Source: Bacteroidota bacterium (GTDB taxonomy: Bacteria > Bacteroidota > Bacteroidia > Chitinophagales > Saprospiraceae). From it: DNA of 64,000 bases. This document shows, piece by piece, positions 1 through 64,000 of the stretch; position 1 is the first letter of the stretch; each line of letters starts with the position of its first letter. The position numbers and the translations under genes are program-made. The notes under the pieces were generated by a model that was not told the DNA's origin, searched no databases, and saw only the letters and a program-made list of their open reading frames with translations. The stretch spans positions 124,001 to 188,000 of the forward strand of contig JASBVF010000003.1 of the NCBI GenBank assembly GCA_030147525.1, given 5' to 3'.

Positions 1-1391
1 TTGCTGTCGGCTTTTCTTCTGAAAAACAGCAGGCACAATCACCTCCAAACGTTGTGCTCATTTTCATGGACGACCTCGGCTATGGTGACCTCAGCTGTTT
101 TGGCGCTACGCAATTCCGCACGCCTAACCTCGACCGGATGGCCAATGAGGGCATTCGTTTCACCAACTTCCTCGCGGCACAGGCGGTTTGCAGCGCATCG
201 AGAGCAGCATTGCTCACGGGCTGTTACCCAAACCGGATCGGAATTCACGGGGCCCTTTTTCCTGCTTCGAAAAACGGTATCCACGACAACGAGGTCACCA
301 TTGCGGAGCTGTTGAAAAGCAAGGGTTACGCTACGGCCATCTTCGGTAAGTGGCACCTCGGGCACCACAAAAAATTCCTGCCGCTGCAACACGGCTTCGA
401 CGAATACCTGGGCCTCCCCTACTCCAACGACATGTGGCCGTGGGATTATGACATGGTCAACAAAAAAAACTATCCGCCGCTACCGCTGATAGAGGGCAAT
501 GAGGTCGCCGAAGAAATCGCCGATATGGATGGACAGGCCAAGCTGACGACGCTCTACACGGAACGGGCAGTCCGTTTTATAGAGAAAAACAAAGACAAGC
601 CGTTTTTCCTGTACGTGCCGCACACTATGCCGCACACGCCCATTGCCGTTTCAAAAAAATTTGAAGGCAAAAGCGAACAGGGCCTCTACGGCGATGTGAT
701 GATGGAGATGGACTGGTCGGTGGGTGAAATTCTAAAAACCCTGAAAATGAATGGTTTGGATGAAAACACGCTGGTCATTTTCACCAGCGACAATGGCCCC
801 TGGATCAATTTTGGCAACCATGCCGGATCGACTGCAGGGCTGCGGGAAGGCAAGGGCACGAGCTTCGAAGGCGGGCAGCGGGTGCCTTGCATTATGCGCT
901 GGAAGGGCGTGATTCCGGAGGGAATTGTTTCAAACAAACTGACTGCTACACTTGATATTTTACCTACGCTTGCCGCTTTGACAGACGCTGATTTACCCCA
1001 ACACAAAATCGATGGCGTGAATATTTTACCGATTTTGAAAGGTGACATGGAGGCAACTCCCCGCTCAGAATTTTATTACTACTACCACCGCAACAGCCTG
1101 GAAGCAGTCAGGAAAGGCGACTGGAAACTCGTACTCCCGCATCGCAGCCGCACCTACGAGGGCGTTTTACCTGCCAATGATGGCCTCCGAGGAGAGTATG
1201 GGCAGGTCGATGTTCCGCTGGCGCTTTACGATTTGCGCCGAGACCCCGGCGAACGGTACGATGTACAGGATATGTACCCTGAAATCGTCCGGGAATTGGA
1301 AGCGCTCGCTGAAAAAGCACGGGCTGATCTCGGCGATGAGTTAACGGAAAGAACCGGCAATCAGGTTCGGGCGTGCGGACTGGTCGATTAA
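1..1391 (+). CDS. Sulfatase (S1 family, arylsulfatase A-like), 5' truncated by the window edge
   Basis: Hydrolyses sulfate esters, probably on glycans, in the periplasm or outside the cell. The reading frame is open from base 3, so the N-terminus and probable signal peptide lie outside the window. Visible motifs: PPNVVLIFMDDLGYGD, with the paired Asp that binds Ca2+; CSASR about 45 residues later, the C-x-A-x-R site whose Cys is converted to formylglycine; GYATAIFGKWHLG, sulfatase signature 2; and FTSDNGP, which supplies further metal ligands. The C-terminal part has the usual sulfatase subdomain with an RKGDWKLV segment. It ends 12 bp from the convergent FG-GAP gene. Beside a SusCD locus it could desulfate the imported glycan, but it is on the opposite strand and the substrate is unknown. 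Confidence 0.93.
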   Translation, partial: AVGFSSEKQQAQSPPNVVLIFMDDLGYGDLSCFGATQFRTPNLDRMANEGIRFTNFLAAQAVCSASRAALLTGCYPNRIGIHGALFPASKNGIHDNEVTIAELLKSKGYATAIFGKWHLGHHKKFLPLQHGFDEYLGLPYSNDMWPWDYDMVNKKNYPPLPLIEGNEVAEEIADMDGQAKLTTLYTERAVRFIEKNKDKPFFLYVPHTMPHTPIAVSKKFEGKSEQGLYGDVMMEMDWSVGEILKTLKMNGLDENTLVIFTSDNGPWINFGNHAGSTAGLREGKGTSFEGGQRVPCIMRWKGVIPEGIVSNKLTATLDILPTLAALTDADLPQHKIDGVNILPILKGDMEATPRSEFYYYYHRNSLEAVRKGDWKLVLPHRSRTYEGVLPANDGLRGEYGQVDVPLALYDLRRDPGERYDVQDMYPEIVRELEALAEKARADLGDELTERTGNQVRACGLVD

Positions 1392-1403
1392 GGATGCATG
1401 AAC

Positions 1404-3137
1404 TTACACCCGGATCAATTTCCGGGTGAAGGAAGTTCCGCCAATATCTACCTGCACAAATAGAATCCCTTTGGGGAGACTCCCGGCCTCAGCCCGGAAA
1501 TTGGCGCTCCCCGTGAAATGATCCTGATCGGCCAGCGTCAGCAGCACCTTGCCCGTCGCATCCAGGAGGGTAATTTTCAAATGCTGCGGTACTTTGGTAT
1601 TGTTGGCAAAATGAACCAGCAAATAATCCCTGAAAGGGTTGGGCATCAGGTACATTTCAAAATCATCGGGGATGATTTCCGTTTGATTGGTGGGTGGATC
1701 TTCAATTTTACTTTCGCCTTCCGTCACTTCCAGCAGCTGGTTGGCCGGGACATTTTCGAAGCTATCGATGATACCGCTGGGCCAGCGAACGGTCATCAGG
1801 TTCACGGTGTCAACCTGGCCGAGGCCAAAATGCAGGATCAGACTGTTTTGAGAAGCCCAGCCGCTGCCGCCGTTGACTTCGTCCACCATGATGCTGCCGT
1901 CCATCTCCAGCGTGACTCTCGTTCCGATGGCAGATGCATTGCTTTCCACTGCTTTTGTCTTGATTTTCAGCCAGTTGTTGTCGTTTGATCCCTGATTTTT
2001 GAAAAATTGATTTCCAACCATGCCTCCATAGTTTGCGAGGTAGATATCCAGTTTTCCATCGTGATCGTAATCAAAACATCCAAAGCCGTAACCGCCAAGC
2101 ATGCTGTGGAGAGGCGTATTTTCACTGACAACGGTGAAAGTATTGTCGCCGTTGTTGCGGTAAAGCAGATTGGGAAACGGGGAAAAATTACTGTCGTTGG
2201 CGAGGTAAATATCCTGCCAGCCGTCATTGTCGAAATCGAGAAAACTGCATCCCCATCCCATCCCGAAATCGTGAACCCCGGCCTCAACGGCAATATTGGT
2301 GAACGTACCGTTGCCATTGTTCAGCAGCAGCGTGTTGGCGCCGAGATTAGTGATGTAAATGTCCATCCAGCCGTCATTGTTGATGTCGCCCACATCCACC
2401 CCCATGCCCATGGCTGCGATGTTGGCGCCGGAAATAACGGAGACATTGGTGAAGGTGCCGTTTCCGTTGTTGCGGTAAAGTATGTTGGGAATATTGGCGT
2501 CGTGAGTGAGATAGAGGTCGGGGTCCCCGTCGTTATCGTAATCGAAAAATATAGCGCCCATCGAAATCGAAGGATCGATCGTGCCTGATGCCAGGGTAAT
2601 ATCGGTGAAAGTACCGTCGCCGTTGTTGCGGTATAAAATATTTTGCAGTCCGAGGCGGGCTACATAAATGTCCAGCCAGCCGTCCATGTTAATATCGGCG
2701 AAGAGAGCGGCTTTTACTTTTTTTCCGTTTAAAACACCGGCAGCAGCGGCTACATTGGAGAAAGTTCCATTCTGGTTATTGAGGTAGAGCATGTTGTCAT
2801 CATCCCTTGCCCCGATGAAAAGATCCGGCCAGCCGTCATTGTTCACATCTCCCCAAACTGCAAACTGGGCAGTGCCCGCCGTCGTGATACCGGCCTGCGC
2901 CGTTACGTCTGTGAAGGTTCCATCCCCATTGTTTTTGTAAAGTACGCAACCAAGAATGATCCGGGTGGCAAAGAGGTCTTCCTCTCCGTCCTGGTCGAAA
3001 TCAGCGACGGCTATGCCGTAATTCAGCCCGGCCATGGAGAGGCCTGCCTGTTGGGTCATGTCAGCAAATGCAGCCTGGGCAATTGCCAAGCATGTCATTG
3101 CGAAGCAAAAAAGGAGCGTAAAAGTTATCTTTTTCAT
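1404..3137 (-). CDS. Secreted FG-GAP/VCBS repeat protein with ASPIC/UnbV domain and T9SS sorting tail
   Basis: CRTAC1-like extracellular protein; no reaction can be assigned. From the chosen start (MKK, 10 codons inside the longest frame) it opens with a signal peptide ending near LAIAQA. About eight FG-GAP/VCBS repeats follow, each with a Ca2+-binding DxDxDG-like loop (DFDQDGEEDL, DYDNDGDPDL, DFDNDGWQDI) next to an LYRNNGDGTFTD-type strand, forming a beta-propeller. An ASPIC/UnbV domain comes next (around VRWPSGIIDSFENV). The last roughly 75 residues have the type A T9SS sorting pattern, with MPNPF near the start and FTRKLIRV at the end, which predicts secretion by the type IX system. A terminator lies between susE and this gene, so it is probably transcribed separately from susCDE. 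Confidence 0.88.
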   Translation of the reverse strand: MKKITFTLLFCFAMTCLAIAQAAFADMTQQAGLSMAGLNYGIAVADFDQDGEEDLFATRIILGCVLYKNNGDGTFTDVTAQAGITTAGTAQFAVWGDVNNDGWPDLFIGARDDDNMLYLNNQNGTFSNVAAAAGVLNGKKVKAALFADINMDGWLDIYVARLGLQNILYRNNGDGTFTDITLASGTIDPSISMGAIFFDYDNDGDPDLYLTHDANIPNILYRNNGNGTFTNVSVISGANIAAMGMGVDVGDINNDGWMDIYITNLGANTLLLNNGNGTFTNIAVEAGVHDFGMGWGCSFLDFDNDGWQDIYLANDSNFSPFPNLLYRNNGDNTFTVVSENTPLHSMLGGYGFGCFDYDHDGKLDIYLANYGGMVGNQFFKNQGSNDNNWLKIKTKAVESNASAIGTRVTLEMDGSIMVDEVNGGSGWASQNSLILHFGLGQVDTVNLMTVRWPSGIIDSFENVPANQLLEVTEGESKIEDPPTNQTEIIPDDFEMYLMPNPFRDYLLVHFANNTKVPQHLKITLLDATGKVLLTLADQDHFTGSANFRAEAGSLPKGILFVQVDIGGTSFTRKLIRV

Positions 3138-3199
3138 ACCGGAAAAATTACTGGTGGATAGAGGCAAAAATAGTGATCCTTCGGAAATAATCAGGCTTG

Positions 3200-3246
3200 C
3201 ATTTTAACAAAAAACAAAAGCGATAACGGGCTCTACCGCTATCGCT
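3200..3246 (-). terminator. Intrinsic terminator of the susCDE operon
   Basis: Stem AGCGATAACGG (3219-3229) pairs with CCGCTATCGCT (3236-3246), with one G-T wobble. On the minus strand it is followed by TTTTGTTTTTTG. It lies about 50 bp after the susE stop and ahead of the FG-GAP gene. Confidence 0.75.
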
Positions 3247-3296
3247 TCCGTTGATTGATTAAAGTATGCCGACGGGCAGATCAGCCCGAATCATCT

Positions 3297-4337
3297 TTAA
3301 TTTTTCTTGATTTTGTAAGTGTACCTCGCTTCGTTGAGGATCAGATCAATGGTGTAATTACCCGGTTCGGCGATGACAATGTTGGCGCCATCTTGTTCAA
3401 GTATGTTGTTAGGTCCATCATCTCCGAAGTTTACATCCCACTGGTCGTTTGCCCTGAACTTGATTTCGCCGGCCACCAGGTCCGTGGTAATGGTGAGGTA
3501 GCCGGTTGCTTCATCGTAGGTCATGTCCATGTCGCTGTCCCAGCCGCCGGGCGTTGCACTGCCGATCAGCCCCCAATCCGTGCGGAGCGCTGCATGGGTC
3601 AGTGCATTCAGGTCGACATTCAAGCGGTACATCCCGATACCGGAAGCGGCAGGAATGTCAGCGCCGTTTGGCTCCAGTGTTCCGTCGCCGCCGTCATCGC
3701 CCCAATTCGTGTCCCATGACAAGCCTTTGGTGAATTTGTACATGGTAGCAGCCTCGGTGAAGTAAATGTAACCCTCGTATTTCTCATCGCTTTTCAACGA
3801 GTAAATAACGGTAGAGGTATTGGCGGGATCCCATCCCTGGTAGTTACCGGGAACCTGAAGTTTAGGGTAGTCGACTACTGCTTCGTAGGCCGTTACGGTA
3901 AGGAGAATGGCAGGTGAAATCAGCTCATCGACATCATTGCTCACCTTGGCCTTTACCCGAACTTCCATTTCGGTAGCTACGCCACCGGGAATTTCTTTCG
4001 CCAGCATGATCGAGTTGACTTTTTCTACCGTTACAGTTTCAAAACCAAGCGTATTGGTAACGCCGAGAGTGATGGCATTAGCGAAATTGTTTCCGGCTTT
4101 GTCAATTTCAAGCGTGTAAGTAATAGCCGCCTGAAAGCCAAAGTCAGCCGCAGTCCAGGTGAAAGATGCGAATTGGTTGGCAGCGTTTGCTTCCTCCAGC
4201 ACATATTTCGAACCATCAGCGGGAGCCGTCAGCTGTGGGGCGTTGCCCAACGACAGCACCGGATCAAACGTTTCGTCGCTGCAGGCTGTCAACAGGAATG
4301 CTGAAGCCAACAGAAAGGTTAGATATTTACGAATCAT
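3297..4337 (-). CDS. susE: SusE-family outer-membrane glycan-binding lipoprotein
   Basis: Surface lipoprotein thought to bind glycan for the SusCD importer. The signal peptide ends in lipobox LTAC (Cys19). An Ig-like SusE domain spans roughly residues 30-150, and two SusE/SusF-type starch-binding-like modules cover roughly 158-346 (VPGNYQGWDP, NWGDDGGDGTL, GLIGSATPGGWDSDMDMTY). These modules closely resemble a segment inserted in the neighbouring SusD, so they share a recent origin. It is the third gene of susC-susD-susE, 70 bp behind susD, and is followed by a terminator. Starch or another alpha-glucan is only the family-level guess; no glycoside hydrolase is visible beside it. Confidence 0.88.
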   Translation of the reverse strand: MIRKYLTFLLASAFLLTACSDETFDPVLSLGNAPQLTAPADGSKYVLEEANAANQFASFTWTAADFGFQAAITYTLEIDKAGNNFANAITLGVTNTLGFETVTVEKVNSIMLAKEIPGGVATEMEVRVKAKVSNDVDELISPAILLTVTAYEAVVDYPKLQVPGNYQGWDPANTSTVIYSLKSDEKYEGYIYFTEAATMYKFTKGLSWDTNWGDDGGDGTLEPNGADIPAASGIGMYRLNVDLNALTHAALRTDWGLIGSATPGGWDSDMDMTYDEATGYLTITTDLVAGEIKFRANDQWDVNFGDDGPNNILEQDGANIVIAEPGNYTIDLILNEARYTYKIKKN

Positions 4338-4355
4338 CTTGTCATTTTTTATGGA

Positions 4356-4388
4356 GTCAGTCTGAAACCCGCCGGGCTTCAGACTGAC
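4356..4388 (-). other. susD-susE intercistronic stem-loop
   Basis: Perfect 11-bp inverted repeat GTCAGTCTGAA (4356-4366) / TTCAGACTGAC (4378-4388) with a GC-rich loop. It lies between the susD stop and the susE start. There is no clear T-run, so it is more likely an mRNA stabilising or processing hairpin than a full terminator. Confidence 0.6.
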
Positions 4389-4407
4389 CGAAAATTAGCG
4401 TTTTAGA

Positions 4408-6618
4408 TTAATAACATTCACCCGGGCTGTTCTGCTTCAGGTTCGGGTTTGCGTTCAAATCCTGCGCAGGTATCGGGTAAACATCACGGCAGGACTGTAC
4501 CGCAGTACCGGCTGCAACACCTCCTTTCCAGGGCCACAGGTAATTGGTGTCCGAGAACCTTCCGTAACGCACGAGATCTGTGCGGCGATGACCTTCCCAG
4601 AGCAGTTCACGGGCTCTTTCATCAAGGATGAAATCGAGCGTCAGGTCGCCGCTGGAAATATTTCCGGATGCACCCTGGTAGGCACGCTCCCGCAATGCAT
4701 TCACATACTGAAGCGCTTGAGCAGTGGTTCCTCCTGAACCTCCACGCAACACTGCTTCGGCGTAGATCAGGTAGGCATCCGCAAGGCGGAACATGGGGAA
4801 ATCAGTATCGACAAATGTCAGGTCAGAGCCGACAGCACCAGTGGAAGTAATGTTTTTAAACTTACCCACTGCGTAGCCCTCTGTGAACTGCGAAATGTCA
4901 GCAATTTCCAGGGTTTGACCATTGGTGTAAAACATGTTCCGGGTGTCGGATTCAGTAGCAAATTTCTCGATGTAGTAAGTGTAATCCGGACGATCGAGGT
5001 ACATTTTGATGAGGTAGGTACCGTTTTGTGCGATGGCAATATTATCGCCACCAGCATCAAGAATGGCATTCGCTCCGGTGTCGCCGTAGTTAATGGCCCA
5101 GTCGTCGTTGGCCCTGAACTTAATTTCACCAGCTACCAGATCAGCAGTGATGATCCAGGCATTTTCATCTGCATCATACGTCATATCCATGTCGCTGTCC
5201 CATCCGTTTGGCGTGGAAGAGCCAATCAATCCCCAGTTGGTTTTTACGATAGTGTACGTGAGGGCGTTGAGGTCAGCGTCAATTTTATAAAAACCTTCCT
5301 CCGCAACTGCGATGTCAGCACCGCCCGCATCGAGTGTACCGTCATTTCCGTCGTCGCCCCAGTTGGTGTCCCAGCTGCCAAGGGCGAATTTGAATTTTGT
5401 GCCGGCTTCGAAATAGAAGTAGCCCTGGTAAACATCATCGCTGCCGGGTGAGGTCATGACAGTCGTCGCCAATGCCGGGTCCCAACCCTGGTAAGAACCG
5501 GGAACGTTGAGAACAGGGTAGCTGGTGTTGCCGGGATTCGGCGTCACGATCACACTACCGCCACTGCCTGGTGCAGGATATTTGTTTACGATAGCGCTGG
5601 TGGTACGAAGACCGCCCCATCCGCCGTCGATGCCGAAGTCAGCTGGATTCATGCTGCCGCCAACAGGAGCGTGAACGAGGAAAGTCATACCACCGTAAGT
5701 GCGGGTGTAGGTACCATCAAACGTGATCGGGAAAATAATTTCCTTCGACTTGTGGTTGTCAGCCATGAAAAGGTGAGCATAGTTAGGCTCCAGCGTGTAG
5801 CCGGCGTCAATCACCTTTTTGGAATAGGTCACTGCATCGGTGTATTGCGATTTGCCGGTGTACACTTCTGCGTTCAGGTACAGCTTGGCCAGCAGCATCC
5901 ATGCAGCAGCCTGGTCAGCACGACCGTACTCATTGCTGCGGGGCGCAGCCAGCAAGGTTTCAACCTCTTTCAACTCTGTTTCCAGCCAGTTATAGAGATC
6001 GTCTTTGCTGATTTGTTCCGGGAAGAATGCACCAACCGGGTCTTCTTCCGTCACGAATGGCACATTGCGGAAAAGGTCGAGTGCGTGGTAATAGCTGAGC
6101 GCCCGAAGGAAGCGGGCTTCCGCACGGAAGGTCTGGATTTCAGCTCTCAAACCTGCATCGACGTTGCGGCTGTCCAACTTGGCGTCGGTAGTTTCACGCA
6201 AAAACTCGTTGCAGATAGATACCTGGTAAAAAATACGGCTATAAGCGGCGAAGATAAATCCATCGCTGGAGCTCCAGCTTTGGTTGTGAAAATCCTTGAT
6301 CGTCGCATCGTTCCAGCCGATCACTGCTGCATCGGTGGAAAGTTCTTGCAGGTACCAGTACATACGCAGGTACTGACCGAAACCTTCATCGATACCACTG
6401 ATATCCGGCTGGCCGGCAGGGCCTTGCTGACCGGTTACCGACAAGCCGGCGTACAGTCTGGCCAGTACTTTCTTGTAGTTGGCAGGATCCTCGTAAACAG
6501 CCGCTGACGTCAATTCATCTTTGTCCGTCGGAACAGTATCGAGGTCTTTGAAGCATGACGAGAAGATGAGAATGATTCCCGTCAGGCATGTTATTTTCAA
6601 AAATGATAAAATTCTCAT
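4408..6618 (-). CDS. susD: SusD/RagB-family lipoprotein with an inserted SusE/F-type carbohydrate-binding pair
   Basis: Glycan-capturing lid of a SusCD outer-membrane importer. Signal peptide with lipobox FSSC (Cys22). The TPR-rich SusD fold occupies roughly residues 25-360, including the helix FRAEARFLRALSYYHALDLF. The C-terminal SusD region resumes around residue 560 and contains FRLADAYLIYAEA and the helix LDFILDERARELLWEGHRR. Between them, about residues 368-553, sits a roughly 185-residue insert of two SusE/SusF-type modules (VPGSYQGWDP, NWGDDGNDGTL, GLIGSSTPNGWDSDMDMTY) closely similar to residues 162-345 of the adjacent SusE. Removing it leaves about 550 residues, a normal SusD length. 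The gene follows susC by 21 bp. Confidence 0.92.
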   Translation of the reverse strand: MRILSFLKITCLTGIILIFSSCFKDLDTVPTDKDELTSAAVYEDPANYKKVLARLYAGLSVTGQQGPAGQPDISGIDEGFGQYLRMYWYLQELSTDAAVIGWNDATIKDFHNQSWSSSDGFIFAAYSRIFYQVSICNEFLRETTDAKLDSRNVDAGLRAEIQTFRAEARFLRALSYYHALDLFRNVPFVTEEDPVGAFFPEQISKDDLYNWLETELKEVETLLAAPRSNEYGRADQAAAWMLLAKLYLNAEVYTGKSQYTDAVTYSKKVIDAGYTLEPNYAHLFMADNHKSKEIIFPITFDGTYTRTYGGMTFLVHAPVGGSMNPADFGIDGGWGGLRTTSAIVNKYPAPGSGGSVIVTPNPGNTSYPVLNVPGSYQGWDPALATTVMTSPGSDDVYQGYFYFEAGTKFKFALGSWDTNWGDDGNDGTLDAGGADIAVAEEGFYKIDADLNALTYTIVKTNWGLIGSSTPNGWDSDMDMTYDADENAWIITADLVAGEIKFRANDDWAINYGDTGANAILDAGGDNIAIAQNGTYLIKMYLDRPDYTYYIEKFATESDTRNMFYTNGQTLEIADISQFTEGYAVGKFKNITSTGAVGSDLTFVDTDFPMFRLADAYLIYAEAVLRGGSGGTTAQALQYVNALRERAYQGASGNISSGDLTLDFILDERARELLWEGHRRTDLVRYGRFSDTNYLWPWKGGVAAGTAVQSCRDVYPIPAQDLNANPNLKQNSPGECY

Positions 6619-6639
6619 ATCGAATACTTTTTTTGGTTA

Positions 6640-9564
6640 TTAAAATCTTGCATTTACCCCAATCAGGAATGTGCGTGTGCGTGGGTAAATGTTGCTGTCA
6701 ATTCCATTGCCGATCTCCGGATCTACACCCTCGTACTGTGTGATGAGCAGCGGATTTTGAACGGTGGCAAAAACTTTCAGGAAGTCGATTTTTTCAACCA
6801 TGCTTCCAAAGTTGTAGCCCAATGTCACGTGATCGAGGCGTAGGAATGAGGCATTCTGCACAAAGTAATCGCTCAGGTACTGCGGATTACGGAAATCCAG
6901 GTAGTTGGCAATTGGATTCACGTTGCCCAGGTAGCCCGTCGGATGGTAGAGATTGGCAAAGCTGGTGCCTGACTGAACGTTATTGTAGGCATAGTTGCCA
7001 ACGTTGGCACGGCCTGCAAACGAGAAATCGAAGTTACCGTAGTTCAGCGTCGAAGTAAATCCGAAGAAGTAGTCCGGTGCTGATTGTTCCAGGCGATACA
7101 GGTCGTCAGCATTCACCACGCCATCTTTGTTGCGATCGACGTAAAGCCCTTCGATGGGTGTTCCGTTGTTATCGTACACCTGCTCGTAAACGTAAAAAGA
7201 ATTGGCTGGGAAGCCAACGCTGTGAATCTGGGCTGTGTTACCGACTCCACCGGAAATACCTCCAACGAGGATGCCATTGTAGCTTGGGTCATCGGAAGCC
7301 GTCAGCTTGGTAATTTCGTTTTTATTCCTGGTGACGTTGAAGCCAAAGTCCCAGTTCAGGTCTTTTTGTTTTACCACGGTAGCATTCACGGAGAATTCAA
7401 TCCCCTCATTTTTCAGGTCACCTACGTTGGTGAAAATGAAGTTGGACAGGTTGGAGCCGGCAGGAACCGGGATGAAGTTCAACAAGTCTTTGGTTTCACG
7501 GATGTAGTATTCAATCGAACCGCTGATGCGGTCGTCGAACAGCCCGTAATCTATACCAATGTTCTGCGTAGTCGTTTCTTCCCACTTGATCTGACTGTCG
7601 TAGCCTTCCGGACGGATGGTAGTCACGAATGTATCGCCAAACTGGTATGCTGCGTTTTCAAAACCAACAAGGTAGCGTGGCAGGTGTACGTAGTATCCGC
7701 CGACATCCTGCTGTCCGGTGATACCCCAGCCAATTCTCGCTTTCAAAGTTGACAATGGACCTGCGCCGTTGTCAACTATTTTGTAAGCCACCGCCGCTGC
7801 CGGGAAAAGGCCCCAGCGGGTATCCGGTGAAAATCTGGAAGAGCCATCTCTTCTCACCGTACCCGTCAGCAATAACCGATCGAACATGGTGACATTCAAA
7901 CGACCAAAAAGCGACAAGAGGTAAAGCTCTCCTGAGTTATCACCTTCAGCCACTTCCGTTCCGGCGATGTTGGAGTTGAAAAAGCTGTCTTCGTAATAAA
8001 AACGCTGCCAGGAATATCCCCCCATCAGGTCGACCTTGGTACGGCCCATTTCCTTCACATAGTTCAGGTAAAATTCGAGCAGGCTGTTTTCTTTTTTCTG
8101 ATCGTAAGTGTTATCCACACCGCCATCGAAAAATGCGAAAGAAGCATTCGCCGGTGATTTGATGGTTCCTTCACCACTTGACTGATCGTAGGCAAGGTTA
8201 AGGTTGGCACGCAATTCCGGCAGGAATGCAAAGCGATAATCAAAAGTTGAACTGACCACGAAGCGTTTGACATTCGACTGGTCGTCCCGCATATTCAGCA
8301 GAGCGACCGGGTTGGCAGGGGCCAGCGTGCTGGGTTCTCCATTTGGCTGAAGCCAGGTAAAGTAACCGCCGTAAGCACCGCCATCCACTCTTACAGGCTG
8401 AGTCGGGTCAAAGAAAGTAGCAGCGCCAATCGCTCCGCGGTTGGCAAAATCGTTATTGGTATTCATCCCTTTCAGGCTGAAATTCATCTGCAAACGGTTG
8501 TTGAGCAACTTTGGCGAGAGGTTGATCGAACCGGTTGTGCGCTGGTAACGGTCTGTTTTCAGAATACCCTGTTTGTCTGTAAAACCAACGGAAGCACGGT
8601 AAGGCACAGGCCCTACACTACCGGTAAAATTCATATTGTGATCGTGAAAAAGAGCAGTTTGGTAAATTTCATCCTGCCAGTTGGTATTGGCATTGCCAAG
8701 TTGTGCCCGCGCCGGGTGACCCTCTTCAAAATAGGAATTGATCAGGTCCGTGTACTCCGCTGCATTTAGCACTTCGGTCGTATTCAACGGGCTGCTGAAA
8801 GACACGTTACCGTTGTACTCCACTTTCAGTTTCTGACCGAGTGCACCTTTTTTAGTAGTAATGATAATAACTCCGTTGGAGGCCCGGCTGCCGTAGATGG
8901 CAGTTGCAGAGGCGTCTTTCAAAACGGTGAACGTTTCGATGTCGTTCGGATTGACAAAGTCGAAGGGGTTACGTGAGCCGGAAATATCGCCATTATCCAC
9001 CGGAATACCGTCGATAACAATGAGCGGATCGTTGGACGCCCGCAGGGACGAACCACCCCGGATACGAATTTGCGCCCCACCTCCGGGGTCAGAGCTTGGC
9101 GTGATCTGTACACCTGCCACTTTTCCTGCCAGGAGTTCCTGCGGTGCGGTGATGGCGCCACGGTTGAAAGTAGCAGTACCAACTTCCGTCACGGAGCCGG
9201 TAGCATCTTCTTTTTTCACTGTACCGTAACCGATGACGACTACTTCGCTCAGAACCTCACCGGCTTTTAATTTGACATCCAGCACGTTGGCAGCGCTTAC
9301 CGTGATGACTTGCGTAGCATATCCGGTGTAGGAGAATTGCAGCTGGGTAGCACCCGGCTCCATCGTAATACTGTAGGAGCCGTCGATGTCGGAGATTGTG
9401 CCAGTACTTGTCCCGACAACCAGAATATTGACCCCGATCAATGATTCTCCGGTGTCGCCGTCAGTAACAACACCACTGATTGTCCGTTGGCTAAATACGT
9501 ACGCGCTGCATAGAAACGTACACATCACCAAGACAATTAATGACTTTAGTTCAAGTTTCACCAT
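6640..9564 (-). CDS. susC: SusC/RagA-family TonB-linked outer-membrane importer
   Basis: TonB-dependent beta-barrel that imports oligosaccharides together with the SusD lid. Signal peptide ends near YVFSQ. A carboxypeptidase-regulatory-like beta-sandwich follows (ISGVVTDGDTGESLIGVNI), then a TonB box region (VVVIGYGTVKKEDATGSV). The plug domain holds the SusC signature region with IRIRGGSSLRASNDPLIVIDG. A roughly 750-residue barrel ends in an aromatic residue (VGVNARF-type terminus), as expected for BAM substrates. At 974 residues it has typical family length. It is first in the susC-susD-susE operon. No ECF sigma/anti-sigma pair or hybrid two-component regulator lies beside it, so its regulator is elsewhere. 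Confidence 0.96.
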   Translation of the reverse strand: MVKLELKSLIVLVMCTFLCSAYVFSQRTISGVVTDGDTGESLIGVNILVVGTSTGTISDIDGSYSITMEPGATQLQFSYTGYATQVITVSAANVLDVKLKAGEVLSEVVVIGYGTVKKEDATGSVTEVGTATFNRGAITAPQELLAGKVAGVQITPSSDPGGGAQIRIRGGSSLRASNDPLIVIDGIPVDNGDISGSRNPFDFVNPNDIETFTVLKDASATAIYGSRASNGVIIITTKKGALGQKLKVEYNGNVSFSSPLNTTEVLNAAEYTDLINSYFEEGHPARAQLGNANTNWQDEIYQTALFHDHNMNFTGSVGPVPYRASVGFTDKQGILKTDRYQRTTGSINLSPKLLNNRLQMNFSLKGMNTNNDFANRGAIGAATFFDPTQPVRVDGGAYGGYFTWLQPNGEPSTLAPANPVALLNMRDDQSNVKRFVVSSTFDYRFAFLPELRANLNLAYDQSSGEGTIKSPANASFAFFDGGVDNTYDQKKENSLLEFYLNYVKEMGRTKVDLMGGYSWQRFYYEDSFFNSNIAGTEVAEGDNSGELYLLSLFGRLNVTMFDRLLLTGTVRRDGSSRFSPDTRWGLFPAAAVAYKIVDNGAGPLSTLKARIGWGITGQQDVGGYYVHLPRYLVGFENAAYQFGDTFVTTIRPEGYDSQIKWEETTTQNIGIDYGLFDDRISGSIEYYIRETKDLLNFIPVPAGSNLSNFIFTNVGDLKNEGIEFSVNATVVKQKDLNWDFGFNVTRNKNEITKLTASDDPSYNGILVGGISGGVGNTAQIHSVGFPANSFYVYEQVYDNNGTPIEGLYVDRNKDGVVNADDLYRLEQSAPDYFFGFTSTLNYGNFDFSFAGRANVGNYAYNNVQSGTSFANLYHPTGYLGNVNPIANYLDFRNPQYLSDYFVQNASFLRLDHVTLGYNFGSMVEKIDFLKVFATVQNPLLITQYEGVDPEIGNGIDSNIYPRTRTFLIGVNARF

Positions 9565-10102
9565 TTGATAAAATTTTAAGTTGATGAGATACCATCTGAA
9601 AACTACGGTTTCAGAAAGTCAAAAAATGTTAAATTTTTAGAAGTTGATAGGATTGTAAAAACACGGCGGCTAAGTTGACAAATTTTGTGATTCGGAAGGA
9701 TGTCCTCTTAAAACTTTTAACAAAAGAACGATTAAATAACGTTTTTGCTTCCTCGCCAAACTCAGTTATTAGGTTGATAAAAATCAGTTTATAGACAGCC
9801 TCAAAAACAATATGGCCTGAAAAACTTTTGAAAGAAGCCAACCATTCTGATTTTTTGTGAGTCTATTTAGCGTTGGTCGACAATTTTGGCGAGGCTTTTG
9901 TAAAACTGATATATGTTACCATATTCTAAAAAGCCTGCGAAAATCAAACATCTCGGGCAAGTCCCCGTTAAATACACAGATAAAATAAGTTTCAAGTTTC
10001 ATACAATTAGTGAGAGTAAATGACGCAGCGGCTGTCTTATAAGAAGGCAGCCGCCTTTTTTTTGCCGGTATCGTACCTTTGAGCCGAAAACCTGCCGGAT
10101 CA
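9565..10102. other. Long intergenic region upstream of susC and the LuxR gene
   Basis: 538 bp, AT-rich, between divergent susC and the LuxR-type gene. It must hold the susC promoter, but no convincing -33/-7 pair was found by eye. The only clear element is a Rho-independent terminator near its right end, which has no obvious gene upstream of it. Confidence 0.6.
10028..10063 (+). terminator. Orphan intrinsic terminator in the leader of the LuxR-type gene
   Basis: GCGGCTGTCTT (10028-10038) pairs with AAGGCAGCCGC (10044-10054) with one mismatch and a 5-nt loop, followed by eight T (10056-10063). No plus-strand gene precedes it within 500 bp. A 20-codon frame (ATG at 10020, stop at 10080-10082) runs across the hairpin, which would suit attenuation; a small RNA ending here is the alternative. 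Confidence 0.65.
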
Positions 10103-10546
10103 ATGAAAAAAACCATCGCCATTTACGGTTTTGTGCTTGCCTTGCTGACCTTCCTGCTGAAGTTCATCGAATACCGCTTTTTGATCCGGGAGCTGTCCAC
10201 AGAATTTTTCGTGGGAATAGTAGCGCTCTTCTTCACGGCTTTGGGTGTTTGGATGGGAATCAAAATCACCGGAAAATCACCGGACAAAAACACCCCGAAA
10301 GCCTCCGAACCTTCCGCCCATGACCAAGCCCTGACAGATCCGGACACCTTGGGCATCAGTCAGCGGGAGTTTGAAGTATTGACACTCATCGCAAAAGGTT
10401 ACTCCAACCAGCAAATTGCCGATCAGCTTTTCCTTTCCTTAAACACGGTAAAAACCCACACCTCCAACCTGTTTGCCAAGCTGGATGTGAAGCGCCGGAC
10501 GCAGGCTGTCCAGAAAGCGGGCGAACTTGGCATTCTGCCAAAATGA
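10103..10546 (+). CDS. Membrane-anchored LuxR-type HTH transcriptional regulator
   Basis: DNA-binding regulator tethered to the inner membrane. The ATG at 10103 is preferred over an upstream TTG because it gives a normal N-terminus (MKKTIAIYGF). Two hydrophobic segments lie at roughly residues 3-22 and 36-55, followed by a short polar linker. A GerE/LuxR helix-turn-helix follows at about 80-145 (LSQREFEVLTLIAKG-type, SNQQIADQLFLSLNTVKTH). There is no receiver domain, so control must come through the membrane part or a partner. It sits just ahead of a DUF4199 and a VOC gene; this trio is a recurrent Bacteroidota arrangement as far as I know, but its function is not established. Confidence 0.85.
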   Translation: MKKTIAIYGFVLALLTFLLKFIEYRFLIRELSTEFFVGIVALFFTALGVWMGIKITGKSPDKNTPKASEPSAHDQALTDPDTLGISQREFEVLTLIAKGYSNQQIADQLFLSLNTVKTHTSNLFAKLDVKRRTQAVQKAGELGILPK

Positions 10547-10552
10547 AGCTGG

Positions 10553-10603
10553 TACTTTTGGGTGAAATACACCGGCAGTGCCTACATTCATACTTTTGGG
10601 TGA
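10553..10603 (+). repeat. 13-bp direct repeat ahead of the DUF4199 gene
   Basis: TACTTTTGGGTGA occurs exactly twice, at 10553-10565 and 10591-10603, 38 bp start to start, in the gap between the LuxR-type gene and the DUF4199 gene. It could be an operator for the adjacent regulator. Confidence 0.55.
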
Positions 10604-10663
10604 GGTCGGAATGCCTGATTTGACCTTGCTTTGTGGCATTGTTTCACTAAAAAAATATGCGCC

Positions 10664-11206
10664 ATGCAAAAACTTGTACTTACCTACGGAGCCATCGCCG
10701 GACTCATCGTCACGACCATCATGCTCGTTTCTTCTTCCATCCTGATGGCAGAAGGTGCTGAAATGTCGATGCAAACAGGGGAAATCGTGGGCTATGTCTC
10801 CATGATCATTTCACTTTCCATGATTTACTTCGGGGTTCGCTCCTACCGTGACAAACACCTCGGAGGTGTTATTTCTTTTGGTCAGGCTTTTAAAACCGGC
10901 ATCCTGATTGCCCTCGTTGCCTCTGTGATCTACTCCGCTGGCTGGTTGATTTTCTTCAACCTGTCCGATGCCGCACAGCAATTCCCTGAAAAATATCTTG
11001 CCTACATGTCAGAACAACTACAGGAGTCTGGAAAAACTCAGGCAGAAATTGACGCCCAGATCGAAGGTTACCAGCAAAACATGGAAACCTACAAAAACCC
11101 AGTAGTCATGTTTGGGGTATCGCTGATGGAAATTTTCCCAGTCGGATTGTTCATCACCCTGCTCAGTGCTGTTTTATTGAAAAAGATTAATAACAGTGGC
11201 GAGTAG
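10664..11206 (+). CDS. DUF4199 family membrane protein
   Basis: Inner-membrane protein of unknown function, 180 residues from the ATG at 10664 (an upstream TTG frame extension was rejected). About four transmembrane helices are visible: LVLTYGAIAGLIVTTIMLVS, the GYVSMIISLSMIYFG stretch, ILIALVASVIYSAGWLIFF and VMFGVSLMEIFPVGLFITLL. A polar loop after helix 3 carries SEQLQESGKTQAEIDAQIEG. The RSYRDKHLGGVISFGQAF segment between helices 2 and 3 is typical of DUF4199. It lies between the LuxR-type regulator and a VOC protein and is probably co-transcribed with them. Confidence 0.85.
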   Translation: MQKLVLTYGAIAGLIVTTIMLVSSSILMAEGAEMSMQTGEIVGYVSMIISLSMIYFGVRSYRDKHLGGVISFGQAFKTGILIALVASVIYSAGWLIFFNLSDAAQQFPEKYLAYMSEQLQESGKTQAEIDAQIEGYQQNMETYKNPVVMFGVSLMEIFPVGLFITLLSAVLLKKINNSGE

Positions 11207-11293
11207 AAATTTTAGCAGGTTGGCGAGCGAATTTTCCTGGTTTTGATCCATGTTCATTCGCCTGCCTGCCTTGTAATTTTTAAAAAAATCATC

Positions 11294-11671
11294 ATGAAAA
11301 GAGTCATCGGCCTCGGCGGCATTTTTTTCAAATGTCAAGACCGTGAAACGGTAAAAAACTGGTACAGCAAACATCTTGGAATTCCTGTGGAAGACTGGGG
11401 AGCCGTCTTTCCCTGGCGGCGTCAGGACAAGCCGGAAGAAGAAACCTACACAGCATGGAGTCCTTTCAAGGGAGAGACCCAATACTTCGAACCCAGCGAA
11501 CACGACTACATGATCAACTACCAGGTCGAAAACCTGCATGAACTACTCGAGGTGCTTCGCAAGGAAGGTGTCACCGTGCTGGAGAAAACCGAGGAATCGG
11601 AGTTTGGAAAATTTGGCTGGATCATCGACCCGGAAGGCCGTAAAATCGAACTTTGGGAGCCGCCGGTCTGA
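11294..11671 (+). CDS. VOC superfamily (glyoxalase/bleomycin-resistance-like) protein
   Basis: Small cytosolic protein of 125 residues from the ATG at 11294. Two beta-alpha-beta-beta-beta modules of the vicinal oxygen chelate fold are visible: GIFFKCQDRETVKNWYSKHL, then YQVENLHELLEVLRKEGV leading to FGKFGWIIDPEGRKIELWEP. The ending D-P-E-G-x-x-I-E-L-W-E matches the family, including the Glu that commonly acts as a metal ligand. The substrate is unknown; many members of this subgroup have no assigned reaction. Last gene of the LuxR-DUF4199-VOC set. Confidence 0.88.
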   Translation: MKRVIGLGGIFFKCQDRETVKNWYSKHLGIPVEDWGAVFPWRRQDKPEEETYTAWSPFKGETQYFEPSEHDYMINYQVENLHELLEVLRKEGVTVLEKTEESEFGKFGWIIDPEGRKIELWEPPV

Positions 11672-11754
11672 CAAAATCAAAAACACGCTCTCCTCTATTT
11701 CTCTCCTTTCTTCCACGATTCATTCCCCTTGGTGGAAAAATTTTAAAGAAAACT

Positions 11755-11786
11755 CAGGAAACTTTAAACCTTGCCAAAGTTTCCTG
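11755..11786. promoter_or_regulatory. Candidate TetR operator upstream of the efflux operon
   Basis: Perfect 11-bp inverted repeat CAGGAAACTTT (11755-11765) / AAAGTTTCCTG (11776-11786) with a 10-bp spacer, ending 47 bp before the TetR start. The lack of a T-run argues against a terminator for the VOC gene; the position fits autorepression by the TetR protein. Confidence 0.55.
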
Positions 11787-11833
11787 TGTTTCTGCCGTAT
11801 CTTTTATCCCAAACAAAATATTCAGCGACCTAC

Positions 11834-12460
11834 ATGGATGTAAGAAGTGAAATTGTTAGCCGTTCAGAGCGGCTTTTTCTCCACCTGGGAGTGCGCAGTG
11901 TCACCATGGATGACATTGCCCGGGAACTTGGAATTTCGAAAAAAACGCTCTATCAGCACTTTGACAACAAGGACAGCCTCGTGGAGGAGGCCATTCGTAG
12001 ACACATTGACCGGGAGAGGGAGGTGATGAACAGGATTTGTGAAATTGCCGAAAATGCCCTGGATGAAATCCGCAACATGGGCGCTTTTATCACTTCCACG
12101 ATCGAGGATGTATCCGCCAGTACCCTGTACGACCTCCAAAAGTACTACCGTAAATCGTGGGAGCTTTTGATGACCCGGCAGGATGAACATGTCCTGAGTT
12201 GCATTATGAAAAACATCGAACGTGGCATTGGCGAAGGCCTGTACAGAAGTGATTTACAAGCCGAGATCGTCGCAAAAATTTACGCTAAGGCAACTTACAT
12301 GATCGTGGATGAAATATCGAACTCTGCATCCAGATTCAGCCGCCGCCAGCTGATCTGGGAACTACACAACTACCACATCCACGCCATTGCTACCGAAAGA
12401 GGGCTGAACATTTGGAAACAGTACAGCGGCGAATTGAAATATTACGACATTAAAAAGTGA
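11834..12460 (+). CDS. TetR/AcrR-family transcriptional regulator
   Basis: Likely local repressor of the downstream RND efflux genes. 208 residues from the ATG at 11834 (MDVRSEIVSRSERLFLHLGV). The N-terminal helix-turn-helix is clear: MDDIARELGISKKTLYQHFD at about residues 25-45. The rest is an all-helical ligand-binding and dimerisation domain without recognisable ligand residues. It is followed after 84 bp by tolC-MFP-RND genes on the same strand, the standard arrangement for a drug- or bile-type inducible pump. A palindrome just upstream is the best operator candidate. Confidence 0.9.
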   Translation: MDVRSEIVSRSERLFLHLGVRSVTMDDIARELGISKKTLYQHFDNKDSLVEEAIRRHIDREREVMNRICEIAENALDEIRNMGAFITSTIEDVSASTLYDLQKYYRKSWELLMTRQDEHVLSCIMKNIERGIGEGLYRSDLQAEIVAKIYAKATYMIVDEISNSASRFSRRQLIWELHNYHIHAIATERGLNIWKQYSGELKYYDIKK

Positions 12461-12544
12461 GTTGTTTTCGATTGCCGGCAGGCCGGTTCATTCAATAAAA
12501 ACGGCCTCCAGTCGCTAACAATTTGTAACGAATAACTAACCTTG

Positions 12545-13885
12545 ATGAAAAAAATTGGATTTCTCCTGACTTTACTGGCGCTGCAAGTCCCCTTGCTGAT
12601 GGCCCAGCAACCACTCGATCTGAAGACTGCCCTACGTTATGCAGTGGATCATCATTCCAGCATTCAAAAAGCAAATCTCGACATCCGGAAGGGTCAACAG
12701 TTGGTGCGTGAATCGCTCAGTACCGGGCTGCCGCAGATCAATGCCTCAGGTACCATTCTGAACAACCCGGCCATTCCTACCAGCTTCGTCCCTGCCGAGT
12801 TTTTTGGCGGGCAGCCCGGCGACTTCGCCCAGGTGCAGTTTGGTACCAACTGGAATGCGACCACCGGCATTTCCCTCGAGCAACTTGTTTTCAGCAAAAG
12901 CTGGCTACTCGGATTGAAAGCAACCCGTGAGTTGACGGAATTTTATGACCTCATGCTTTCGAAAAGCAAGGAGGAGGTAGTGTACGAGGTGGCAAAATTA
13001 TATTATCAAATACAGCTCAGCCGCACCCAGCGAGGCATACTGGAAGCAAACCTGGGGCAAATCGAAGGCTTGCTGACCGTTACCCAAAAACAGTTTGAAA
13101 ATGGCTTTGCTAAAAAGATAGACATGGACCGACTGAAAGTCCAGCAGTCAAACCTGCAAATCCAGCTCAACAACCTCGACCTCCAGATCAAACAGGCGGA
13201 GCAGGCCCTGAAGTTTTCTATGGAAATGCCGCTGGAAACGGAAATCGTACTGACGGATACCATTTCGGAAGCGACTTTTCAGGAGGTAGACCCCACCGTC
13301 ATTCAACCCAACTGGCAGCAAAAACCTGCCCTTTCCATTTTGAAAAAACAGCAGGAGCTTTACCTCCTGGATGAAAAACGCTGGAAGTCGGGCTACTTCC
13401 CCACCCTCTCGTTTTTTGCCAACTACAACTACCAGTGGCAGGCCAACAACATCAGCGATTTTGGAACGGGCCGTAACTGGACGGACTTTTCACAAATTGG
13501 CCTCCGGATTAACGTGCCCATTTTCGATGGCTTTTTCAAAGACAGCCAGGTGCAATCGGCTCGCCTGAACAACCTACAGCTGGCCCAGGATTACCGCATG
13601 GCTTCACTCGGCCTTCAGCTCAGGCACGAGGCTGCTGTCACCTCTCTTCGCACGAACCAAAATACCCTTCGTTCCGCCCGGGATACCCGCCAGATGTCGG
13701 AGGAAGTGTACCGGGTAGCCCAGAGCCGCTTCCGGGAAGGCATTGCCCCGATCACGGAATTACTGGATGCAGAATCTTCCATGCGGCAGGCTCAAACCAA
13801 TTACATCACCACGCTGGCGCAGATCAAACTTGCAGAAATTGACTTGCTCAACGTCAACGGTCAACTTATAAAAATGGCAGAGTGA
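12545..13885 (+). CDS. tolC: TolC-family outer-membrane efflux protein
   Basis: Forms the outer-membrane exit duct of the tripartite pump. ATG at 12545 chosen over the adjacent TTG. Signal peptide MKKIGFLLTLLALQVPLLMAQQ. Two outer-membrane efflux protein (OEP) repeats are visible, with long heptad-rich helices (for example SLRTNQNTLRSARDTRQMSEE and the stretch ending in LAEIDLLNVNGQLIK) and the conserved SRFREGIAPITELLDAE near the C-terminus. 446 residues is normal length. First structural gene after tetR and followed by the adaptor gene. Confidence 0.93.
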   Translation: MKKIGFLLTLLALQVPLLMAQQPLDLKTALRYAVDHHSSIQKANLDIRKGQQLVRESLSTGLPQINASGTILNNPAIPTSFVPAEFFGGQPGDFAQVQFGTNWNATTGISLEQLVFSKSWLLGLKATRELTEFYDLMLSKSKEEVVYEVAKLYYQIQLSRTQRGILEANLGQIEGLLTVTQKQFENGFAKKIDMDRLKVQQSNLQIQLNNLDLQIKQAEQALKFSMEMPLETEIVLTDTISEATFQEVDPTVIQPNWQQKPALSILKKQQELYLLDEKRWKSGYFPTLSFFANYNYQWQANNISDFGTGRNWTDFSQIGLRINVPIFDGFFKDSQVQSARLNNLQLAQDYRMASLGLQLRHEAAVTSLRTNQNTLRSARDTRQMSEEVYRVAQSRFREGIAPITELLDAESSMRQAQTNYITTLAQIKLAEIDLLNVNGQLIKMAE

Positions 13886-13960
13886 TGTTTGATGGCAGGG
13901 TCAGAGATCCGCAAAAACAATCACCTGACTGTACAATAATCAGCAATTAACAATTCTTCA

Positions 13961-15028
13961 ATGAAAAAGATAATCAAACCAATTCTCTGGGTTTTAGCAC
14001 TGGGCACTTTGGGTTACTTCACAGTTACACAACTGGCCAAAAACAAGGAAAAACTGGAAGAGGATTCTAAACTCTCCCAGGAACGAAATACCGTCATTCC
14101 TGTCATCACGAGCCAGGTTGGAACCAAAATGATGAAAGGCAGTTTCAACGTGATCGGCAACTTTGCACCCTACCAACAGGTGGCGGTTATGAGCGAATCA
14201 GCCGGTAAAATCACCCAGCTTAATTTTGAAAACGGTTCAACTGTGCAGGCAGGCGCCGTACTCGCAACCATCGACAACGACCTGCTGAAAATTCAACTTG
14301 AAACGACCAAAACCAATCTGGCAAAAGCCGAAAATGATTTCAAAAGGCTGAACAATCTGCTCGGTGACGGCGGTGTGACGCAGCAGCAAATCGACGATGC
14401 CAAACTTGGCATTGACAATCTGCGCTCGCAAATCAAATCTATCGAAAAGCAAATTGCGATGAGCTACGTCAAAGCGCCCATCTCAGGCGTCATTTCCAAT
14501 AAAATGGTGGAAAAAGGTTCGCTCGTTTCACCCGCCATGAAAATGGCAGACATCACCAACATCAGTCGACTGAAAATGCAGGTATTTCTGACGGAAGAGC
14601 AGGTGGTTACGGTCAAAAAAGGACAGCGCCTACGCATGAAAGCAGATTTGTTTCCTGATAAAAATTTTGAGGGTGTAGTTTCTTTCATCGATGTCAACGC
14701 AGGGCCTGCCCGCCGTTACCTCGTCGAGGTGGAAATCAGCAATCCCGGCAACACGCTCAGAGCCGGCATGACCGGTACTGTCTTTTTTGAAGGAGGGGCC
14801 GACCGGGAGGTGTTAGCCATCACCCGTGAGGCTATCGTCGGCAGTTTGCAGGAAGCCAAAGTTTACGTGGTGGAAAACGGTAAAGCTGTGCTCCGCAACA
14901 TCGAAACCGGCAGCGTCTTCGACGACTTTGTGCAGGTACGCAGCGGCCTGGAAGCAGGTGAAACCATCGTCACCTCCGGACAGATCAACCTTGAAGACGG
15001 TACGGAAATTCAGGTTGCTGAGAAGTAG
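13961..15028 (+). CDS. RND efflux periplasmic adaptor (MFP/HlyD family)
   Basis: Bridges the inner-membrane pump and TolC. One N-terminal membrane-anchoring helix (IIKPILWVLALGTLGYFTV). Then a lipoyl/biotinyl half-motif region (GKITQLNFENGSTVQAGAVL), a short alpha-hairpin (residues about 110-160, LETTKTNLAKAENDFKRLNN and the return helix), and the second half (MSYVKAPISGVISNKMVEKG). A beta-barrel domain and a membrane-proximal domain follow, ending DGTEIQVAEK. 355 residues. It lies 75 bp after tolC and 72 bp before the pump gene. Confidence 0.93.
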   Translation: MKKIIKPILWVLALGTLGYFTVTQLAKNKEKLEEDSKLSQERNTVIPVITSQVGTKMMKGSFNVIGNFAPYQQVAVMSESAGKITQLNFENGSTVQAGAVLATIDNDLLKIQLETTKTNLAKAENDFKRLNNLLGDGGVTQQQIDDAKLGIDNLRSQIKSIEKQIAMSYVKAPISGVISNKMVEKGSLVSPAMKMADITNISRLKMQVFLTEEQVVTVKKGQRLRMKADLFPDKNFEGVVSFIDVNAGPARRYLVEVEISNPGNTLRAGMTGTVFFEGGADREVLAITREAIVGSLQEAKVYVVENGKAVLRNIETGSVFDDFVQVRSGLEAGETIVTSGQINLEDGTEIQVAEK

Positions 15029-15058
15029 TTTACCAGAGGTGAGCAATGAATTATTTTT

Positions 15059-15092
15059 CATTCCTCATCCCTCATTCCTAATTCCTCATTTC
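15059..15092 (+). repeat. Period-7 repeat in the adaptor-pump spacer
   Basis: Four 7-bp units and a partial fifth, CATTCCT CATCCCT CATTCCT AATTCCT CATTTC, immediately before the RND gene. Similar period-7 arrays form the arms of intercistronic hairpins elsewhere in this window (33418-33497, 43025-43102). Confidence 0.65.
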
Positions 15093-15100
15093 AAAATAAA

Positions 15101-18100
15101 ATGTCAATTACCGAACTATCCATAAAACGCCCATCCCTCATCATCGTTATTTTTCTGGTGTTGGGCATTGCCGGTATTTTTAGTTATTACCAGCTGGCGT
15201 ACGAATTAATCCCGAAATTCAATGCGCCGAACGTCATCATTTCCACCATTTACCCCGGCGCAAGCCCTTCGGAGGTGGAAAACTCGGTGACCAAGCCGAT
15301 CGAAGATGCCGTATCGGGCATGGAGAATATCGTTTCCATGCGGAGCACTTCTTTTGAAAGTCTATCTTTCATCAACGTGGAACTCAAGGACGGTACCGAC
15401 GTGGACCTCGCCCTGGCCGATGCGCAGCGAAAAATCAACGCTTCCGCCAGCAACTTGCCTGACGGCGCCCAGCCTCCGGCCCTTACAAAATTCTCCTCGG
15501 ATGAATTTCCTATTTTGAGCATCGGCGCTACCTCAAACGCATCCATCACTGATTTTTACGATGTAGTGAAAGACCGGGTGGTCCCGACTTTCGCCAGTGT
15601 GCAGGGTGTCGGCGAAGTGAGGATTATCGGTGGACAGGAGCGTGAAATTAAAGTCAACGTAAACCGTCAGGCGCTGGAAGCCAGAGGCATGACCATTCTG
15701 CAGGTGTTGCAGGCGATCAAGTCGGCCAACCTTGACTTCCCCACCGGTAAAATTGAAAGCCCCGGCGAACAGGTCATCGTCCGCCTTGCCGGTAAGTTTC
15801 AGACCATCGACGATTTGCGATCACTCGTCATTTTCAACAACCCTCAAACCGGCGCACCGGTCAAACTCAGCGAGGTGGCCGAGGTAACAGACGGGCAGAA
15901 AGACCTGAAAACACTCAGCCGGGTAAATGGTAAAAGCGCCATCCTGCTGCAAGTGCTTAAAACTTCTGACGCCAACGCCGTAGCTGTTGCGGACGGTGTG
16001 CGCTCGAAAATTGCGCAGCTCGAAGATCAGTTTCAGCCACAAAATCTGAAGTTTGAAATTGCAAACGACCAGACCGACTTTACCCGTGAAGCCGTTGAAG
16101 CGGTGCAGCATGATCTGGTGCTGGCCATCGTGCTCGTGGCGGTGGTGATGTTGTTTTTCCTGCATTCCATCCGAAACGCTGTGATTGTTATGCTGGCCAT
16201 CCCGACCTCGCTGCTAACGACGATCATCATGATGTATGCCTTTGGATTTACGCTCAACCTCATGTCCTTGCTGGCTATGTCGCTGGTCGTGGGTATCCTC
16301 GTCGACGATTCCATCGTGGTGCTGGAAAACATTTACCGGCACCTGGAGCAAGGGATGAAACGACGAGCAGCGGCCCTGCTGGGCCGAAATGAAATCGCCT
16401 TTACGGCACTTTCGATCACACTGGTGGACGTGGTGGTGTTTGTGCCGATTGCCTTGTCTGGTGGCATCGTCGGAAACATTATGCGTCAATTTGCACTCGT
16501 GGTAACTTTCTCCACGCTGATGTCGCTGTTCGTTTCGTTTACGCTGACACCCATGCTGGCCAGCCGCTTTTCCAAGCTGGAAAAATTCAACAATCGCACC
16601 TTATTCGGATTTTTATTCAACGGTTTCGAGAACATCCTGCACCGGGTGAACAATTGGTACGCCCGGCAGGTGGGACGTATTTTAAGGCCCATCAAAATAT
16701 CCTACAGCGCCGCACGGGTCAGAAGGCTTGAAGTGCTGGAAGCAAAGGATGGTGTTCCCCGGAAAAAACATTTCAACTTATACCTCAATGCCATCCTGGT
16801 CTCCTTGTTGACGGCCGTGATCTTTTTCAGCTCATTCGGACTGGTGAGCGGCGGCTACATCGGTACGGCTTTCATTCAACCTGGCGACCGTGGCGAGGTC
16901 ATCGTGCGGCTCGAATTACCGAAGGATGCTACCCTGCGGGAAACCAATCTTGCCACGCAAAAAACAGAAGCCTTGCTGCGTGAAAACAAAGACGTCACCA
17001 AAGTCTTTTCCACGGTTGGTATCACCTCAGGTGTACTTGGCAGCCGGGACGTGCCCAACACGGCGGAGTTGACGCTCAAACTCGTTCCGCAAAATGAACG
17101 TGCCGGCGGCATCAATTCTGACCTTTTCGGACAGCGCATGCGCAACGAAATTGAAAAACAACTCCCTGGCGTCAAAGTCACTTCGGCGCCCGTTTCCTTC
17201 TTCGGAGGAGCCGACCAGGCACCCATCATCATTTTCTTTAGTGGAAACAACAAGGACGCCGTGATGGAGTATGCCGGAAAAGTGCTACAAGAAATAAAAA
17301 ACATCGAGGGTATTCTGCAACCTGAACTCAGCATTGAAGAAGGAAATCCTGAAATCAAAGTGACCGTTGACCGGGAACGCATGGCTGAATATGGCCTGAG
17401 CATGGAAATGGTGGGTGCCACCATGCAGACAGCTTTTAACGGAAATGATGACGTGCAATACCGTGCCGGCGACAAAGAATACGATATCATGGTAAAAATG
17501 GACGACTTCAACCGAAAGGACGTCAAGGATATATCCAACCTGACCCTGCTCAACAACCGGGGCCAGTTGATCCGACTTAGCCAATTTGCCAACATCGTGC
17601 AATCCACCGGCCCCAACCAGCTGGAAAGAACTGACAGGCAACCCTCGGTCACTATCACATCACAGATTCTGGGCCGCCCTTCGGGCGACATTGGTACGGA
17701 TATCAAAAATCTTTTCAAGGATAAAATGCCGCCGCCACAGGGCGTACTCATCAGCTACGATGGTGAAATCAAACAGCAGGAGCAGGGCTTTGGCAGTCTG
17801 GGATATGCCTTCCTGGCAAGTATTTTCCTGGTGTACTTCATCCTCGTTGCGTTGTACGACCGCTGGACGTCACCGCTGGTAGTTGTCACCTCCTTCGTTG
17901 GTTTGGCGGGTTCGTTGCTGGCGATGGCGCTGACTCTGAGCGTACTGGACATTTTCTCCATCCTGGGTATTATTATGATGATCGGTCTGGTGGCTAAAAA
18001 CGCCATCCTGCTGGTTGATTTTGCTAATCAGGCAATGGAGGAAGGCATGGAAATACGAGAAGCACTGATCGAAGCGGGCCGCACCCGTCTTCGCCCGATT

Positions 18101-18376
18101 CTGATGACGACTATCGCTATGTCGGTAGGCTTTTTGCCTATTGCCCTTGCCAAGGGTGCAGGTGCCGAGTGGAAAAACGGCCTGGCCTGGGCGCTCATCG
18201 GCGGGTTGATCTCGTCCATGATTCTGACACTCTTCGTCGCTCCCGTCGCTTTTATGTTCATTGAAGGGATGCGTTCAAGATTCAGCAAACTCATGAAATA
18301 CCTCGGATTTAAAGATGAAGAAGATGCAGAAGCGGAAGAGGAGGCTTTTCAAATGATTGTCAAAAATCAGGGGTAA
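15101..18376 (+). CDS. RND-family efflux transporter permease (AcrB/HAE1-like)
   Basis: Proton-driven inner-membrane drug or metabolite exporter, 1091 residues. N-terminal helix SLIIVIFLVLGIAGIFSYYQ, large periplasmic loop, then six TM helices. TM4 has SLLAMSLVVGILVDDSIVVLE with the paired Asp of the proton relay. A second periplasmic loop and a second TM bundle follow (FSILGIIMMIGLVAKNAILL). The cytoplasmic tail is acidic (DEEDAEAEEEAF). About 90 extra residues between the two halves (around ARQVGRILRPIKISYSAAR) are common in Bacteroidota homologues. Last gene of the tetR-tolC-MFP-RND unit, followed by a strong terminator. Confidence 0.95.
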   Translation: MSITELSIKRPSLIIVIFLVLGIAGIFSYYQLAYELIPKFNAPNVIISTIYPGASPSEVENSVTKPIEDAVSGMENIVSMRSTSFESLSFINVELKDGTDVDLALADAQRKINASASNLPDGAQPPALTKFSSDEFPILSIGATSNASITDFYDVVKDRVVPTFASVQGVGEVRIIGGQEREIKVNVNRQALEARGMTILQVLQAIKSANLDFPTGKIESPGEQVIVRLAGKFQTIDDLRSLVIFNNPQTGAPVKLSEVAEVTDGQKDLKTLSRVNGKSAILLQVLKTSDANAVAVADGVRSKIAQLEDQFQPQNLKFEIANDQTDFTREAVEAVQHDLVLAIVLVAVVMLFFLHSIRNAVIVMLAIPTSLLTTIIMMYAFGFTLNLMSLLAMSLVVGILVDDSIVVLENIYRHLEQGMKRRAAALLGRNEIAFTALSITLVDVVVFVPIALSGGIVGNIMRQFALVVTFSTLMSLFVSFTLTPMLASRFSKLEKFNNRTLFGFLFNGFENILHRVNNWYARQVGRILRPIKISYSAARVRRLEVLEAKDGVPRKKHFNLYLNAILVSLLTAVIFFSSFGLVSGGYIGTAFIQPGDRGEVIVRLELPKDATLRETNLATQKTEALLRENKDVTKVFSTVGITSGVLGSRDVPNTAELTLKLVPQNERAGGINSDLFGQRMRNEIEKQLPGVKVTSAPVSFFGGADQAPIIIFFSGNNKDAVMEYAGKVLQEIKNIEGILQPELSIEEGNPEIKVTVDRERMAEYGLSMEMVGATMQTAFNGNDDVQYRAGDKEYDIMVKMDDFNRKDVKDISNLTLLNNRGQLIRLSQFANIVQSTGPNQLERTDRQPSVTITSQILGRPSGDIGTDIKNLFKDKMPPPQGVLISYDGEIKQQEQGFGSLGYAFLASIFLVYFILVALYDRWTSPLVVVTSFVGLAGSLLAMALTLSVLDIFSILGIIMMIGLVAKNAILLVDFANQAMEEGMEIREALIEAGRTRLRPILMTTIAMSVGFLPIALAKGAGAEWKNGLAWALIGGLISSMILTLFVAPVAFMFIEGMRSRFSKLMKYLGFKDEEDAEAEEEAFQMIVKNQG

Positions 18377-18397
18377 GCCTGACGAATTTCATCTTAA

Positions 18398-18440
18398 ACA
18401 AAAGCGCCGGCGAAATAGCAATTCCGCCGGCGCTTTTAGT
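18398..18440. terminator. Bidirectional terminator between the RND pump and the receiver-CRP gene
   Basis: Perfect 13-bp inverted repeat AAAAGCGCCGGCG (18400-18412) / CGCCGGCGCTTTT (18425-18437). The A and T flanks allow termination on both strands between these convergent genes. Confidence 0.85.
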
Positions 18441-18479
18441 TTGTCAACCAGCACTTTCGAATAAAAATGGCTAACCAAA

Positions 18480-19529
18480 TCAGGTTGGCAGTGCTTCCAG
18501 TTTTTTCCGGTTGCTAATCCTGATGATGCCATCCGTGATTTCGATGAAACCATCATCCTTGAACTCGGTTAGCATGCGAATGACACTTTCCTTGGCCGTC
18601 CCGACGATATGAGCAAGATCTTCCCGAAGAATTTGAATGTCTTCTTTTCCTTCCTTGGAGTAACGATCGTGCAGCAGTAGAATAGCTTCCGCCACTCGTT
18701 TGCGAACAGAATTGTAGGCCAGGCTGAGCAGTTGAGTTTCTTTTTCAGCGACATTGTCGGCCAGCATTTTAATGAGGCGGGACGATACATCCCGGTTAGC
18801 ATGGAGCAGTTTCAGAAAATCCTCTTTTGGAACAAGGCTCACTTCTACACCTTCAAGAGCAGCAGCAGAAAAAGTGTAAGGCTCATCCTTGATAAGCGCT
18901 GTGTATCCGACGAACTCACCTTCGCTGCGAATATTAATGATGTATTCTTTGCCGATATCATTGGTTTTAAAAATTTTTACCTGGCCCTTGTTCACAAAAT
19001 AGAGATAGCGGGGAATATCTCCTTCCTCGAAGAGCAGGTCCCGTTTTTTATACGTCTTTTTACGACGGTCGTCAGAGAGTTTTTTCAACTCCTCGTAGCC
19101 TTTTGCCTCGTTGATAAATGCACTCAGGCCTTCCTCCGTCTTATTGAATTTTTTCAGCCTTTCAGCTTTGGCCATCCGTGTTTCGACGACTTTCAGCAAT
19201 TCTTCCACGGTGAAAGGTTTGGTCAGGTAGTCGTCGGCACCGAGGTCCATTCCTTTGCGAAAATCTTCCTTCTCGGTTTTAGCAGTAAGAAAAACGAAAG
19301 GAATGTCGGAGGTTTCCGGTCTTTTACTTAAGATATTCAGCACTGTAAAACCATCCAGCCGAGGCATCATCACGTCGCAAAGGATGAGGTCGGGTCGTTC
19401 GTCGAGTGCAGCATCCACGCCTTCCGCTCCATCAGCGGCCGCTACCACTTCGTAACCGGAGATCTCAAGAATCTCCTGAATATTTTCCCGTACATCGGGC
19501 ATGTCTTCTATTACCAATATTTTTTTCAT
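18480..19529 (-). CDS. Receiver-CRP/FNR fusion transcription factor
   Basis: Response regulator whose output is a whole CRP/FNR-type protein. Residues 1-120 are a receiver domain: acidic pair Glu8/Asp9, phospho-acceptor Asp52 (LILCDVMMP), Thr82, Lys104 (YLTKPF). Residues about 150-245 form a cyclic-nucleotide-binding-like beta-roll (KRDLLFEEGD, LYFVNKGQVKIFKTN, EGEFVGYTALI). Residues about 265-340 are a CRP winged helix with LAHIVGTAKESVIRMLTEF. In its recognition helix the Glu and Arg that read the TGA core in CRP and FNR are present (K-E-S-V-I-R). There is no N-terminal Cys cluster, so it cannot carry an FNR-type Fe-S sensor; the signal should arrive by phosphorylation. It lies 19 bp after the heme-PAS kinase gene and is last in the ccoI operon. 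Confidence 0.93.
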   Translation of the reverse strand: MKKILVIEDMPDVRENIQEILEISGYEVVAAADGAEGVDAALDERPDLILCDVMMPRLDGFTVLNILSKRPETSDIPFVFLTAKTEKEDFRKGMDLGADDYLTKPFTVEELLKVVETRMAKAERLKKFNKTEEGLSAFINEAKGYEELKKLSDDRRKKTYKKRDLLFEEGDIPRYLYFVNKGQVKIFKTNDIGKEYIINIRSEGEFVGYTALIKDEPYTFSAAALEGVEVSLVPKEDFLKLLHANRDVSSRLIKMLADNVAEKETQLLSLAYNSVRKRVAEAILLLHDRYSKEGKEDIQILREDLAHIVGTAKESVIRMLTEFKDDGFIEITDGIIRISNRKKLEALPT

Positions 19530-19548
19530 GTTGAACCTTTTAGAGTTG

Positions 19549-20880
19549 TCAGGCCTGAATCGGAATGCGAACAGTAAAAGTAGTGCCTTTTCCTAATTCG
19601 CTATGAAAATCAATATCTCCATCAAGCAGATCGAGATACCTTTTTACAATATTCAACCCAAGTCCTGTGCCCTGAATGTTTTCAGCATTGTGTGCCCGGA
19701 AAAATCTCGTAAACAAAAACTGTTGGTCTTCTTCCGGAATTCCAATACCGTAATCTCTGATTTTAATAATGACAGTATTGTTCTCGACCATAATATCGCA
19801 ATCAATAGGCTTGCCTGCTTCTGAATATTTTATAGCATTGGAGAGCAGGTTGTATAGCACATTTTTGAGGATCTTTTTGTCCAATGTTACCTCCTGATCC
19901 GGAATACCCTGCGGATGCCTGATTTCCTGGCCTGGTTTAAGCAGCCCTTTCAACTCATCAGTGACTTCATGGCAGAAGCTTGTGAAATTGAAACTGACTG
20001 ACTGCACCTGAACACGGTCTTCTTCCAGTTTACTCAACGACAGAAAATCGTTAAGGATATTTGTCAGGTTGTTCACCGAAGCTTTGATCCTCGAAACGTG
20101 TTTGAGGCGTTTTTCTTCAGCGTTTTCCTTTTTTGAATACAATTCAATAAGGTCCGCCGAAGATAAAATGGCACTCAGTGGCGTCCTGAATTCATGAGAG
20201 GCCATCGTAACAAACCTGGATTTTAGCTGAGAAAGATCTTTCTCTTTTTGCAATGATTTTCTCAGTTCGTTTTCGCTTTTTCGGAGCGCATCTTCTGCCG
20301 CCTGGCGCTCCCGGTTTTCGTAGGAAAGTTGCTGGTTGGCCTGCAAGAGCTTATTCACTACATCTACCAGTTCTTCCGTACGTTGTTTTACCTTTTGTTC
20401 CAGCTCTTCGTTAAGTTTCCTGATTTTGGCTTCCGCCTTTTTCACTTCCGTCAGGTCGTGAAGGATACCGGCGAAAATCCGCTTATTCCCAACCACTGTC
20501 TCACTCACTGCCAGTCTGACGGGAATCAACCTTCCATCCTTACAAACCGCTTCCACCTCCCGCCCGATACCGATGATTTTTGCTTTTCCACCATGCAGGT
20601 AATTTTGAAGGTAGCTGTCATGCCGCTCCCGGTGAGGCGATGGCGTCAGCATGGAAATATTCTGGCCGATCAATTCATCTTCCTCATAGCCAAAAAGCTG
20701 CTCTGCCGCCGGGTTGACGGTTTCGATGATCCCTTTTTCACTGATGGTAATGATTGCATCGGTCGCTGCCTCGAAGACGGCTTCGAGGTACATCGCTGCG
20801 TGAATGGATTTGTTGTATGACTTTTGTTTTTCCAAAATAATTGATTGTAATTTCCTGGCTTTAGATTTAGCTGAAATCAT
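19549..20880 (-). CDS. FixL-like heme-PAS sensor histidine kinase
   Basis: Probable soluble oxygen sensor kinase; no transmembrane segment is seen. The PAS domain (about residues 30-145) resembles the FixL heme domain: IGQNISMLTPSPHRERHDSY, then KIIGIGRE, then CKDGRLIPVRLAVSE. His87 falls where Bradyrhizobium FixL has its proximal heme ligand His200, and Arg107 is exactly 20 residues on, as Arg220 is in FixL; Ile102 matches Ile215. A coiled coil (about 145-215) leads to HisKA with His229 in MASHEFRTPLSAI. HATPase follows with N box (YNLLSNAIKYS), G1 (IRDYGIGIPEE) and G2 (GTGLGLNIVKRYLDLL). The partner is the downstream receiver-CRP fusion. Heme binding is inferred from residues only. Confidence 0.88.
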   Translation of the reverse strand: MISAKSKARKLQSIILEKQKSYNKSIHAAMYLEAVFEAATDAIITISEKGIIETVNPAAEQLFGYEEDELIGQNISMLTPSPHRERHDSYLQNYLHGGKAKIIGIGREVEAVCKDGRLIPVRLAVSETVVGNKRIFAGILHDLTEVKKAEAKIRKLNEELEQKVKQRTEELVDVVNKLLQANQQLSYENRERQAAEDALRKSENELRKSLQKEKDLSQLKSRFVTMASHEFRTPLSAILSSADLIELYSKKENAEEKRLKHVSRIKASVNNLTNILNDFLSLSKLEEDRVQVQSVSFNFTSFCHEVTDELKGLLKPGQEIRHPQGIPDQEVTLDKKILKNVLYNLLSNAIKYSEAGKPIDCDIMVENNTVIIKIRDYGIGIPEEDQQFLFTRFFRAHNAENIQGTGLGLNIVKRYLDLLDGDIDFHSELGKGTTFTVRIPIQA

Positions 20881-20901
20881 TAGAGAATTATTTTCCTGTT
20901 T

Positions 20902-21591
20902 TCAATGACACATTGGCATGTCCTGCATCTCTTCCCAGAAAAAAAACTCGCCGGGAATATGAAAATTCAGCCCTCTGAATAAAAACAGCATGGCAAAGAA
21001 AATCAAAAATGCAGGATAAATCTTTTGAAATATAATTCTAAAACGCAAGTTGACTACATTTCCAGCCAATGACACTACAGTCATCAGCGGCAATGTACCC
21101 AATCCGAAAAGCGCCATGTAGGCCATTCCGGACAGCAATTCTCCGGTACTCAAAGCCCCTGCCACGGCCATGTAGACCAGCCCGCAAGGTAGCAAGCCGT
21201 TCAATACCCCGACGGCGAAAGTCCCGGCGAATCCCTGCTGCTGTATCCACCTTCCGATCCCCGATTTAACGTTGAAAAACAAACGGTTGAAGACGTTTAC
21301 CTTCAGCAATTTAGTTTCAACATTGATCGAAAACACCGCTATCAACAGCAAAGCTGCACCAATGGCAATGGTCATCGATTTCTGGAATCCGGCAAAAAAA
21401 AGTCCTTGCCCCAACAATCCAATGATACCACCGAGCAGTGAATAAGTGACCGTGCGACCAAGATTGTAGAGCAACCCATTCACCCAGACATTGCTGCGCT
21501 GCCCTCCCACCGCCAATGCAATTGGACCGCACATGCCGATGCAATGCAGGCTTCCGAATAGTCCGATGGTGAAAGCTGTCCAGAGATACAT
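20902..21591 (-). CDS. TauE/SafE-like membrane protein (DsbD_2 family) of the ccoI locus
   Basis: Polytopic inner-membrane protein, 229 residues, about six TM helices. The start has the GSLHCIGMCGPIAL signature (His-Cys and Met-Cys-Gly) of the sulfite exporter TauE/SafE, UreH-like family found next to cbb3 assembly genes. A second NGLLPCGLVYMAVAGAL segment carries another Cys. The family is linked to copper or thiol handling for cytochrome oxidase assembly, but no reaction is proven. The ATG at 21591 shares its A with the ccoI stop (TGATG), so translation is coupled. A TTG one codon upstream is possible but less likely. Confidence 0.85.
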   Translation of the reverse strand: MYLWTAFTIGLFGSLHCIGMCGPIALAVGGQRSNVWVNGLLYNLGRTVTYSLLGGIIGLLGQGLFFAGFQKSMTIAIGAALLLIAVFSINVETKLLKVNVFNRLFFNVKSGIGRWIQQQGFAGTFAVGVLNGLLPCGLVYMAVAGALSTGELLSGMAYMALFGLGTLPLMTVVSLAGNVVNLRFRIIFQKIYPAFLIFFAMLFLFRGLNFHIPGEFFFWEEMQDMPMCH

Positions 21592-24125
21592 CAATTCAGG
21601 TTTTGAAGGTTAGATGTTGACGGACTTTCCCGAAGCATGCTGCGGGAAAGCAGCGTACTCAATCCGACGCCGAACCCAACAATTGTGATCGAACTGGCCG
21701 GCATCAAAATGGCGGCAACGATGGGTGATAAAGCTCCCTGAACCGCATAACTCAACCCAATGACGTTGTAAATCGCTGCCAGTCCCCAGGCTGCATACAC
21801 GACGTGGATGCTTTTCCTGGCAAATGCCAGAAAACGGGGCAGGTTGCCAAATTGCCTGGCGTCGAGTATGGCGTCACAGGCCGGCGTAAAATTGTTGGTG
21901 TTTTCAGCTACAACGATACCGACATCGCTCTGCTTCAAGGCCCCGGCATCGTTCAGTCCGTCGCCGATCATCAGCGTTCTGTTTCCCTCGCTTTGGAGTT
22001 TTTTTAGAAATGCCAGCTTGTCTTTCGGGCTTTGGTGGAAATGCAACTGCGCATTGGCTTCTTCCGTGCTACCGAATTTTTCGAGCAAATAAGCCCGCTC
22101 CCGCTCATTGTCACCAGACAGAAGGAAAGTCCGTGCTTTCTGCCGAAACCAGGATACGACTTCCCATGCATTCTCACGGTAACGATTGTGCAGGTGGCAA
22201 CTCCCTTTCAGTTCACCTTCAATTTCAATGAAAACATTGGCGCCGTTTTTATTTTTTCGCAGAAAACCATTAGATGAAACAACAGCGCCCTGTTCCGGCG
22301 CATGGCCGAAGAATTTGGCAGAGCCGATTTTCAACTCAAGTCCCCCTACCCTTCCCTTTACACCTAACCCTTCAAATTCCTGAAAATCAACTACTTCCGG
22401 CACATTACCTGATTCAGACCATTGATCGGCCAATTGACGGCTTACCGGATGGGAAGAATGGCGGGCAAGTGCCACGATGTTGCGTCGCTCCGTATCTGTC
22501 AGCGGCATCCCTTCGTAGTCCAGTTGACTTCCCGAAGCATGGGTCAGCGTACCCGTTTTATCAAAAACAACGGAAGTAACCCGGTCTAGCGCCTCGATAA
22601 CATTGGTGTTTTTCATAAAAAAACCACGCTTGGAAAGAATGCGAACGGCATTGCCGAGCGTAAAAGGAACGTTCAGGGCCGCAGCGCACGGGCAGGCAAT
22701 GATCAACACCGCCGTGAAAGCATTGAATGCAATGGACGGGTCTTTCGGCAACCAGTAAAACAGCGTCCCGAATGCTATCGTGAGAATGATGATGGTGAAA
22801 TACTTCCCAATCTTATTGGCTAACTGGCTGGTGCCGGTCAGGTCTTCTTTTTTGAAAGCGGCCTCATTCCAAAGCTGGGTGAGGTAGCTCTGCGATACTT
22901 TTTTCGTGAGCAGCAACTCCACTGCTTCGGCCATTTGCCGCCCTCCTGCGTAAATTTTATCGCCTGCCGACACGTCGACCGGTTCGGCTTCTCCGGTTAC
23001 AAAACTGTAATCGATCAAGGCCTTCCCCTTCCTGACGATGCTATCTGCAGGGATAAGTTCTTTATGCCTAACCAGGATGGTATCGCCCGGTTCAAGATTA
23101 TTGACGGGTACACTGGACTCCCTGCCGTTCGGGTTCTCATCATCAAATGTCAGGCGGGTAGCAGCTACCGGGAAGTAGGAACGGTAATCCCTTTCGAAAG
23201 AAATACTGTGGTAGGTCATCTGTTGAAACCACTTTCCGATGAGCAGAAAAAAGACCAGGCCGGCCAGGCTGTCCATGTAACCGGCTCCCGTGCCCGACAA
23301 TATTTCCCAGACGCTGCGAAAAAAGAGTACCAGAATCCCCAATGCCAGCGGTATGTCGATCCCATAAGTTTTTGTCTTCAGAGAATACCAGGCCGTCGTC
23401 AGGTAATCCTTACCGCTGTAAAAAGCAACCGGAATAGCCAGCAGAATATTGAAATAACCAAACAAACGCCGGAACCACTCTTCCGATGCATCCAGCCCGA
23501 AGTACTCCGGAAAACTCAGCAACATGATATTGCCGAAACCAAAACCCGCCACACCCAGTTGATATATCAACCGGCGGCTGACGGGCTTTTTATTGTCTTT
23601 GTCAAGTGAGCCAAGGTTGATTTCCGGGGCGTAACCGATTGAGTCGAGCAACTCAACCACCTTCCGGATTGTCGTCTCCTCGTTGAGAAAAGTGATGTAG
23701 GCTTCCTTTTTCAGGAAGTTGACTTTTGAGGAAGTGATACCCGGACTTAGTTTATAAAGGTTTTCAACCAGCCAAATGCAGGACGCACAGTGAATTTGCG
23801 GCAAATAAAAACTAACTTTAGTATTCCGTCCATCGGTAAAATCTGTTAACTTGTCAATGATTTCTGCATCGTCGAGCCAGGCGTACTGCGGCTGCTTCCG
23901 GCCTTTGAGACTGATGCCGGCATTTTTTTCGATTTCGTAGTACTTACAAAGATCGTTGGCGTTGAGGATTTCATAAACCAACTTGCATCCTTCACAACAA
24001 AAATGCTTGTCATCAACAAGGATCAGGTCCTTGGAGTCAAAAGCTGAAACAGGCAATCCACAATGATAGCAAGCCGTCTGTTTAACAAGAATTTCCGGCT
24101 TGTCGAGCGGTGTGGTTTTGGTCAT
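21591..24125 (-). CDS. ccoI: Copper-transporting P1B-ATPase CcoI/FixI
   Basis: Exports Cu(I) across the inner membrane for assembly of the cbb3 oxidase. Start taken at MTKTTPLDK; the longer frame is an unlikely N-terminal extension. N-terminal metal-binding region with CYHCGLPV and CCEGCKLVYE (the domain typical of FixI), then an HMA-like domain with CASCIW. Eight TM helices. CPCAAALN is the Cu-site motif in TM6. DKTGTLTH is the phosphorylation site (Asp in DKTG), HPVS the nucleotide-binding HP motif and GDGLNDAGAL the hinge. 844 residues. First gene of the ccoI-tauE-kinase-regulator operon, preceded by tandem FNR-like boxes. Confidence 0.95.
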   Translation of the reverse strand: MTKTTPLDKPEILVKQTACYHCGLPVSAFDSKDLILVDDKHFCCEGCKLVYEILNANDLCKYYEIEKNAGISLKGRKQPQYAWLDDAEIIDKLTDFTDGRNTKVSFYLPQIHCASCIWLVENLYKLSPGITSSKVNFLKKEAYITFLNEETTIRKVVELLDSIGYAPEINLGSLDKDNKKPVSRRLIYQLGVAGFGFGNIMLLSFPEYFGLDASEEWFRRLFGYFNILLAIPVAFYSGKDYLTTAWYSLKTKTYGIDIPLALGILVLFFRSVWEILSGTGAGYMDSLAGLVFFLLIGKWFQQMTYHSISFERDYRSYFPVAATRLTFDDENPNGRESSVPVNNLEPGDTILVRHKELIPADSIVRKGKALIDYSFVTGEAEPVDVSAGDKIYAGGRQMAEAVELLLTKKVSQSYLTQLWNEAAFKKEDLTGTSQLANKIGKYFTIIILTIAFGTLFYWLPKDPSIAFNAFTAVLIIACPCAAALNVPFTLGNAVRILSKRGFFMKNTNVIEALDRVTSVVFDKTGTLTHASGSQLDYEGMPLTDTERRNIVALARHSSHPVSRQLADQWSESGNVPEVVDFQEFEGLGVKGRVGGLELKIGSAKFFGHAPEQGAVVSSNGFLRKNKNGANVFIEIEGELKGSCHLHNRYRENAWEVVSWFRQKARTFLLSGDNERERAYLLEKFGSTEEANAQLHFHQSPKDKLAFLKKLQSEGNRTLMIGDGLNDAGALKQSDVGIVVAENTNNFTPACDAILDARQFGNLPRFLAFARKSIHVVYAAWGLAAIYNVIGLSYAVQGALSPIVAAILMPASSITIVGFGVGLSTLLSRSMLRESPSTSNLQNLN

Positions 24126-24225
24126 ATAAAATAGTAGTTTACTAATTAATTCAAGGAGTTTGACTTGTTTTTCCTCTACAAAAACAAGAGGACAAATAGC
24201 CCCGGTAACCACCTTTAATCGGGCT

Positions 24226-24323
24226 GCAAGGTAGAAGGTGAGATAAGTCATTCAGGGTGACAAAACTCACCGCTTTTTTTTGATTATTGTCAATATTCCG
24301 GATAATCCCCGCCCTTAGCTTGG
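24226..24323. promoter_or_regulatory. Divergent promoter with tandem FNR/FixK-type boxes (ccoI operon and 24350 gene)
   Basis: Box TTGAT-TATT-GTCAA at 24280-24293 is a near-perfect FNR site. A weaker box GTGAC-AAAA-CTCAC sits at 24257-24270; centres are 23 bp apart. On the plus strand TAGCTTGG (24316-24323), a -7-like element, begins 29.5 bp from the centre of the strong box. On the minus strand TACCTTGC (24233-24226) begins 30.5 bp from the centre of the weak box, and the same octamer is found at the ccoS promoter. So one tandem site may serve both directions. Confidence 0.72.
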
Positions 24324-24349
24324 ATCTTTATTCACAATAAATACAGATA

Positions 24350-24772
24350 ATGAAAAATCAAACTGGAATTTGGATTACCTTCATGGAAGCCCTGCTGATC
24401 AACCTGGAAGACCAGCAGGAAGTGAACGCCGTTCACATCAGCTCAGATATCGAAACCTTGCAGGATGAGCAGGTTGGGAACTTCGGAAATTATCGGGAAG
24501 AAGCCATTGCTGCCAGCACCTTGTCTGAAGGCCTGAGAGCAAGGCAGGAACAGGCTTTTTTCGACAACATCATGTCAGACCTTGACGATCGTGCTGAACT
24601 ATACATCTTCGGCCCCGCAGAAGCCAAGTTTCAGCTTGAAAATGCCCTGCTACAAAACAACCGGTTCTCTAACAATATTCTGGCTGTGGAATCAGCGGAA
24701 GAAATGAACACTCAACAAAAAGTAAGCAGGGTAAAACAGTTCTTTAAATCAAGGTTCTTCGTATTGATATAA
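24350..24772 (+). CDS. Small protein resembling bacterial eRF1-like (baeRF/translational machinery) proteins
   Basis: 140 residues, no signal peptide or membrane segment. It starts GIWITFMEALLINL and has a late AELYIFGPAEAKFQLENALL segment. The 'IWID..kA.ii' start and the 'lIFGPgEaK' motif recall short bacterial proteins related to the third domain of eRF1, often found near stress genes in Bacteroidota; this is pattern memory, not a search. The function is unknown. It lies directly behind one of the best FNR-like boxes in the window (proximal box centre 63.5 bp from the ATG), which suggests induction at low oxygen. Hsp20 and rhodanese genes follow on the same strand. Confidence 0.7.
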   Translation: MKNQTGIWITFMEALLINLEDQQEVNAVHISSDIETLQDEQVGNFGNYREEAIAASTLSEGLRARQEQAFFDNIMSDLDDRAELYIFGPAEAKFQLENALLQNNRFSNNILAVESAEEMNTQQKVSRVKQFFKSRFFVLI

Positions 24773-24921
24773 ATCACCTGACTCACTGACCAACTGCATT
24801 TACAATTGAGCTGTTTTATTAACAGATTTGATGATAACCTAACTTCGTGGAGTTGTGTATCTGTTTGAAATTCAATGAATAAAGTAAACTCAGCTTTCAG
24901 GAAGGTACAAATATCATCGTC

Positions 24922-25362
24922 ATGTGGAGACCTAAAATCAAAAATCACACTTTCGACTGGATGGGTGAAAAATTTGCTCCCATGTTTGACAAAGATCACT
25001 TTCTCGGTCATAGTCCCATCGGCGTACCCAAGTGGAATCTCCCGCCGGTTAATCTGAAAAAGAATGGTCATTTGTTCGAAATGGAGTTACTCATTCCCGG
25101 TTTTGAAAAGGAAGAACTGGAAATCATTATACAGGACGACATTCTTACCGTTAAAGGCGAAAAGAGCAGAAAAAGCACGGTTGCTTCCAGCTATATTCTG
25201 GAAGAGTTTGATCTGGAATCTTTTGAAAGAAGATTTCGGCTGGGTAAAGGAATCGGCCATGAAAAAATTGAGGCGAAATACCGGAACGGTATTCTGAAAC
25301 TTACTTTCATCGATGTACCAAAAGAAAAAGAATTGGATTACCAGGAAGTCGCAGTTAGTTGA
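24922..25362 (+). CDS. Hsp20/alpha-crystallin small heat-shock protein
   Basis: ATP-independent holdase chaperone, 146 residues. The alpha-crystallin domain covers about residues 45-140: VNLKKNGHLFEMELLIPGF, then KEELEIIIQDDILTVKGEK, then FERRFRLGKGI, and the family signature near YRNGILKLTF. A short C-terminal tail follows. The 149-bp upstream gap has no complete FNR-like box, only a TTGAT half-site at 24828-24832, so its control may be by read-through from 24350 or separate. Confidence 0.93.
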   Translation: MWRPKIKNHTFDWMGEKFAPMFDKDHFLGHSPIGVPKWNLPPVNLKKNGHLFEMELLIPGFEKEELEIIIQDDILTVKGEKSRKSTVASSYILEEFDLESFERRFRLGKGIGHEKIEAKYRNGILKLTFIDVPKEKELDYQEVAVS

Positions 25363-25492
25363 CATTCATTTGATATCGCCTTTTTTGCAGAAAAAACATG
25401 CTTCGGGATTAACTCCCGTTTCGTATTGCAGGGGTGCAGGTTTATTTTCATTCAGCAGTATCCACACTGCTTTCACCATAAATTTTTTAATC

Positions 25493-25825
25493 ATGATGCA
25501 CAACCCGGATCATTCAGGAATCCCCCCTTCTGTGCTGCGAAGGTTGGTGGATCAGGGAGTTCAACTGGTGGATGTCCGCACACATTGCGAGTATGCAGGC
25601 TATCACATCAAAGGCTCTATCAACATTCCCTACGATGAAATTGGCAGGATGAGAGATTTTATTTTACGTCTCAACAAGCCCGTCATTACTTTCAGTACGT
25701 ATGGAAGGCGAAGCGAAATTGCTGCACAGCGTCTAAGAGCACTGGGCATTGTGGTGTATAATGCCGGAACGATTCACAACATCGAATTGGCTTTGAACCC
25801 GCAGGAGGAATTCGCTGAGCTCTAA
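25493..25825 (+). CDS. Rhodanese-like domain protein lacking the catalytic cysteine
   Basis: Single rhodanese fold, about 110 residues. Start placed at the ATG pair 25493/25496 (MMHNPDHSG); the longer frame upstream overlaps the hsp20 end and looks non-coding. Conserved rhodanese elements: VQLVDVRTHCEYAGYHIKGSINIP (CH2A-like) and a late RSEIAAQRLRALGI. The active-site loop reads FSTYGRRS where an active enzyme has YCRSGNRS, so the persulfide Cys is Ser. Sulfurtransferase activity is therefore unlikely; a binding or regulatory role is more plausible. It lies between Hsp20 and a run of USP genes. Confidence 0.85.
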   Translation: MMHNPDHSGIPPSVLRRLVDQGVQLVDVRTHCEYAGYHIKGSINIPYDEIGRMRDFILRLNKPVITFSTYGRRSEIAAQRLRALGIVVYNAGTIHNIELALNPQEEFAEL

Positions 25826-25971
25826 AAATCGACGGAACATTCATTATGAACAATCAAATGGTTTTGAGCGATAAACGAAAAACAAACGTACTGCCTGCAA
25901 TGTCCGGGCAGTAAGCTATATAGTATTTTACATCGCCAGAGGCCTCTATTTAAAAACAAAATAAAAACTGC

Positions 25972-26805
25972 ATGAAGCGTATTCTCGTCCCGACTGATTT
26001 TTCTGACTGCGCCGGCTATGCCGAAAAAGCCGGGATTGCCATTGCGAAGCAACTGAACGCCCAGCTGATTTTTCTTCACGGGTTATACCTCGGTATGGAT
26101 TGGAAAAGAGTAGCTGTTAGCGACGAAAAGAAATATCCGGAAAGCAGGGAGAAGGTAAAATTTGCGGAGCAAAGCCTCGACGCCCGTGTTGAAGCCGCAG
26201 AAATGGCAGGCGTAAATGTCCGTAAATCACTGGTCTTTCTGGAAAACTCCAAAAACCTGACAACTTCCATCATGGACGAACCGCATGATTTGATTATTCT
26301 TGGTTCGCACGGCAAGGGCAGTTTAAAAAAAATCATCATCGGTTCTAACACCGGCAAAATTCTGCGCACGTGCAAAACACCGGTGCTGGTACTTCAAAAA
26401 GACTTACCCCTGCCCCTCAATTTCAAAACCATTGTTTTTGCTTCCGGCCTTGAACCTGATACTCACGAAGCGCTCAGAAGATTACTTGAATTTTCGAATG
26501 GAATGGGCGCTGAAACACTTCATTTTGTAGGTGTCACCACACCCAATAACTTCAAGCCCACCAGTATTGTAATGGAAGAAATGAAGGCTTTCCTGAGCAA
26601 GCATAACTATCCGGGCATCCGGCTCAACAACTACAATCATTACAACGTCGAAGCGGGAATCCTGGAGTTTTCAAAACAGGTTGAGGCCAATATGATTGCC
26701 ATTTCCAATCACGGACGCACTGATTTGTCCGGTTTATTTATTGAAAGCATTCCGGAAAATCTTGTGAAGTATTCCGATCTGCCGGTGTTGAGCATCAGGG
26801 TTTAA
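25972..26805 (+). CDS. Tandem universal stress protein (N-terminal domain ATP-binding type)
   Basis: Two UspA domains, 277 residues. Domain 1 (1-140) starts MKRILVPTDFSDCAGYAEKAG and keeps the G-2X-G-9X-G(S/T) nucleotide motif as GSHGKGSLKKIIIGSN. Domain 2 (about 145-277) has lost it (ISNHGRTDLSGLFIESIPE). First of three consecutive USP genes; the next begins 17 bp downstream, so they are likely co-transcribed. No FNR-like box was found in the 146-bp gap before it. Confidence 0.95.
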   Translation: MKRILVPTDFSDCAGYAEKAGIAIAKQLNAQLIFLHGLYLGMDWKRVAVSDEKKYPESREKVKFAEQSLDARVEAAEMAGVNVRKSLVFLENSKNLTTSIMDEPHDLIILGSHGKGSLKKIIIGSNTGKILRTCKTPVLVLQKDLPLPLNFKTIVFASGLEPDTHEALRRLLEFSNGMGAETLHFVGVTTPNNFKPTSIVMEEMKAFLSKHNYPGIRLNNYNHYNVEAGILEFSKQVEANMIAISNHGRTDLSGLFIESIPENLVKYSDLPVLSIRV

Positions 26806-26822
26806 TAATAAAATAAAATACT

Positions 26823-27710
26823 ATGCAGCATTTCAAAAGAACATTGATAGCGATGGACCTCAGCAAGACGGACCGGTCGCTGCTGAAAATGGCTGCCATG
26901 CTCGCTCTCCCATTGGAAATCAGCCAGTTTTACCTACTGCACGTTATGCCTGATTTTGCCCGGCCCAGCAATCTCGATGTTGAATTTTACAAACTGTTCA
27001 ATCCGGAATACCCTGTCGATGAAAAAGTCAGGGATAAGCTGAAGCTTGAAGCCGCTGAAATTCTCGGCGACAACCCCGCCCGGTCCGTCGAAGTCAATGT
27101 TGTGGAAGGGAACCCGTATGAAAAACTGCTTCACTGGATCGACGTCAAAATGATCAATCTGCTCATGGTGGGTCATAAAAAAATCAGCCAAGGCAGCGGC
27201 ATTCAGGCCAGGAAGGTCGCAAGGGCTTCAAAAACCAACATTCTTTACGTCACCGAAAACCCGCCAGAGCGCATTCGCCGCATTCTGGTACCCACCGATT
27301 TTTCGGATGAAGGCGTCAATGCCCTGCGCACAGCGCTCAATCTTTCTTATGCCATTGGCAACGTCGAGGTAACCCTCCTGCACGTTATCCCGCAGCCATC
27401 GGCTGTTTTTTATGACCCTGCCTGGGAATACAATACCTTCCAGGATGCCCTGAAAGAATCTGCAAAGAGATCCTGCGACAAGTTTATTGCCGAAAATGGC
27501 TTCGAGGGCGACCACTTTGAGACAGTTATGATCGATGATGATTTCAGCAGTATTTCAAGGCACATCCATGAGTACGCCGTTGAACATAGAACAGACCTTA
27601 TCGTAATGGGAGCAAAGGGACACACCGCTCTCAACAACCTGATTTTTGGCAGTGTGACGGAATCTTTGCTGGAGCGGTCGAGGGAGCATTTGATGTTGGT
27701 GGTTCGATAA
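26823..27710 (+). CDS. Tandem universal stress protein (C-terminal domain ATP-binding type)
   Basis: Two UspA domains, 295 residues. Domain 1 starts KRTLIAMDLSKTDRSLLK and its motif is degenerate (GHKKISQGSGIQARKVAR). Domain 2 starts IRRILVPTDFSDEGVNALR and keeps GAKGHTALNNLIFGSVTE, the ATP-binding signature. This is the mirror image of the preceding gene's pattern. A closely similar paralogue follows after 53 bp. Confidence 0.95.
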   Translation: MQHFKRTLIAMDLSKTDRSLLKMAAMLALPLEISQFYLLHVMPDFARPSNLDVEFYKLFNPEYPVDEKVRDKLKLEAAEILGDNPARSVEVNVVEGNPYEKLLHWIDVKMINLLMVGHKKISQGSGIQARKVARASKTNILYVTENPPERIRRILVPTDFSDEGVNALRTALNLSYAIGNVEVTLLHVIPQPSAVFYDPAWEYNTFQDALKESAKRSCDKFIAENGFEGDHFETVMIDDDFSSISRHIHEYAVEHRTDLIVMGAKGHTALNNLIFGSVTESLLERSREHLMLVVR

Positions 27711-27763
27711 AAACACCGCTTTAAAACAACGTAATCCCTGTTTTTACAGAGAAATCAAATCAC

Positions 27764-28651
27764 ATGAAAAACTTCAAAACCATCGTAGTTGCACTGGATT
27801 TTTCCAAGCTCGATGCCGCTTTGCTGAATTTCGCCAGACACTTCAGCGACCTGTCGGATGCCGGCTCAAAAATTTACTTTGTACACATCATTCCCACCTT
27901 CGTTTTCCCCGGAAATACGGAAGATCTTATTCACGGTATCACTTCGCCGGGTTACAAGCTGGATGAGTTGGTCGAGGCAAAAATTTCAAAAGTCGTTCAG
28001 GAAACTTTTGGCAGCGATGAAAAGCACAGCTTCGAAATTATCGTACAGGAAGGCCATCCACTCAAATCCATTACCAAACTGACGCAGCAAACCGGTGCCG
28101 ACCTGCTGCTCATCGGCAACAAAAAAGTCAGTGAAGGCAGCGGTATTGTAGCTAAAATGATCGCACGGAAAGTAAGCTGCGCCGTTTGTTTCGTCACGGA
28201 ACGTGCGCAATTGCTTTGGGACAAGGTGGTTGTACCAATGGATTTTTCACCGTTTTCCATTCGGGCTTTAAAAGAGGCCATTCAACTAAATGCAGGAAAA
28301 CCGGGGACCAAAATTCACGCTTTACACGTTCTGGACTACCCTCCAACCACCCAGTATCTCACCCGTAATTATGGTTTATTGGCCGCAGATTGGGAAGAAA
28401 GAGTCTTCACTGCATTTGACGTTTGCCTTCAACGAAATAATATTCCTAAAAAAGGGATTCATTTCACCGCCATCAAAAACGAATATTTCAACACGGCCGA
28501 GCATATACGAGAGTTTGCATCCGACCTGAATGCCGGGTTAATCGTTCTGGGAGCGCAGGGGCATAGTTCTTTCGACGACTTGTTCCTTGGCAGCGTTGCC
28601 GAAAAACTGGTGACCATCGAAGACGACATTCCGATTTTGATCGTCCGATAA
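27764..28651 (+). CDS. Tandem universal stress protein (C-terminal domain ATP-binding type)
   Basis: Two UspA domains, 295 residues, the same length as the upstream paralogue and clearly its duplicate (GNKKVSEGSGIVAKMIARK in domain 1 matches the same degenerate loop). Domain 2 retains GAQGHSSFDDLFLGSVAE. Third and last of this USP run. Its 3' side faces the convergent tonB gene. Confidence 0.95.
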   Translation: MKNFKTIVVALDFSKLDAALLNFARHFSDLSDAGSKIYFVHIIPTFVFPGNTEDLIHGITSPGYKLDELVEAKISKVVQETFGSDEKHSFEIIVQEGHPLKSITKLTQQTGADLLLIGNKKVSEGSGIVAKMIARKVSCAVCFVTERAQLLWDKVVVPMDFSPFSIRALKEAIQLNAGKPGTKIHALHVLDYPPTTQYLTRNYGLLAADWEERVFTAFDVCLQRNNIPKKGIHFTAIKNEYFNTAEHIREFASDLNAGLIVLGAQGHSSFDDLFLGSVAEKLVTIEDDIPILIVR

Positions 28652-28952
28652 TTTGAAATCAACAAAAACTGAACCCTTACTCTTCTGACTTGCTGACAAG
28701 CGTTGTCGGTAACCTTAGGAAAAACGACAAAGTATGACAAGTCAAATCAGGATTAAGGAAATAGCCTGTAATTTTCATCTCTTAATTACCGCAAAATCTG
28801 TAAGGTGTTTTTTTAAGGAGTACAAGTTGAGGAGCACCGATTAGTCAATGTTGAGCGCTGATTAGTCATTGTAGAGCACAGAATGTACCTTCCTAGAAAA
28901 AGTAAGGGGTGAGAGCTCACGCCCACACCCCAACTTCTATTCATAATTGCCA
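28652..28952. repeat. Convergent intergenic region with a 21-bp imperfect direct repeat
   Basis: 301 bp between the convergent USP and tonB genes; no gene is seen. It holds two adjacent 21-bp units, 28839-28859 and 28860-28880, both starting GATTAGTCA and matching at 17 of 21 positions, preceded by a partial GGAGCACC. A short GACAA/TTGTC hairpin near 28695 has no T-run. Function unknown. Confidence 0.6.
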
Positions 28953-29861
28953 CTATTCAAGTTTAAACCTGACAGGTAGGGTAAACATTACCCTGACAGG
29001 TCTGTCTCTTTGACGTCCGGGGCTCCATTTCGGCATGATCTGCACGATCCTCTTTGCTTCGTCACCGCAACCTGCGCCGATGTCCCTGATGACGTTTATA
29101 TTAGTACAGCTACCGTCTTTCTCGACTACAAACTGAACCACAACCATTCCTTCGACACCATTTTCTCTGGCGATGGATGGATACTGAATGTTACCGTAAA
29201 TGAACTGAAGCATTTTTTCTTCGGAGCACTTTCGCTGCGCATCTTTTTCTTTGATGTCGTCACAACCCGGAAACAATGGGTTTACTTCCACCACTTTGAA
29301 GATTTCTCTTTCATTGTCCACTGGCGGTGGCGGCGGAGGCGGTGGAGGCGGCGCTTCAGTTTTCTTGGCCTCGATCACCGGAGCAACCACATCCGTTTGT
29401 GCGTCAATACTCATATCTTCAAAGACCATAGACTCGACGTCCGGCAAATCAGACTCGATAATCTGCATGTTTTGAGCCTGAGGCGGTGGAGGCGGCGGTG
29501 GAGGTGGTTCCGCAGTTCTGGGCGTTTCCATTTCAATATCATCTGACAGCGTTCCCAGGTAATCGGAGATATCCACTTTCTTTTCGTAGGTCGTCCAGCT
29601 GAATGCAAGAATCATCAATACCAGCGAAACCAGAAGACCGTACTCGAGAAGCGTATTGCGGATGGAGAAAGTATCCACTTCAGGATATTTGTTCCTTCCT
29701 TCCAGTGGCGACCGCCACTTTCTGCCCCTGTTTTTGGTGGTCAGATCTGTTTCTGCTTGCTTCTGGAAAAACTTTCTGATCAGGAATACCATCAGAAGTG
29801 TTGCGGCAACAAGGCCTATGAGAATAAGCCTAACGGTGGAACTTGTGAATTCGAATGCCAT
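28953..29861 (-). CDS. tonB: TonB-family energy transducer with two N-terminal membrane segments
   Basis: Couples the proton-motive force to outer-membrane importers such as SusC. 302 residues. TM segments lie at about 11-29 and 72-90. The second, followed by the periplasmic part, is the usual TonB anchor; the first is extra. Two polyproline runs (nine and ten Pro, after residue 115 and near residue 170) span the periplasm. The C-terminal TonB domain is clear: FPGCDDIKEKDAQRKCSEEK, then IQYPSIARENGVEGMVVVQF, then a terminal VMFTLPVRFKLE. No exbB/exbD is adjacent. A weak pair of FNR-like boxes lies upstream. Confidence 0.93.
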   Translation of the reverse strand: MAFEFTSSTVRLILIGLVAATLLMVFLIRKFFQKQAETDLTTKNRGRKWRSPLEGRNKYPEVDTFSIRNTLLEYGLLVSLVLMILAFSWTTYEKKVDISDYLGTLSDDIEMETPRTAEPPPPPPPPPQAQNMQIIESDLPDVESMVFEDMSIDAQTDVVAPVIEAKKTEAPPPPPPPPPPVDNEREIFKVVEVNPLFPGCDDIKEKDAQRKCSEEKMLQFIYGNIQYPSIARENGVEGMVVVQFVVEKDGSCTNINVIRDIGAGCGDEAKRIVQIMPKWSPGRQRDRPVRVMFTLPVRFKLE

Positions 29862-29935
29862 AATTTTCCGATTTAGCGTTAGAAATTGTTGTATTCTTTC
29901 ACTTGCTAAATTCGGTTTTGAGACATGTTTATTCA

Positions 29936-29971
29936 GTGTAATTCGTCAGTCTATCGATTGACTTTTATCAC
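29936..29971 (-). promoter_or_regulatory. Weak tandem FNR-like boxes upstream of tonB
   Basis: TTGAC-TTTT-ATCAC (29958-29971) and GTGTA-ATTC-GTCAG (29936-29949, one half-site imperfect) have centres 22 bp apart, like the better pairs. No -7 element is found at the expected place on the minus strand, so this assignment is uncertain. Confidence 0.35.
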
Positions 29972-29978
29972 TTTTCAT

Positions 29979-30009
29979 AAAAAAAGCCCCGCTACTTGCG
30001 TAACGAAGC
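29979..30009 (-). terminator. Intrinsic terminator of the cbb3 oxidase operon
   Basis: On the minus strand GCTTCGTTAC pairs with GTAGCGGGGC (G-U pairs allowed) closed by a GCAA tetraloop and followed by seven T. It lies about 120 bp after the ccoH stop. A second inverted repeat (ACAAAACTCC 30023-30032 / GGAGTTTTGT 30049-30058) lies between them and may stabilise the 3' end. Confidence 0.78.
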
Positions 30010-30126
30010 TGGTTTTATCACAACAAAACTCCGCCTCTCTCAATTGCTGGAGTTTTGTCGTAAAAATACAGGCACAGCAGTACTTTTCCGGTAACTTACC
30101 GAAGCTGAAAGAAACCGTAAGGCCGG

Positions 30127-30567
30127 TTACAACACAATGATTTCTTCCTTGTAAAAGGGTTTACCATCGCCCGTCCAGTTCACTTTTACCTTCCAGAGTC
30201 CGGGCGTCAGGTCGCTGGTAGCAACCAGCTGTTGCCCATCGCTGTCGGTTTTGATTTTTAACCTGAAATCCTTTTGCTCGTCATCAGCCCTGTAAAACCA
30301 AAGACTGCCTTCCAGTTGCTCGAAATTGGCCGGAAAGCGGAACAATACCAACTGGTCTTCCTTCAGTTTCAGAATTTCAAGATCAGTCTCCAGCCCCTGC
30401 GCATTCTTCACAGCATCGATGTGCGACTGGTACTGCAAATCTTCCTCGTAATAATTGTCCATCACGAGGCTGTGGTCAAAGCTCTTGGAATGAATCACCA
30501 TTCCGACCATAAATAGGACAAAAGCAGTGTAAAAAATGGCTATGCCGGTTCCCCAGTTGAGTTTCAT
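30127..30567 (-). CDS. ccoH: FixH/CcoH-family cbb3 oxidase assembly protein
   Basis: Inner-membrane protein needed for cbb3 assembly or stability. 146 residues from MKLNWGTGIAIFYTAFVLFM. One N-terminal TM helix is followed by SFDHSLVMDNYYEEDLQYQSHIDA, the FixH hallmark. A periplasmic beta-domain ends with LTPGLWKVKVNWTGDGKPFY. The longer frame upstream runs through a simple-sequence repeat and is rejected. Last gene of the cco operon, after ccoG. Confidence 0.9.
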   Translation of the reverse strand: MKLNWGTGIAIFYTAFVLFMVGMVIHSKSFDHSLVMDNYYEEDLQYQSHIDAVKNAQGLETDLEILKLKEDQLVLFRFPANFEQLEGSLWFYRADDEQKDFRLKIKTDSDGQQLVATSDLTPGLWKVKVNWTGDGKPFYKEEIIVL

Positions 30568-30579
30568 GTTGTGATTGTG

Positions 30580-30607
30580 TTTGTGTGTTTGTGTGTTTGT
30601 GTGTTTG
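30580..30607. repeat. Octanucleotide simple-sequence repeat directly upstream of ccoH
   Basis: Three full TTTGTGTG units (30580-30603) plus TTTG, read on the plus strand, lie 13-40 bp upstream of the ccoH ATG, in the place of its ribosome-binding region. Copy-number slippage could change ccoH translation. Confidence 0.8.
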
Positions 30608-30670
30608 GGGAGCCAGCAGCGAATGTTCAGCTGAAGCTGATATGCCACAAACACCCAACACTCAAACACA

Positions 30671-32170
30671 TCATTTTATCGGTCCTAAAAAGTTAGTAGT
30701 CGTTTTATCAATCATTTTACCGCCGGACCAAACTTCGATGGTTAGTCGCTTTTTGGTTGCAGTCATTACTTCCCTCGGCAAATCAATGATCATCACCCCT
30801 TTGGCGATGCCCTGTTTTGGTGAAACGAGATTCTCACTGGCACCGATCAGTTCGATACGGCTGCCCTCGACATCGATCAGACGGAATTCAATCCCGCTGA
30901 TATCGTTGGCTGTTTTGTTGATCACTTCCCAGTTGTAAATGTTTCTCAAATACGTCTCATCCACTTTCTGGTAGAGCTGCCCGGGAATTTTCAGTATCAG
31001 CGTTTCCACATCGCTGCGGGTGCCAAACAGGAAAGCCTGCAAAACGATCAGCACGACAAGCACCACCGTGTAGGCTATGACTCTTGTGTTGAAAATTTTA
31101 CGCTTACCCGCCTTAATCCCGCTGTAAGAATCGTAGCGAATCAAGCCCCGTGGGCGGCTCACTTTGTCCATCACCTCGTCACAAGCGTCGATGCAGGCGG
31201 TGCAGTTTACGCATTCGAGCTGCGTGCCGTTGCGGATATCGATGCCCGTTGGGCAAACCTGCACGCACAGCTTGCAGTCGATGCAGTCGCCCTGAATTTT
31301 CAGCGGGCTTTCTGTTTCGCTGACAACTCCTCCCCCATTGGCGGCAGCCAATTTCACCTCACTGCCAATGGTGGCGACCGGGTTGGATTTTTTAATCTTA
31401 CCTCTGGGCTCACCCCGCACGAAATCGTAATGAACCACAATAGAATCCGGCACGAGCAAAACTCCCTGCATTCTTCCATAGGGACAAATGGTGGTGCAAA
31501 CCTGCTCCCGCATGAACGCAAAAACACCGTAAAACAAACCCGAAAATATCACCATGCCGGCGAAGCCGCCCAGGTGTTCGCTCACGGGCTCGCTGATGAT
31601 CTTTTGCACCTCCTCCACACCAATGATGTAGGAGAGAAAGAGGTTGGAAATGATCACCGAAATGGCAAAAAAGAGGGCGTGTTTACTGGTTTTTTTGATG
31701 ATTTTATCGGTTGTCCACGGCGCCTTGTCCAGCTTGCGCTGCTGGTTGGCGTCGCCTTCGATCCAATATTCGATTTTCCGGAAAACCATTTCCATAAAAA
31801 TCGTTTGTGGACAAACCCAGCCGCAAAATATGCGACCAAAGACCACCGTAAACAGCACAATAAAAACCATGAGCGTCACCATCGCCAGGGCGAAAAGGTG
31901 CATGTCCTGCGCTGTGAAAATGATACCGAACAAGACAAACTTTCCTTCCAGTACATTGAAAAGCATCAGCGGCTCGCCATTCACTTTGATGAAAGGCATG
32001 GCAAACAACAATGCCAGCAAAACCCAGCTTACAATGTTCCGGTAGTTGTAAAATCTGCCGGACGGTTTTTTCGGATAAATCCAGATACGCTTACCGGCCT
32101 TATCGACTGTGGCCAGGTGGTCCCGGAAAGTTTCAGAATCTTCGTAAATCCTATCGAGATCGTCTTTCAT
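30671..32170 (-). CDS. ccoG: CcoG/FixG/RdxA-type ferredoxin-like cytochrome oxidase accessory protein
   Basis: Membrane Fe-S protein; homologues reduce Cu(II) during cbb3 assembly. 499 residues. Several TM helices; CGWVCPQTIFMEMVF and CTTICPYGRMQGVL are the membrane-proximal Cys motifs. Two 4Fe-4S clusters are read from CIDCKLCVQVCPTGID and CVNCTACIDACDEV. The C-terminal Ig-like domain (FixG_C) ends at TTTNFLGPIK. It lies between ccoP and ccoH in the operon. Confidence 0.95.
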   Translation of the reverse strand: MKDDLDRIYEDSETFRDHLATVDKAGKRIWIYPKKPSGRFYNYRNIVSWVLLALLFAMPFIKVNGEPLMLFNVLEGKFVLFGIIFTAQDMHLFALAMVTLMVFIVLFTVVFGRIFCGWVCPQTIFMEMVFRKIEYWIEGDANQQRKLDKAPWTTDKIIKKTSKHALFFAISVIISNLFLSYIIGVEEVQKIISEPVSEHLGGFAGMVIFSGLFYGVFAFMREQVCTTICPYGRMQGVLLVPDSIVVHYDFVRGEPRGKIKKSNPVATIGSEVKLAAANGGGVVSETESPLKIQGDCIDCKLCVQVCPTGIDIRNGTQLECVNCTACIDACDEVMDKVSRPRGLIRYDSYSGIKAGKRKIFNTRVIAYTVVLVVLIVLQAFLFGTRSDVETLILKIPGQLYQKVDETYLRNIYNWEVINKTANDISGIEFRLIDVEGSRIELIGASENLVSPKQGIAKGVMIIDLPREVMTATKKRLTIEVWSGGKMIDKTTTNFLGPIK

Positions 32171-32194
32171 TCTTCATTGCTTGTTTGACAGAAA

Positions 32195-33178
32195 TTATTT
32201 CCCTGCCAAATTTGAAGCGTTATCACCAGGAAAAACGTGACCAGTGTCACCGGTCTTTTCGCCTGTATTTTCAGGCTGCGCTGCATCCTGTTCAGGCTTC
32301 CAAAGGTCGCCCTGAGGATCTTTGGCGCCGGGCGGATTGGTACCTTGCAAGGTTAGAATGTAACTGGCCACCCGCTGCATGTCGGTTGCCCTGAGGTTTT
32401 CTTTCCAGGATTGCATACCTTTTTCAATCACCCCATATTTAATGGTGGAGAAAACGTTTTTGATACCGCCGCCGTGCAGCCAGTACTCGTCAGTCAGGTT
32501 AGGCCCGATGCTGTTACCTTCGCCCATGGTGCCGTGGCAAGGTGTACAACTGGTATTAAAAATCGACTTGCCCAGCTCAATTTCCTGGGGATCTTCCAGC
32601 ATTGCTACGTTGTTTTCGTCCACCTGTTCGGCTTGTTTGGCCATGTAGGCGGCAATGGCCGTGTTGGCTTTTTTCATATCCTGCTCGTATTCCTGGTGCA
32701 TGCCCGGAGCAGAGCCGGTGATGTGGAACAGGGTCCAGTAGATGATGGAAAAAATGATGGAAATGTAAAACATCCAAAGCCACCACGGCGGGAGCTTGTT
32801 GTCCAGTTCCCGGATGCCGTCGTAATCGTGGCCGAGGTCAATGTCTTTTTCCTGTGAAACAGGCACGGCCTTGGTCGCTGTTTTCATGAAACGGGACCAC
32901 CAGCTTTCCTGTGGCTGCCGGTAAGTTTCTACCACTTCCTCGACACCCTTTTCCTTTAAAATGCGCAACTCGTCCATTTTAACAATGATGGACAACAGGC
33001 GCACGACCACCAGCATGGCACCAACGATGACGATGGCGCCGCCCAGCACGGTCATGCTGCCGATGGTGTTTTCCCAAAACTTTTGATTGACGGGAGCTGC
33101 GGCATTCTGGGCCATCAGTCCCAGCGGCAAGGCAAGCACTGCCGCTAAAAATGATATCCGATAGATTGTATTTTTCAT
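32195..33178 (-). CDS. ccoP: cbb3 oxidase subunit III (CcoP), mono-heme type
   Basis: Membrane-anchored cytochrome c that passes electrons to CcoNO. 327 residues. A hydrophobic start is followed by a TM segment at about 43-65. The FixP N-terminal motif ELDNKLPPWWLWMFYISIIF carries the second TM. A single heme c site, CTPCH (Cys211, Cys214, His215), has a distal Met region MQSWKENL. Proteobacterial CcoP has two hemes; the mono-heme form with an extra N-terminal TM region is the Bacteroidota type. An acidic/Gly tail ends the protein. Confidence 0.93.
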   Translation of the reverse strand: MKNTIYRISFLAAVLALPLGLMAQNAAAPVNQKFWENTIGSMTVLGGAIVIVGAMLVVVRLLSIIVKMDELRILKEKGVEEVVETYRQPQESWWSRFMKTATKAVPVSQEKDIDLGHDYDGIRELDNKLPPWWLWMFYISIIFSIIYWTLFHITGSAPGMHQEYEQDMKKANTAIAAYMAKQAEQVDENNVAMLEDPQEIELGKSIFNTSCTPCHGTMGEGNSIGPNLTDEYWLHGGGIKNVFSTIKYGVIEKGMQSWKENLRATDMQRVASYILTLQGTNPPGAKDPQGDLWKPEQDAAQPENTGEKTGDTGHVFPGDNASNLAGK

Positions 33179-33243
33179 GACTGAATTTTAAATATTGTAG
33201 TTCAACAATGCTTTGAGGTGAAAGAAAACTTCATCCTCAAACC

Positions 33244-33408
33244 CTATTCGTCATCTTCCAGCGGCATGTTGGCCATCCTGTCCACGAATTCTTTTTTACT
33301 CAAAAAAGCCCAGAGTGCGCTGATGATAAAAATGACGAAGAAGATTACCAGCGAAGCCACCGCCAGCCAGTTGATATTCTCTACAGATTGAAGAATGTAT
33401 TTGTACAT
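33244..33408 (-). CDS. ccoQ: CcoQ-like small cbb3 subunit
   Basis: 54-residue single-TM protein starting MYKYILQSVENINWLAVASL, then a hydrophobic helix (VIFFVIFIISALWAFL), then a charged tail SKKEFVDRMANMPLEDDE. The position between ccoN and ccoP, together with the size and the short acidic tail after the helix, matches CcoQ. Sequence similarity in this family is weak, so the name rests mainly on context. Confidence 0.85.
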   Translation of the reverse strand: MYKYILQSVENINWLAVASLVIFFVIFIISALWAFLSKKEFVDRMANMPLEDDE

Positions 33409-33417
33409 TTTTTTTAA

Positions 33418-33497
33418 CGATGAATTATGAACTATGAACTTTGAACAGCAACTCCCGAGTTGTCTTGTTCATCGTTCATAGTTCATCGTTTATAATT
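33418..33497 (-). repeat. Intercistronic palindrome built from 7-bp repeats (ccoNO-ccoQ)
   Basis: The right arm on the plus strand reads GTTCATC GTTCATA GTTCATC GTTTATA; the left arm has the complementary TATGAAC-type units. The centre is CAACTC-CC-GAGTTG. It forms a long hairpin in the ccoNO-ccoQ spacer and closely resembles the element at 43025-43102. Confidence 0.78.
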
Positions 33498-35640
33498 ATT
33501 TCTCCGCTTGCGGCAGTGCCGAAATATCCACGCCGAGGCGCTGGAGGTAAGCGATCAATGCCACAATTTCCTTGTTTTCCAGACCTTCCTGCTCAATGCC
33601 GTCAGCACGCAGACTGGCTGCGATTTTACCGGCTTGTTTTGCAAGGTCTTCGTTGGCTATTTCCTCGTAGCCCTCCTGGTAAGGAGTGCCCAGTTGACGA
33701 AGCACCTTGATCTTGGAAGCGGTTGTGGAAATATCCAGGTCGTCAGTAATCAGCCACGGATAAGCCGGCATGATCGACTGCTCGTACACGTTGCGCGGGT
33801 TGAGCATGTGGTTGTAATGCCAGCTGTCTGACTTCTTGAGTTTCCCGACTCCCTCACGGGCAAGGTCAGGTCCGGTACGCTTGGAGCCCCAGAGGAACGG
33901 ACGGTCGTAAACGAACTCGCCGGACTTGGAATACTCGCCGTAGCGCTCCGTTTCAAACCTGAGCGGTCGAACCATCTGGGAGTGACAGCCAAGGCAGCCT
34001 TCCCGCACGTAGATATCACGCCCCTGCAATTCGAGTGGCGTGTAAGGCGTCACGGTTTCAATTTTCGGAACATTTTCATCGATGAAAGCCATGGGCAGGT
34101 ATTCGACCAAGCCACCAATGGCCACAAGAACAAAACTTGCCACCAGCAATTGGATCGGGCGGCGCTCGATCCAACGGTGCCAGTGTGACTTGTCTTCAGC
34201 AACGGCAGCGGCCGGGCGTGGAGGAGCTTCGGCAGCCTCATTAGCAACGAGATTGCCGGTTTGAATCGTCTTCCAGACGTTGTAAACGCCCAATACCACC
34301 CCGGCAAGGAAAAGCAAGCCACCCAGCGAACGAATCGCATACATCGGGATGATCTGCGTCACCGTTTCCAGGAAGTTTGGATAAACGAGGAAGCCGTCCG
34401 GCGTAAATGCCCGCCACATCACGTTTTGCACAACTGCCGACCAATACATCGGAATGGCGTAGAAAATGATACCAAGCGTGCCCAGCCAGAAGTGGACGTT
34501 GGCTTGTTTTATCGAATAAAGTTTTGTGTTAAAAATGCGTGGAATGAGCCAGTAAATCACCCCGAATGTGAGCATACCGTTCCAGCCCAGCGCTCCGACG
34601 TGTACGTGACCGATGGTCCAGTCAGAATAGTGAGTGACGGCGTTCCAGCTCTTGATCGACATCATGGGGCCTTCAAAAGTGGACATACCGTAAGCGGTCA
34701 CTGCCACAACCATAAATTTCAAAATTGGATCTTCACGGACCCGGTCCCAGGCGCCCCGTAGGGTGAGCAGACCGTTGAGCATACCACCCCAGGATGGGGC
34801 AATCAGCATCAGTGAAAACAACATGCCGAGCGATTGTGCCCACTCAGGCAAGGAGGTGTAGAGTAAGTGGTGAGGACCTGCCCAGATGTAAATGAATATA
34901 AGCGCCCAAAAGTGAATGATGGACAAACGGTAAGAATAAACCGGCCTGTTAGCCGCCTTCGGCAAATAGTAGTACATCAATCCGAGGTAGGGCGTGGTAA
35001 GGAAAAACGCCACCGCATTGTGTCCGTACCACCACTGCACCAGCGCCTCCTGCACACCGGCAAAAACGCCGTAGGCATGCGTCATGCTGGTAGGAATTGA
35101 AATATTGCGAACGATGTGGAGCAACGCCACGGTAATCCAGGTAGCAATATAAAACCAGATTGCCACGTAGAGGTGCTCTTCCCGGCGCTTGAGGATGGTG
35201 CCAAACATATTGATGCCAAAAATCACCCAGACCAGCGCAATGGCAATATCGATGGGCCATATCAACTCTGCATACTCACCGCTGCTGGTCAGACCAAGCG
35301 GCAAAGTGAGTGCTGCAGCGACGATGATAGCCTGCCAGCCCCAAAAGTGGATGTTGCTCAACAGATCGCTGAACATTCTTGCCTTGAGCAAACGTTGAAG
35401 CGAATAATAAACGCCCATGTAAATACCATTGCCGACAAATGCAAAAATGACTGCGTTGGTGTGCAATGGGCGTAAACGGCCGAAAGTCAGCCATGGCACT
35501 TCAAAGTTGAGCGCCGGAATGTAAAGTTGCAATGCAATCAGTAAACCCACCGTCATGCCCACCACTCCCCAGAGCAGCGTAGCGTAGGCGAATTTTTTCA
35601 CAATGGCATTGTCATAGTGGAATTTTTCTACTTGACTCAT
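33496..35640 (-). CDS. ccoNO: Fused CcoN-CcoO, cbb3 cytochrome oxidase catalytic subunit plus mono-heme subunit
   Basis: Terminal oxidase with high O2 affinity. Residues 1 to about 475 are the 12-TM heme-copper subunit CcoN: RPLHTNAVIFAFVGNG (low-spin heme His), QEALVQWWYGHNAVAFFLTT (CuB region), and IGHVHVGALGWNGML. After a Pro/Ala linker (EAPPRPAAAV), one TM helix and the CcoO domain follow, with heme c site CLGCHSQMVRPLRFETERYG and a late distal region SIMPAYPWL. 714 residues. Fusion of N and O is known in Bacteroidota. Second gene of the operon after ccoS. Confidence 0.97.
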   Translation of the reverse strand: MSQVEKFHYDNAIVKKFAYATLLWGVVGMTVGLLIALQLYIPALNFEVPWLTFGRLRPLHTNAVIFAFVGNGIYMGVYYSLQRLLKARMFSDLLSNIHFWGWQAIIVAAALTLPLGLTSSGEYAELIWPIDIAIALVWVIFGINMFGTILKRREEHLYVAIWFYIATWITVALLHIVRNISIPTSMTHAYGVFAGVQEALVQWWYGHNAVAFFLTTPYLGLMYYYLPKAANRPVYSYRLSIIHFWALIFIYIWAGPHHLLYTSLPEWAQSLGMLFSLMLIAPSWGGMLNGLLTLRGAWDRVREDPILKFMVVAVTAYGMSTFEGPMMSIKSWNAVTHYSDWTIGHVHVGALGWNGMLTFGVIYWLIPRIFNTKLYSIKQANVHFWLGTLGIIFYAIPMYWSAVVQNVMWRAFTPDGFLVYPNFLETVTQIIPMYAIRSLGGLLFLAGVVLGVYNVWKTIQTGNLVANEAAEAPPRPAAAVAEDKSHWHRWIERRPIQLLVASFVLVAIGGLVEYLPMAFIDENVPKIETVTPYTPLELQGRDIYVREGCLGCHSQMVRPLRFETERYGEYSKSGEFVYDRPFLWGSKRTGPDLAREGVGKLKKSDSWHYNHMLNPRNVYEQSIMPAYPWLITDDLDISTTASKIKVLRQLGTPYQEGYEEIANEDLAKQAGKIAASLRADGIEQEGLENKEIVALIAYLQRLGVDISALPQAEK

Positions 35641-35652
35641 ACGAAAACTTGT

Positions 35653-35832
35653 TTATTGGTCAGATGATGATTTTGCGGATGAAGAATCAGGTGGGTTGTC
35701 GTCAAATAACATCCGGATAGAAGGCGTATAGTCATCCTCATATTGACCGGATCTGACGGCCCAGAAAAAAGCCGCCAAAAAACCGGCAGCAACGAGCAGA
35801 CTCAGCGCAATGAGTACAAAAATGATCTTCAT
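35653..35832 (-). CDS. ccoS: CcoS-like cbb3 oxidase maturation protein
   Basis: 59 residues from MKIIFVLIALSLLVAAGFLA; an alternative ATG 15 bp upstream (MNLLHMKII) is also within the predicted transcript. One TM helix is followed by FFWAVRSGQYEDDYTPSIRM, the CcoS signature (F-W-A-v-x-s-G-Q-f-D-D). CcoS is needed for heme and Cu insertion in CcoN. First gene of ccoS-NO-Q-P-G-H, 12 bp before ccoNO. Its C-terminal tail is Ser-rich and disordered. Confidence 0.93.
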   Translation of the reverse strand: MKIIFVLIALSLLVAAGFLAAFFWAVRSGQYEDDYTPSIRMLFDDNPPDSSSAKSSSDQ

Positions 35833-35862
35833 ATGCAAGAGATTCATGTTTAAAATCAGGCG

Positions 35863-35928
35863 GCAAGGTAGAGCGGGAGGGAGGGGTGCCAGATGATTTT
35901 AGTCAAGGGGGGCACTGACATTTGTCAT
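35863..35928 (-). promoter_or_regulatory. cbb3 operon promoter with tandem FNR/FixK-type boxes
   Basis: Boxes ATGAT-TTTA-GTCAA (35893-35906) and CTGAC-ATTT-GTCAT (35915-35928) have centres 22 bp apart. On the minus strand TACCTTGC (35870-35863), a TAnnTTTG-like -7 element, begins 29.5 bp from the proximal box centre. This puts the boxes at about -41.5 and -63.5 from a start site near 35858, 26 bp before the ccoS ATG. Confidence 0.78.
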
Positions 35929-36102
35929 CGAAGAAAAAAGACGTGGAAAGGCAGTGAATCCTGGGCTCTGCAACGGAAAAAACTGAAAGCTCAACGAGGG
36001 ATTTTTTCTGACAAAATGAAAACTTCGCTCACCCCAAATCTCATTCAGGCGGCTATTTTTTCTTAAAAGTTGCTCCCATAAAACTTCAAAGAAAAGTTTG
36101 CA

Positions 36103-36918
36103 TTATTTATCGCCAATGACCAGCAGCGGTAAATGCGTATGAAAAACCATCTCACGGGTGTGATTGGTCATGAACAGGTCTTCGAGTATGCCGTGCTCCC
36201 GTTTTACCATGACTACCAGATCGTTGTCGTTTTTCAACTTGATGTAATACTGAAGACCGTCGGAAACGGATTTATGACGGATGATTTTAAAGCTGTGATC
36301 TACTTCAGGTGAGAAAAAACCGGCTTGCCGCTGGCTTTCGAATTTTCGTTCGGCGGAAGGTTTGCCGCTTGACAGCTTTACGTGTGCAATCCGGACTTTT
36401 GCCTGGAAGGCAAGTGCGATTTTTTTCACCAAACCAAGGTCATCGAGCGAATCCATTTCATCAAAATCCGAGCAATAAAGTACATTCCGCAATGGGCGAA
36501 ACCTGGCATGGCTCGGTACTACCAGCACCGGCTTACTGCTGGCTTTTACTACCTCGTAAGTGTTACTGCCCCGGAGTTTTTGCAACAAACCGCTGGCACC
36601 TTTGGTGCCCATGACGATGAGGTCCGAAGCGAGAAACTCCGCTTCGGAGATAAGTTCTGCCAGTCGGGTGCCAGAACTTATGCTGACTTTCCATAAGATA
36701 TCATCTCCAAGTCCACTTTTTTTGAGGGAATGGCGGACAAAGTCGCCGAGTCTTTCCAGGTTGTCCTGACGATGATGTTCGTTGGCGTACAGATCTTTGT
36801 CAACCATGAAATGAGCGCCTAATTCCGCTCCTGTGAAAGTCTGTGCCAGGTGCGCAGCATAACGCAACGCAGTGTAAGCATTGGTGGAAAAATCAACTGG
36901 GACAAATAATTTGAGCAT
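36103..36918 (-). CDS. Tandem universal stress protein (N-terminal domain ATP-binding type)
   Basis: Two UspA domains, 271 residues from MLKLFVPVDFSTNAYTALRY (an upstream TTG is rejected). Domain 1 keeps GTKGASGLLQKLRGSN, the nucleotide-binding signature. Domain 2 is degenerate (VKREHGILEDLFMTNHTRE). It lies alone between the nos operon and the cbb3 operon. No complete FNR-like box was seen in the short gap upstream. Confidence 0.95.
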   Translation of the reverse strand: MLKLFVPVDFSTNAYTALRYAAHLAQTFTGAELGAHFMVDKDLYANEHHRQDNLERLGDFVRHSLKKSGLGDDILWKVSISSGTRLAELISEAEFLASDLIVMGTKGASGLLQKLRGSNTYEVVKASSKPVLVVPSHARFRPLRNVLYCSDFDEMDSLDDLGLVKKIALAFQAKVRIAHVKLSSGKPSAERKFESQRQAGFFSPEVDHSFKIIRHKSVSDGLQYYIKLKNDNDLVVMVKREHGILEDLFMTNHTREMVFHTHLPLLVIGDK

Positions 36919-37011
36919 AGGTTGGTTAGCTTTCAACAAAGATAAAAAGTGGCAGGTCTAAATCAACCTTCTCCCCTCCGAATTTCGGCAAATGAAATCG
37001 GGTTTACCTTA

Positions 37012-37794
37012 CTAAAAATCTTTGCGCAGCGAAACCCTCCTGATCCCCAGCGTTGGCAATATAATCCATAGGGTCAGCACGATCAACGAAACGGACATGC
37101 CGAATCCGGTGCCGAGAAATTTACGGAAAACCGCACCCGTGAAACCCATGAGCGCTGAAATGTCAAGTTTTAGCAAAATCAGGATTCTGGACAAATCGAT
37201 GGGGTTGAGCATGGACGCCGTGAGTGAGAATTTTTCAAGCGGATACTCGCTGAACCATGCGAGCGACAACAGCAGTAAACCATCATAAATCACTGCAAAA
37301 AATAACCAGACGAGTATGGCCAGACCAAAGCCTTTGATCCGGTTTTCATTGTTTAATGCAATCAAAAATGCCAACCCGGAGAAGATGAAGGACAAAGCCA
37401 CACCCACCAGCATCAGCGTGAAAAAATTACCTGCCTGTGCCGAGCCGAACACACCGTAAAGTATAAACGGAATGCCTGTGCCGATCAGCCAGCTTGCCGA
37501 GAGCGAACCGGCGACCCCAAGATATTGGCCAAAAAAAATGCTCGTCCGGCGTATGGGTTGCGCCAGCAGCAATTCCGTGAACTCACGGGAATTGTAGTAG
37601 TACATCACACCGAACATGGTGGCGATGAGCGGGCATAGCAAAAGCACCACATTCATCAGGCTGATGACCACTTTCGAAAGGTCACTGCTAAGCCAAAGCA
37701 GCGACAAGGTGAACAGCAGGTAAAACCCGCAATAAATGTAAGTCCAGCGGCTGCGGATGAGATCGTAAAAACTGTATTTTAATATTTTGAGCAT
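37012..37794 (-). CDS. nosY: NosY-type ABC transporter permease for N2O reductase maturation
   Basis: Inner-membrane permease, 260 residues, about six TM helices, family ABC-2/NosY (YYYNSREFTELLLAQPIRRTSIFFGQY is typical). With NosF and NosD it supplies sulfur or Cu-site material for the CuZ centre of NosZ. Last gene of the nos operon, 34 bp after nosF. Confidence 0.9.
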   Translation of the reverse strand: MLKILKYSFYDLIRSRWTYIYCGFYLLFTLSLLWLSSDLSKVVISLMNVVLLLCPLIATMFGVMYYYNSREFTELLLAQPIRRTSIFFGQYLGVAGSLSASWLIGTGIPFILYGVFGSAQAGNFFTLMLVGVALSFIFSGLAFLIALNNENRIKGFGLAILVWLFFAVIYDGLLLLSLAWFSEYPLEKFSLTASMLNPIDLSRILILLKLDISALMGFTGAVFRKFLGTGFGMSVSLIVLTLWIILPTLGIRRVSLRKDF

Positions 37795-37828
37795 GACTTG
37801 AATCTTTGAAGGATGATTGAACCAAAAA

Positions 37829-38581
37829 TCAGGCGGTCACGAAGGCCGGCTGGCCGTTCGAGCTGAACGCAGGGGTATTTTTTTGCTGTTCAAGCAAGCT
37901 GGCGATAGCTCTTTCCACGCTGGATTCGCCGTAGGTTTCTTTTAAAACTTTGAGGCTGCCCCTAAAGTGAATTTTCCCTTCCAGCAGGTAAACGACTTCC
38001 TCCGCCAGTTCTTCCACCAGGCTCATCACGTGCGTGGTGACAAGGATAGTTTTACCCGCAGCCCGCTGATTTTCAATGAGTTCCTTCAACCTGACCATGG
38101 AAATGGGATCAAGACCGGCGGTGGGTTCGTCGAGGATAATGATGGGACAATCATACATGAAAGTCAGCACGAGGTTGACCTTCTGACGGGTTCCGCCGGA
38201 GAGATTGCTCAGGCGGCTGCCGAGAAACGGGGTGAGTTCAAACAAATCGATCAGGTGCTGATCGCTCGCTGCCTTGCCCCGCAAATCCTTGATCATACTC
38301 AGTAATTCCTTCACCGTGAGGTTATCCGGGAAACGGGCAATCTGTGGCAGGTAGGCGATCTGCTTCCTGTATTCCCAGCGGTTTCGGACGCTTTTCCCAG
38401 CTACTTCGATGTTGCCGTCATCGGGCAGCACCATACCCAGGATGGATTTGATGAGCGTCGTTTTCCCCGATCCGTTCGGGCCCAGCACTGCGGTAATTCC
38501 GGGCTTGTCGAAGGCCAGGTCCACGCCTTTGAGGACGTGGTTTTTTCCGAATGATTTCTGAAGATGGTGTATCGTAATCAT
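37829..38581 (-). CDS. nosF: NosF-type ABC transporter ATP-binding protein
   Basis: ATPase of the NosFY exporter, 250 residues. Walker A GPNGSGKTTL, Q-loop YLPQIARFPDN, signature LSGGTRQKVNL, Walker B IIILDEPTAGLDP, and H-loop VTTHVMSL. The N-terminus overlaps the nosD stop by 4 bp (ATGA), which indicates coupled translation. Confidence 0.95.
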   Translation of the reverse strand: MITIHHLQKSFGKNHVLKGVDLAFDKPGITAVLGPNGSGKTTLIKSILGMVLPDDGNIEVAGKSVRNRWEYRKQIAYLPQIARFPDNLTVKELLSMIKDLRGKAASDQHLIDLFELTPFLGSRLSNLSGGTRQKVNLVLTFMYDCPIIILDEPTAGLDPISMVRLKELIENQRAAGKTILVTTHVMSLVEELAEEVVYLLEGKIHFRGSLKVLKETYGESSVERAIASLLEQQKNTPAFSSNGQPAFVTA

Positions 38582-39918
38582 TTTATTGTCAAAGCGTTTT
38601 GAGTTAATGAATGGCCGGGCTTGGCAGCCGGGTCAATTTTGGGGCCGGGCGTTTCAGCACCCTGAGCGATGCCTGAAGTCTGTTTCATTTTCGGTGCGTG
38701 ATCCACTACGTTTTCGGGTGTAAAAATGGGACTGACTTTCTCAGAAAAGTTCAGAATATCCACGAACAAACTCCGCATGAGCACAATACTCTCCGGCGTC
38801 CGGGTGACGATGTAACTGAAAAGCTTCATGGGCCGGTGCGGCACATCCCCTACCCCATCCCGGTCAAGGTCATAGCCGGAGTAGTCGCTCCAGAAGTTGC
38901 CGTCGTAATTGTTGTCCATGCCTGCGATCTGCACAGCGAGGTCAAAGCTGTTGGACATGAAATTATTTTGGGTTAAAACATTCTGCTGGCACCCGCCGGA
39001 GATTTTCATGGCCCAGCCATTATGAGCAAAGGTGTTTCGGACGTAAGTCAGGCGGTTGGAAGTTTCCGTAAAAATTCCCACGGTATTCTCCAGGAAACTG
39101 TTTTGCTCGATCCTTGAGTCGTGTATTTCTTTCAGCAACAGGCCGTAAGAGGCTGCCCCCCAGTTTTTTTCAAATACATTCTGAAACATGTCAATTCGCC
39201 TGGAATACATGACGGCCACACCTGCGCCGTTATTCCGGAAAGTGTTATGGTGATAAAAATTATCGTTGGAAAACATGAAGTGCAGGCCATAGCGTAGGTT
39301 GTTTTCGGCGATATTGCCGGTCACTCTGCTGTTATCCACAAACTCGAGGTAAATGCCGTCACGATGACCGGCGAGGTGATTGTCTTTCACGATGATGTTT
39401 TCACAATACCAAAGGTGAATGGCATTGCCGGAACCGGCTTCGTTTTCCGCCTGGCCCAGAACGAAATTGTTTTCCACCACCCCGTCCTTCGATTTTTCAA
39501 GATAAATGGCAAAAAAAGCATCCAGCAGGCGGTTGTTTTTAATGGTAAAATTCTGCGATTCCTTCATCCGGATACCTGCACGGTCCTGGGTGTAGCTCGT
39601 TCCGATGTTTTGAATCGTAAAACCTTCGATATGAAAGAACTGACTGTGGATGGTTAAAATTTCAGAGTTGCCGCCCCCGTCAAGAATGGGATTGCCTTCC
39701 CCAAACAGCGTAAGGTCTTTACCAATCAGGATGTTGCCTTCTGAGTAGGTTCCTTTTTTTACCAAAACCGTGTCGCATGGTTGCGCCAGCTCAATAGCTT
39801 CCGATATCGACGAGACGGGGCATTCCGGGCAAACTTCGATCACCCGGCCCTGGAGTGCAACGGCCATCATCAGGAAGGCCGTTGCGGTCAGTGTTTTTAT
39901 GATGTGAGGGTGTAGCAT
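38578..39918 (-). CDS. nosD: NosD, periplasmic beta-helix protein for N2O reductase maturation
   Basis: Signal peptide (TATAFLMMAVALQGRV), then a right-handed parallel beta-helix made of NosD/CASH repeats (VVENNFVLGQAENEAGSG, IVKDNHLAGHRDGIYLEF, VTGNIAENNLRYGLHFMFS). The stretch NNYDGNFWSDYSGYDLDRDG and VGDVPHRP are diagnostic for NosD. 446 residues. It delivers material to the CuZ site. An unusual acidic/Gly/Pro tail ends the protein. Confidence 0.94.
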   Translation of the reverse strand: MLHPHIIKTLTATAFLMMAVALQGRVIEVCPECPVSSISEAIELAQPCDTVLVKKGTYSEGNILIGKDLTLFGEGNPILDGGGNSEILTIHSQFFHIEGFTIQNIGTSYTQDRAGIRMKESQNFTIKNNRLLDAFFAIYLEKSKDGVVENNFVLGQAENEAGSGNAIHLWYCENIIVKDNHLAGHRDGIYLEFVDNSRVTGNIAENNLRYGLHFMFSNDNFYHHNTFRNNGAGVAVMYSRRIDMFQNVFEKNWGAASYGLLLKEIHDSRIEQNSFLENTVGIFTETSNRLTYVRNTFAHNGWAMKISGGCQQNVLTQNNFMSNSFDLAVQIAGMDNNYDGNFWSDYSGYDLDRDGVGDVPHRPMKLFSYIVTRTPESIVLMRSLFVDILNFSEKVSPIFTPENVVDHAPKMKQTSGIAQGAETPGPKIDPAAKPGHSLTQNALTIK

Positions 39919-39924
39919 GGATGA

Positions 39925-40356
39925 TTATTTCAGGTAAATCAAAAGGTTTTCCCAGTCGAAAACTTGTCCGCCTTTGGCCTCCCGCATTTGGATGGCCTGG
40001 GCTTCGGTTGCGTACGCCGACAGGTAAGCCCCCATCGGGCTGGGAACTTCATCCGAAATCAGGTAACTGCATGTTTTTGCGTCCTGCCAATCATCGGGTT
40101 GGTTGAAATCACGTACCAGTTGAAAGGCAAATTCAGTTTCAGCATGATCTTTCAGATAGTCTGCCATGCATTCGATGGCGTCGAATTTGAAAACCTTTCC
40201 CTTGGAGGAAACCAATTCTGCCGCAAACGGCACTTCGACGATCGTCATTTTACAATGAGCGCAGGCGTCGGCGCCAAATTCAACGGGCTGAGGTGTCGGT
40301 GAGCATGCGCTCGCCAGCAGCATGATCAGCACCGCCGGAAGGATTAACTTTTTCAT
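39925..40356 (-). CDS. nosL: NosL copper-chaperone lipoprotein
   Basis: Cu(I) chaperone for NosZ, 143 residues. Lipobox ASAC (Cys18). NosL metal motif DACAHCKMTI (Cys32, Cys35, Met37), then VSSKGKVFKFDAIECMADYL. Overlaps the upstream membrane-protein gene by 4 bp and precedes nosD by 6 bp. Confidence 0.94.
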   Translation of the reverse strand: MKKLILPAVLIMLLASACSPTPQPVEFGADACAHCKMTIVEVPFAAELVSSKGKVFKFDAIECMADYLKDHAETEFAFQLVRDFNQPDDWQDAKTCSYLISDEVPSPMGAYLSAYATEAQAIQMREAKGGQVFDWENLLIYLK

Positions 40357-40934
40357 ACTTCAATGATGTTTTTTTTTTGAAACCAGAGCGCCAGCCCTCC
40401 CAGTAAAAACGACACGCCGATGAACCAACCGCCGATGTAAGGCCATGACTTTGCCAGGAAGTTCAGCAGCAATTTGTTGCCAATGAGCGGTGGTTGATAG
40501 GCCATGCCGGGGATTTTGATGGGCGCTGTAGGGTCGAGGTTGTGACCGTAGTCATATTCCCAGAGGTAAAAATCATACATGCCTGCCACGCAGAGCACGA
40601 ACAGCACGCCCAGCCAAATCACCCAAAGCGTCCGCTTACCAGTCCATGCCAGAGCCATGCCGATGAGCGCCATTGCTCCGACGATGTATGGAAAGTATTT
40701 CAACTCAGGAATTGAATCCGGTTCGATGTATTTCATCCCAACGTAGTGATTGAGGATGTTGATGTTTTGAAGGGTTCCTTCCGTACTGCCGGTAATTTTG
40801 TTGATCCAGATGTACATCGTCACGCCGTCAGGGTATTGCGGAGCGATGAGTGTGATTTGCCACATCGGGAAAACGAAGAGCATGAGCAAACATGCGGCAG
40901 CCAGAAAGAATAAGATTTTTGGTAACTTTTTCAT
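40353..40934 (-). CDS. Membrane protein of the nos operon (NosB-like position)
   Basis: 193 residues from MKKLPKILFFLAAACLLMLF (the longer frame upstream is mostly the intercistronic hairpin and is rejected). About four TM helices: one N-terminal, two around YFPYIVGAMALIGMALAW and LWVIWLGVLFVLCVAGMYDF, and a last one near WPYIGGWFIGVSFLLGGLAL. A conserved-looking loop carries LWEYDYGHNLDPTAPIKIPG. It is found between nosZ and nosL in this operon, where clade II clusters often have a membrane protein (NosB); that identity is by position only. Confidence 0.75.
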   Translation of the reverse strand: MKKLPKILFFLAAACLLMLFVFPMWQITLIAPQYPDGVTMYIWINKITGSTEGTLQNINILNHYVGMKYIEPDSIPELKYFPYIVGAMALIGMALAWTGKRTLWVIWLGVLFVLCVAGMYDFYLWEYDYGHNLDPTAPIKIPGMAYQPPLIGNKLLLNFLAKSWPYIGGWFIGVSFLLGGLALWFQKKNIIEV

Positions 40935-40940
40935 TAGCCT

Positions 40941-41015
40941 GGTGATGTGTGAGGGATGGTTAGTGATTGGCACACGGGCCACAGCCCGGCGCCAATCACT
41001 AATTCATCAGTCACC
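40941..41015 (-). other. nosZ-downstream intercistronic hairpin
   Basis: Perfect 12-bp inverted repeat TTAGTGATTGGC (40960-40971) / GCCAATCACTAA (40991-41002), extended by partly matching outer arms, lies between the nosZ stop and the next gene. There is no T-run, so it is likely an mRNA stability element that favours nosZ. Confidence 0.72.
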
Positions 41016-41020
41016 ATAAA

Positions 41021-43012
41021 TTATTGCACGGCAGGTTCAGTCCCTGTCCACCACTTCAAAGCAGTGGGCGAATTGGCAGCGGATACCCGGAGGTAGCCCT
41101 GCATTTCCTGGTGAAGCGCCGAGCAGAAGTCGGTACAATAGAACGGAAATACTCCTTCTTTTTTCGGTTCCCAGAGCAAGGTTTCAGTTTGCCCCGGCAT
41201 GATCAGCAACTCAGCGTTGTTGGCGCCCATGACGGCAAAGCCGTGGGGCACGTCAAAGTCCTGTTCGAGGTTGGTTACGTGGAAGTACACTTTGTCGCCC
41301 ACCTTGAACCCTTCGATGTTGTCAGGAGCGAAGTGACTTCTGATGGTTGTCATGTAAACCCTTACCACATTTCCTTCCCGGACCACTCTGGTATCCTTCT
41401 CGCTGGTCGTTTTATATGGGTGCATGTTTTCGCTCAACTTGAAGAACTGCTTGCTTTTCGGTTTTACCCGGTCGGCAGAGATGCCCTGTGCGTAGTGAGG
41501 CTCACCGATGGTCGGGAAGTCGAGCAATAGTTGCATTTTATCACCGGAAATATCAATCAGCTGAGCAGACTGCGTCAACTCAGGTCCGGTCGGCAGGTAG
41601 CGGTCTTTCGTAATCTTGTTCAAAGCAACGAGGTATTTGCCCTGTGGCTTCTTGGTATCGCCGCCCGGCACCATCAGGTGACCGATGGAGTAATACGTCG
41701 GGATGCGGTCAAGGACTTCCCAGGTACCCACTTTCCATTTCACCACCTCCGAAGAGATGAAGAAGCTGGTGTAAGCGTTGCCGTTGTTGTCAAATTCTGT
41801 GTGAAGCGGGCCGAGTCCTGGTTCTTTCACCACACCACCAACTACTGCTTCGTATTGCAAAACTGGAATGCCGTACTTGTCGCCGTCAAACTTCTTTTCG
41901 TCAATAGCCTTCAGCATGTTGGTGAAAGAGTGAGCCGTCAAGTCGGTGGAAAGCTTACCGGAACCGATGATGTATTCGCCGGTTGGGTCAACATCCACAC
42001 CGTGCGGAGACTTCGGCGTAGGCAGGAAGTACACCAAACCCGGACAATCGGCAGGATCGAGCACTTTCACGCTGGTGATCAACTTGCTGGTCGCCATTTG
42101 GGTACTTTCATCAAAATAGTTGTGCATGTAGTTGGCAGGGAAATCTTTCGCTTTGCCCTGGGCCAGGTATTCCTCGGCTTTTTTCCAGTTGACGGCAGCG
42201 ATAAAATCCTTGTCATTTTGGGAAGCATTCACTTCCAGCAGGGAGTTTTTCTCCTCCGTGTTGTAGGTGGTGAAAAACATCCAGCCGTGAGATTTATTCT
42301 TACCGGCATGTGCCAAATCATAATCAAAACCAGGCATCAGCACCTGAAATTCAACGTTCATTTTACCGGTCTCCTTGTCAACTTTGATGAAAGACAAAGC
42401 GCCTTTGAAATTACCGGCATAGTCAGAAATACGCATGTCTTTTTGCGGAATCGGCACGCTGAAACGGGTACCTGCCACTACGTACTCTGTATTTTCAGTA
42501 GTAAACGGAGAACTGTGGTTACCGCCACTGTTAGGCAGTTCAATGGTTTCCACGGTTTCAAAAACACTCAAGTCGATACGGGCCACACGTGGCGTGTTGT
42601 TGCCATTGATAAAACACCAGCGGCCGTCCGTTTCACCGTTCGTCTGCGAAAGTTCAGGGTGGTGAGCATCATCCCAGGGGATGAATCCATGAGAAGTGTT
42701 GAGCAACGGCTTTGTTTCTTCATTGAAGCCGTAACCCTTTTCAGCATCGACAGAGAAGACCGGAATAACCCGGAACAACCGGCCCGAAGGCAATCCGTAA
42801 ACACTCAGTTGACCGCTGAAGCCACCTGAAATGAAGGAGTAAAATTCGTCGTGCTCCCCGGGGGCTACGTAAACTTTGGAGGCAGCATCGCCACTGAGCG
42901 CTCCGCCACCTGAGCCTTGTTGGCCCGTTTGTGCGCAACCGGCGAATACCAAAAAGGCAAGTGTCAGCCCGGCTGCGAGAAATAATTGGAAAGGACTTGG
43001 TAAGTTTTTCAT
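41021..43012 (-). CDS. nosZ: Nitrous-oxide reductase NosZ, Sec-dependent (clade II type)
   Basis: Reduces N2O to N2 in the periplasm. 663 residues. N-terminal Sec-type signal with lipobox-like VFAGC (Cys26) and no twin-arginine motif, as in clade II. The seven-bladed propeller carries the CuZ histidines (for example DDAHHPEL, DYDLAHAGKNKSHGW, SPHGVDVDPTGEY, LGPLHTEFD). The C-terminal cupredoxin has the CuA motif FYCTDFCSALHQEMQGYLRV. Encoded after a cytochrome c gene and before nosL-D-F-Y. Together with tandem FNR-like boxes upstream this predicts expression at low O2. Confidence 0.96.
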   Translation of the reverse strand: MKNLPSPFQLFLAAGLTLAFLVFAGCAQTGQQGSGGGALSGDAASKVYVAPGEHDEFYSFISGGFSGQLSVYGLPSGRLFRVIPVFSVDAEKGYGFNEETKPLLNTSHGFIPWDDAHHPELSQTNGETDGRWCFINGNNTPRVARIDLSVFETVETIELPNSGGNHSSPFTTENTEYVVAGTRFSVPIPQKDMRISDYAGNFKGALSFIKVDKETGKMNVEFQVLMPGFDYDLAHAGKNKSHGWMFFTTYNTEEKNSLLEVNASQNDKDFIAAVNWKKAEEYLAQGKAKDFPANYMHNYFDESTQMATSKLITSVKVLDPADCPGLVYFLPTPKSPHGVDVDPTGEYIIGSGKLSTDLTAHSFTNMLKAIDEKKFDGDKYGIPVLQYEAVVGGVVKEPGLGPLHTEFDNNGNAYTSFFISSEVVKWKVGTWEVLDRIPTYYSIGHLMVPGGDTKKPQGKYLVALNKITKDRYLPTGPELTQSAQLIDISGDKMQLLLDFPTIGEPHYAQGISADRVKPKSKQFFKLSENMHPYKTTSEKDTRVVREGNVVRVYMTTIRSHFAPDNIEGFKVGDKVYFHVTNLEQDFDVPHGFAVMGANNAELLIMPGQTETLLWEPKKEGVFPFYCTDFCSALHQEMQGYLRVSAANSPTALKWWTGTEPAVQ

Positions 43013-43024
43013 AATCGAATTTTT

Positions 43025-43102
43025 ATAACTATGAATGATGAACTATAAATGATGAACATGGCTGTACACCGTTCATCGTTCATCGTTTATAGTTCATAGT
43101 TA
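43025..43102 (-). repeat. Intercistronic palindrome built from 7-bp repeats (cytochrome c-nosZ)
   Basis: The left arm begins TAACTATGAATGATGAACTA and the right arm on the plus strand reads GTTCATC GTTCATC GTTTATA GTTCATA GTTA. The arms are nearly complementary around a 13-nt loop. Same family as 33418-33497. Confidence 0.8.
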
Positions 43103-43106
43103 AAAT

Positions 43107-43574
43107 TTAAAGTGTTCTGAAATATTCGAGTACCGCTCTGGCCTCTTCCTGGGTCAGATTCTGGTTGGCCATGGGTGAGCCGTTGTACTCCATGAGTAAT
43201 TTTTTAGCGATGGGGTCTTCTTTGACCATTTGCTCAGGGTTTAGGATCATGTTCATGACCCACTCCGGTGAGCGGCGTTCGAGGATGCCTTTTGGTGCTG
43301 GTCCGATAAATTTTTCGGTGGCCTTGTGGCAGGCAGTACACATTTTATTGTATACGTCCTCCCCTTTAGCAGCCATTGCTTCATCCACTGAAGCACCTAG
43401 CGAGACCTCAGAAATAGGACCTATACCTTTGTTTTCGAGTGGATCAACCTCGTCAGCTACCATAGATTTAGGCTTAGGCTTGCTGGCGTCAGCTGAAGAT
43501 GAAGTGTCTCCCCCGCACCCTATGGCACCAGCCAGGAGCAAGAGGGCGAAGAGGTGCAAAACGATAGATTTCAT
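43107..43574 (-). CDS. Mono-heme cytochrome c lipoprotein of the nos operon
   Basis: Probable electron donor to NosZ. 155 residues. Lipobox AIGC (Cys20), a Ser/Lys/Pro linker, then a cytochrome c domain with CTACH (Cys79, Cys82, His83) and a distal Met region NGSPMANQNLTQEEARAVLEYF. First gene of the nos operon; nosZ follows after the 7-bp-repeat hairpin. The tandem boxes and a -7-like element lie upstream. Confidence 0.92.
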   Translation of the reverse strand: MKSIVLHLFALLLLAGAIGCGGDTSSSADASKPKPKSMVADEVDPLENKGIGPISEVSLGASVDEAMAAKGEDVYNKMCTACHKATEKFIGPAPKGILERRSPEWVMNMILNPEQMVKEDPIAKKLLMEYNGSPMANQNLTQEEARAVLEYFRTL

Positions 43575-43647
43575 GACTCAAATTTTAAATGGTGACAGAA
43601 AAAAACATCGTTATTAATTTCGGATGCTTTTATCCTTTTTTATGAGG

Positions 43648-43743
43648 CAAAGATTGGATGCTTAGGCGGTGTGTCAGATGACATACATCAGGGCAAAAAA
43701 TGACATTTATCATTATTGAGAAAAAAGGATATTTTTATCCGTT
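43648..43743. promoter_or_regulatory. Divergent nos / Rrf2 promoter with tandem FNR/FixK-type boxes
   Basis: Boxes ATGAC-ATAC-ATCAG (43678-43691) and ATGAC-ATTT-ATCAT (43700-43713) have centres 22 bp apart. Toward nos, AATCTTTG (43655-43648, minus strand) begins 29.5 bp from the nearer box and matches TAnnTTTG except for its first base. Toward Rrf2, a TA at 43736 is 29.5 bp from the other box and TTTTG follows, a weaker -7. Confidence 0.72.
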
Positions 43744-43778
43744 TTGTTAACTTTACGTTTCAATAAAGCTCCTGAAAA

Positions 43779-44225
43779 ATGTTTTCACGTTCATGTCAAT
43801 ACGCACTCAGATCTGTGATTTATCTGGCCCGCAACTCCAAGGCCGAAAAAAAGACAGGCGTAAAAGAAATAGCCGACACGCTTGCAATTCCTCAACAGTT
43901 TCTCGCTAAAATCTTGCAGCAATTATCCAAACACAACCTCATTTCTTCTACCAAAGGACCGAACGGCGGCTTTTACCTGACGGATGAAAACATGACAGTT
44001 TCGCTGCTTCAGATCGTCGAATGTATTGACGGACCGGACACCCTTACCTCCTGCGTGATGGGGCTGCCAAATTGTTCCACGGAAAAGCCATGCCCGCTTC
44101 ACATCCATGTTTATGACTGGCGGGAAGAGTTTAGAAATATGCTGTCGAGCCGGCGGATCAATGATTTTTTGATACCAAAACAGGGCGATCTGGACGATTT
44201 TATGAGTGTAGTTCTCTCACGGTGA
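43779..44225 (+). CDS. Rrf2-family regulator with a three-Cys cluster motif (NsrR/IscR-like)
   Basis: 148 residues. N-terminal winged helix: SCQYALRSVIYLARN, then KEIADTLAIPQQFLAKILQQ, then GPNGGFYL in the wing. The cluster-binding loop has three Cys in CVMGLPNCSTEKPCPLH (spacing C-x7-C-x5-C), as in Fe-S Rrf2 proteins such as NsrR and IscR. Divergent from the nos operon, so NO or Fe-S/redox sensing of nos or of stress genes is plausible; the exact subfamily cannot be decided here. Confidence 0.9.
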   Translation: MFSRSCQYALRSVIYLARNSKAEKKTGVKEIADTLAIPQQFLAKILQQLSKHNLISSTKGPNGGFYLTDENMTVSLLQIVECIDGPDTLTSCVMGLPNCSTEKPCPLHIHVYDWREEFRNMLSSRRINDFLIPKQGDLDDFMSVVLSR

Positions 44226-44288
44226 TAAAAATCAACTTGCGCAACTGACCCCGATCACCCTTTTCACACTGTTTCCCGTCTACCTTAC
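44222..44288 (+). promoter_or_regulatory. USP promoter with tandem FNR/FixK-type boxes
   Basis: Boxes GTGAT-AAAA-ATCAA (44222-44235) and CTGAC-CCCG-ATCAC (44245-44258) have centres 23 bp apart. TACCTTAC (44281-44288), a partial TAnnTTTG, begins 29.5 bp from the proximal centre. Predicted start near 44293, 25 bp before the ATG. Confidence 0.72.
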
Positions 44289-44317
44289 GGGAGGTTTAAC
44301 ATTCAAAATACATTGCC

Positions 44318-45271
44318 ATGAAAACAGCCGAGTTTGTTGAGATAGATAAAAGCTTACCTGCTATTCCTCCCTTTCGTGTGAAAGAATGCCTCATCGGCGT
44401 TGATTTCAATGTATCGATAGAGGCGTTACTGCATTACTTTAATTTTTTTGCAAAAGCAGTGCCGGTCGAATCAGTGCATTTCCTGCACGCTGTACCACTG
44501 CCTGACCTATTCAATCTTTACGAAGATCAAAATGACATTCAGCTCGAAGACAGAACGGCAAGGAATGATATCATCGAAAAGTTAAGATTGCAAGCGAATC
44601 ATGCTGTTCCAAACATCGACCCCTCGAAATTCCGAATTGAAGTGAAGGAGGGTAACCCGCTGGAAAAACTGTTGGAAACAGCCAGGGAAATTAATTCTGA
44701 CCTGGTTGTGATCGGTCACAACGTTACCCAGACACACCATGGAATTTTGACCAAAAACTTTGCCCGGCAGATAAAAAGTAATGCATTGGTTGTGCCAAGC
44801 AAAGCCAGAAGTTCACTGAAGAAAATACTCGTTCCGGTTGATTTTTCTAAAAACTCGGTTTATGCTTTGCACACGGCAATAGCGATCAACAGACAGCAGC
44901 CCAAACCTGTGAAAATCGGTATTTTGCACACCTACAACCTGCCGGCTAATTTCAGCGCTTATCGTTTTAATGAGTCCAAAGTGATGGAAATGCTGGAAGA
45001 GGATCGTGAAAACGCTATCCAGGATTTTATCGGAGAATATGTACCGAAGGCTGACCGAAAATACGTTGAGCCTATTTTGATTAAACACAATCACTACAGC
45101 ATCGGCCACCACATCGCCGCTTTCGCTGACAGCCATAAATTTGATCTGATAGTGATGGGCGCCAAAGGTCATTCAAAAGTGGAGTTGTTATTCATTGGAA
45201 GTGTGACGGAAAAGGTGCTTGCTTTGACCAAAAAAGTACCTGTGCTTGTGGTGAGAAAGTCACCTATCTGA
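44318..45271 (+). CDS. Tandem universal stress protein (C-terminal domain ATP-binding type)
   Basis: 317 residues. A leader of about 24 residues precedes the first UspA domain, whose motif is degenerate (GHNVTQTHHGILTKNFARQ). Domain 2 starts LKKILVPVDFSKNSVYALH and keeps GAKGHSKVELLFIGSVTEK. A close paralogue follows after 96 bp with its own promoter boxes, so the two are separately transcribed duplicates. Confidence 0.95.
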   Translation: MKTAEFVEIDKSLPAIPPFRVKECLIGVDFNVSIEALLHYFNFFAKAVPVESVHFLHAVPLPDLFNLYEDQNDIQLEDRTARNDIIEKLRLQANHAVPNIDPSKFRIEVKEGNPLEKLLETAREINSDLVVIGHNVTQTHHGILTKNFARQIKSNALVVPSKARSSLKKILVPVDFSKNSVYALHTAIAINRQQPKPVKIGILHTYNLPANFSAYRFNESKVMEMLEEDRENAIQDFIGEYVPKADRKYVEPILIKHNHYSIGHHIAAFADSHKFDLIVMGAKGHSKVELLFIGSVTEKVLALTKKVPVLVVRKSPI

Positions 45272-45274
45272 TGG

Positions 45275-45340
45275 ATGACTTTAATCAATTTTTATCCTGA
45301 CTATGGTCATTCAAGGGCAAACGCACTCACCGTAGATTTG
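45275..45340 (+). promoter_or_regulatory. USP promoter with tandem FNR/FixK-type boxes and a perfect -7
   Basis: Boxes ATGAC-TTTA-ATCAA (45275-45288) and CTGAC-TATG-GTCAT (45297-45310) have centres 22 bp apart. TAGATTTG (45333-45340) is a perfect TAnnTTTG element starting 29.5 bp from the proximal centre. Predicted start near 45345, 23 bp before the ATG. Confidence 0.82.
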
Positions 45341-45367
45341 CCCCTGTGACCTTCAAACTTCATAAAG

Positions 45368-46315
45368 ATGAAAGTAGCATCCCAAGGAATTATTGAAATA
45401 AGCAAAGGTCCAATTGTTCCGTTCGTTGTTCATGAGGCTTTGGTAGGATTAGGGTTAGAGGATGACGAAATGGTTTTGAAGTACCTGGGCTATCTGGCAG
45501 AACATCTTGAAATTAATGCTGCCCGTTTTGTCCACGTAATTCCATCCATTGATCTGTTCGACCGGAAGAATGGAGTACAAAGCTACCAATTCGAAAAGTA
45601 CGAATTGAACCAGAAAGTCGCCGACGATCTTGCCGCTAAGATTTCGAACCACATCAATAAAAAGAGCGATGTCAAAGTCGATTTTGATGTAAGAGACGGC
45701 AACCCCCTGGATGAATTGATACAAAGTGCAGAATCGGCGGAGGCTGATTTGGTGGTCATTGGAAAAAGTTCCAAACGGGATCACCACGGGATTTTAGCTA
45801 AAAACTTTGCACGGAAAGTCAAATGCAATGCGCTCCTGATTCCGGACAAGGCGAAATTAACAATGAAAAAAATCCTGGTTCCGGTTGACTTTTCGCCAAA
45901 CTCAATTGAAGCATTGCGCACAGCCGTGGCATTTTCAAAATGTTTTGCCAAAGCACCCACGATCATTGCGCTGAATGTATATGAATTGCCGATTTTCCAG
46001 GCTTACCTGGTGCGGAAATCGATGGATGAAATGCGGGAAATCCTGATCGAAGATCGTCAGGCCGCTTTCAAATCATTTCTCGAAACGTATTTCGAGCCGG
46101 AAGACCGAAACCGGATTAAAACAGACATCATCGAACAAACGCATCCGGGCGTCGGCAATTTTATTATGGATTATGCGGAAGCTAATAAAGCCGATCTGGT
46201 CGTGATGGGTGCCAAAGGACACTCTAAAGTCGGACTGCTGCTTATGGGCAGTATCACCGAGAAAATTTTGGGTGTAACGCAGCATATTCCCGTACTGGTT
46301 GTGAAAATGACATAG
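45368..46315 (+). CDS. Tandem universal stress protein (C-terminal domain ATP-binding type)
   Basis: 315 residues, paralogue of the preceding gene. Domain 1 is degenerate (GKSSKRDHHGILAKNFARK). Domain 2 starts MKKILVPVDFSPNSIEALR and keeps GAKGHSKVGLLLMGSITEK. A strong terminator follows about 90 bp after the stop, so it is monocistronic. Confidence 0.95.
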   Translation: MKVASQGIIEISKGPIVPFVVHEALVGLGLEDDEMVLKYLGYLAEHLEINAARFVHVIPSIDLFDRKNGVQSYQFEKYELNQKVADDLAAKISNHINKKSDVKVDFDVRDGNPLDELIQSAESAEADLVVIGKSSKRDHHGILAKNFARKVKCNALLIPDKAKLTMKKILVPVDFSPNSIEALRTAVAFSKCFAKAPTIIALNVYELPIFQAYLVRKSMDEMREILIEDRQAAFKSFLETYFEPEDRNRIKTDIIEQTHPGVGNFIMDYAEANKADLVVMGAKGHSKVGLLLMGSITEKILGVTQHIPVLVVKMT

Positions 46316-46405
46316 TTAGTGTTCGTTACATGCTTTACAAAAACGGACGCCGCATAAAAAAAGTAAACAGGGTTTTTTGGTCACATAGGTTAGTTTTCTT
46401 CTAAG

Positions 46406-46442
46406 ACCGTCAAAACGCAAGTTTTGACGGTTTTTCTTTTTT
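46406..46442 (+). terminator. Intrinsic terminator after the second USP of the pair
   Basis: Perfect 11-bp stem ACCGTCAAAAC (46406-46416) / GTTTTGACGGT (46421-46431) with a GCAA tetraloop, followed by TTTTCTTTTTT. Confidence 0.88.
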
Positions 46443-46506
46443 GAGAAGAATCAACAACCCGGCTGACATTTATCAACGACAACAGCAGTCGACGAAGATA
46501 TATTTG
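46441..46506 (+). promoter_or_regulatory. Promoter with tandem FNR/FixK-type boxes and a perfect -7 (46528 gene and USP)
   Basis: Boxes TTGAG-AAGA-ATCAA (46441-46454, one imperfect half) and CTGAC-ATTT-ATCAA (46463-46476) have centres 22 bp apart. TATATTTG (46499-46506) is a perfect TAnnTTTG element 29.5 bp from the proximal centre. Predicted start near 46511, 17 bp before the ATG at 46528. Confidence 0.82.
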
Positions 46507-46527
46507 ATAAAACTAAAGCTGCTGTTA

Positions 46528-46899
46528 ATGAAAATCTCCGATGACAAAACCATTCGTGAATTGCAGGAGGAATTTCAAAACCTTTTTCCTTACCTCAAAC
46601 TTGAATTCTTCCCACTACCCTCTCTTAAACCTTCGAAATGGATAGCAAAACAACCATTACCGCCGGACAGCTTCATTGGCGAGGCCCGAATCGTCCACAA
46701 CCGTGGTTCAATCGACCTTGACCCAGAGCTGTCTGCTCAGGCTCTCAAGCAAATTTTTCTGGATATATTTGGATTAAAAACAAGGCTTTACCGGAAGTCC
46801 TCCGGCAGATGGGTCTCCATAACTACATACGACCTTTTGGCACTGAAAGAGCAAAATCTGCGCAGTTTATTATCTGATGTCAGAGCATTGATTATCTGA
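46528..46899 (+). CDS. Small conserved-looking protein of unknown function, co-transcribed with a USP
   Basis: 123 residues from MKISDDKTIRELQEEFQNLF; the predicted transcript start at about 46511 rules out the longer frame. No signal peptide or membrane segment. The visible pattern is an N-terminal helix (IRELQEEFQNLFPYLKLEFF), a central SIDLDPELSAQALKQIFLDIFGL helix region, and an end part RLYRKSSGRWVSITTYDLLALKEQNLRSLL. I associate this pattern with an unnamed Bacteroidota family found near USP genes, but that is recollection and was not checked. It lies 48 bp before the USP start. Confidence 0.72.
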   Translation: MKISDDKTIRELQEEFQNLFPYLKLEFFPLPSLKPSKWIAKQPLPPDSFIGEARIVHNRGSIDLDPELSAQALKQIFLDIFGLKTRLYRKSSGRWVSITTYDLLALKEQNLRSLLSDVRALII

Positions 46900-46947
46900 G
46901 TGAGTATTCGGCAAATCAGTCTCTCACTTTTCAATATCCGATCAACC

Positions 46948-47760
46948 ATGAAAAAAATTCTCTTTCCTACCGACTTTTCCCTGGCGGCACAAAAGGCATT
47001 TGGCTTTGCTGTTGCGCTGGCCAGACAGATGGATGCTAAAATCGATGTGCTCAACATTTACCACCTTCCGTTTATCGATGCGACAAACGTTCCGTCCCAA
47101 TACCTTGATGAAATGCTGGAGGAGAAGCGAAAAGTGGTAAAGGAAAACCTTGAAGAGTTTGTTAAAGAACAACCTGCTTCGCTAATTGGAGAGCTGATCG
47201 CTGCCTACGGTATTTTCATTCCGGAAGAAATAAAAGAACTCGTTAAGGATGGCAAGTACGATCTCATCGTCATGGGAACCAAAGGAGAGCATCACTCCAA
47301 ACTGGAAAAAATCATGGGAAGTGTTACCACGCATACCATGCTACAGTCGGATTGCCCGGTGCTGGCGGTGCCAGAGGAAGCCAGATGGAATGAGTTGAAA
47401 AGAATTGCATTTGCCACCGATTTTGAAATCAAAGATTACAATGCAGTGAGCAGATTGATGGACTTTGCATCAACACTTGCCGCAGAAGTTCACTTCGTGC
47501 ACGTAGAAACCAAGCCTAAAATCGGACAGATGGAAGATTGTATTTCCCTGCCCAATTACCCATTTCAGTTTTCAGAGTTTGCCGTAGTGAACAGCCCGAC
47601 TGTGATGGAAGGAATTGATAAATACATCAAGGAAAAACGGATTGACCTGCTCGCACTTTTCATTCCAAAAAGAAGGCTCTGGGAACGCCTGTTCCATACC
47701 AGTTTTACTAAAAAAATGACATTCCACAGCCGCACGCCCCTGCTCGTTTTTCAAGGTTGA
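46948..47760 (+). CDS. Tandem universal stress protein (N-terminal domain ATP-binding-like)
   Basis: 270 residues from MKKILFPTDFSLAAQKAFGF. Domain 1 carries GTKGEHHSKLEKIMGSVTT, one residue longer than the canonical G-2X-G-9X-G(S/T) spacing. Domain 2 has lost the motif (LFIPKRRLWERLFHTSFTKK). Domain 2 resembles that of the 50258 gene (both have R-x-x-W/F-E-x-L-F-H). Its last codons overlap the convergent membrane-protein gene by 10 bp. Confidence 0.94.
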   Translation: MKKILFPTDFSLAAQKAFGFAVALARQMDAKIDVLNIYHLPFIDATNVPSQYLDEMLEEKRKVVKENLEEFVKEQPASLIGELIAAYGIFIPEEIKELVKDGKYDLIVMGTKGEHHSKLEKIMGSVTTHTMLQSDCPVLAVPEEARWNELKRIAFATDFEIKDYNAVSRLMDFASTLAAEVHFVHVETKPKIGQMEDCISLPNYPFQFSEFAVVNSPTVMEGIDKYIKEKRIDLLALFIPKRRLWERLFHTSFTKKMTFHSRTPLLVFQG

Positions 47761-48218
47761 ACAAGAGGCAACTTCTGGTTTTTAAAAAGAAACCAAAGCC
47801 CAAGAACCATGAACAGCGTTGCCGGAAAAGCAGATCCGACACCCAACGGAACGATTGCCAGTAAGAAAAACGCCGCACCAAGCAAGGCGGGCAGCAGCAG
47901 TTTTCCATTTAAAAAAAGACCTGCCGCAATGGCAAGTTGTCCAAGTGCAATCAAAACAACCAGGAATGTGGTGTTTTGAGCAAAGAAACCATAAATGAAG
48001 GCTTTGTAGAAGGTAAGGAAAGTGAATTTACCGTAGTCGAGGTAGGCTGAAGGCTTGAAGATGGCCATCCATATGTTGACCCCCGCAGCGAACAGGAAAA
48101 TAGTACCAAAAAAATACCTGCCGGCCCGCTGCCATTTGTAACAAACAAATACCAGTACCAACGACAGGATATTTGAGAAAAACCACGGTAGCAGGAATTT
48201 TTCAACTTCTTGTATCAT
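47751..48218 (-). CDS. Small polytopic membrane protein (DoxX-like in outline), function unknown
   Basis: 155 residues, four to five TM helices (FFSNILSLVLVFVCY, YFFGTIFLFAAGVNIWMAIF, TTFLVVLIALGQLAIAAGLF, LLGAAFFLLAIVPLGV, LFMVLGLWFLF). The G-Q-L-A-I-A-A-G-L helix and the overall helix pattern recall DoxX/MauE-type proteins, without a decisive motif. No Cys pair or metal motif is seen. It overlaps the convergent USP 3' end by 10 bp and precedes two CBS genes that lie upstream on its own strand; it may belong to their transcript. Confidence 0.7.
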   Translation of the reverse strand: MIQEVEKFLLPWFFSNILSLVLVFVCYKWQRAGRYFFGTIFLFAAGVNIWMAIFKPSAYLDYGKFTFLTFYKAFIYGFFAQNTTFLVVLIALGQLAIAAGLFLNGKLLLPALLGAAFFLLAIVPLGVGSAFPATLFMVLGLWFLFKNQKLPLVQP

Positions 48219-48248
48219 GAGTCTTGCCGTTGGTTTTCAGAGCGCTTT

Positions 48249-48695
48249 TCATTCGAGAAATGCGGGTTCACTGAACGCAAAGTTCAGCATGTCAAATGTT
48301 GTGACGATCCCGACGAGTTTACCCTGTTTGTCAACAACCGGGATGGCATGAAACAGGTTTTCCCTGAAATATCCGGCAGCCACCATCACACTGTCACCGG
48401 GGTTTACTTTAGCAACCTGCTTGGTCATCACCTCTTTGACGAGCAGCGAACGCAGAATCGCTTTGTTGTATTCGTCGCTCTTTTCAGTTTTAAAAAGTGT
48501 GAAGCCATGCAAAATTTTATGGTAATCAGTATGACTGAGAATACCCACCACTTTGTCATCGTCGCTGATAACTGGGATGTGGTGAATATTATTCATCCGG
48601 AAAATATCACTGACCCTGTCCATTGTGTCATTAGGTTTGACAAACAGCACTTTTGTGGTCATGATTTGGCCGATGGTTACTGTTTTATCGAACAT
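48249..48695 (-). CDS. CBS-domain pair protein
   Basis: 148 residues made of two CBS motifs (Bateman module) and nothing else: VTIGQIMTTKVLFVKPND with NNIHHIPVISDDDKVVGILSH, then VKEVMTKQVAKVNPGDSV with NLFHAIPVVDKQGKLVGIVT. Such stand-alone pairs bind adenine nucleotides; mycobacterial Hrp1 is the comparison. Paralogous to the next gene upstream and to 49596. It follows the other CBS gene by 36 bp on the same strand, so the two are probably an operon. Confidence 0.93.
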   Translation of the reverse strand: MFDKTVTIGQIMTTKVLFVKPNDTMDRVSDIFRMNNIHHIPVISDDDKVVGILSHTDYHKILHGFTLFKTEKSDEYNKAILRSLLVKEVMTKQVAKVNPGDSVMVAAGYFRENLFHAIPVVDKQGKLVGIVTTFDMLNFAFSEPAFLE

Positions 48696-48731
48696 GGCAA
48701 ATATTTTTAGATGAAAAAATAGAGGTCTATT

Positions 48732-49178
48732 TTAATCTTCTTCATAGTTGGCAATTTCAACATCGCCCTCCACGGGGGAGGAATAGCTGTAAGCAAGCAA
48801 ATCGTGACTGGTAACAATGCCGACCAACCTACCGTCTTCGACGATGGGAAGTGCATGAAATTTATTGGCTAAAAAAATATCCGCAGCCAATCCAATGGTA
48901 TCATCAGGATCGAGATGCAGCGGGTATTTAGTCATGATATCCTGAGCCTCCAAAGATTGAAATTTTTGCTTCATTCCCTCGACTGAGAGTACATAAGCTA
49001 CTTTATAATAATCCTCCCGGCTGATAATCCCCAGTAGTTCACCATTGTTGCCGATGATCGGAATGTGATGAAACTTGTTGGCTTCAAATATCTTCCGGAT
49101 AACCGTTAACGGTTCGCTCGCTTTGGCAGTGATCAGCTCACTGCTCATGATGCTTTGAATTGACAGGTTAGGATTCAT
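48732..49178 (-). CDS. CBS-domain pair protein
   Basis: 148 residues, stand-alone CBS pair: LSIQSIMSSELITAKASE with NKFHHIPIIGNNGELLGIIS, then AQDIMTKYPLHLDPDDTI with NKFHALPIVEDGRLVGIVTS. Acidic tail EIANYEED. First gene of the minus-strand CBS pair. A tandem FNR-like box pair with a perfect -7 element lies upstream at 49308-49374. Confidence 0.93.
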   Translation of the reverse strand: MNPNLSIQSIMSSELITAKASEPLTVIRKIFEANKFHHIPIIGNNGELLGIISREDYYKVAYVLSVEGMKQKFQSLEAQDIMTKYPLHLDPDDTIGLAADIFLANKFHALPIVEDGRLVGIVTSHDLLAYSYSSPVEGDVEIANYEED

Positions 49179-49282
49179 GGTGAAAAAATTTAGTGTGAAT
49201 GACAGAGCTTTTGACCGGGCTTTTGGCAGGTTGACAGCAAGTTCAACCCCTGTTTTTCACCCATCTCAATTTACTATCTAAA

Positions 49283-49374
49283 ATGATGAAAATCAACTTT
49301 TGTACTCCAAATCTACCTTTACATACAAGGCATCTTCATGATAAAGGTCAATGAAGCGATATGACTTTCGTCAT
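49283..49374 (-). promoter_or_regulatory. Minus-strand CBS promoter with tandem FNR/FixK-type boxes and a perfect -7
   Basis: Boxes ATGAT-AAAG-GTCAA (49338-49351) and ATGAC-TTTC-GTCAT (49361-49374) have centres 23 bp apart. On the minus strand TAGATTTG (49315-49308) is a perfect TAnnTTTG element 29.5 bp from the proximal centre; predicted start near 49303. A third box ATGAT-GAAA-ATCAA (49283-49296) lies just downstream of that start, around +13, where bound protein could block rather than activate. Confidence 0.8.
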
Positions 49375-49429
49375 GGCTGCGCCGGCTGGTGTGGTAAAAA
49401 AGTACCAGTATTTTCAAGGACATTCGCAA

Positions 49430-49466
49430 TTGATGAAAATCAAAAACAATGGGTGACAAAAGTCAT
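49430..49466 (+). promoter_or_regulatory. Tandem FNR/FixK-type boxes upstream of the plus-strand CBS gene
   Basis: TTGAT-GAAA-ATCAA (49430-49443), a perfect FNR palindrome, and GTGAC-AAAA-GTCAT (49453-49466) have centres 23 bp apart. The expected -7 position (49489) has only GGATATTG or, one base later, GATATTGC, so the promoter is less certain. The gene starts 129 bp downstream. Confidence 0.68.
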
Positions 49467-49595
49467 CATTGCCAGGGCGTCAAGCGTTGGATATTGCACT
49501 CGATTCACACATCATCTCACATTTAAAAGAATGCATTCAGAATGAGTTGATACCCGAACGGACTTCTTCTCTTCAATGCAAAAAAAAACCGGATT

Positions 49596-50048
49596 ATGAA
49601 TTTACTTGCACCGATCTCCACCATAATGACTAAAAACGTCATTGCTGTAAGCCCCGACGAGACACTGGCTCAGGTTCGGGAAATATTTCAAAAAAACAAC
49701 ATCCACCACATTCCCGTGGTACGCTACAAAATGATTGTAGGCATAATCAGTAAGACTGACTTTGTGCATTTTTTACATGGCTTCAAAGGGAATGAAATGG
49801 ACAAGTTTATTGATGAAACCCGTCTCCGCTCCTGGAAAGCCGAGGAAATCATGACCAAGGGACTCGCCAAAGTGGACAGTGCTGAACCAATTCGCAACGT
49901 ACTCGAAGTTTTTATGGTAAATCGTTTTCACGCTGTCCCGATCGTTGATGACAACCAGTTGGTTGGAATTGTAACCACTTTCGACATCATCAAAGCCGTT
50001 GCAAAGGAACCCGTAACGCTGGAAGATTACAAAAAAGCAAAGGCTTGA
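49596..50048 (+). CDS. CBS-domain pair protein
   Basis: 150 residues, stand-alone CBS pair: ISTIMTKNVIAVSPDETL with NNIHHIPVVRYKMIVGIISK, then AEEIMTKGLAKVDSAEPI with NRFHAVPIVDDNQLVGIVTT. Closer in layout to the 48249 gene (both have an H-x-x-H-G-F-K/T loop between the repeats, FLHGFKGNEMDKF here). Divergent from the other two CBS genes across the box-rich spacer. Confidence 0.93.
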   Translation: MNLLAPISTIMTKNVIAVSPDETLAQVREIFQKNNIHHIPVVRYKMIVGIISKTDFVHFLHGFKGNEMDKFIDETRLRSWKAEEIMTKGLAKVDSAEPIRNVLEVFMVNRFHAVPIVDDNQLVGIVTTFDIIKAVAKEPVTLEDYKKAKA

Positions 50049-50083
50049 AATCAATTTCAGCTTAGCTAAAAGGGACCAAGAAT

Positions 50084-50162
50084 GCAGAGACGTTCCGGAC
50101 AGGTTTTAAAAATTAAACTTGCCGGCAATGTCTCTGCTTTCGAATAAAGCCTGGTGCCAGGC
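50084..50162. other. Structured region between the CBS gene and the Trx-USP gene
   Basis: Inverted repeat GCAGAGAC (50084-50091) / GTCTCTGC (50130-50137), with further pairing inside (CCGG/CCGG), is followed by the perfect palindrome GCCTGGTGCCAGGC (50149-50162). No strong T-run. It could be a 3' end structure of the CBS transcript or a leader element of the next gene. Confidence 0.5.
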
Positions 50163-50257
50163 TCCTGGAGAATGGAACCACACTTTAACATAATCAAGCG
50201 CTATTTGCCTGCAAAAGCATGTAAAAGCCGGAAATGCGGCATTACATCAGAACGCAC

Positions 50258-51352
50258 ATGACTATTATTCAAATACTTGGAATTACCGGATCCGAAGCTA
50301 CCGGGAGGCTGCGATCAAACGTCATTCAGGCGCTGAAGGAAATGGGGACAAAGGCGGTGGTTGAACATGTTACCGATGTTGACAAGTTTATACAGTATAA
50401 GATCAACGGTATTCCAGCGCTTGTTCTCAACGACTCTGTTGTGCTTCAGAAACAGGTGCCCAACGTTGAAGACCTGAAGATTTTACTAAGCATTTTAACC
50501 GAATCCACCGCTAAAAACTTTGACATGAAAAAGATACTCGTGCCCACCGATTTTTCCAATGTTTCAAAGGATGCCTTCCAGTATGCGCTGGAACTGGCCC
50601 GTATACAGAAAAGTGAAATCAAAGTTTCACATGTTTATCACCCTGATTTTGATCCACAGAATCCTTATCTCGGTGAATCAGCTAAGCTACAGAAAGACAT
50701 CAGCGAGGAACACCTGAAAAAATTCGTCGCTCCCGCAAAGAAAATAGAAGCAGCAGAAAATATTCCGGTCGTTACTACGGAAGCCATCATTGGTTTCCCG
50801 GTGGAAGAAATTGTACGGCAATCCAAGGAAGCAGGAATGGTTGTCATGGGGACGACCGGCGAAAAAGGCTTGCTTGAAACACTCTTTGGTAGTGTTTCTA
50901 CTAATGTTGCCCGCAAGGCAGAATGTCCGGTTTTACTAATTCCCGGTGGTGTTCGTTATCAAAAAATCAGACACATCCTCTACGCCAGTGATTTTGAAAG
51001 CGCCAATGAAGGTACCCTTGAAAAGCTCGTCGACTTTGCCAACATGTTCAAGGCTGACATTCACTTTGTTCACGTGAACGAAGATCCGAATGCTACGAAT
51101 TACAAGGAAATTGAAAACAAAATTTTCAAAATTCTCTTCAGAGGCGGAGAGCCTTCCTTTGCCTTTACCATGACGAAAGTAGAAGGAAGCTCCGTAATGG
51201 AAGGATTGAACGATTACGCCCTTCGTCACCAGATCGACATGTTAGTACTCGTCTCACCGAACCGGCCATTTTGGGAGAATCTGTTTCACAAAAGTGTAAC
51301 AAAAGCCGTAGCCTTGAACACCAAGATCCCGATGATGGTGCTGCATCCTTAG
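50258..51352 (+). CDS. Thioredoxin-fold domain fused to a tandem universal stress protein
   Basis: 364 residues from ATG 50258 (MTIIQILGITGSEATGR). Residues 1 to about 80 look like a thioredoxin_3-type fold (IQILG at the start, the IPALVLNDSVV strand after the cis-Pro, then VEDLKILLSIL). The Cys-x-x-Cys site is absent, replaced by TGSEATG, so it cannot do dithiol chemistry. From residue about 90 (MKKILVPTDFSNVSKDAFQY) two UspA domains follow. The first keeps GTTGEKGLLETLFGSVSTN; the second is degenerate (VSPNRPFWENLFHKSVTK). Translation from the internal ATG at 50525 would give a plain USP. No complete FNR-like box was found upstream. Confidence 0.88.
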   Translation: MTIIQILGITGSEATGRLRSNVIQALKEMGTKAVVEHVTDVDKFIQYKINGIPALVLNDSVVLQKQVPNVEDLKILLSILTESTAKNFDMKKILVPTDFSNVSKDAFQYALELARIQKSEIKVSHVYHPDFDPQNPYLGESAKLQKDISEEHLKKFVAPAKKIEAAENIPVVTTEAIIGFPVEEIVRQSKEAGMVVMGTTGEKGLLETLFGSVSTNVARKAECPVLLIPGGVRYQKIRHILYASDFESANEGTLEKLVDFANMFKADIHFVHVNEDPNATNYKEIENKIFKILFRGGEPSFAFTMTKVEGSSVMEGLNDYALRHQIDMLVLVSPNRPFWENLFHKSVTKAVALNTKIPMMVLHP

Positions 51353-51383
51353 AATATATTTCCGAATGATTGCTTCAGCTGAT

Positions 51384-52004
51384 TCAGATTAAATAATTGG
51401 CCAGCAGGAATAAAACCAGGAATATCCACAACCCGTCGAGGAAGTGCCAGTAAATTGAAAGGAGCCGGAGACGCAGGCGCTTCTCAGGGTCAGAAAAATA
51501 AACAAGCACGGTGACCGGCTCTTTCATCTCCCTTTTTGCGGTTCGAAGAAATAAAAACAGAAAAGGCAAACCTGCGATCACGTGCGCAAAATGCAGCGCC
51601 GATAACACGTAGAGGTAAGAAGCACTGTTGTCTGTGTGTATAAAAATGTTTTGTGAAAAAAGCTGATACCATGCGATGAACTGCATGAACAGGAAAAACA
51701 GAGATAACCAGATAGTGTATTTCAGCGCCTGTTGGTAACCTGCTGTGTCGTCGGCTTCATAGTTTTTCTTGGCTTTTATCATGGTATAGCTGCTGCCCAG
51801 CAGGATGAGCGTATTCACACCGAAAAGTAGGGGTATTTTAATACCACTCACACTACTTTGCACCCTCGTGTAAATAAACGAAAGCGACACCGCCAGAAAC
51901 AGCGCCGTGATGGCCAGCAGGGTGAGAAACAGCATGACATTGTAGGGATGGAAAGAAAAATTATCGTACTCGCTGTAGGAATTTTTGTTGCCGGGCTTTT
52001 CCAT
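51384..52004 (-). CDS. Heme-copper oxidase subunit III-like protein (COX3/NorE family)
   Basis: 206 residues from MEKPGNKNSYSEYDN (the longer frame is rejected). About five TM helices: FHPYNVMLFLTLLAITALFL, IPLLFGVNTLILLGSSYTMI, YTIWLSLFFLFMQFIAWYQL, LYVLSALHFAHVIAGLPFLF, and a last one near LDGLWIFLVLFLLANYLI. The H-F-A-H-V and YWHFLDGLW motifs are typical of subunit III. It stands alone, without subunits I and II, so it may serve an oxidase elsewhere or be a NorE-like accessory protein; these cannot be separated here. Confidence 0.85.
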   Translation of the reverse strand: MEKPGNKNSYSEYDNFSFHPYNVMLFLTLLAITALFLAVSLSFIYTRVQSSVSGIKIPLLFGVNTLILLGSSYTMIKAKKNYEADDTAGYQQALKYTIWLSLFFLFMQFIAWYQLFSQNIFIHTDNSASYLYVLSALHFAHVIAGLPFLFLFLRTAKREMKEPVTVLVYFSDPEKRLRLRLLSIYWHFLDGLWIFLVLFLLANYLI

Positions 52005-52178
52005 GATTTTGCTTGAATTATAGCTTTTTTTCAAATTGATGGTACAACATCTGCTCACCCATCCGGTTCATAAATCCAGTCCAAAAGCAGCATTTATTTG
52101 TCAATAGCAATCCCTTTTCAGTAATTTCGCCCGTCAGGAGCAGCAACGAATTTGCCCACTGCAAAAAAACAAATACTG

Positions 52179-53123
52179 ATGAAAAACTGCCGTGTCTGTC
52201 AGGAGTCCATTCCGGAAAACGCCAGGTTTTGCCCATTTTGTGGCACCAGTGTCATCGAAGAGACGATTACCTGCCCTTCCTGCGGCGAAGAAAATGAATT
52301 ACACGCAGATGTATGCGAAAAATGCGGCCTCAACTTTTTTACCGGAAAGAAAGAAAATCGAAAGGCTTCACCGCCACCGCCTAATGACATTTTTGACACA
52401 ACGCCTGCCGAAACACTTGAACAGGAAGTCGCCGATCGTTTCAGTATTGCTTTCGAGCGGCGCCTGAACGAAGAGCACAAGCTCACATTGCACAATTCCT
52501 ACATCGATCGCTTTTACAAAAGCGATTTCCGCAAAAGTGTAGAGTTCCGAATTCAGCAATTGGCTGAACAGGTGCAAGGCATGGAAGACAAGAGTCCCGA
52601 CAGGAACCGCCTTCTCAACCCGGCTTTTGAAGAACTGATTGACTTTTTCATCATTCGCTATTGTTCGGATATCAACGAGGCACGGTATCCGGAAGAAATT
52701 CTGCGATGGCAGGGCCTGCCACTCGATAAGGTCAACCTGAACCAGTTGATTCAAAGCTACCTCGATCTGGAGCGGGAGGACGAGTCTGTATATACCAACT
52801 TTGTCACCATGCCTGCCCAGAAATTGAAAAATGCTGCTCAGAATTTTCTCTTTCCGCAAAAAGGAGAGACGATATTTTTCATTTGCGACCTCTCCATGCT
52901 CGGCAATTGTAAAGAGGGCTTTGCTATGACTCGTGATTGTATTTACTGGAAAATGCCGCTTGAAAAAAAGCAGCGGGTTTATTACAAAAACCTGGATGAA
53001 ATCAAGCGTCAGGAAGACTGGATCACGATCAACGGCATCTTTTTCAATGCCAATAAATCATTGAACCTCAAGCTCTTGCGGCTCCTGAAAAAATTGCGGG
53101 AGCTATACGGAAAGAAGGTTTGA
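52179..53123 (+). CDS. Double zinc-ribbon protein, function unknown
   Basis: 314 residues from MKNCRVCQESIPENARFCPF. Two N-terminal zinc ribbons: CRVCQESIPENARFCPFCG and CPSCGEENELHADVCEKCG. A short Pro-rich linker (ASPPPPND) follows, then a helical region (about 80-210) and a C-terminal segment (DCIYWKMPLEKKQRVYYKNLDEI) that looks like a small beta-domain of the PH or bacterial stress type. No signal peptide. No partner is evident from its neighbours. Confidence 0.75.
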   Translation: MKNCRVCQESIPENARFCPFCGTSVIEETITCPSCGEENELHADVCEKCGLNFFTGKKENRKASPPPPNDIFDTTPAETLEQEVADRFSIAFERRLNEEHKLTLHNSYIDRFYKSDFRKSVEFRIQQLAEQVQGMEDKSPDRNRLLNPAFEELIDFFIIRYCSDINEARYPEEILRWQGLPLDKVNLNQLIQSYLDLEREDESVYTNFVTMPAQKLKNAAQNFLFPQKGETIFFICDLSMLGNCKEGFAMTRDCIYWKMPLEKKQRVYYKNLDEIKRQEDWITINGIFFNANKSLNLKLLRLLKKLRELYGKKV

Positions 53124-53126
53124 AAA

Positions 53127-53157
53127 AGGCTGTACCACTTGTCTAATGATACAGCCT
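53127..53157 (-). terminator. Terminator of mlaD
   Basis: AGGCTGTA (53127-53134) pairs with TACAGCCT (53150-53157). On the minus strand it is followed by TTTTT. It lies between the convergent zinc-ribbon and mlaD genes. Confidence 0.7.
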
Positions 53158-53166
53158 CTCTCCGGA

Positions 53167-54204
53167 TTAGTTCTTGTTGTGAGCCGGGTCTTGCTCCAGC
53201 GGAGCAAATTCATACTCCATTTTCTTTTTCGATAAAACACGGCGGTAACGCTCGGGGTGAAGGCGAATATCACGCAGCAACAGATCCAGATTTTTTACGG
53301 TAAGCTCCAGGTTGCCGGCAAATTCTTTGTCATTCAGCAACATGGCCACCGTCCCGTCTCCTGACCTCAGACCTTCCAGCAATGCACTCAGGTCGGCAAT
53401 TGCCTTGTCAGAGCTTGCAAGCGTGGTTTGCAACTTTTTCATGGTCTGCTTGGTCTCCCCTACCAATCCTTTCATGTCTGCATCCTTCAGATCGGTACTG
53501 ACAGCTTCAGCGTTAGCAAGGATCGTCTTGATTTGCTGATTGCTCTCTTTCAGAGTACCGGTGATTGCCTCGATATTTTTCAGGCTGCTTTCGATCGAAC
53601 CGGAGGACCTTGCCATTACTCCATCAAGCCGGCCGGTCGTAGCTTTCAGATTGGTTAAAATCGCCCGGACATCCTGAACACTCTGGTTGATCTCCTGGCT
53701 TTCAGACAGCCGGTAAGAAAGTGTATCCAGAACGCCACGCAGCCCTTTATTCAGTTCATCCACGTACACACGAACCTCATCGGGTGTTGCAAATGAGGCG
53801 AGCATGCCTTTCATGACGCCCTCGACATAATCACCGCTTTCAACACAATCGCCATTGGAGCAGGTACCTTCAAAGACCAGGTTAATGGCGGAACCGCCCA
53901 TCAGGCTGGTAGTAATGATTTCGGCGGTTGCCGATTTCGGTATTTTGATGTCAGGGTTGATTTGCATTTCAACTACAATTTTATTGTAGTCATTTTTTTG
54001 CTGTGTAAAATCAGCCACAAGGCCGACTTCCAGACCGTGGATGTAAACCGGGGTCGAAACCCGAAGCCCGTCGACCCGGTCGTAAACGGCGTAAAGTGTA
54101 GTTTTTTTACTTAAAAGATTAAAGCCTCTGAGATACTTATACCCCCAAATGGCCAAAGCGACTGTTACAATTGTAAAAATTGCAATCTTGGTTTCCTTCC
54201 TCAT
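53167..54204 (-). CDS. mlaD: MlaD/MCE-domain lipid-transport protein
   Basis: Periplasmic MCE protein for phospholipid traffic between membranes. 345 residues. One N-terminal TM helix (KIAIFTIVTVALAIWGYKYL), then the MCE domain (about 38-115: TTLYAVYDRVDGLRVSTPVY, AEIITTSLMGGSAINLVFEG). A long helical coiled-coil tail (about 150-310) resembles the tunnel-forming helix of other MCE proteins. A pair of Cys (CSNGDC) sits in a loop of the MCE domain. It follows the amidase gene on the same strand with 21 bp between them. Confidence 0.92.
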   Translation of the reverse strand: MRKETKIAIFTIVTVALAIWGYKYLRGFNLLSKKTTLYAVYDRVDGLRVSTPVYIHGLEVGLVADFTQQKNDYNKIVVEMQINPDIKIPKSATAEIITTSLMGGSAINLVFEGTCSNGDCVESGDYVEGVMKGMLASFATPDEVRVYVDELNKGLRGVLDTLSYRLSESQEINQSVQDVRAILTNLKATTGRLDGVMARSSGSIESSLKNIEAITGTLKESNQQIKTILANAEAVSTDLKDADMKGLVGETKQTMKKLQTTLASSDKAIADLSALLEGLRSGDGTVAMLLNDKEFAGNLELTVKNLDLLLRDIRLHPERYRRVLSKKKMEYEFAPLEQDPAHNKN

Positions 54205-54225
54205 GAATTTTTTTGTGAATGTTGA

Positions 54226-55659
54226 TTACTTGACTCGCTGCCCATTTTGGTAGGCTGCGACAAAAGCATCGTTAAAACCGATAGCCCGGAGTTTTTGTTT
54301 TACGCTGTTCGCTTCTCCGGAAGTCGCAAAGTTACGAACCTGATATTTATATAAGTTGTCTTCTTTCACCACTTCGATCAAATATTCAACTTTCGACCAC
54401 TTGCCCTGCGAAATATCGAGCAGGGAAGGCGACGCAGCCAGTTGCACACGATACTGAATATCAGTGTTTTGTGAAACGACCGTACGCTCGGAAGGTTTTG
54501 ATGTGGAGACTGGATTGGAAGGAATGATTTTTCCTGAAGGTGCGGGTGAAATATTTGTTTTTACCGGTTCGCTCTTCGGGGAAATAGTTGTTTCCCGGGT
54601 AATTTTTTCTTCTTTCGGAGTTGGTGCAGGCGCAGTTTCTGCTTTGAAAGTCACAGCAACAGCCGTCTCCACAGGCGTTGCCGATGCGGTCAAAGATGCC
54701 GTTTCTGCACTTGACGCCACAGGGTTTTCATGGGTGTTGAGCCTTGCAAGCGGTGCTTGCGGGGTGATGCCTTCCATTTCTGCTTTGTATTCAGCGAAAG
54801 CTGCAAGCAAGGCATTCGCCATTTCCTTCTGGCCTTTTTCAGTCCGCAGATAATTTTCTTCATCCCGGTTGCTGAGGTATCCTGTTTCCACCAACACGCT
54901 TGGCATGGTGGCGTGACGGAGAACGAGGAAGCCGGCTTGTTTTACGCCCCTGTTTTTCCTGCCCGGTTCGCCTGCGCTGTGTTGCTGCACTTTTTGAGCG
55001 AAAAGAATACTCTGCTCCAGAAAGGCATTTTGAAACATGGAAAAAAGAATGTGCGCTTCTGCAGAATTCGGATCGTAACCGTAAGTTTCCCGGTAGTTAT
55101 CTTCGTATAAAATGGAAGCATTTTCCCGTTTGGCCACTTCAAGATTGGCTTCGGTGGCATGCAGGCCCAAAACGTATGTTTCCGTGCCGTGAATGTGACT
55201 TGCTTTTGGAATATAATTACAATGGATAGAAATAAAAATATCAGCTTTTTCCCGGGTGGCGATGGCTGCCCGCTCATGAAGCGGAATGAAGACATCGGTT
55301 GAGCGGGTCATGATGACCCGTAAGTCCGGGTAATTCTGCTGCAAGCCTTCGGCAAAGTACTTGCCAATGGCCAGTGCCAGGTGCTTTTCACGGGAGTGAG
55401 CTCCGCTGCATCCGGGGTCATGACCTCCATGACCGGGATCAATAACGACCGTGCTAACTTTCACGCCGCCTTTTTTCTCAAAAAGAACTTTTGTCTGGAT
55501 AACTGAGTCTCCGGGAGAGAGCAATTCAGGAATAGCTGTGGTTAATTCATCAGCTTTGATAATTTTGCCCTCCTTTGCGGGAGAGGTGTTAACTTTTGGT
55601 AAATTCCAGGAGGTAAATCCTAAAAGGATCGTTGGTAGAAAAAGTAAAGCCTTCTTCAT
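54226..55659 (-). CDS. N-acetylmuramoyl-L-alanine amidase with C-terminal SPOR domain
   Basis: Cleaves peptide stems from peptidoglycan. 477 residues. Signal peptide to about residue 17. Amidase_3 domain (about 70-290): VVIDPGHGGHDPGCSG (first Zn His), the Glu in REKHLALAIGKYF, SIHCNYIPKASHIHGTE (second Zn His), VLVETGYLSNRDEE (catalytic Glu). A low-complexity Pro/Ala/Thr linker follows, then a SPOR domain (about 395-477, YRVQLAASPSLLDISQGKW) that binds denuded glycan at the division site. Divergent from lptD with 14 bp between starts. Confidence 0.94.
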   Translation of the reverse strand: MKKALLFLPTILLGFTSWNLPKVNTSPAKEGKIIKADELTTAIPELLSPGDSVIQTKVLFEKKGGVKVSTVVIDPGHGGHDPGCSGAHSREKHLALAIGKYFAEGLQQNYPDLRVIMTRSTDVFIPLHERAAIATREKADIFISIHCNYIPKASHIHGTETYVLGLHATEANLEVAKRENASILYEDNYRETYGYDPNSAEAHILFSMFQNAFLEQSILFAQKVQQHSAGEPGRKNRGVKQAGFLVLRHATMPSVLVETGYLSNRDEENYLRTEKGQKEMANALLAAFAEYKAEMEGITPQAPLARLNTHENPVASSAETASLTASATPVETAVAVTFKAETAPAPTPKEEKITRETTISPKSEPVKTNISPAPSGKIIPSNPVSTSKPSERTVVSQNTDIQYRVQLAASPSLLDISQGKWSKVEYLIEVVKEDNLYKYQVRNFATSGEANSVKQKLRAIGFNDAFVAAYQNGQRVK

Positions 55660-55673
55660 AGTTTTAAACTAGG

Positions 55674-58460
55674 GTGAGGGAAAAGTTTCAGAAAATCAAA
55701 TATCAGAAGTCAAATCCCAATCAACAAATTTTAAACCACAATTTGCAAACAAAGGTAAACATAATTATTTCATTCTTAGTGCTTTCCGCATGGATTGCTG
55801 CAGGACAGGTGACTCCAACGATCAATACCGACTCCATCGTCAGGGCACGTTCGGGAGGGCCTCCCCCCGAGCTTAACTTACCTTCGTTTACACCTGCCAG
55901 CCAACCTTCCGGTAATATCAACTGGGACAGCGTTAAAATTTCCTCCGATGCTCTGGAGGAACAGGTCGATTACAAATCGGTTGATTCCATGTTTTTTGAC
56001 ACGAAAAATAAACAGGTTCACCTTTACGGACAGGCAGAGGTTAAGTACCAGTCGATGACTATCACTGCGGAGTACATCATGATCGACTGGAATGAAAATA
56101 TCATGATGGCTGAAAGCAGGCAGGTTTTGGGGAAAACAGTTGGAAAACCGACCTTCGAGCAAGGGGGCCAAAAGTTTACCGCCAACAAACTCCGCTACAA
56201 TTTCAAGACATACAAAGGTATTATCTACGAGGCTCAGACCATGCAGGAGGGTATGAACATCGTGGGAGAGAAAGGAAAATTTTTCGGCGCTGGAGAAGAC
56301 ACCACCAAGGCTAACGTCATCTACAACAAAAACGCCATTTTCTCGACCTGCGAACTTGACCACCCTCACTTCGGCATTAAAAGCAGCAAGCAAAAAATCG
56401 TTCAGGATAAAGTGGCAGTCGTCGGCCCCTGCAACCTTGTCATCGGCGACATTCCCACCCCGATTTGGTTCCCGTTCGGATTTTTTCCTTTGAAAACCGG
56501 ACAGCGAACGGGCCTGATTTTTCCGCAAGGCTACGAATACTCTGAAGCCTGGGGCTTCGGACTTGAAAATATGGGATGGTATTTCCCGATGGGCGACCAT
56601 TGGGATTTAAAACTTACCACCGATGTTTATCTGAAAGGTACGGTCAGGGTTCACGGAGCTTCGAGCTACAAAAAACGCTACAAATACACCGGAAGCGCCA
56701 GCGCCAGCTTCGCTTACCTGCGTACGGAAGTGAACGGCCGTCCGAAATACTCACCTTCGATGAGTATTCGCTGGTCACACAACCAGGACTCAAAGGCGCA
56801 TCCTTACCGCTCCCTTGGCGGCAGCGTCAACTTGCAGACCAGCGACTATCAACGAAGCAATCAAACGGATGCGCAGTCACGTTTTCAAAGCTCACTCAGC
56901 TCGAACATGAGTTACCGGCAGCGGTTTGATCAACCATTCGATCTTAGTGTCAGCTTCAATCACTCGCAAAATACCAATACCCGGGACGTAACCATCAGTT
57001 TCCCGACTTTCAACTTCCAGACACAAAACCTTTTCCCTTTTAAAAGAAAAATAAAAACCGGCGGCGAGCGCTGGTACGAGCGGGTGCAAATGCGCTACAC
57101 CTCGGAAGCTAGAAATCAATTCACGGCTAAAGACTCCACACTCTTTACTCAAAAAACACTGGATGACGCCAAATTTGGAGTCCGGCACAATGTAACGGCA
57201 GCCACGAGCTTCAACTTTCTCAAATATTTTACGGTTTCACCAAATGCCAATTACAAGGAGGTCTGGTATTTCAAATCCGTTGAAAAAACCTTCGACCCGA
57301 CCCTGACCATCGAGTATGATACGATCACCAGCCCGGACGGTGAAGTTCAAATTATAGCCGATACGCTGAAATACGGGCAGATACTCAATATGGAAGATTT
57401 TGGGTTCAAACCTTTCCGTGAATACAATACCGGCGTCAGCATGAGCACCAAAGTGTTTGGAACGCTGCTTTTTAAGCGGGGAAAACTACGTGGGCTGCGG
57501 CACGTAATCACTCCGTCTTTTGGATTCAACTTCACCCCGGATTACACCAATCCTGACTGGGGTTATTTTAAAACCGTTCGCCAAAGTCTGAATTCCGACG
57601 AGGAAATTCGTTACAACATTTTTGAAAACAACCAGCTGGGTGGCTTCGGCACACCTTCGGCGGCCGGCCGCCAAATGAATTTCAACTACGGCTTTGGCAA
57701 CCTGCTCGAAGCCAAGGTTTTTTCAAAGAGAGACTCCACCCTGAAAAATGTGAAGCTTTTCAATTCCATTTCGTTGGGTGGAAATTACAATTTCGCAGCC
57801 GATTCGCTGCAGTGGAGCCAGGTCAGCATTTCCGGGAACACCAACTTTTTCAACGGCATCACATCATTTCGTTTTGGCATAACCCTCGACCCCTACGACT
57901 TTAACCGGACAACGGGCAGCCGCATCAATCAATTTAATCTTGACACCCAAGGCAAACTGCTCCGTGTGGTGGGCTGGAACTCGGCCATCACCACAAACAT
58001 GACTGTTGGCCGGTTGCGGGATTTAATTAAAGGTGTGAACACTGATCAACGGGTGGCCAATACGCCAAGAGATGAGGAGGGTACACCGCAGCAGGAAGAT
58101 CTACTCAGCTTGTTTGAAAATTTTACCATCAGCCACAACTTCACTGTTCAAAGCCGTTACGATACCAGGTCGCAAAAAGATACCATTCAGATTACCACAA
58201 ACTCCATCGCTTCAAGGGGCAGCATCAACCTGACGCCAAACTGGAGCATTACCGTAGGCAACTTTGGTTACGACTTTCAGTCTAAGCGAATCACGTATCC
58301 TGATTTTACTTTTTCAAGAGATTTGCACTGCTGGCAAATGGGTGTAAGCTGGCAACCTTACTTCGATACTTACAGTTTTTACATCCGGGTAAAACCGGGA
58401 AAACTGGACTTCATCAACATTCCCTATCGAAAGAATATTCAGGACGGAAGACGGTTTTGA
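55674..58460 (+). CDS. lptD: LptD-like LPS assembly outer-membrane protein
   Basis: Inserts LPS into the outer leaflet. 928 residues. The GTG at 55674 leaves only 14 bp to the divergent amidase start; an in-frame TTG near 55743 would place a cleaner signal peptide (VNIIISFLVLSAWIAAGQ) at the N-terminus, so the start is uncertain. An OstA/LptA-like periplasmic jellyroll (about 85-250) is followed by a large beta-barrel with the region PTPIWFPFGFFPLKTGQRTGLIFPQGYEYSEAW split across strands. Many Tyr/Phe-rich strands continue to the end. Bacteroidota-type LptD. Confidence 0.9.
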   Translation: MREKFQKIKYQKSNPNQQILNHNLQTKVNIIISFLVLSAWIAAGQVTPTINTDSIVRARSGGPPPELNLPSFTPASQPSGNINWDSVKISSDALEEQVDYKSVDSMFFDTKNKQVHLYGQAEVKYQSMTITAEYIMIDWNENIMMAESRQVLGKTVGKPTFEQGGQKFTANKLRYNFKTYKGIIYEAQTMQEGMNIVGEKGKFFGAGEDTTKANVIYNKNAIFSTCELDHPHFGIKSSKQKIVQDKVAVVGPCNLVIGDIPTPIWFPFGFFPLKTGQRTGLIFPQGYEYSEAWGFGLENMGWYFPMGDHWDLKLTTDVYLKGTVRVHGASSYKKRYKYTGSASASFAYLRTEVNGRPKYSPSMSIRWSHNQDSKAHPYRSLGGSVNLQTSDYQRSNQTDAQSRFQSSLSSNMSYRQRFDQPFDLSVSFNHSQNTNTRDVTISFPTFNFQTQNLFPFKRKIKTGGERWYERVQMRYTSEARNQFTAKDSTLFTQKTLDDAKFGVRHNVTAATSFNFLKYFTVSPNANYKEVWYFKSVEKTFDPTLTIEYDTITSPDGEVQIIADTLKYGQILNMEDFGFKPFREYNTGVSMSTKVFGTLLFKRGKLRGLRHVITPSFGFNFTPDYTNPDWGYFKTVRQSLNSDEEIRYNIFENNQLGGFGTPSAAGRQMNFNYGFGNLLEAKVFSKRDSTLKNVKLFNSISLGGNYNFAADSLQWSQVSISGNTNFFNGITSFRFGITLDPYDFNRTTGSRINQFNLDTQGKLLRVVGWNSAITTNMTVGRLRDLIKGVNTDQRVANTPRDEEGTPQQEDLLSLFENFTISHNFTVQSRYDTRSQKDTIQITTNSIASRGSINLTPNWSITVGNFGYDFQSKRITYPDFTFSRDLHCWQMGVSWQPYFDTYSFYIRVKPGKLDFINIPYRKNIQDGRRF

Positions 58461-58464
58461 TGAA

Positions 58465-58499
58465 GAATGGAGCTGTAGGCGTGCAGCCCTACTCCATTC
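58465..58499. terminator. Likely terminator between lptD and the phosphofructokinase gene
   Basis: GAATGGAG (58465-58472) pairs with CTCCATTC (58492-58499), with inner GG/CC pairing. It lies between the convergent genes and is followed on the plus strand by CCCCATTTTC, so termination efficiency may be modest. Confidence 0.5.
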
Positions 58500-58513
58500 C
58501 CCATTTTCTATAT

Positions 58514-59764
58514 TTAATCAACGGGTCTCAATACTGTCGTCTGCTCATATTTCCAGTTCAGTATTTTGTAAAAATCAAAATCCTCAGGATTGTTGAGATA
58601 TTCTCTGGCCCGGTCGTAATCCGTTTGATTCAGGACGTGCATGTCACTGAGAACAAGGCGGGAGAATTCCGTTTTAATGTTGACGAGACGGGGCGGGATT
58701 TTACCGGATTCATCCTCAATGTCCTTCAGGAAAATCGGTACGATTTCCGCCTCCCGGGTCGTTGACACAATGCAGCCTTTGAGGCCGTGTTCATATAACT
58801 TTTTGACCCCCATCCCCAATACCGTACAGAGGGTGAGGTCAAAAGCTACGGGGCGGCAGCAACGCAGTTCGTAGCCCATCTCCACAGGGCGACTCTTGAT
58901 ATCGATGCCAAGCGCTTTTAATTTTCGCTGAACTAAGACGTTGATAATGTGCGCTTTACTTACGTTGCCCAACTCCGGGTGCCCATGAGCATCGTAGGTA
59001 AAATTGATGCCGGAATTCTTTAACTCATCGTTATCCAATATGTGAAAAACCCCTTCGCTGACGATGGCCACGCCATGATCCACCTTGTTGATTTTTCGTT
59101 TCACCATGGAGGAAATGATCAAGTCCACAATTTTTTCCAAACTGATTTTTGTGTTGTTGAACATCTCCGGAATGATGATGATCGGAAAGTGGCAGCTTGC
59201 CCCGATTTCAAAAGCCAGGTGACCGGCTGAACGCCCCATCGAAGAAATGACGAACCAGGTACTGGACGTCCGGGAGTCTTCGTAAATCGTGTTTCCGATA
59301 CGCACACCTTCATCTTTGGCCGAGTTAAACCCGAAGGTAGGCATCATGTCCGGGAGCGGAATGTCGTTGTCAATCGTCTTCGGGACGTGAATGTTTTGAA
59401 TGTTGATATTTTGTGAAGCCAGCCATTTCGCCAGCCGGTTGCTGGTAGAAGCCGTGTCGTCGCCTCCGATGGTCACCAGTAAAACGACATTGTTGTCTTT
59501 AAAAAACTGAGCCGAAAACTCATGATCCTTTGGTTTGTAACGGCTCATCCGCAAGGTAGACCCGCCCCGGGGAAATATCCGGTCGGCATAATGGAAGTTA
59601 ATGTTCACGGTTTCGGCCTTGCCGTTGAACAGGTTTTTGTAGCCCTCGTGAATACCGATGACCCGGTATCCGTCCTTGAGGAAAACCTTTGCTATGGTAC
59701 TGATTACGGTATTGATACCGGGAGCCGGACCGCCGGCACAGAGGATGGCAACTGATTTTTGCAT
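58514..59764 (-). CDS. pfp: 6-phosphofructokinase, PPi-dependent by active-site residues
   Basis: Phosphorylates fructose 6-phosphate. 416 residues from MQKSVAILCAGGPAPGINTV. Two key positions match the pyrophosphate-dependent group: GGDDT (Gly100-Thr104, with the second Asp where ATP enzymes have Gly) and PKTIDND (Lys129, where ATP enzymes have Gly). Substrate-binding region FGFNSAKDEG and MGRSAGHLAF follow. Databases often name such proteins ATP-dependent PFK by overall family. The longer reading frame upstream is rejected. Confidence 0.9.
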   Translation of the reverse strand: MQKSVAILCAGGPAPGINTVISTIAKVFLKDGYRVIGIHEGYKNLFNGKAETVNINFHYADRIFPRGGSTLRMSRYKPKDHEFSAQFFKDNNVVLLVTIGGDDTASTSNRLAKWLASQNINIQNIHVPKTIDNDIPLPDMMPTFGFNSAKDEGVRIGNTIYEDSRTSSTWFVISSMGRSAGHLAFEIGASCHFPIIIIPEMFNNTKISLEKIVDLIISSMVKRKINKVDHGVAIVSEGVFHILDNDELKNSGINFTYDAHGHPELGNVSKAHIINVLVQRKLKALGIDIKSRPVEMGYELRCCRPVAFDLTLCTVLGMGVKKLYEHGLKGCIVSTTREAEIVPIFLKDIEDESGKIPPRLVNIKTEFSRLVLSDMHVLNQTDYDRAREYLNNPEDFDFYKILNWKYEQTTVLRPVD

Positions 59765-59935
59765 GACAAAGTGTATTTTATAAACGAAGTGGGCAAACAT
59801 AGAAAAAGTGCGGCACTTAACCTTTTACTGTTTGGAAGTTTTTTCCTTTTTAAAAATTTTATCTTGCCGCACTTTTTCAAACAAAATGCGAAGCACTTGT
59901 ATTTCTTTGTTTTTAAAATTAAAAACGGAATTAGT

Positions 59936-61258
59936 ATGAAAAATTACCAAACTAACTTAAAAGGACTTGTAAAAGCCTTGTTTTTACTCTTTGTTTTACC
60001 TGCTGTTTTGTCAGCTCAGCCCAAAGCAGATATTGACAACCTTGCAAAAAGTGTAGAATCCAAAGTCATTGAATGGCGGCGGGATTTTCACCAGCACCCC
60101 GAGCTATCAAATCGGGAATTCCGCACCGCGGAAATAGTCGCTAAACATCTGAAGAGCCTGGGGATGGAAGTGCGGACCGGTATCGCTCACACGGGTGTAC
60201 TCGGTATTTTAAAAGGTGGAAAACCCGGCCCGGTGGTCGCTTTGCGTGCTGATATGGATGGGCTGCCGGTGACGGAGCGGGCGCCTGTACCTTTTGCTTC
60301 AAAAGAAAGATCAACTTATCTCGGTCAGGAGGTCGGAGTGATGCATGCCTGCGGTCATGATACGCACACCGCCATTTTGATGGGAGTTGCAGAAATTTTG
60401 ACCGGGATGAAAAAAGACCTGCAGGGAACTGTCATGTTCATTTTCCAACCGGCTGAAGAGGGTGCACCTCCGGGTGAAGAAGGTGGCGCCCAACTAATGC
60501 TCAAGGAAGGATTGTTCGACAATCCCACGCCTGAAGTTGCATTTGGACTACACATCAGCTCTGACCTGGAAGTTGGAAAAATTCGCTACAAACCGGAAGG
60601 CACCATGGCCGCAGCTGACATGTTCACCATTAAAGTTAAAGGTAAGCAGTCGCATGGCTCAAGGCCCTGGACAGGCGTTGACCCGATCGTCACTTCAGCG
60701 CAAATCATTCTCGGGCTGCAAACCATCATCAGCCGCCAGACGGAACTGACGAAGGAAGCCGCCGTGATTACCGTCGGTAAAATAACTTCCGGCGTCCGGA
60801 ACAACATCATCCCGGAAGAGGCTGAAATGATTGGGACCATCCGGACGCTCGACACGGCCATGCAGCGTGACATTCACGAACGCATCCGTAAAACTGCCAC
60901 CCTGATTGCCGAGAGCCAGGGTGCTACCGCAGAGGTCGATATTCAAATCGGGTATCCTGTCACCTACAACAACCCACAATTGACAGCGAAAATGCTTCCG
61001 TCACTGTACAAGGCGGCCGGAGAAGAGAACGTGCTGGTAAGCCGTCCCATAACCGGAGCAGAGGATTTTTCATTTTATGCAAACCGGGTGCCCGGCCTGT
61101 TTTTCTTCCTCGGCGGCATGCCAAAGGGCATGAATCCGATCGATGCAGCGCCACACCACACGCCTGATTTCTTTATCGATGAAAGCGGTTTCACCACCGG
61201 CGTGAAAGCGCTGACACAACTGACGCTGGATTACATGGCTTCGAAAGCGAAGAAATAA
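59936..61258 (+). CDS. M20D-family metallo-amidohydrolase/carboxypeptidase, exported
   Basis: Hydrolyses N-acyl amino acids or peptides (family substrates vary; indole-acetyl amino acids, hippurate). 440 residues from MKNYQTNLKGLVKALFLLFV; the signal peptide ends near LSAQP. Metal ligands: MHACGHDTH (Cys/His), FQPAEEGAPPGEEGG (Glu pair) and a late APHHTPDF His. RRDFHQHPELSNREFRT opens the catalytic domain. The dimerisation domain is inserted at about 240-355 (KGKQSHGSRPWTGVDP). A bidirectional terminator follows. Confidence 0.93.
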   Translation: MKNYQTNLKGLVKALFLLFVLPAVLSAQPKADIDNLAKSVESKVIEWRRDFHQHPELSNREFRTAEIVAKHLKSLGMEVRTGIAHTGVLGILKGGKPGPVVALRADMDGLPVTERAPVPFASKERSTYLGQEVGVMHACGHDTHTAILMGVAEILTGMKKDLQGTVMFIFQPAEEGAPPGEEGGAQLMLKEGLFDNPTPEVAFGLHISSDLEVGKIRYKPEGTMAAADMFTIKVKGKQSHGSRPWTGVDPIVTSAQIILGLQTIISRQTELTKEAAVITVGKITSGVRNNIIPEEAEMIGTIRTLDTAMQRDIHERIRKTATLIAESQGATAEVDIQIGYPVTYNNPQLTAKMLPSLYKAAGEENVLVSRPITGAEDFSFYANRVPGLFFFLGGMPKGMNPIDAAPHHTPDFFIDESGFTTGVKALTQLTLDYMASKAKK

Positions 61259-61280
61259 TGTTGTTCAATCCCCAAAAAAA

Positions 61281-61325
61281 AACAGCCCGGTGAATGTGCA
61301 TACTTCACCGGGCTGTTTTTTTTGG
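61281..61325. terminator. Bidirectional terminator between the M20 gene and sppA
   Basis: Perfect 14-bp inverted repeat AACAGCCCGGTGAA (61281-61294) / TTCACCGGGCTGTT (61304-61317), A-rich on the left and followed by T on the right. Confidence 0.92.
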
Positions 61326-61342
61326 GTAACCTGCGACAAGAT

Positions 61343-63121
61343 TTATTTAAAATCAATAATTACCGGCAGCCTTGCCTGTACACCTTTCATTTCCAGCATT
61401 TCTTTGGCTTCACGGTAAAATTTGTAATAGTCGCCTAATTCACGTTGAATTAACTGGTTGCGGATTGCATCGTCGTCTTTTTGTCCAGTCAACTCTTCCA
61501 AAAACGCTTGCAACGGATCTTTTTGGTAGGGGTATTCCATGACGCGGTAATTTTCGATTCCCGCCAGATCGGCAGCTGATTGCATTGCCTGACTCAGGCC
61601 TCCGATTTCATCCACTAAGCCGATAGCCATGGCTTTTTCGCCTGGCCAGATACGACCCTGGGCAATGGCGTGGACACTGTCACGGCTCATGTTTCTTCCT
61701 TCGGCGACACGCATCAGGAATTTTTCGTACATCTTGTCAGTGGATTCCTGCAGGTATTTTTGCTCAGCCGGCGCAAGATCAAAAAACGGATTCAGGCCGG
61801 TGGAATAACTGGTGGTTTTGACGGAATCCCAGTGAATGCCGAGTTTTTCTTCAAAAAGTTTGGAAGCGTTGGGCAACATGGAAAATACTCCGATGGAGCC
61901 TGTGAGCGTGTTGGGTTCTGCAAAAATTTTATCGGCCATGCACGCAATATAATATCCGCCCGACGCTGCATAGTCGCCCATGGAGACGACCACTTTTTTG
62001 TCCCCGGATTTTGCCAGCGTCAGCTCCCGCCAGATATTTTCGGAAGCGATGGCGCTACCGCCGGGGGAGTTTACACGTAAAACAATAGCTTTGATTTTTT
62101 CGTCATTCCGAATTTTGCGGAGCAATTTGACGTATTGGTCATCGACAATAGTTCCTTTATCACCACTACCGCTGAGGATGGAACCTTCCGCGTAAATAAC
62201 AGCGATTCTATCTTTGGCAGATGAATTTCTTTTTTTGGTGTAACTACCTGCATAGTCTTCCAGTCCAATCGTTTTCAGTTTATCTTTTTCAGCCAGTTCC
62301 ATCCGGCTTTTTAAATCATCGATTACCTCGTCAATGTACCCCGTCTGATCAGCCAAGCCAAAGGTAACTGCATCATCAGCATCTCTGATTTTCAATTCGT
62401 CAGCGATAGCCCTGAGTTCTGCCACAGTTTTATTTCGGGACAATCCCATTTCCGTCAGGAAATTATTGAAAACAGGTTCAAGATACTCCCTCAGTTGCAG
62501 GCGGTTTTGGTCGCTCATTTTGTTGAGGCGATAGGGTTCGGTCGCACTCTTAAAATCACCGGCGTAAAAAACCTGCATTTTAATACCCACTTTATCGAGC
62601 ATGTCCTTAAAAAAAGGAATCATAGCTGAAAAACCGTGAAAATCAATGCCACCCAGTGGATTGATGTAGACTTTATCGGCCGCCGAGGCGATGTAGTAAG
62701 TGCCCTGCGTGTAGTTTTTGGAATAGGAAACGACAAACTTTCCGCTTTCCTTAAATTTCAGAATGGCATTCCTGAGGGTGGATGCAGTCGCTAAACCACT
62801 GCCGGTACTCCCCTCGAGGTCGAGTAAAATGCCTTTAATTTTTTCATCGCCTGCAGCGTGCCCGATGGTTTCGACAATATCGTTCAGGCCAAGAATTTCC
62901 TGGTCTGTCAAATCAAATGGGTTTACTTGCAGGTTGTTGGTTTGCTCAGGGATGGGTTTATCCAGCTTAAGGTGAAGAACCGTGTTTGAGCTTACACTCA
63001 CTTTTTTTTCGCCGACGCTTGCAAGACCTGCAATGAGGACGAATCCGAAAAAACCGAGCAGAAGAAAAGCCACGCCTACACCGAGGCATGAGGAGAAAAC
63101 ATTTTTTACGAATTGATTCAT
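61343..63121 (-). CDS. sppA: Signal peptide peptidase SppA (67-kDa type)
   Basis: Membrane-bound serine protease of family S49 that degrades cleaved signal peptides. 592 residues, long form with two S49 domains. One N-terminal TM helix (VGVAFLLLGFFGFVLIAGLA). Domain 1 (about 110-290) contains VSYSKNYTQGTYYIASAADK, the region expected to hold the Lys base. Domain 2 (about 310-530) has VNSPGGSAIASENIW and MGDYAASGGYYIACMADKIF, with the nucleophile Ser in AASGGYY. A terminator follows its stop. Confidence 0.94.
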   Translation of the reverse strand: MNQFVKNVFSSCLGVGVAFLLLGFFGFVLIAGLASVGEKKVSVSSNTVLHLKLDKPIPEQTNNLQVNPFDLTDQEILGLNDIVETIGHAAGDEKIKGILLDLEGSTGSGLATASTLRNAILKFKESGKFVVSYSKNYTQGTYYIASAADKVYINPLGGIDFHGFSAMIPFFKDMLDKVGIKMQVFYAGDFKSATEPYRLNKMSDQNRLQLREYLEPVFNNFLTEMGLSRNKTVAELRAIADELKIRDADDAVTFGLADQTGYIDEVIDDLKSRMELAEKDKLKTIGLEDYAGSYTKKRNSSAKDRIAVIYAEGSILSGSGDKGTIVDDQYVKLLRKIRNDEKIKAIVLRVNSPGGSAIASENIWRELTLAKSGDKKVVVSMGDYAASGGYYIACMADKIFAEPNTLTGSIGVFSMLPNASKLFEEKLGIHWDSVKTTSYSTGLNPFFDLAPAEQKYLQESTDKMYEKFLMRVAEGRNMSRDSVHAIAQGRIWPGEKAMAIGLVDEIGGLSQAMQSAADLAGIENYRVMEYPYQKDPLQAFLEELTGQKDDDAIRNQLIQRELGDYYKFYREAKEMLEMKGVQARLPVIIDFK

Positions 63122-63573
63122 GTAAGTGCTGTTTGAGTAATAACTTTTAAGGTGTCAGGATTTTTTGGGTCTTAAAAACAAAACGAAGGTAAAGGTTGAA
63201 AGATAGAGCAGACTTTTTTTTAGATCAAGGCGCTTAATCGGTGGACGATATTTTACAAAAATTGCCAGCCGGGCATGGAAAGTGCGGCTTTTTTACTTTC
63301 AAGCGCTTTCTCATTTTTATAGTTTGATACATCACAAAACACCGGAGAAAGTAATAGTTGTGAGACCACAGCCAATACCCTTCAAAACGGCAAAGAAATG
63401 TAACTTGTTGACCAATTCTTCAATTAGGCAAACCTAATCATTAAATAATCAGGGGAATGATTTTACTTTTATGCTTTGAAAAATTGAAAACGGGAAATTA
63501 TATTTTTCGAAGGTACTTGTCGTTTATTTGCCCAAATTTTACAATCACCTGATAGATGGATAACTTTCACTTT
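63122..63573. other. 452-bp divergent intergenic region
   Basis: Between sppA and the choice-of-anchor L gene. It is AT-rich; no gene and no FNR-like box were seen. One perfect short palindrome, ATTAGG-CAAA-CCTAAT (63423-63438), lies about 135 bp ahead of the plus-strand gene and could be a regulator site. Confidence 0.55.
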
Positions 63574-64000
63574 ATGAATAAAATCAGATCTTCTGTTTTG
63601 ATGTTGGCCTCGTTGCTGACTTCCTTGTCACTTTTTTCACAAACCATGGAAGTCACAGACGCCACCACCCCACCTTTCACACCTGAAAATCTGATTACCA
63701 ATATTTTCCTCGGCGACGGTGTCGAAGTGCTGAACGTGACCTACGAAGGCGACCCGCTGGCAGTTGGCTATTTTAAAAGTGGTCAAAACGCTGTAGGCAT
63801 TGACCGGGGCATCTTGCTTACAAGCGGACGGGCAGCCTCCTCCAGCCCCAACTGTACCGGGCCGTTGGGCGCCAATTGCGTCGGTAGCCAGTTCAGTTCC
63901 AACGATGTCAACAGCAGCGCCACCGACCCCGACCTTCAATCCATCGCAGCAGGCGTGCTGAATGACGTGGCCAAATTCACGATAACCTTCATCCCGACCT
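63574..64000 (+). CDS. Choice-of-anchor L domain protein, 3' truncated by the window edge
   Basis: Surface or secreted protein; only the first 142 codons are visible. Start ATG 63574 with a signal peptide ending near LSLFSQ. The choice-of-anchor L pattern follows at once: PPFTPENLITNIFLGDGVEV, then VGYFKSGQNAVGIDRGILLT (the Asp-Arg-Gly-Ile-Leu-Leu-Thr-Ser-Gly motif), then a DPDLQSIA segment and KFTITFIPT. In Bacteroidota such proteins usually end in a gliding-motility/T9SS sorting domain or PKD repeats, which would lie beyond the window. Confidence 0.88.
   Translation, partial: MNKIRSSVLMLASLLTSLSLFSQTMEVTDATTPPFTPENLITNIFLGDGVEVLNVTYEGDPLAVGYFKSGQNAVGIDRGILLTSGRAASSSPNCTGPLGANCVGSQFSSNDVNSSATDPDLQSIAAGVLNDVAKFTITFIPT

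Follow-up and report, generated by a model that had tools for sequence, protein, structure and literature searches.

Our computational analysis revealed pairs of TGAYN4RTCA palindromes (boxes) which are phased with each other, lie at a fixed distance from a promoter element, are conserved in related genomes and are physically linked there to the gene of a response regulator with CRP-type output (receiver-CRP), beside which a histidine kinase with a FixL-type PAS sequence is encoded. We consider it rather probable that these parts form one system, in which the FixL-like kinase acts on receiver-CRP and two adjacent dimers of the latter activate low-oxygen target genes in class II fashion.

Paired boxes and their promoters

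A pattern search of the window (the whole 64-kb stretch of DNA analysed) recovered all eight box pairs claimed in an earlier note on this sequence (8/8), but each start position given there was one base too low in 1-based numbering; the corrected starts are listed in Table 1. Both boxes are strict matches in six of the eight pairs; in the other two, which start at 24258 and 46442, the distal box deviates at one base. The distance of 29.5 bp from proximal box centre to element, which the same note had described as fixed, proved exact at seven elements of the window, and the element sequences bear out its three perfect TAnnTTTG matches; TACCTTGC and TACCTTAC have two mismatches each. No -7-like element was found at 28.5-30.5 bp from the 49431/49454 pair.

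Table 1. Boxes, promoter elements and genes in the window (1-based positions; distances from box centre, proximal in pairs, to element)
Feature	Position	Strand	Remarks
Receiver-CRP response regulator gene	18480-19529	-	349 aa; Pfam Response_reg, cNMP_binding, HTH_Crp_2
PAS histidine kinase gene	19549-20880	-	20 bp upstream of receiver-CRP gene; Pfam PAS, HisKA, HATPase_c
Tandem boxes	24258-24292	+	Starts 24258/24281; distal with 1 mismatch; proximal 24281-24292
-7-like element TAGCTTGG	24316-24323	+	29.5 bp (24258 pair)
ORF downstream of TAGCTTGG	24350-24772		Without Pfam family; followed by Hsp20, rhodanese and more ORFs
Single box	24765-24776	+	Precedes Hsp20 gene 24922-25362
Element TACAATTG	24801-24808	+	30.5 bp from single box centre (Hsp20 gene)
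Tandem boxes, ccoNO	35894-35927	-	Starts 35894/35916; ccoNO 33496-35640 (minus)
Element TACCTTGC	35863-35870	-	29.5 bp; ccoNO promoter
Tandem boxes, nos genes	43679-43712	-	Starts 43679/43701; cytochrome c 43107-43574, NosZ 41021-43012 (minus)
Element AATCTTTG	43648-43655	-	29.5 bp; nos promoter
Tandem boxes, universal stress protein gene	44223-44257	+	Starts 44223/44246; gene 44318-45271
Element TACCTTAC	44281-44288	+	29.5 bp; universal stress protein gene promoter
Tandem boxes	45276-45309	+	Starts 45276/45298; ORF 45368-46315, Usp-like from reading the translation
Element TAGATTTG	45333-45340	+	29.5 bp; promoter of ORF 45368-46315
Tandem boxes	46442-46475	+	Starts 46442/46464; distal with 1 mismatch; then short ORF without Pfam family
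Element TATATTTG	46499-46506	+	29.5 bp; promoter of 46442 pair
Usp-like ORF (by reading)	end 47760		Also 3' of the 46442 pair
Tandem boxes, CBS-like ORFs (by reading)	49339-49373	-	Starts 49339/49362; ORFs 48732-49178 and 48249-48695 (minus)
Element TAGATTTG	49308-49315	-	29.5 bp; CBS-like ORF promoter
Tandem boxes	49431-49465	+	Starts 49431/49454; precede CBS-domain gene 49596-50048

The whole genome holds 688 single boxes against 159 matches to the reversed pattern, and 18 pairs at gaps of 2-30 bp against none for this control, which is biased in that TGA/TCA and ACT/AGT are possibly unequal in frequency. The gap is 10 or 11 bp, with centres 22 or 23 bp apart, in 17 of the 18 pairs (binomial P 3e-19), as expected from the earlier note, and same-genus relatives have this gap in 49 of 62 pairs (seven of 13 same-genus genomes). 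Chance clustering of the boxes is ruled out by the phasing and the reversed-pattern control. Nor are pairs as common inside genes as upstream of them: across 371,648 bases (the window and 20 stretches of the genome picked around pairs and CRP genes), 86% of which are called ORFs, one of 17 strict pairs lies within such an ORF, whereas 29 of 47 single boxes do.

Class II promoters of E. coli FNR and CRP carry a TGA-N6-TCA palindrome centred at about -41.5. The boxes described here share this palindrome and, by prediction, this centre, and differ in having a second site 22-23 bp upstream, while their presumptive regulator has no Fe-S cysteine set. A TAnnTTTG-type element occupies -12 to -5 in mapped flavobacterial promoters, according to the available part of PMC9723704, which would place our proximal boxes at about -41.5 and the second ones at about -64; judged from the -7-like element, a class II layout with the proximal box near -41.5 is thus a supported prediction. 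We examined 139 distinct pairs, taken from the present genome and related ones, with no correction for kinship and with each orthologous promoter of a close relative counted on its own. In 94 of them TAnnTTTG with at most one mismatch stands at 29.5 or 30.5 bp, measured from the centre of the proximal box, as against an average of 3.5 for shifted controls, and a close -7 match is absent in 45. Perfect elements among the 122 pairs of relatives number 26 at 29.5 bp, 13 at 30.5 bp and at most three at any other offset. Combined with the phasing, the intergenic position and the recurrence of pairs across the phylum (65 of 395 genomes), the element supports the claimed class II arrangement with a second site upstream.

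The -7 match stands on both sides in 10 of the 139 pairs, as would be the case if each box served its own divergent promoter and the spacing were incidental; however, it is one-sided in 84, and with the own pairs held to the 22/23 spacing as given above we rejected this reading, which we regard as extremely improbable. A site at -41.5 also overlaps the upstream part of the promoter, which the boxes might obstruct and so repress, and a precedent is found in Rhizobium FnrN, where of two anaeroboxes the distal activates and the proximal represses, as far as the available text of PMC7888657 goes; in the same text, however, the repressing box lies at -2 and not at -41.5. Repression appears very unlikely to us, as the geometry is that of class II activation and target genes of these kinds are usually induced at low oxygen. 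Doubling is not universal: single-box class II-like promoters are present in the own genome, where single boxes with a perfect element number nine at 29.5 bp, four at 30.5 bp and two at 28.5 bp, and 14 summed across 28 other offsets.

The candidate regulator and the neighbouring kinase

Receiver-CRP consists of a receiver with Asp52, a cNMP-binding fold and a Crp-type HTH with the segment VGTAKESVIRML. It falls in the CRP/FNR superfamily (PF00027 8.5e-23, PF13545 2.6e-14), is the sole full-length match in its own genome and has orthologues in relatives. It is not an Fe-S FNR, as its one cysteine (Cys51) lies within the receiver domain; it is not a stand-alone CRP/FNR protein such as FixK, given the receiver at residues 4-115; it is not FixJ, as its output is a cNMP fold with Crp HTH and no LuxR-type family was matched; and its Pfam domains are not those of a NarL-type response regulator, which excludes the DosR/DevR type.

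Of 56 genomes for which a full-length receiver-CRP was listed, 28 have two or more pairs, against 4 of 339 genomes without a listed one. Presence was judged from the matches listed, which had E values under about 1e-24 and came from no more than seven scored candidates per genome, so that weaker receiver-CRPs were possibly missed. Fewer than two strict pairs are found in 28 of the 56, and at least one pair in 26 of the 339, of which four carry 3-4. Physical linkage, defined as a pair at most 10 kb away, was seen for the top full-length receiver-CRP gene in 21 of 35 genomes, where 0.73 would be expected, and for the top CRP match irrespective of type in 23 of 43, where 0.87 would be expected; these counts, like those for other CRPs below, refer to genomes with listed pair positions, some with partial pair lists, and the expectations used the larger gap-2-30 counts for some genomes. 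No pair lies that close to receiver-CRP in 14 of the 35, the own genome among them. The kinase-regulator genes at loci L178 and L258, and the regulator gene at L197, are preceded by pairs that have a -7 match; strict pairs were absent within up to 6 kb on each side of ten more distant loci with named records (0/10, L270 set aside). Across 60 relatives, pair count rises with the match score of receiver-CRP (Spearman 0.57), but also with genome size (0.51); for pair density, genus excluded, the score gives 0.28 (P 0.055). The earlier suggestion that receiver-CRP is the regulator thereby gains backing from co-occurrence and physical linkage, and we predict it as the likely binder of the box pairs.

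The boxes might instead serve another CRP of the genome, encoded at C51:101247-101951 or, in a short form, at C58:55634-56215, with receiver-CRP a mere neighbour. In the recognition segment both proteins retain Glu and Arg at the expected places (SREVVTR in C51, which we take to resemble E. coli CRP, and PESLSR in C58, presumably resembling FNR). The C58 gene directly precedes a pair and a YceI gene, the C51 type is present in most relatives, and stand-alone CRPs adjoin pairs in G053, G330, G204 and G377. On the other hand, the C51 type is linked to a pair within 10 kb in none of 17 genomes, in ten of which a receiver-CRP-type match is so linked, and the best short CRP in one of ten, that one being the own genome. 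The scores of these rivals correlate with pair count at 0.47 (C51 type) and 0.29, modestly below the value for receiver-CRP. We therefore hold it unlikely that another CRP is the binder, and retain receiver-CRP.

The best seven PDB matches of the kinase PAS domain are all FixL (best E 3.4e-27). The kinase combines a heme-PAS-type sequence containing the His with a HisKA/HATPase core, as in FixL; its PAS landmarks are His87 in RERHDSY and Arg107 in IIGIGR, and His87 is aligned to the His of FixL RSRHDSY, which we take to be the heme ligand. Among 27 kinases encoded directly upstream of receiver-CRP (33 loci, less L206 and five without such a kinase) the His column is kept in 27/27 and (I/V)IGxGREV in 19/27, the remaining 8/27 being of a different PAS type. 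On sequence grounds the neighbouring kinase is probably a FixL-type O2 sensor.

Predicted targets and proposed mechanism

The 89 genes downstream of oriented pairs (58 of 147 pairs, with no -7 match or no ORF, were dropped) include 10 Usp, 7 CBS, 7 Hsp20, 7 cytochrome c, 3 YceI and 2 Rrf2, counted among the 25 commonest Pfam families listed. In our best model the predicted targets are genes of low-oxygen respiration and survival (cbb3, nos, Usp, CBS and Hsp20).

We infer that a CRP/FNR-type activator uses the paired palindromes as operators, with two neighbouring dimers that would sit on about the same face of the DNA. The proximal dimer would touch RNA polymerase in class II fashion, and the distal one would stabilise it by cooperative binding. 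When oxygen drops, the heme-PAS kinase would phosphorylate Asp52 and receiver-CRP, thus made active, would occupy both touching sites and switch the target genes on. Receiver-CRP would in this way unite the roles of FixJ and FixK, and direct phosphorylation of the fused protein would collapse the FixL-FixJ-fixK relay to one kinase and one regulator.

Relation to known systems and significance

The rhizobial FixL-FixJ-FixK and hFixL-FxkR-FixK systems, as described in the accessible portion of PMC7888657, share with the present one a heme-PAS kinase, a CRP/FNR-type activator, anaerobox-like palindromes and cbb3 (fixNOQP) targets; here, in contrast, many boxes are doubled, the promoters belong to the TAnnTTTG type of Bacteroidota and, with receiver and CRP/FNR output in one protein, there would be no transcriptional relay. 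DevR (DosR) of Mycobacterium tuberculosis, going by the available parts of PMC3029386 and PMC6127331, is likewise a receiver-bearing regulator of HspX/Usp targets in hypoxia with tightly packed boxes, of which the proximal overlaps the -35 element, but it is NarL-type rather than CRP/FNR and works with another sigma factor and box sequence. The low-oxygen-activated (lxa) locus of Burkholderia cenocepacia, for which a FixK-like CRP has been suggested to act as regulator, similarly clusters heat-shock and Usp genes; it belongs to another phylum, and no operator of the doubled class II kind is described in the part of PMC6127331 available to us. The section of PMC8510549 at hand treats CRP homologues of a Saprospiraceae MAG and a Flavobacteriales MAG as MalR-like. 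Our searches of the open-licence PMC literature listed no paper describing a doubled-site CRP/FNR regulon in Bacteroidota, a FixL-type heme histidine kinase of Bacteroidetes or receiver-CRP proteins.

To our knowledge, little has been worked out about oxygen sensing and transcription activation at the TAnnTTTG promoters of Bacteroidota. The outcome here is a set of predictions for the sensor, the regulator, its operator, the geometry of the promoter and the targets, N2O reduction and the high-affinity oxidase among them; this set recurs in many genomes, and the system suggests a fused, direct form of the classical FixL-FixJ-FixK relay. More tentatively, and with rather less than even confidence, we propose that much of the Bacteroidota may use such one-step oxygen control from FixL to receiver-CRP, in which phosphorylation would cause two touching CRP-type dimers to bind cooperatively, as a dimer of dimers, in a constant class II position on the unusual sigma-A promoter of the phylum; the result would be an independently arisen hypoxia survival regulon similar to that of DosR. 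The paired sites at a fixed promoter distance, the recurring layout and the likely fused regulator make the low-oxygen control of this phylum testable.

Tandem boxes at a fixed spacing

All eight tandem pairs of TGAYN4RTCA boxes listed in the earlier note were found in the window; its box starts were one base too low, and two of the distal boxes have a single mismatch. Across the whole genome there were 688 single boxes, compared with 159 matches to the reversed pattern, and 18 pairs at a gap of 2-30 against none for the reversed control. In 17 of these 18 pairs the gap was 10 or 11, giving box starts 22 or 23 bp apart, and in the remaining one it was 14 (binomial P 3e-19, with 2 of 29 gaps allowed). 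Pairs inside genes as often as upstream of them, which the earlier note regarded as damaging to its reading, were not observed: 1/17 strict pairs lay in called ORFs vs an ORF coverage of 86%. Single boxes of the own-genome stretches lay inside ORFs in 29/47 cases, and relatives' stretches had 10/87 pairs inside ORFs at 74% coverage, the coverage being a local figure because the stretches were selected around pairs and CRP genes. Three consecutive boxes spaced 22 bp apart occur in two genomes, as though three dimers might align (table).

By position, the window pairs lie upstream of ccoNO, nos, Usp and CBS genes. Pairs elsewhere in the genome precede an Hsp20 gene, YceI, a porin-like gene with a molybdopterin oxidoreductase (read as the nitrate reductase type) after it, a ferredoxin oxidoreductase and a multiheme cytochrome (both pairs without a -7 match) and a fasciclin gene (the gap-14 pair). 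The 89 genes downstream of oriented pairs in all genomes read included 10 Usp, 7 CBS, 7 Hsp20, 7 cytochrome c, 3 YceI, 2 HypA, 2 Rrf2 and 2 with HATPase_c, 25 of 76 families being listed.

Promoter geometry

In 7/8 window pairs, the distance from the proximal centre to the TAnnTTTG-like element was indeed exactly 29.5 bp (three elements perfect, two with one mismatch, two with two). Among 122 distinct pairs of relatives, orthologous promoters being counted among them, perfect elements numbered 26 at 29.5, 13 at 30.5 and at most 3 at any other offset; allowing one mismatch gave 75 and 21 at the first two. An element with at most one mismatch was present on at least one side in 94/139 pairs, compared with 3.5 pairs on average when eight shifted offsets were used. 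Excerpts of a study on F. psychrophilum show TAnnTTTG spanning -12 to -5 relative to mapped starts (PMC9723704), by which the proximal box would be centred near -41.5 and the distal box at -63.5 or -64.5. Distal boxes are A+T-richer than proximal ones in their inner four bases (0.84 vs 0.66, n=94, Wilcoxon P 2e-6), hence the stronger of the two sites may be the distal one. Own-genome single boxes had perfect elements 9 times at 29.5, 4 at 30.5, 2 at 28.5 and 14 across the other 28 offsets; several of these boxes lack a partner, so only a subset of promoters is doubled. The elements of two cbb3-related promoters read TACCTTGC, that on the ccoI side judged by eye at 30.5 bp from its box, and fit TAnnTTGY (SM5) of F. 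psychrophilum, as excerpted, better than TAnnTTTG (PMC9723704).

Coordinates of candidate regulators and sites
Feature	Location
Receiver-CRP	window 18480-19529 (-)
C51 CRP	C51:101247-101951
Short C58 CRP	C58:55634-56215
Single-domain receiver	L062:11215-11586 (G000:C57:119232)
Short CRP-type gene before YceI	L063:7635-8989 (G000:C58)
Region around C51 CRP	L081 (G000:C51:95000-107720)
Triple box	G055:C2:2518584-2518639
Triple box	G053:C9:96410-96465
cbb3-related element	window 35863-35870 (-)
cbb3-related element	ccoI side of 24258/24281

The candidate regulator

The receiver-CRP is a response-regulator receiver fused to a CRP-type DNA-binding protein, with no other full-length match in its own genome. 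In CRP and FNR, TGA half-sites are contacted by a Glu and an Arg, both of which are retained in its recognition segment VGTAKESVIRML. A single cysteine rules out an Fe-S FNR. Pairs occurred in 65/395 genomes of the phylum (reversed control in 2): at least one in 39/56 genomes with a listed full-length receiver-CRP vs 26/339 without, and at least two in 28/56 vs 4/339, or vs 2/42 within the class. The best full-length receiver-CRP gene had a pair within 10 kb in 21/35 genomes (expected 0.73), and pairs with a -7 match lie upstream of the kinase-regulator genes in G009 (L178) and G038 (L258) and of the regulator in G448 (L197).

While five other own-genome CRPs have an RQ-type segment, Glu and Arg are also kept in the C51 CRP (SREVVTR) and the short C58 CRP (PESLSR), either of which might serve the boxes instead. 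We consider this unlikely: the C51 type was linked to a pair in 0/17 genomes, in 10 of which a receiver-CRP-type match was linked, and the best short CRP in 1/10. Match-score correlations across 60 relatives (receiver-CRP 0.57, C51 0.47, short CRP 0.29, genome size 0.51) are weaker evidence on regulator identity. A 12.7-kb region around the gene for the C51 CRP contains five single boxes, one of them just past the 3' end of that gene; a short CRP-type gene whose recognition segment is FNR-like directly precedes a tandem pair and a YceI gene. In G053, G330, G204 and G377, stand-alone CRP genes that lack a receiver are no more than a few hundred bases away from a tandem pair. Some pair-bearing genomes have a stand-alone CRP only among the listed matches, so the doubled layout may not strictly depend on the receiver.

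The upstream kinase and a predicted pathway

The gene upstream of the receiver-CRP encodes a PAS histidine kinase whose seven best solved PAS relatives are all FixL (best E 3.4e-27), its heme-ligand His and IIGIGR segment aligning with FixL. A kinase gene directly precedes that of a recognised receiver-CRP in 27 of 33 loci examined, keeping the His column in 27/27 and (I/V)IGxGREV in 19/27, with another PAS type in 8/27. His at that column is common among PAS domains, thus the (I/V)IGxGREV segment is the better sign of FixL type. Among the titled records carrying the regulator are Chitinophaga, Jiulongibacter, Arcticibacter, Aquimarina and Sphingobacterium, and this supports assigning the system to Bacteroidota; strict pairs near the regulator numbered 0/10 in the titled-record loci analysed, and the FixL-type segment was present in 2/9 kinase-bearing ones. 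Near Hsp20 and ABC1-kinase genes, two tandem pairs flank a single-domain receiver that shares 47% identity with the regulator's receiver; it could be a competitor for phosphate supplied by the kinase.

The closest parallel for sensor and boxes, judging from part of the literature source, is FixL-FixK of rhizobia (PMC7888657), and for doubled sites the closest working one is DevR, which needs its receiver domain to bind the second, adjacent site cooperatively (PMC3029386, in excerpt). We predict, as the probable arrangement, that a FixL-like sensor would phosphorylate a fused FixJ/FixK-like activator, which would then fill two touching sites and activate from the class II position. The C51 CRP, as a second protein of this genome whose recognition segment fits, lowers our confidence in this model and in the broader reading, which we put forward tentatively: that much of Bacteroidota may possess one-step oxygen control from FixL to receiver-CRP, with dimer-of-dimers binding and an independent DosR-like regulon.
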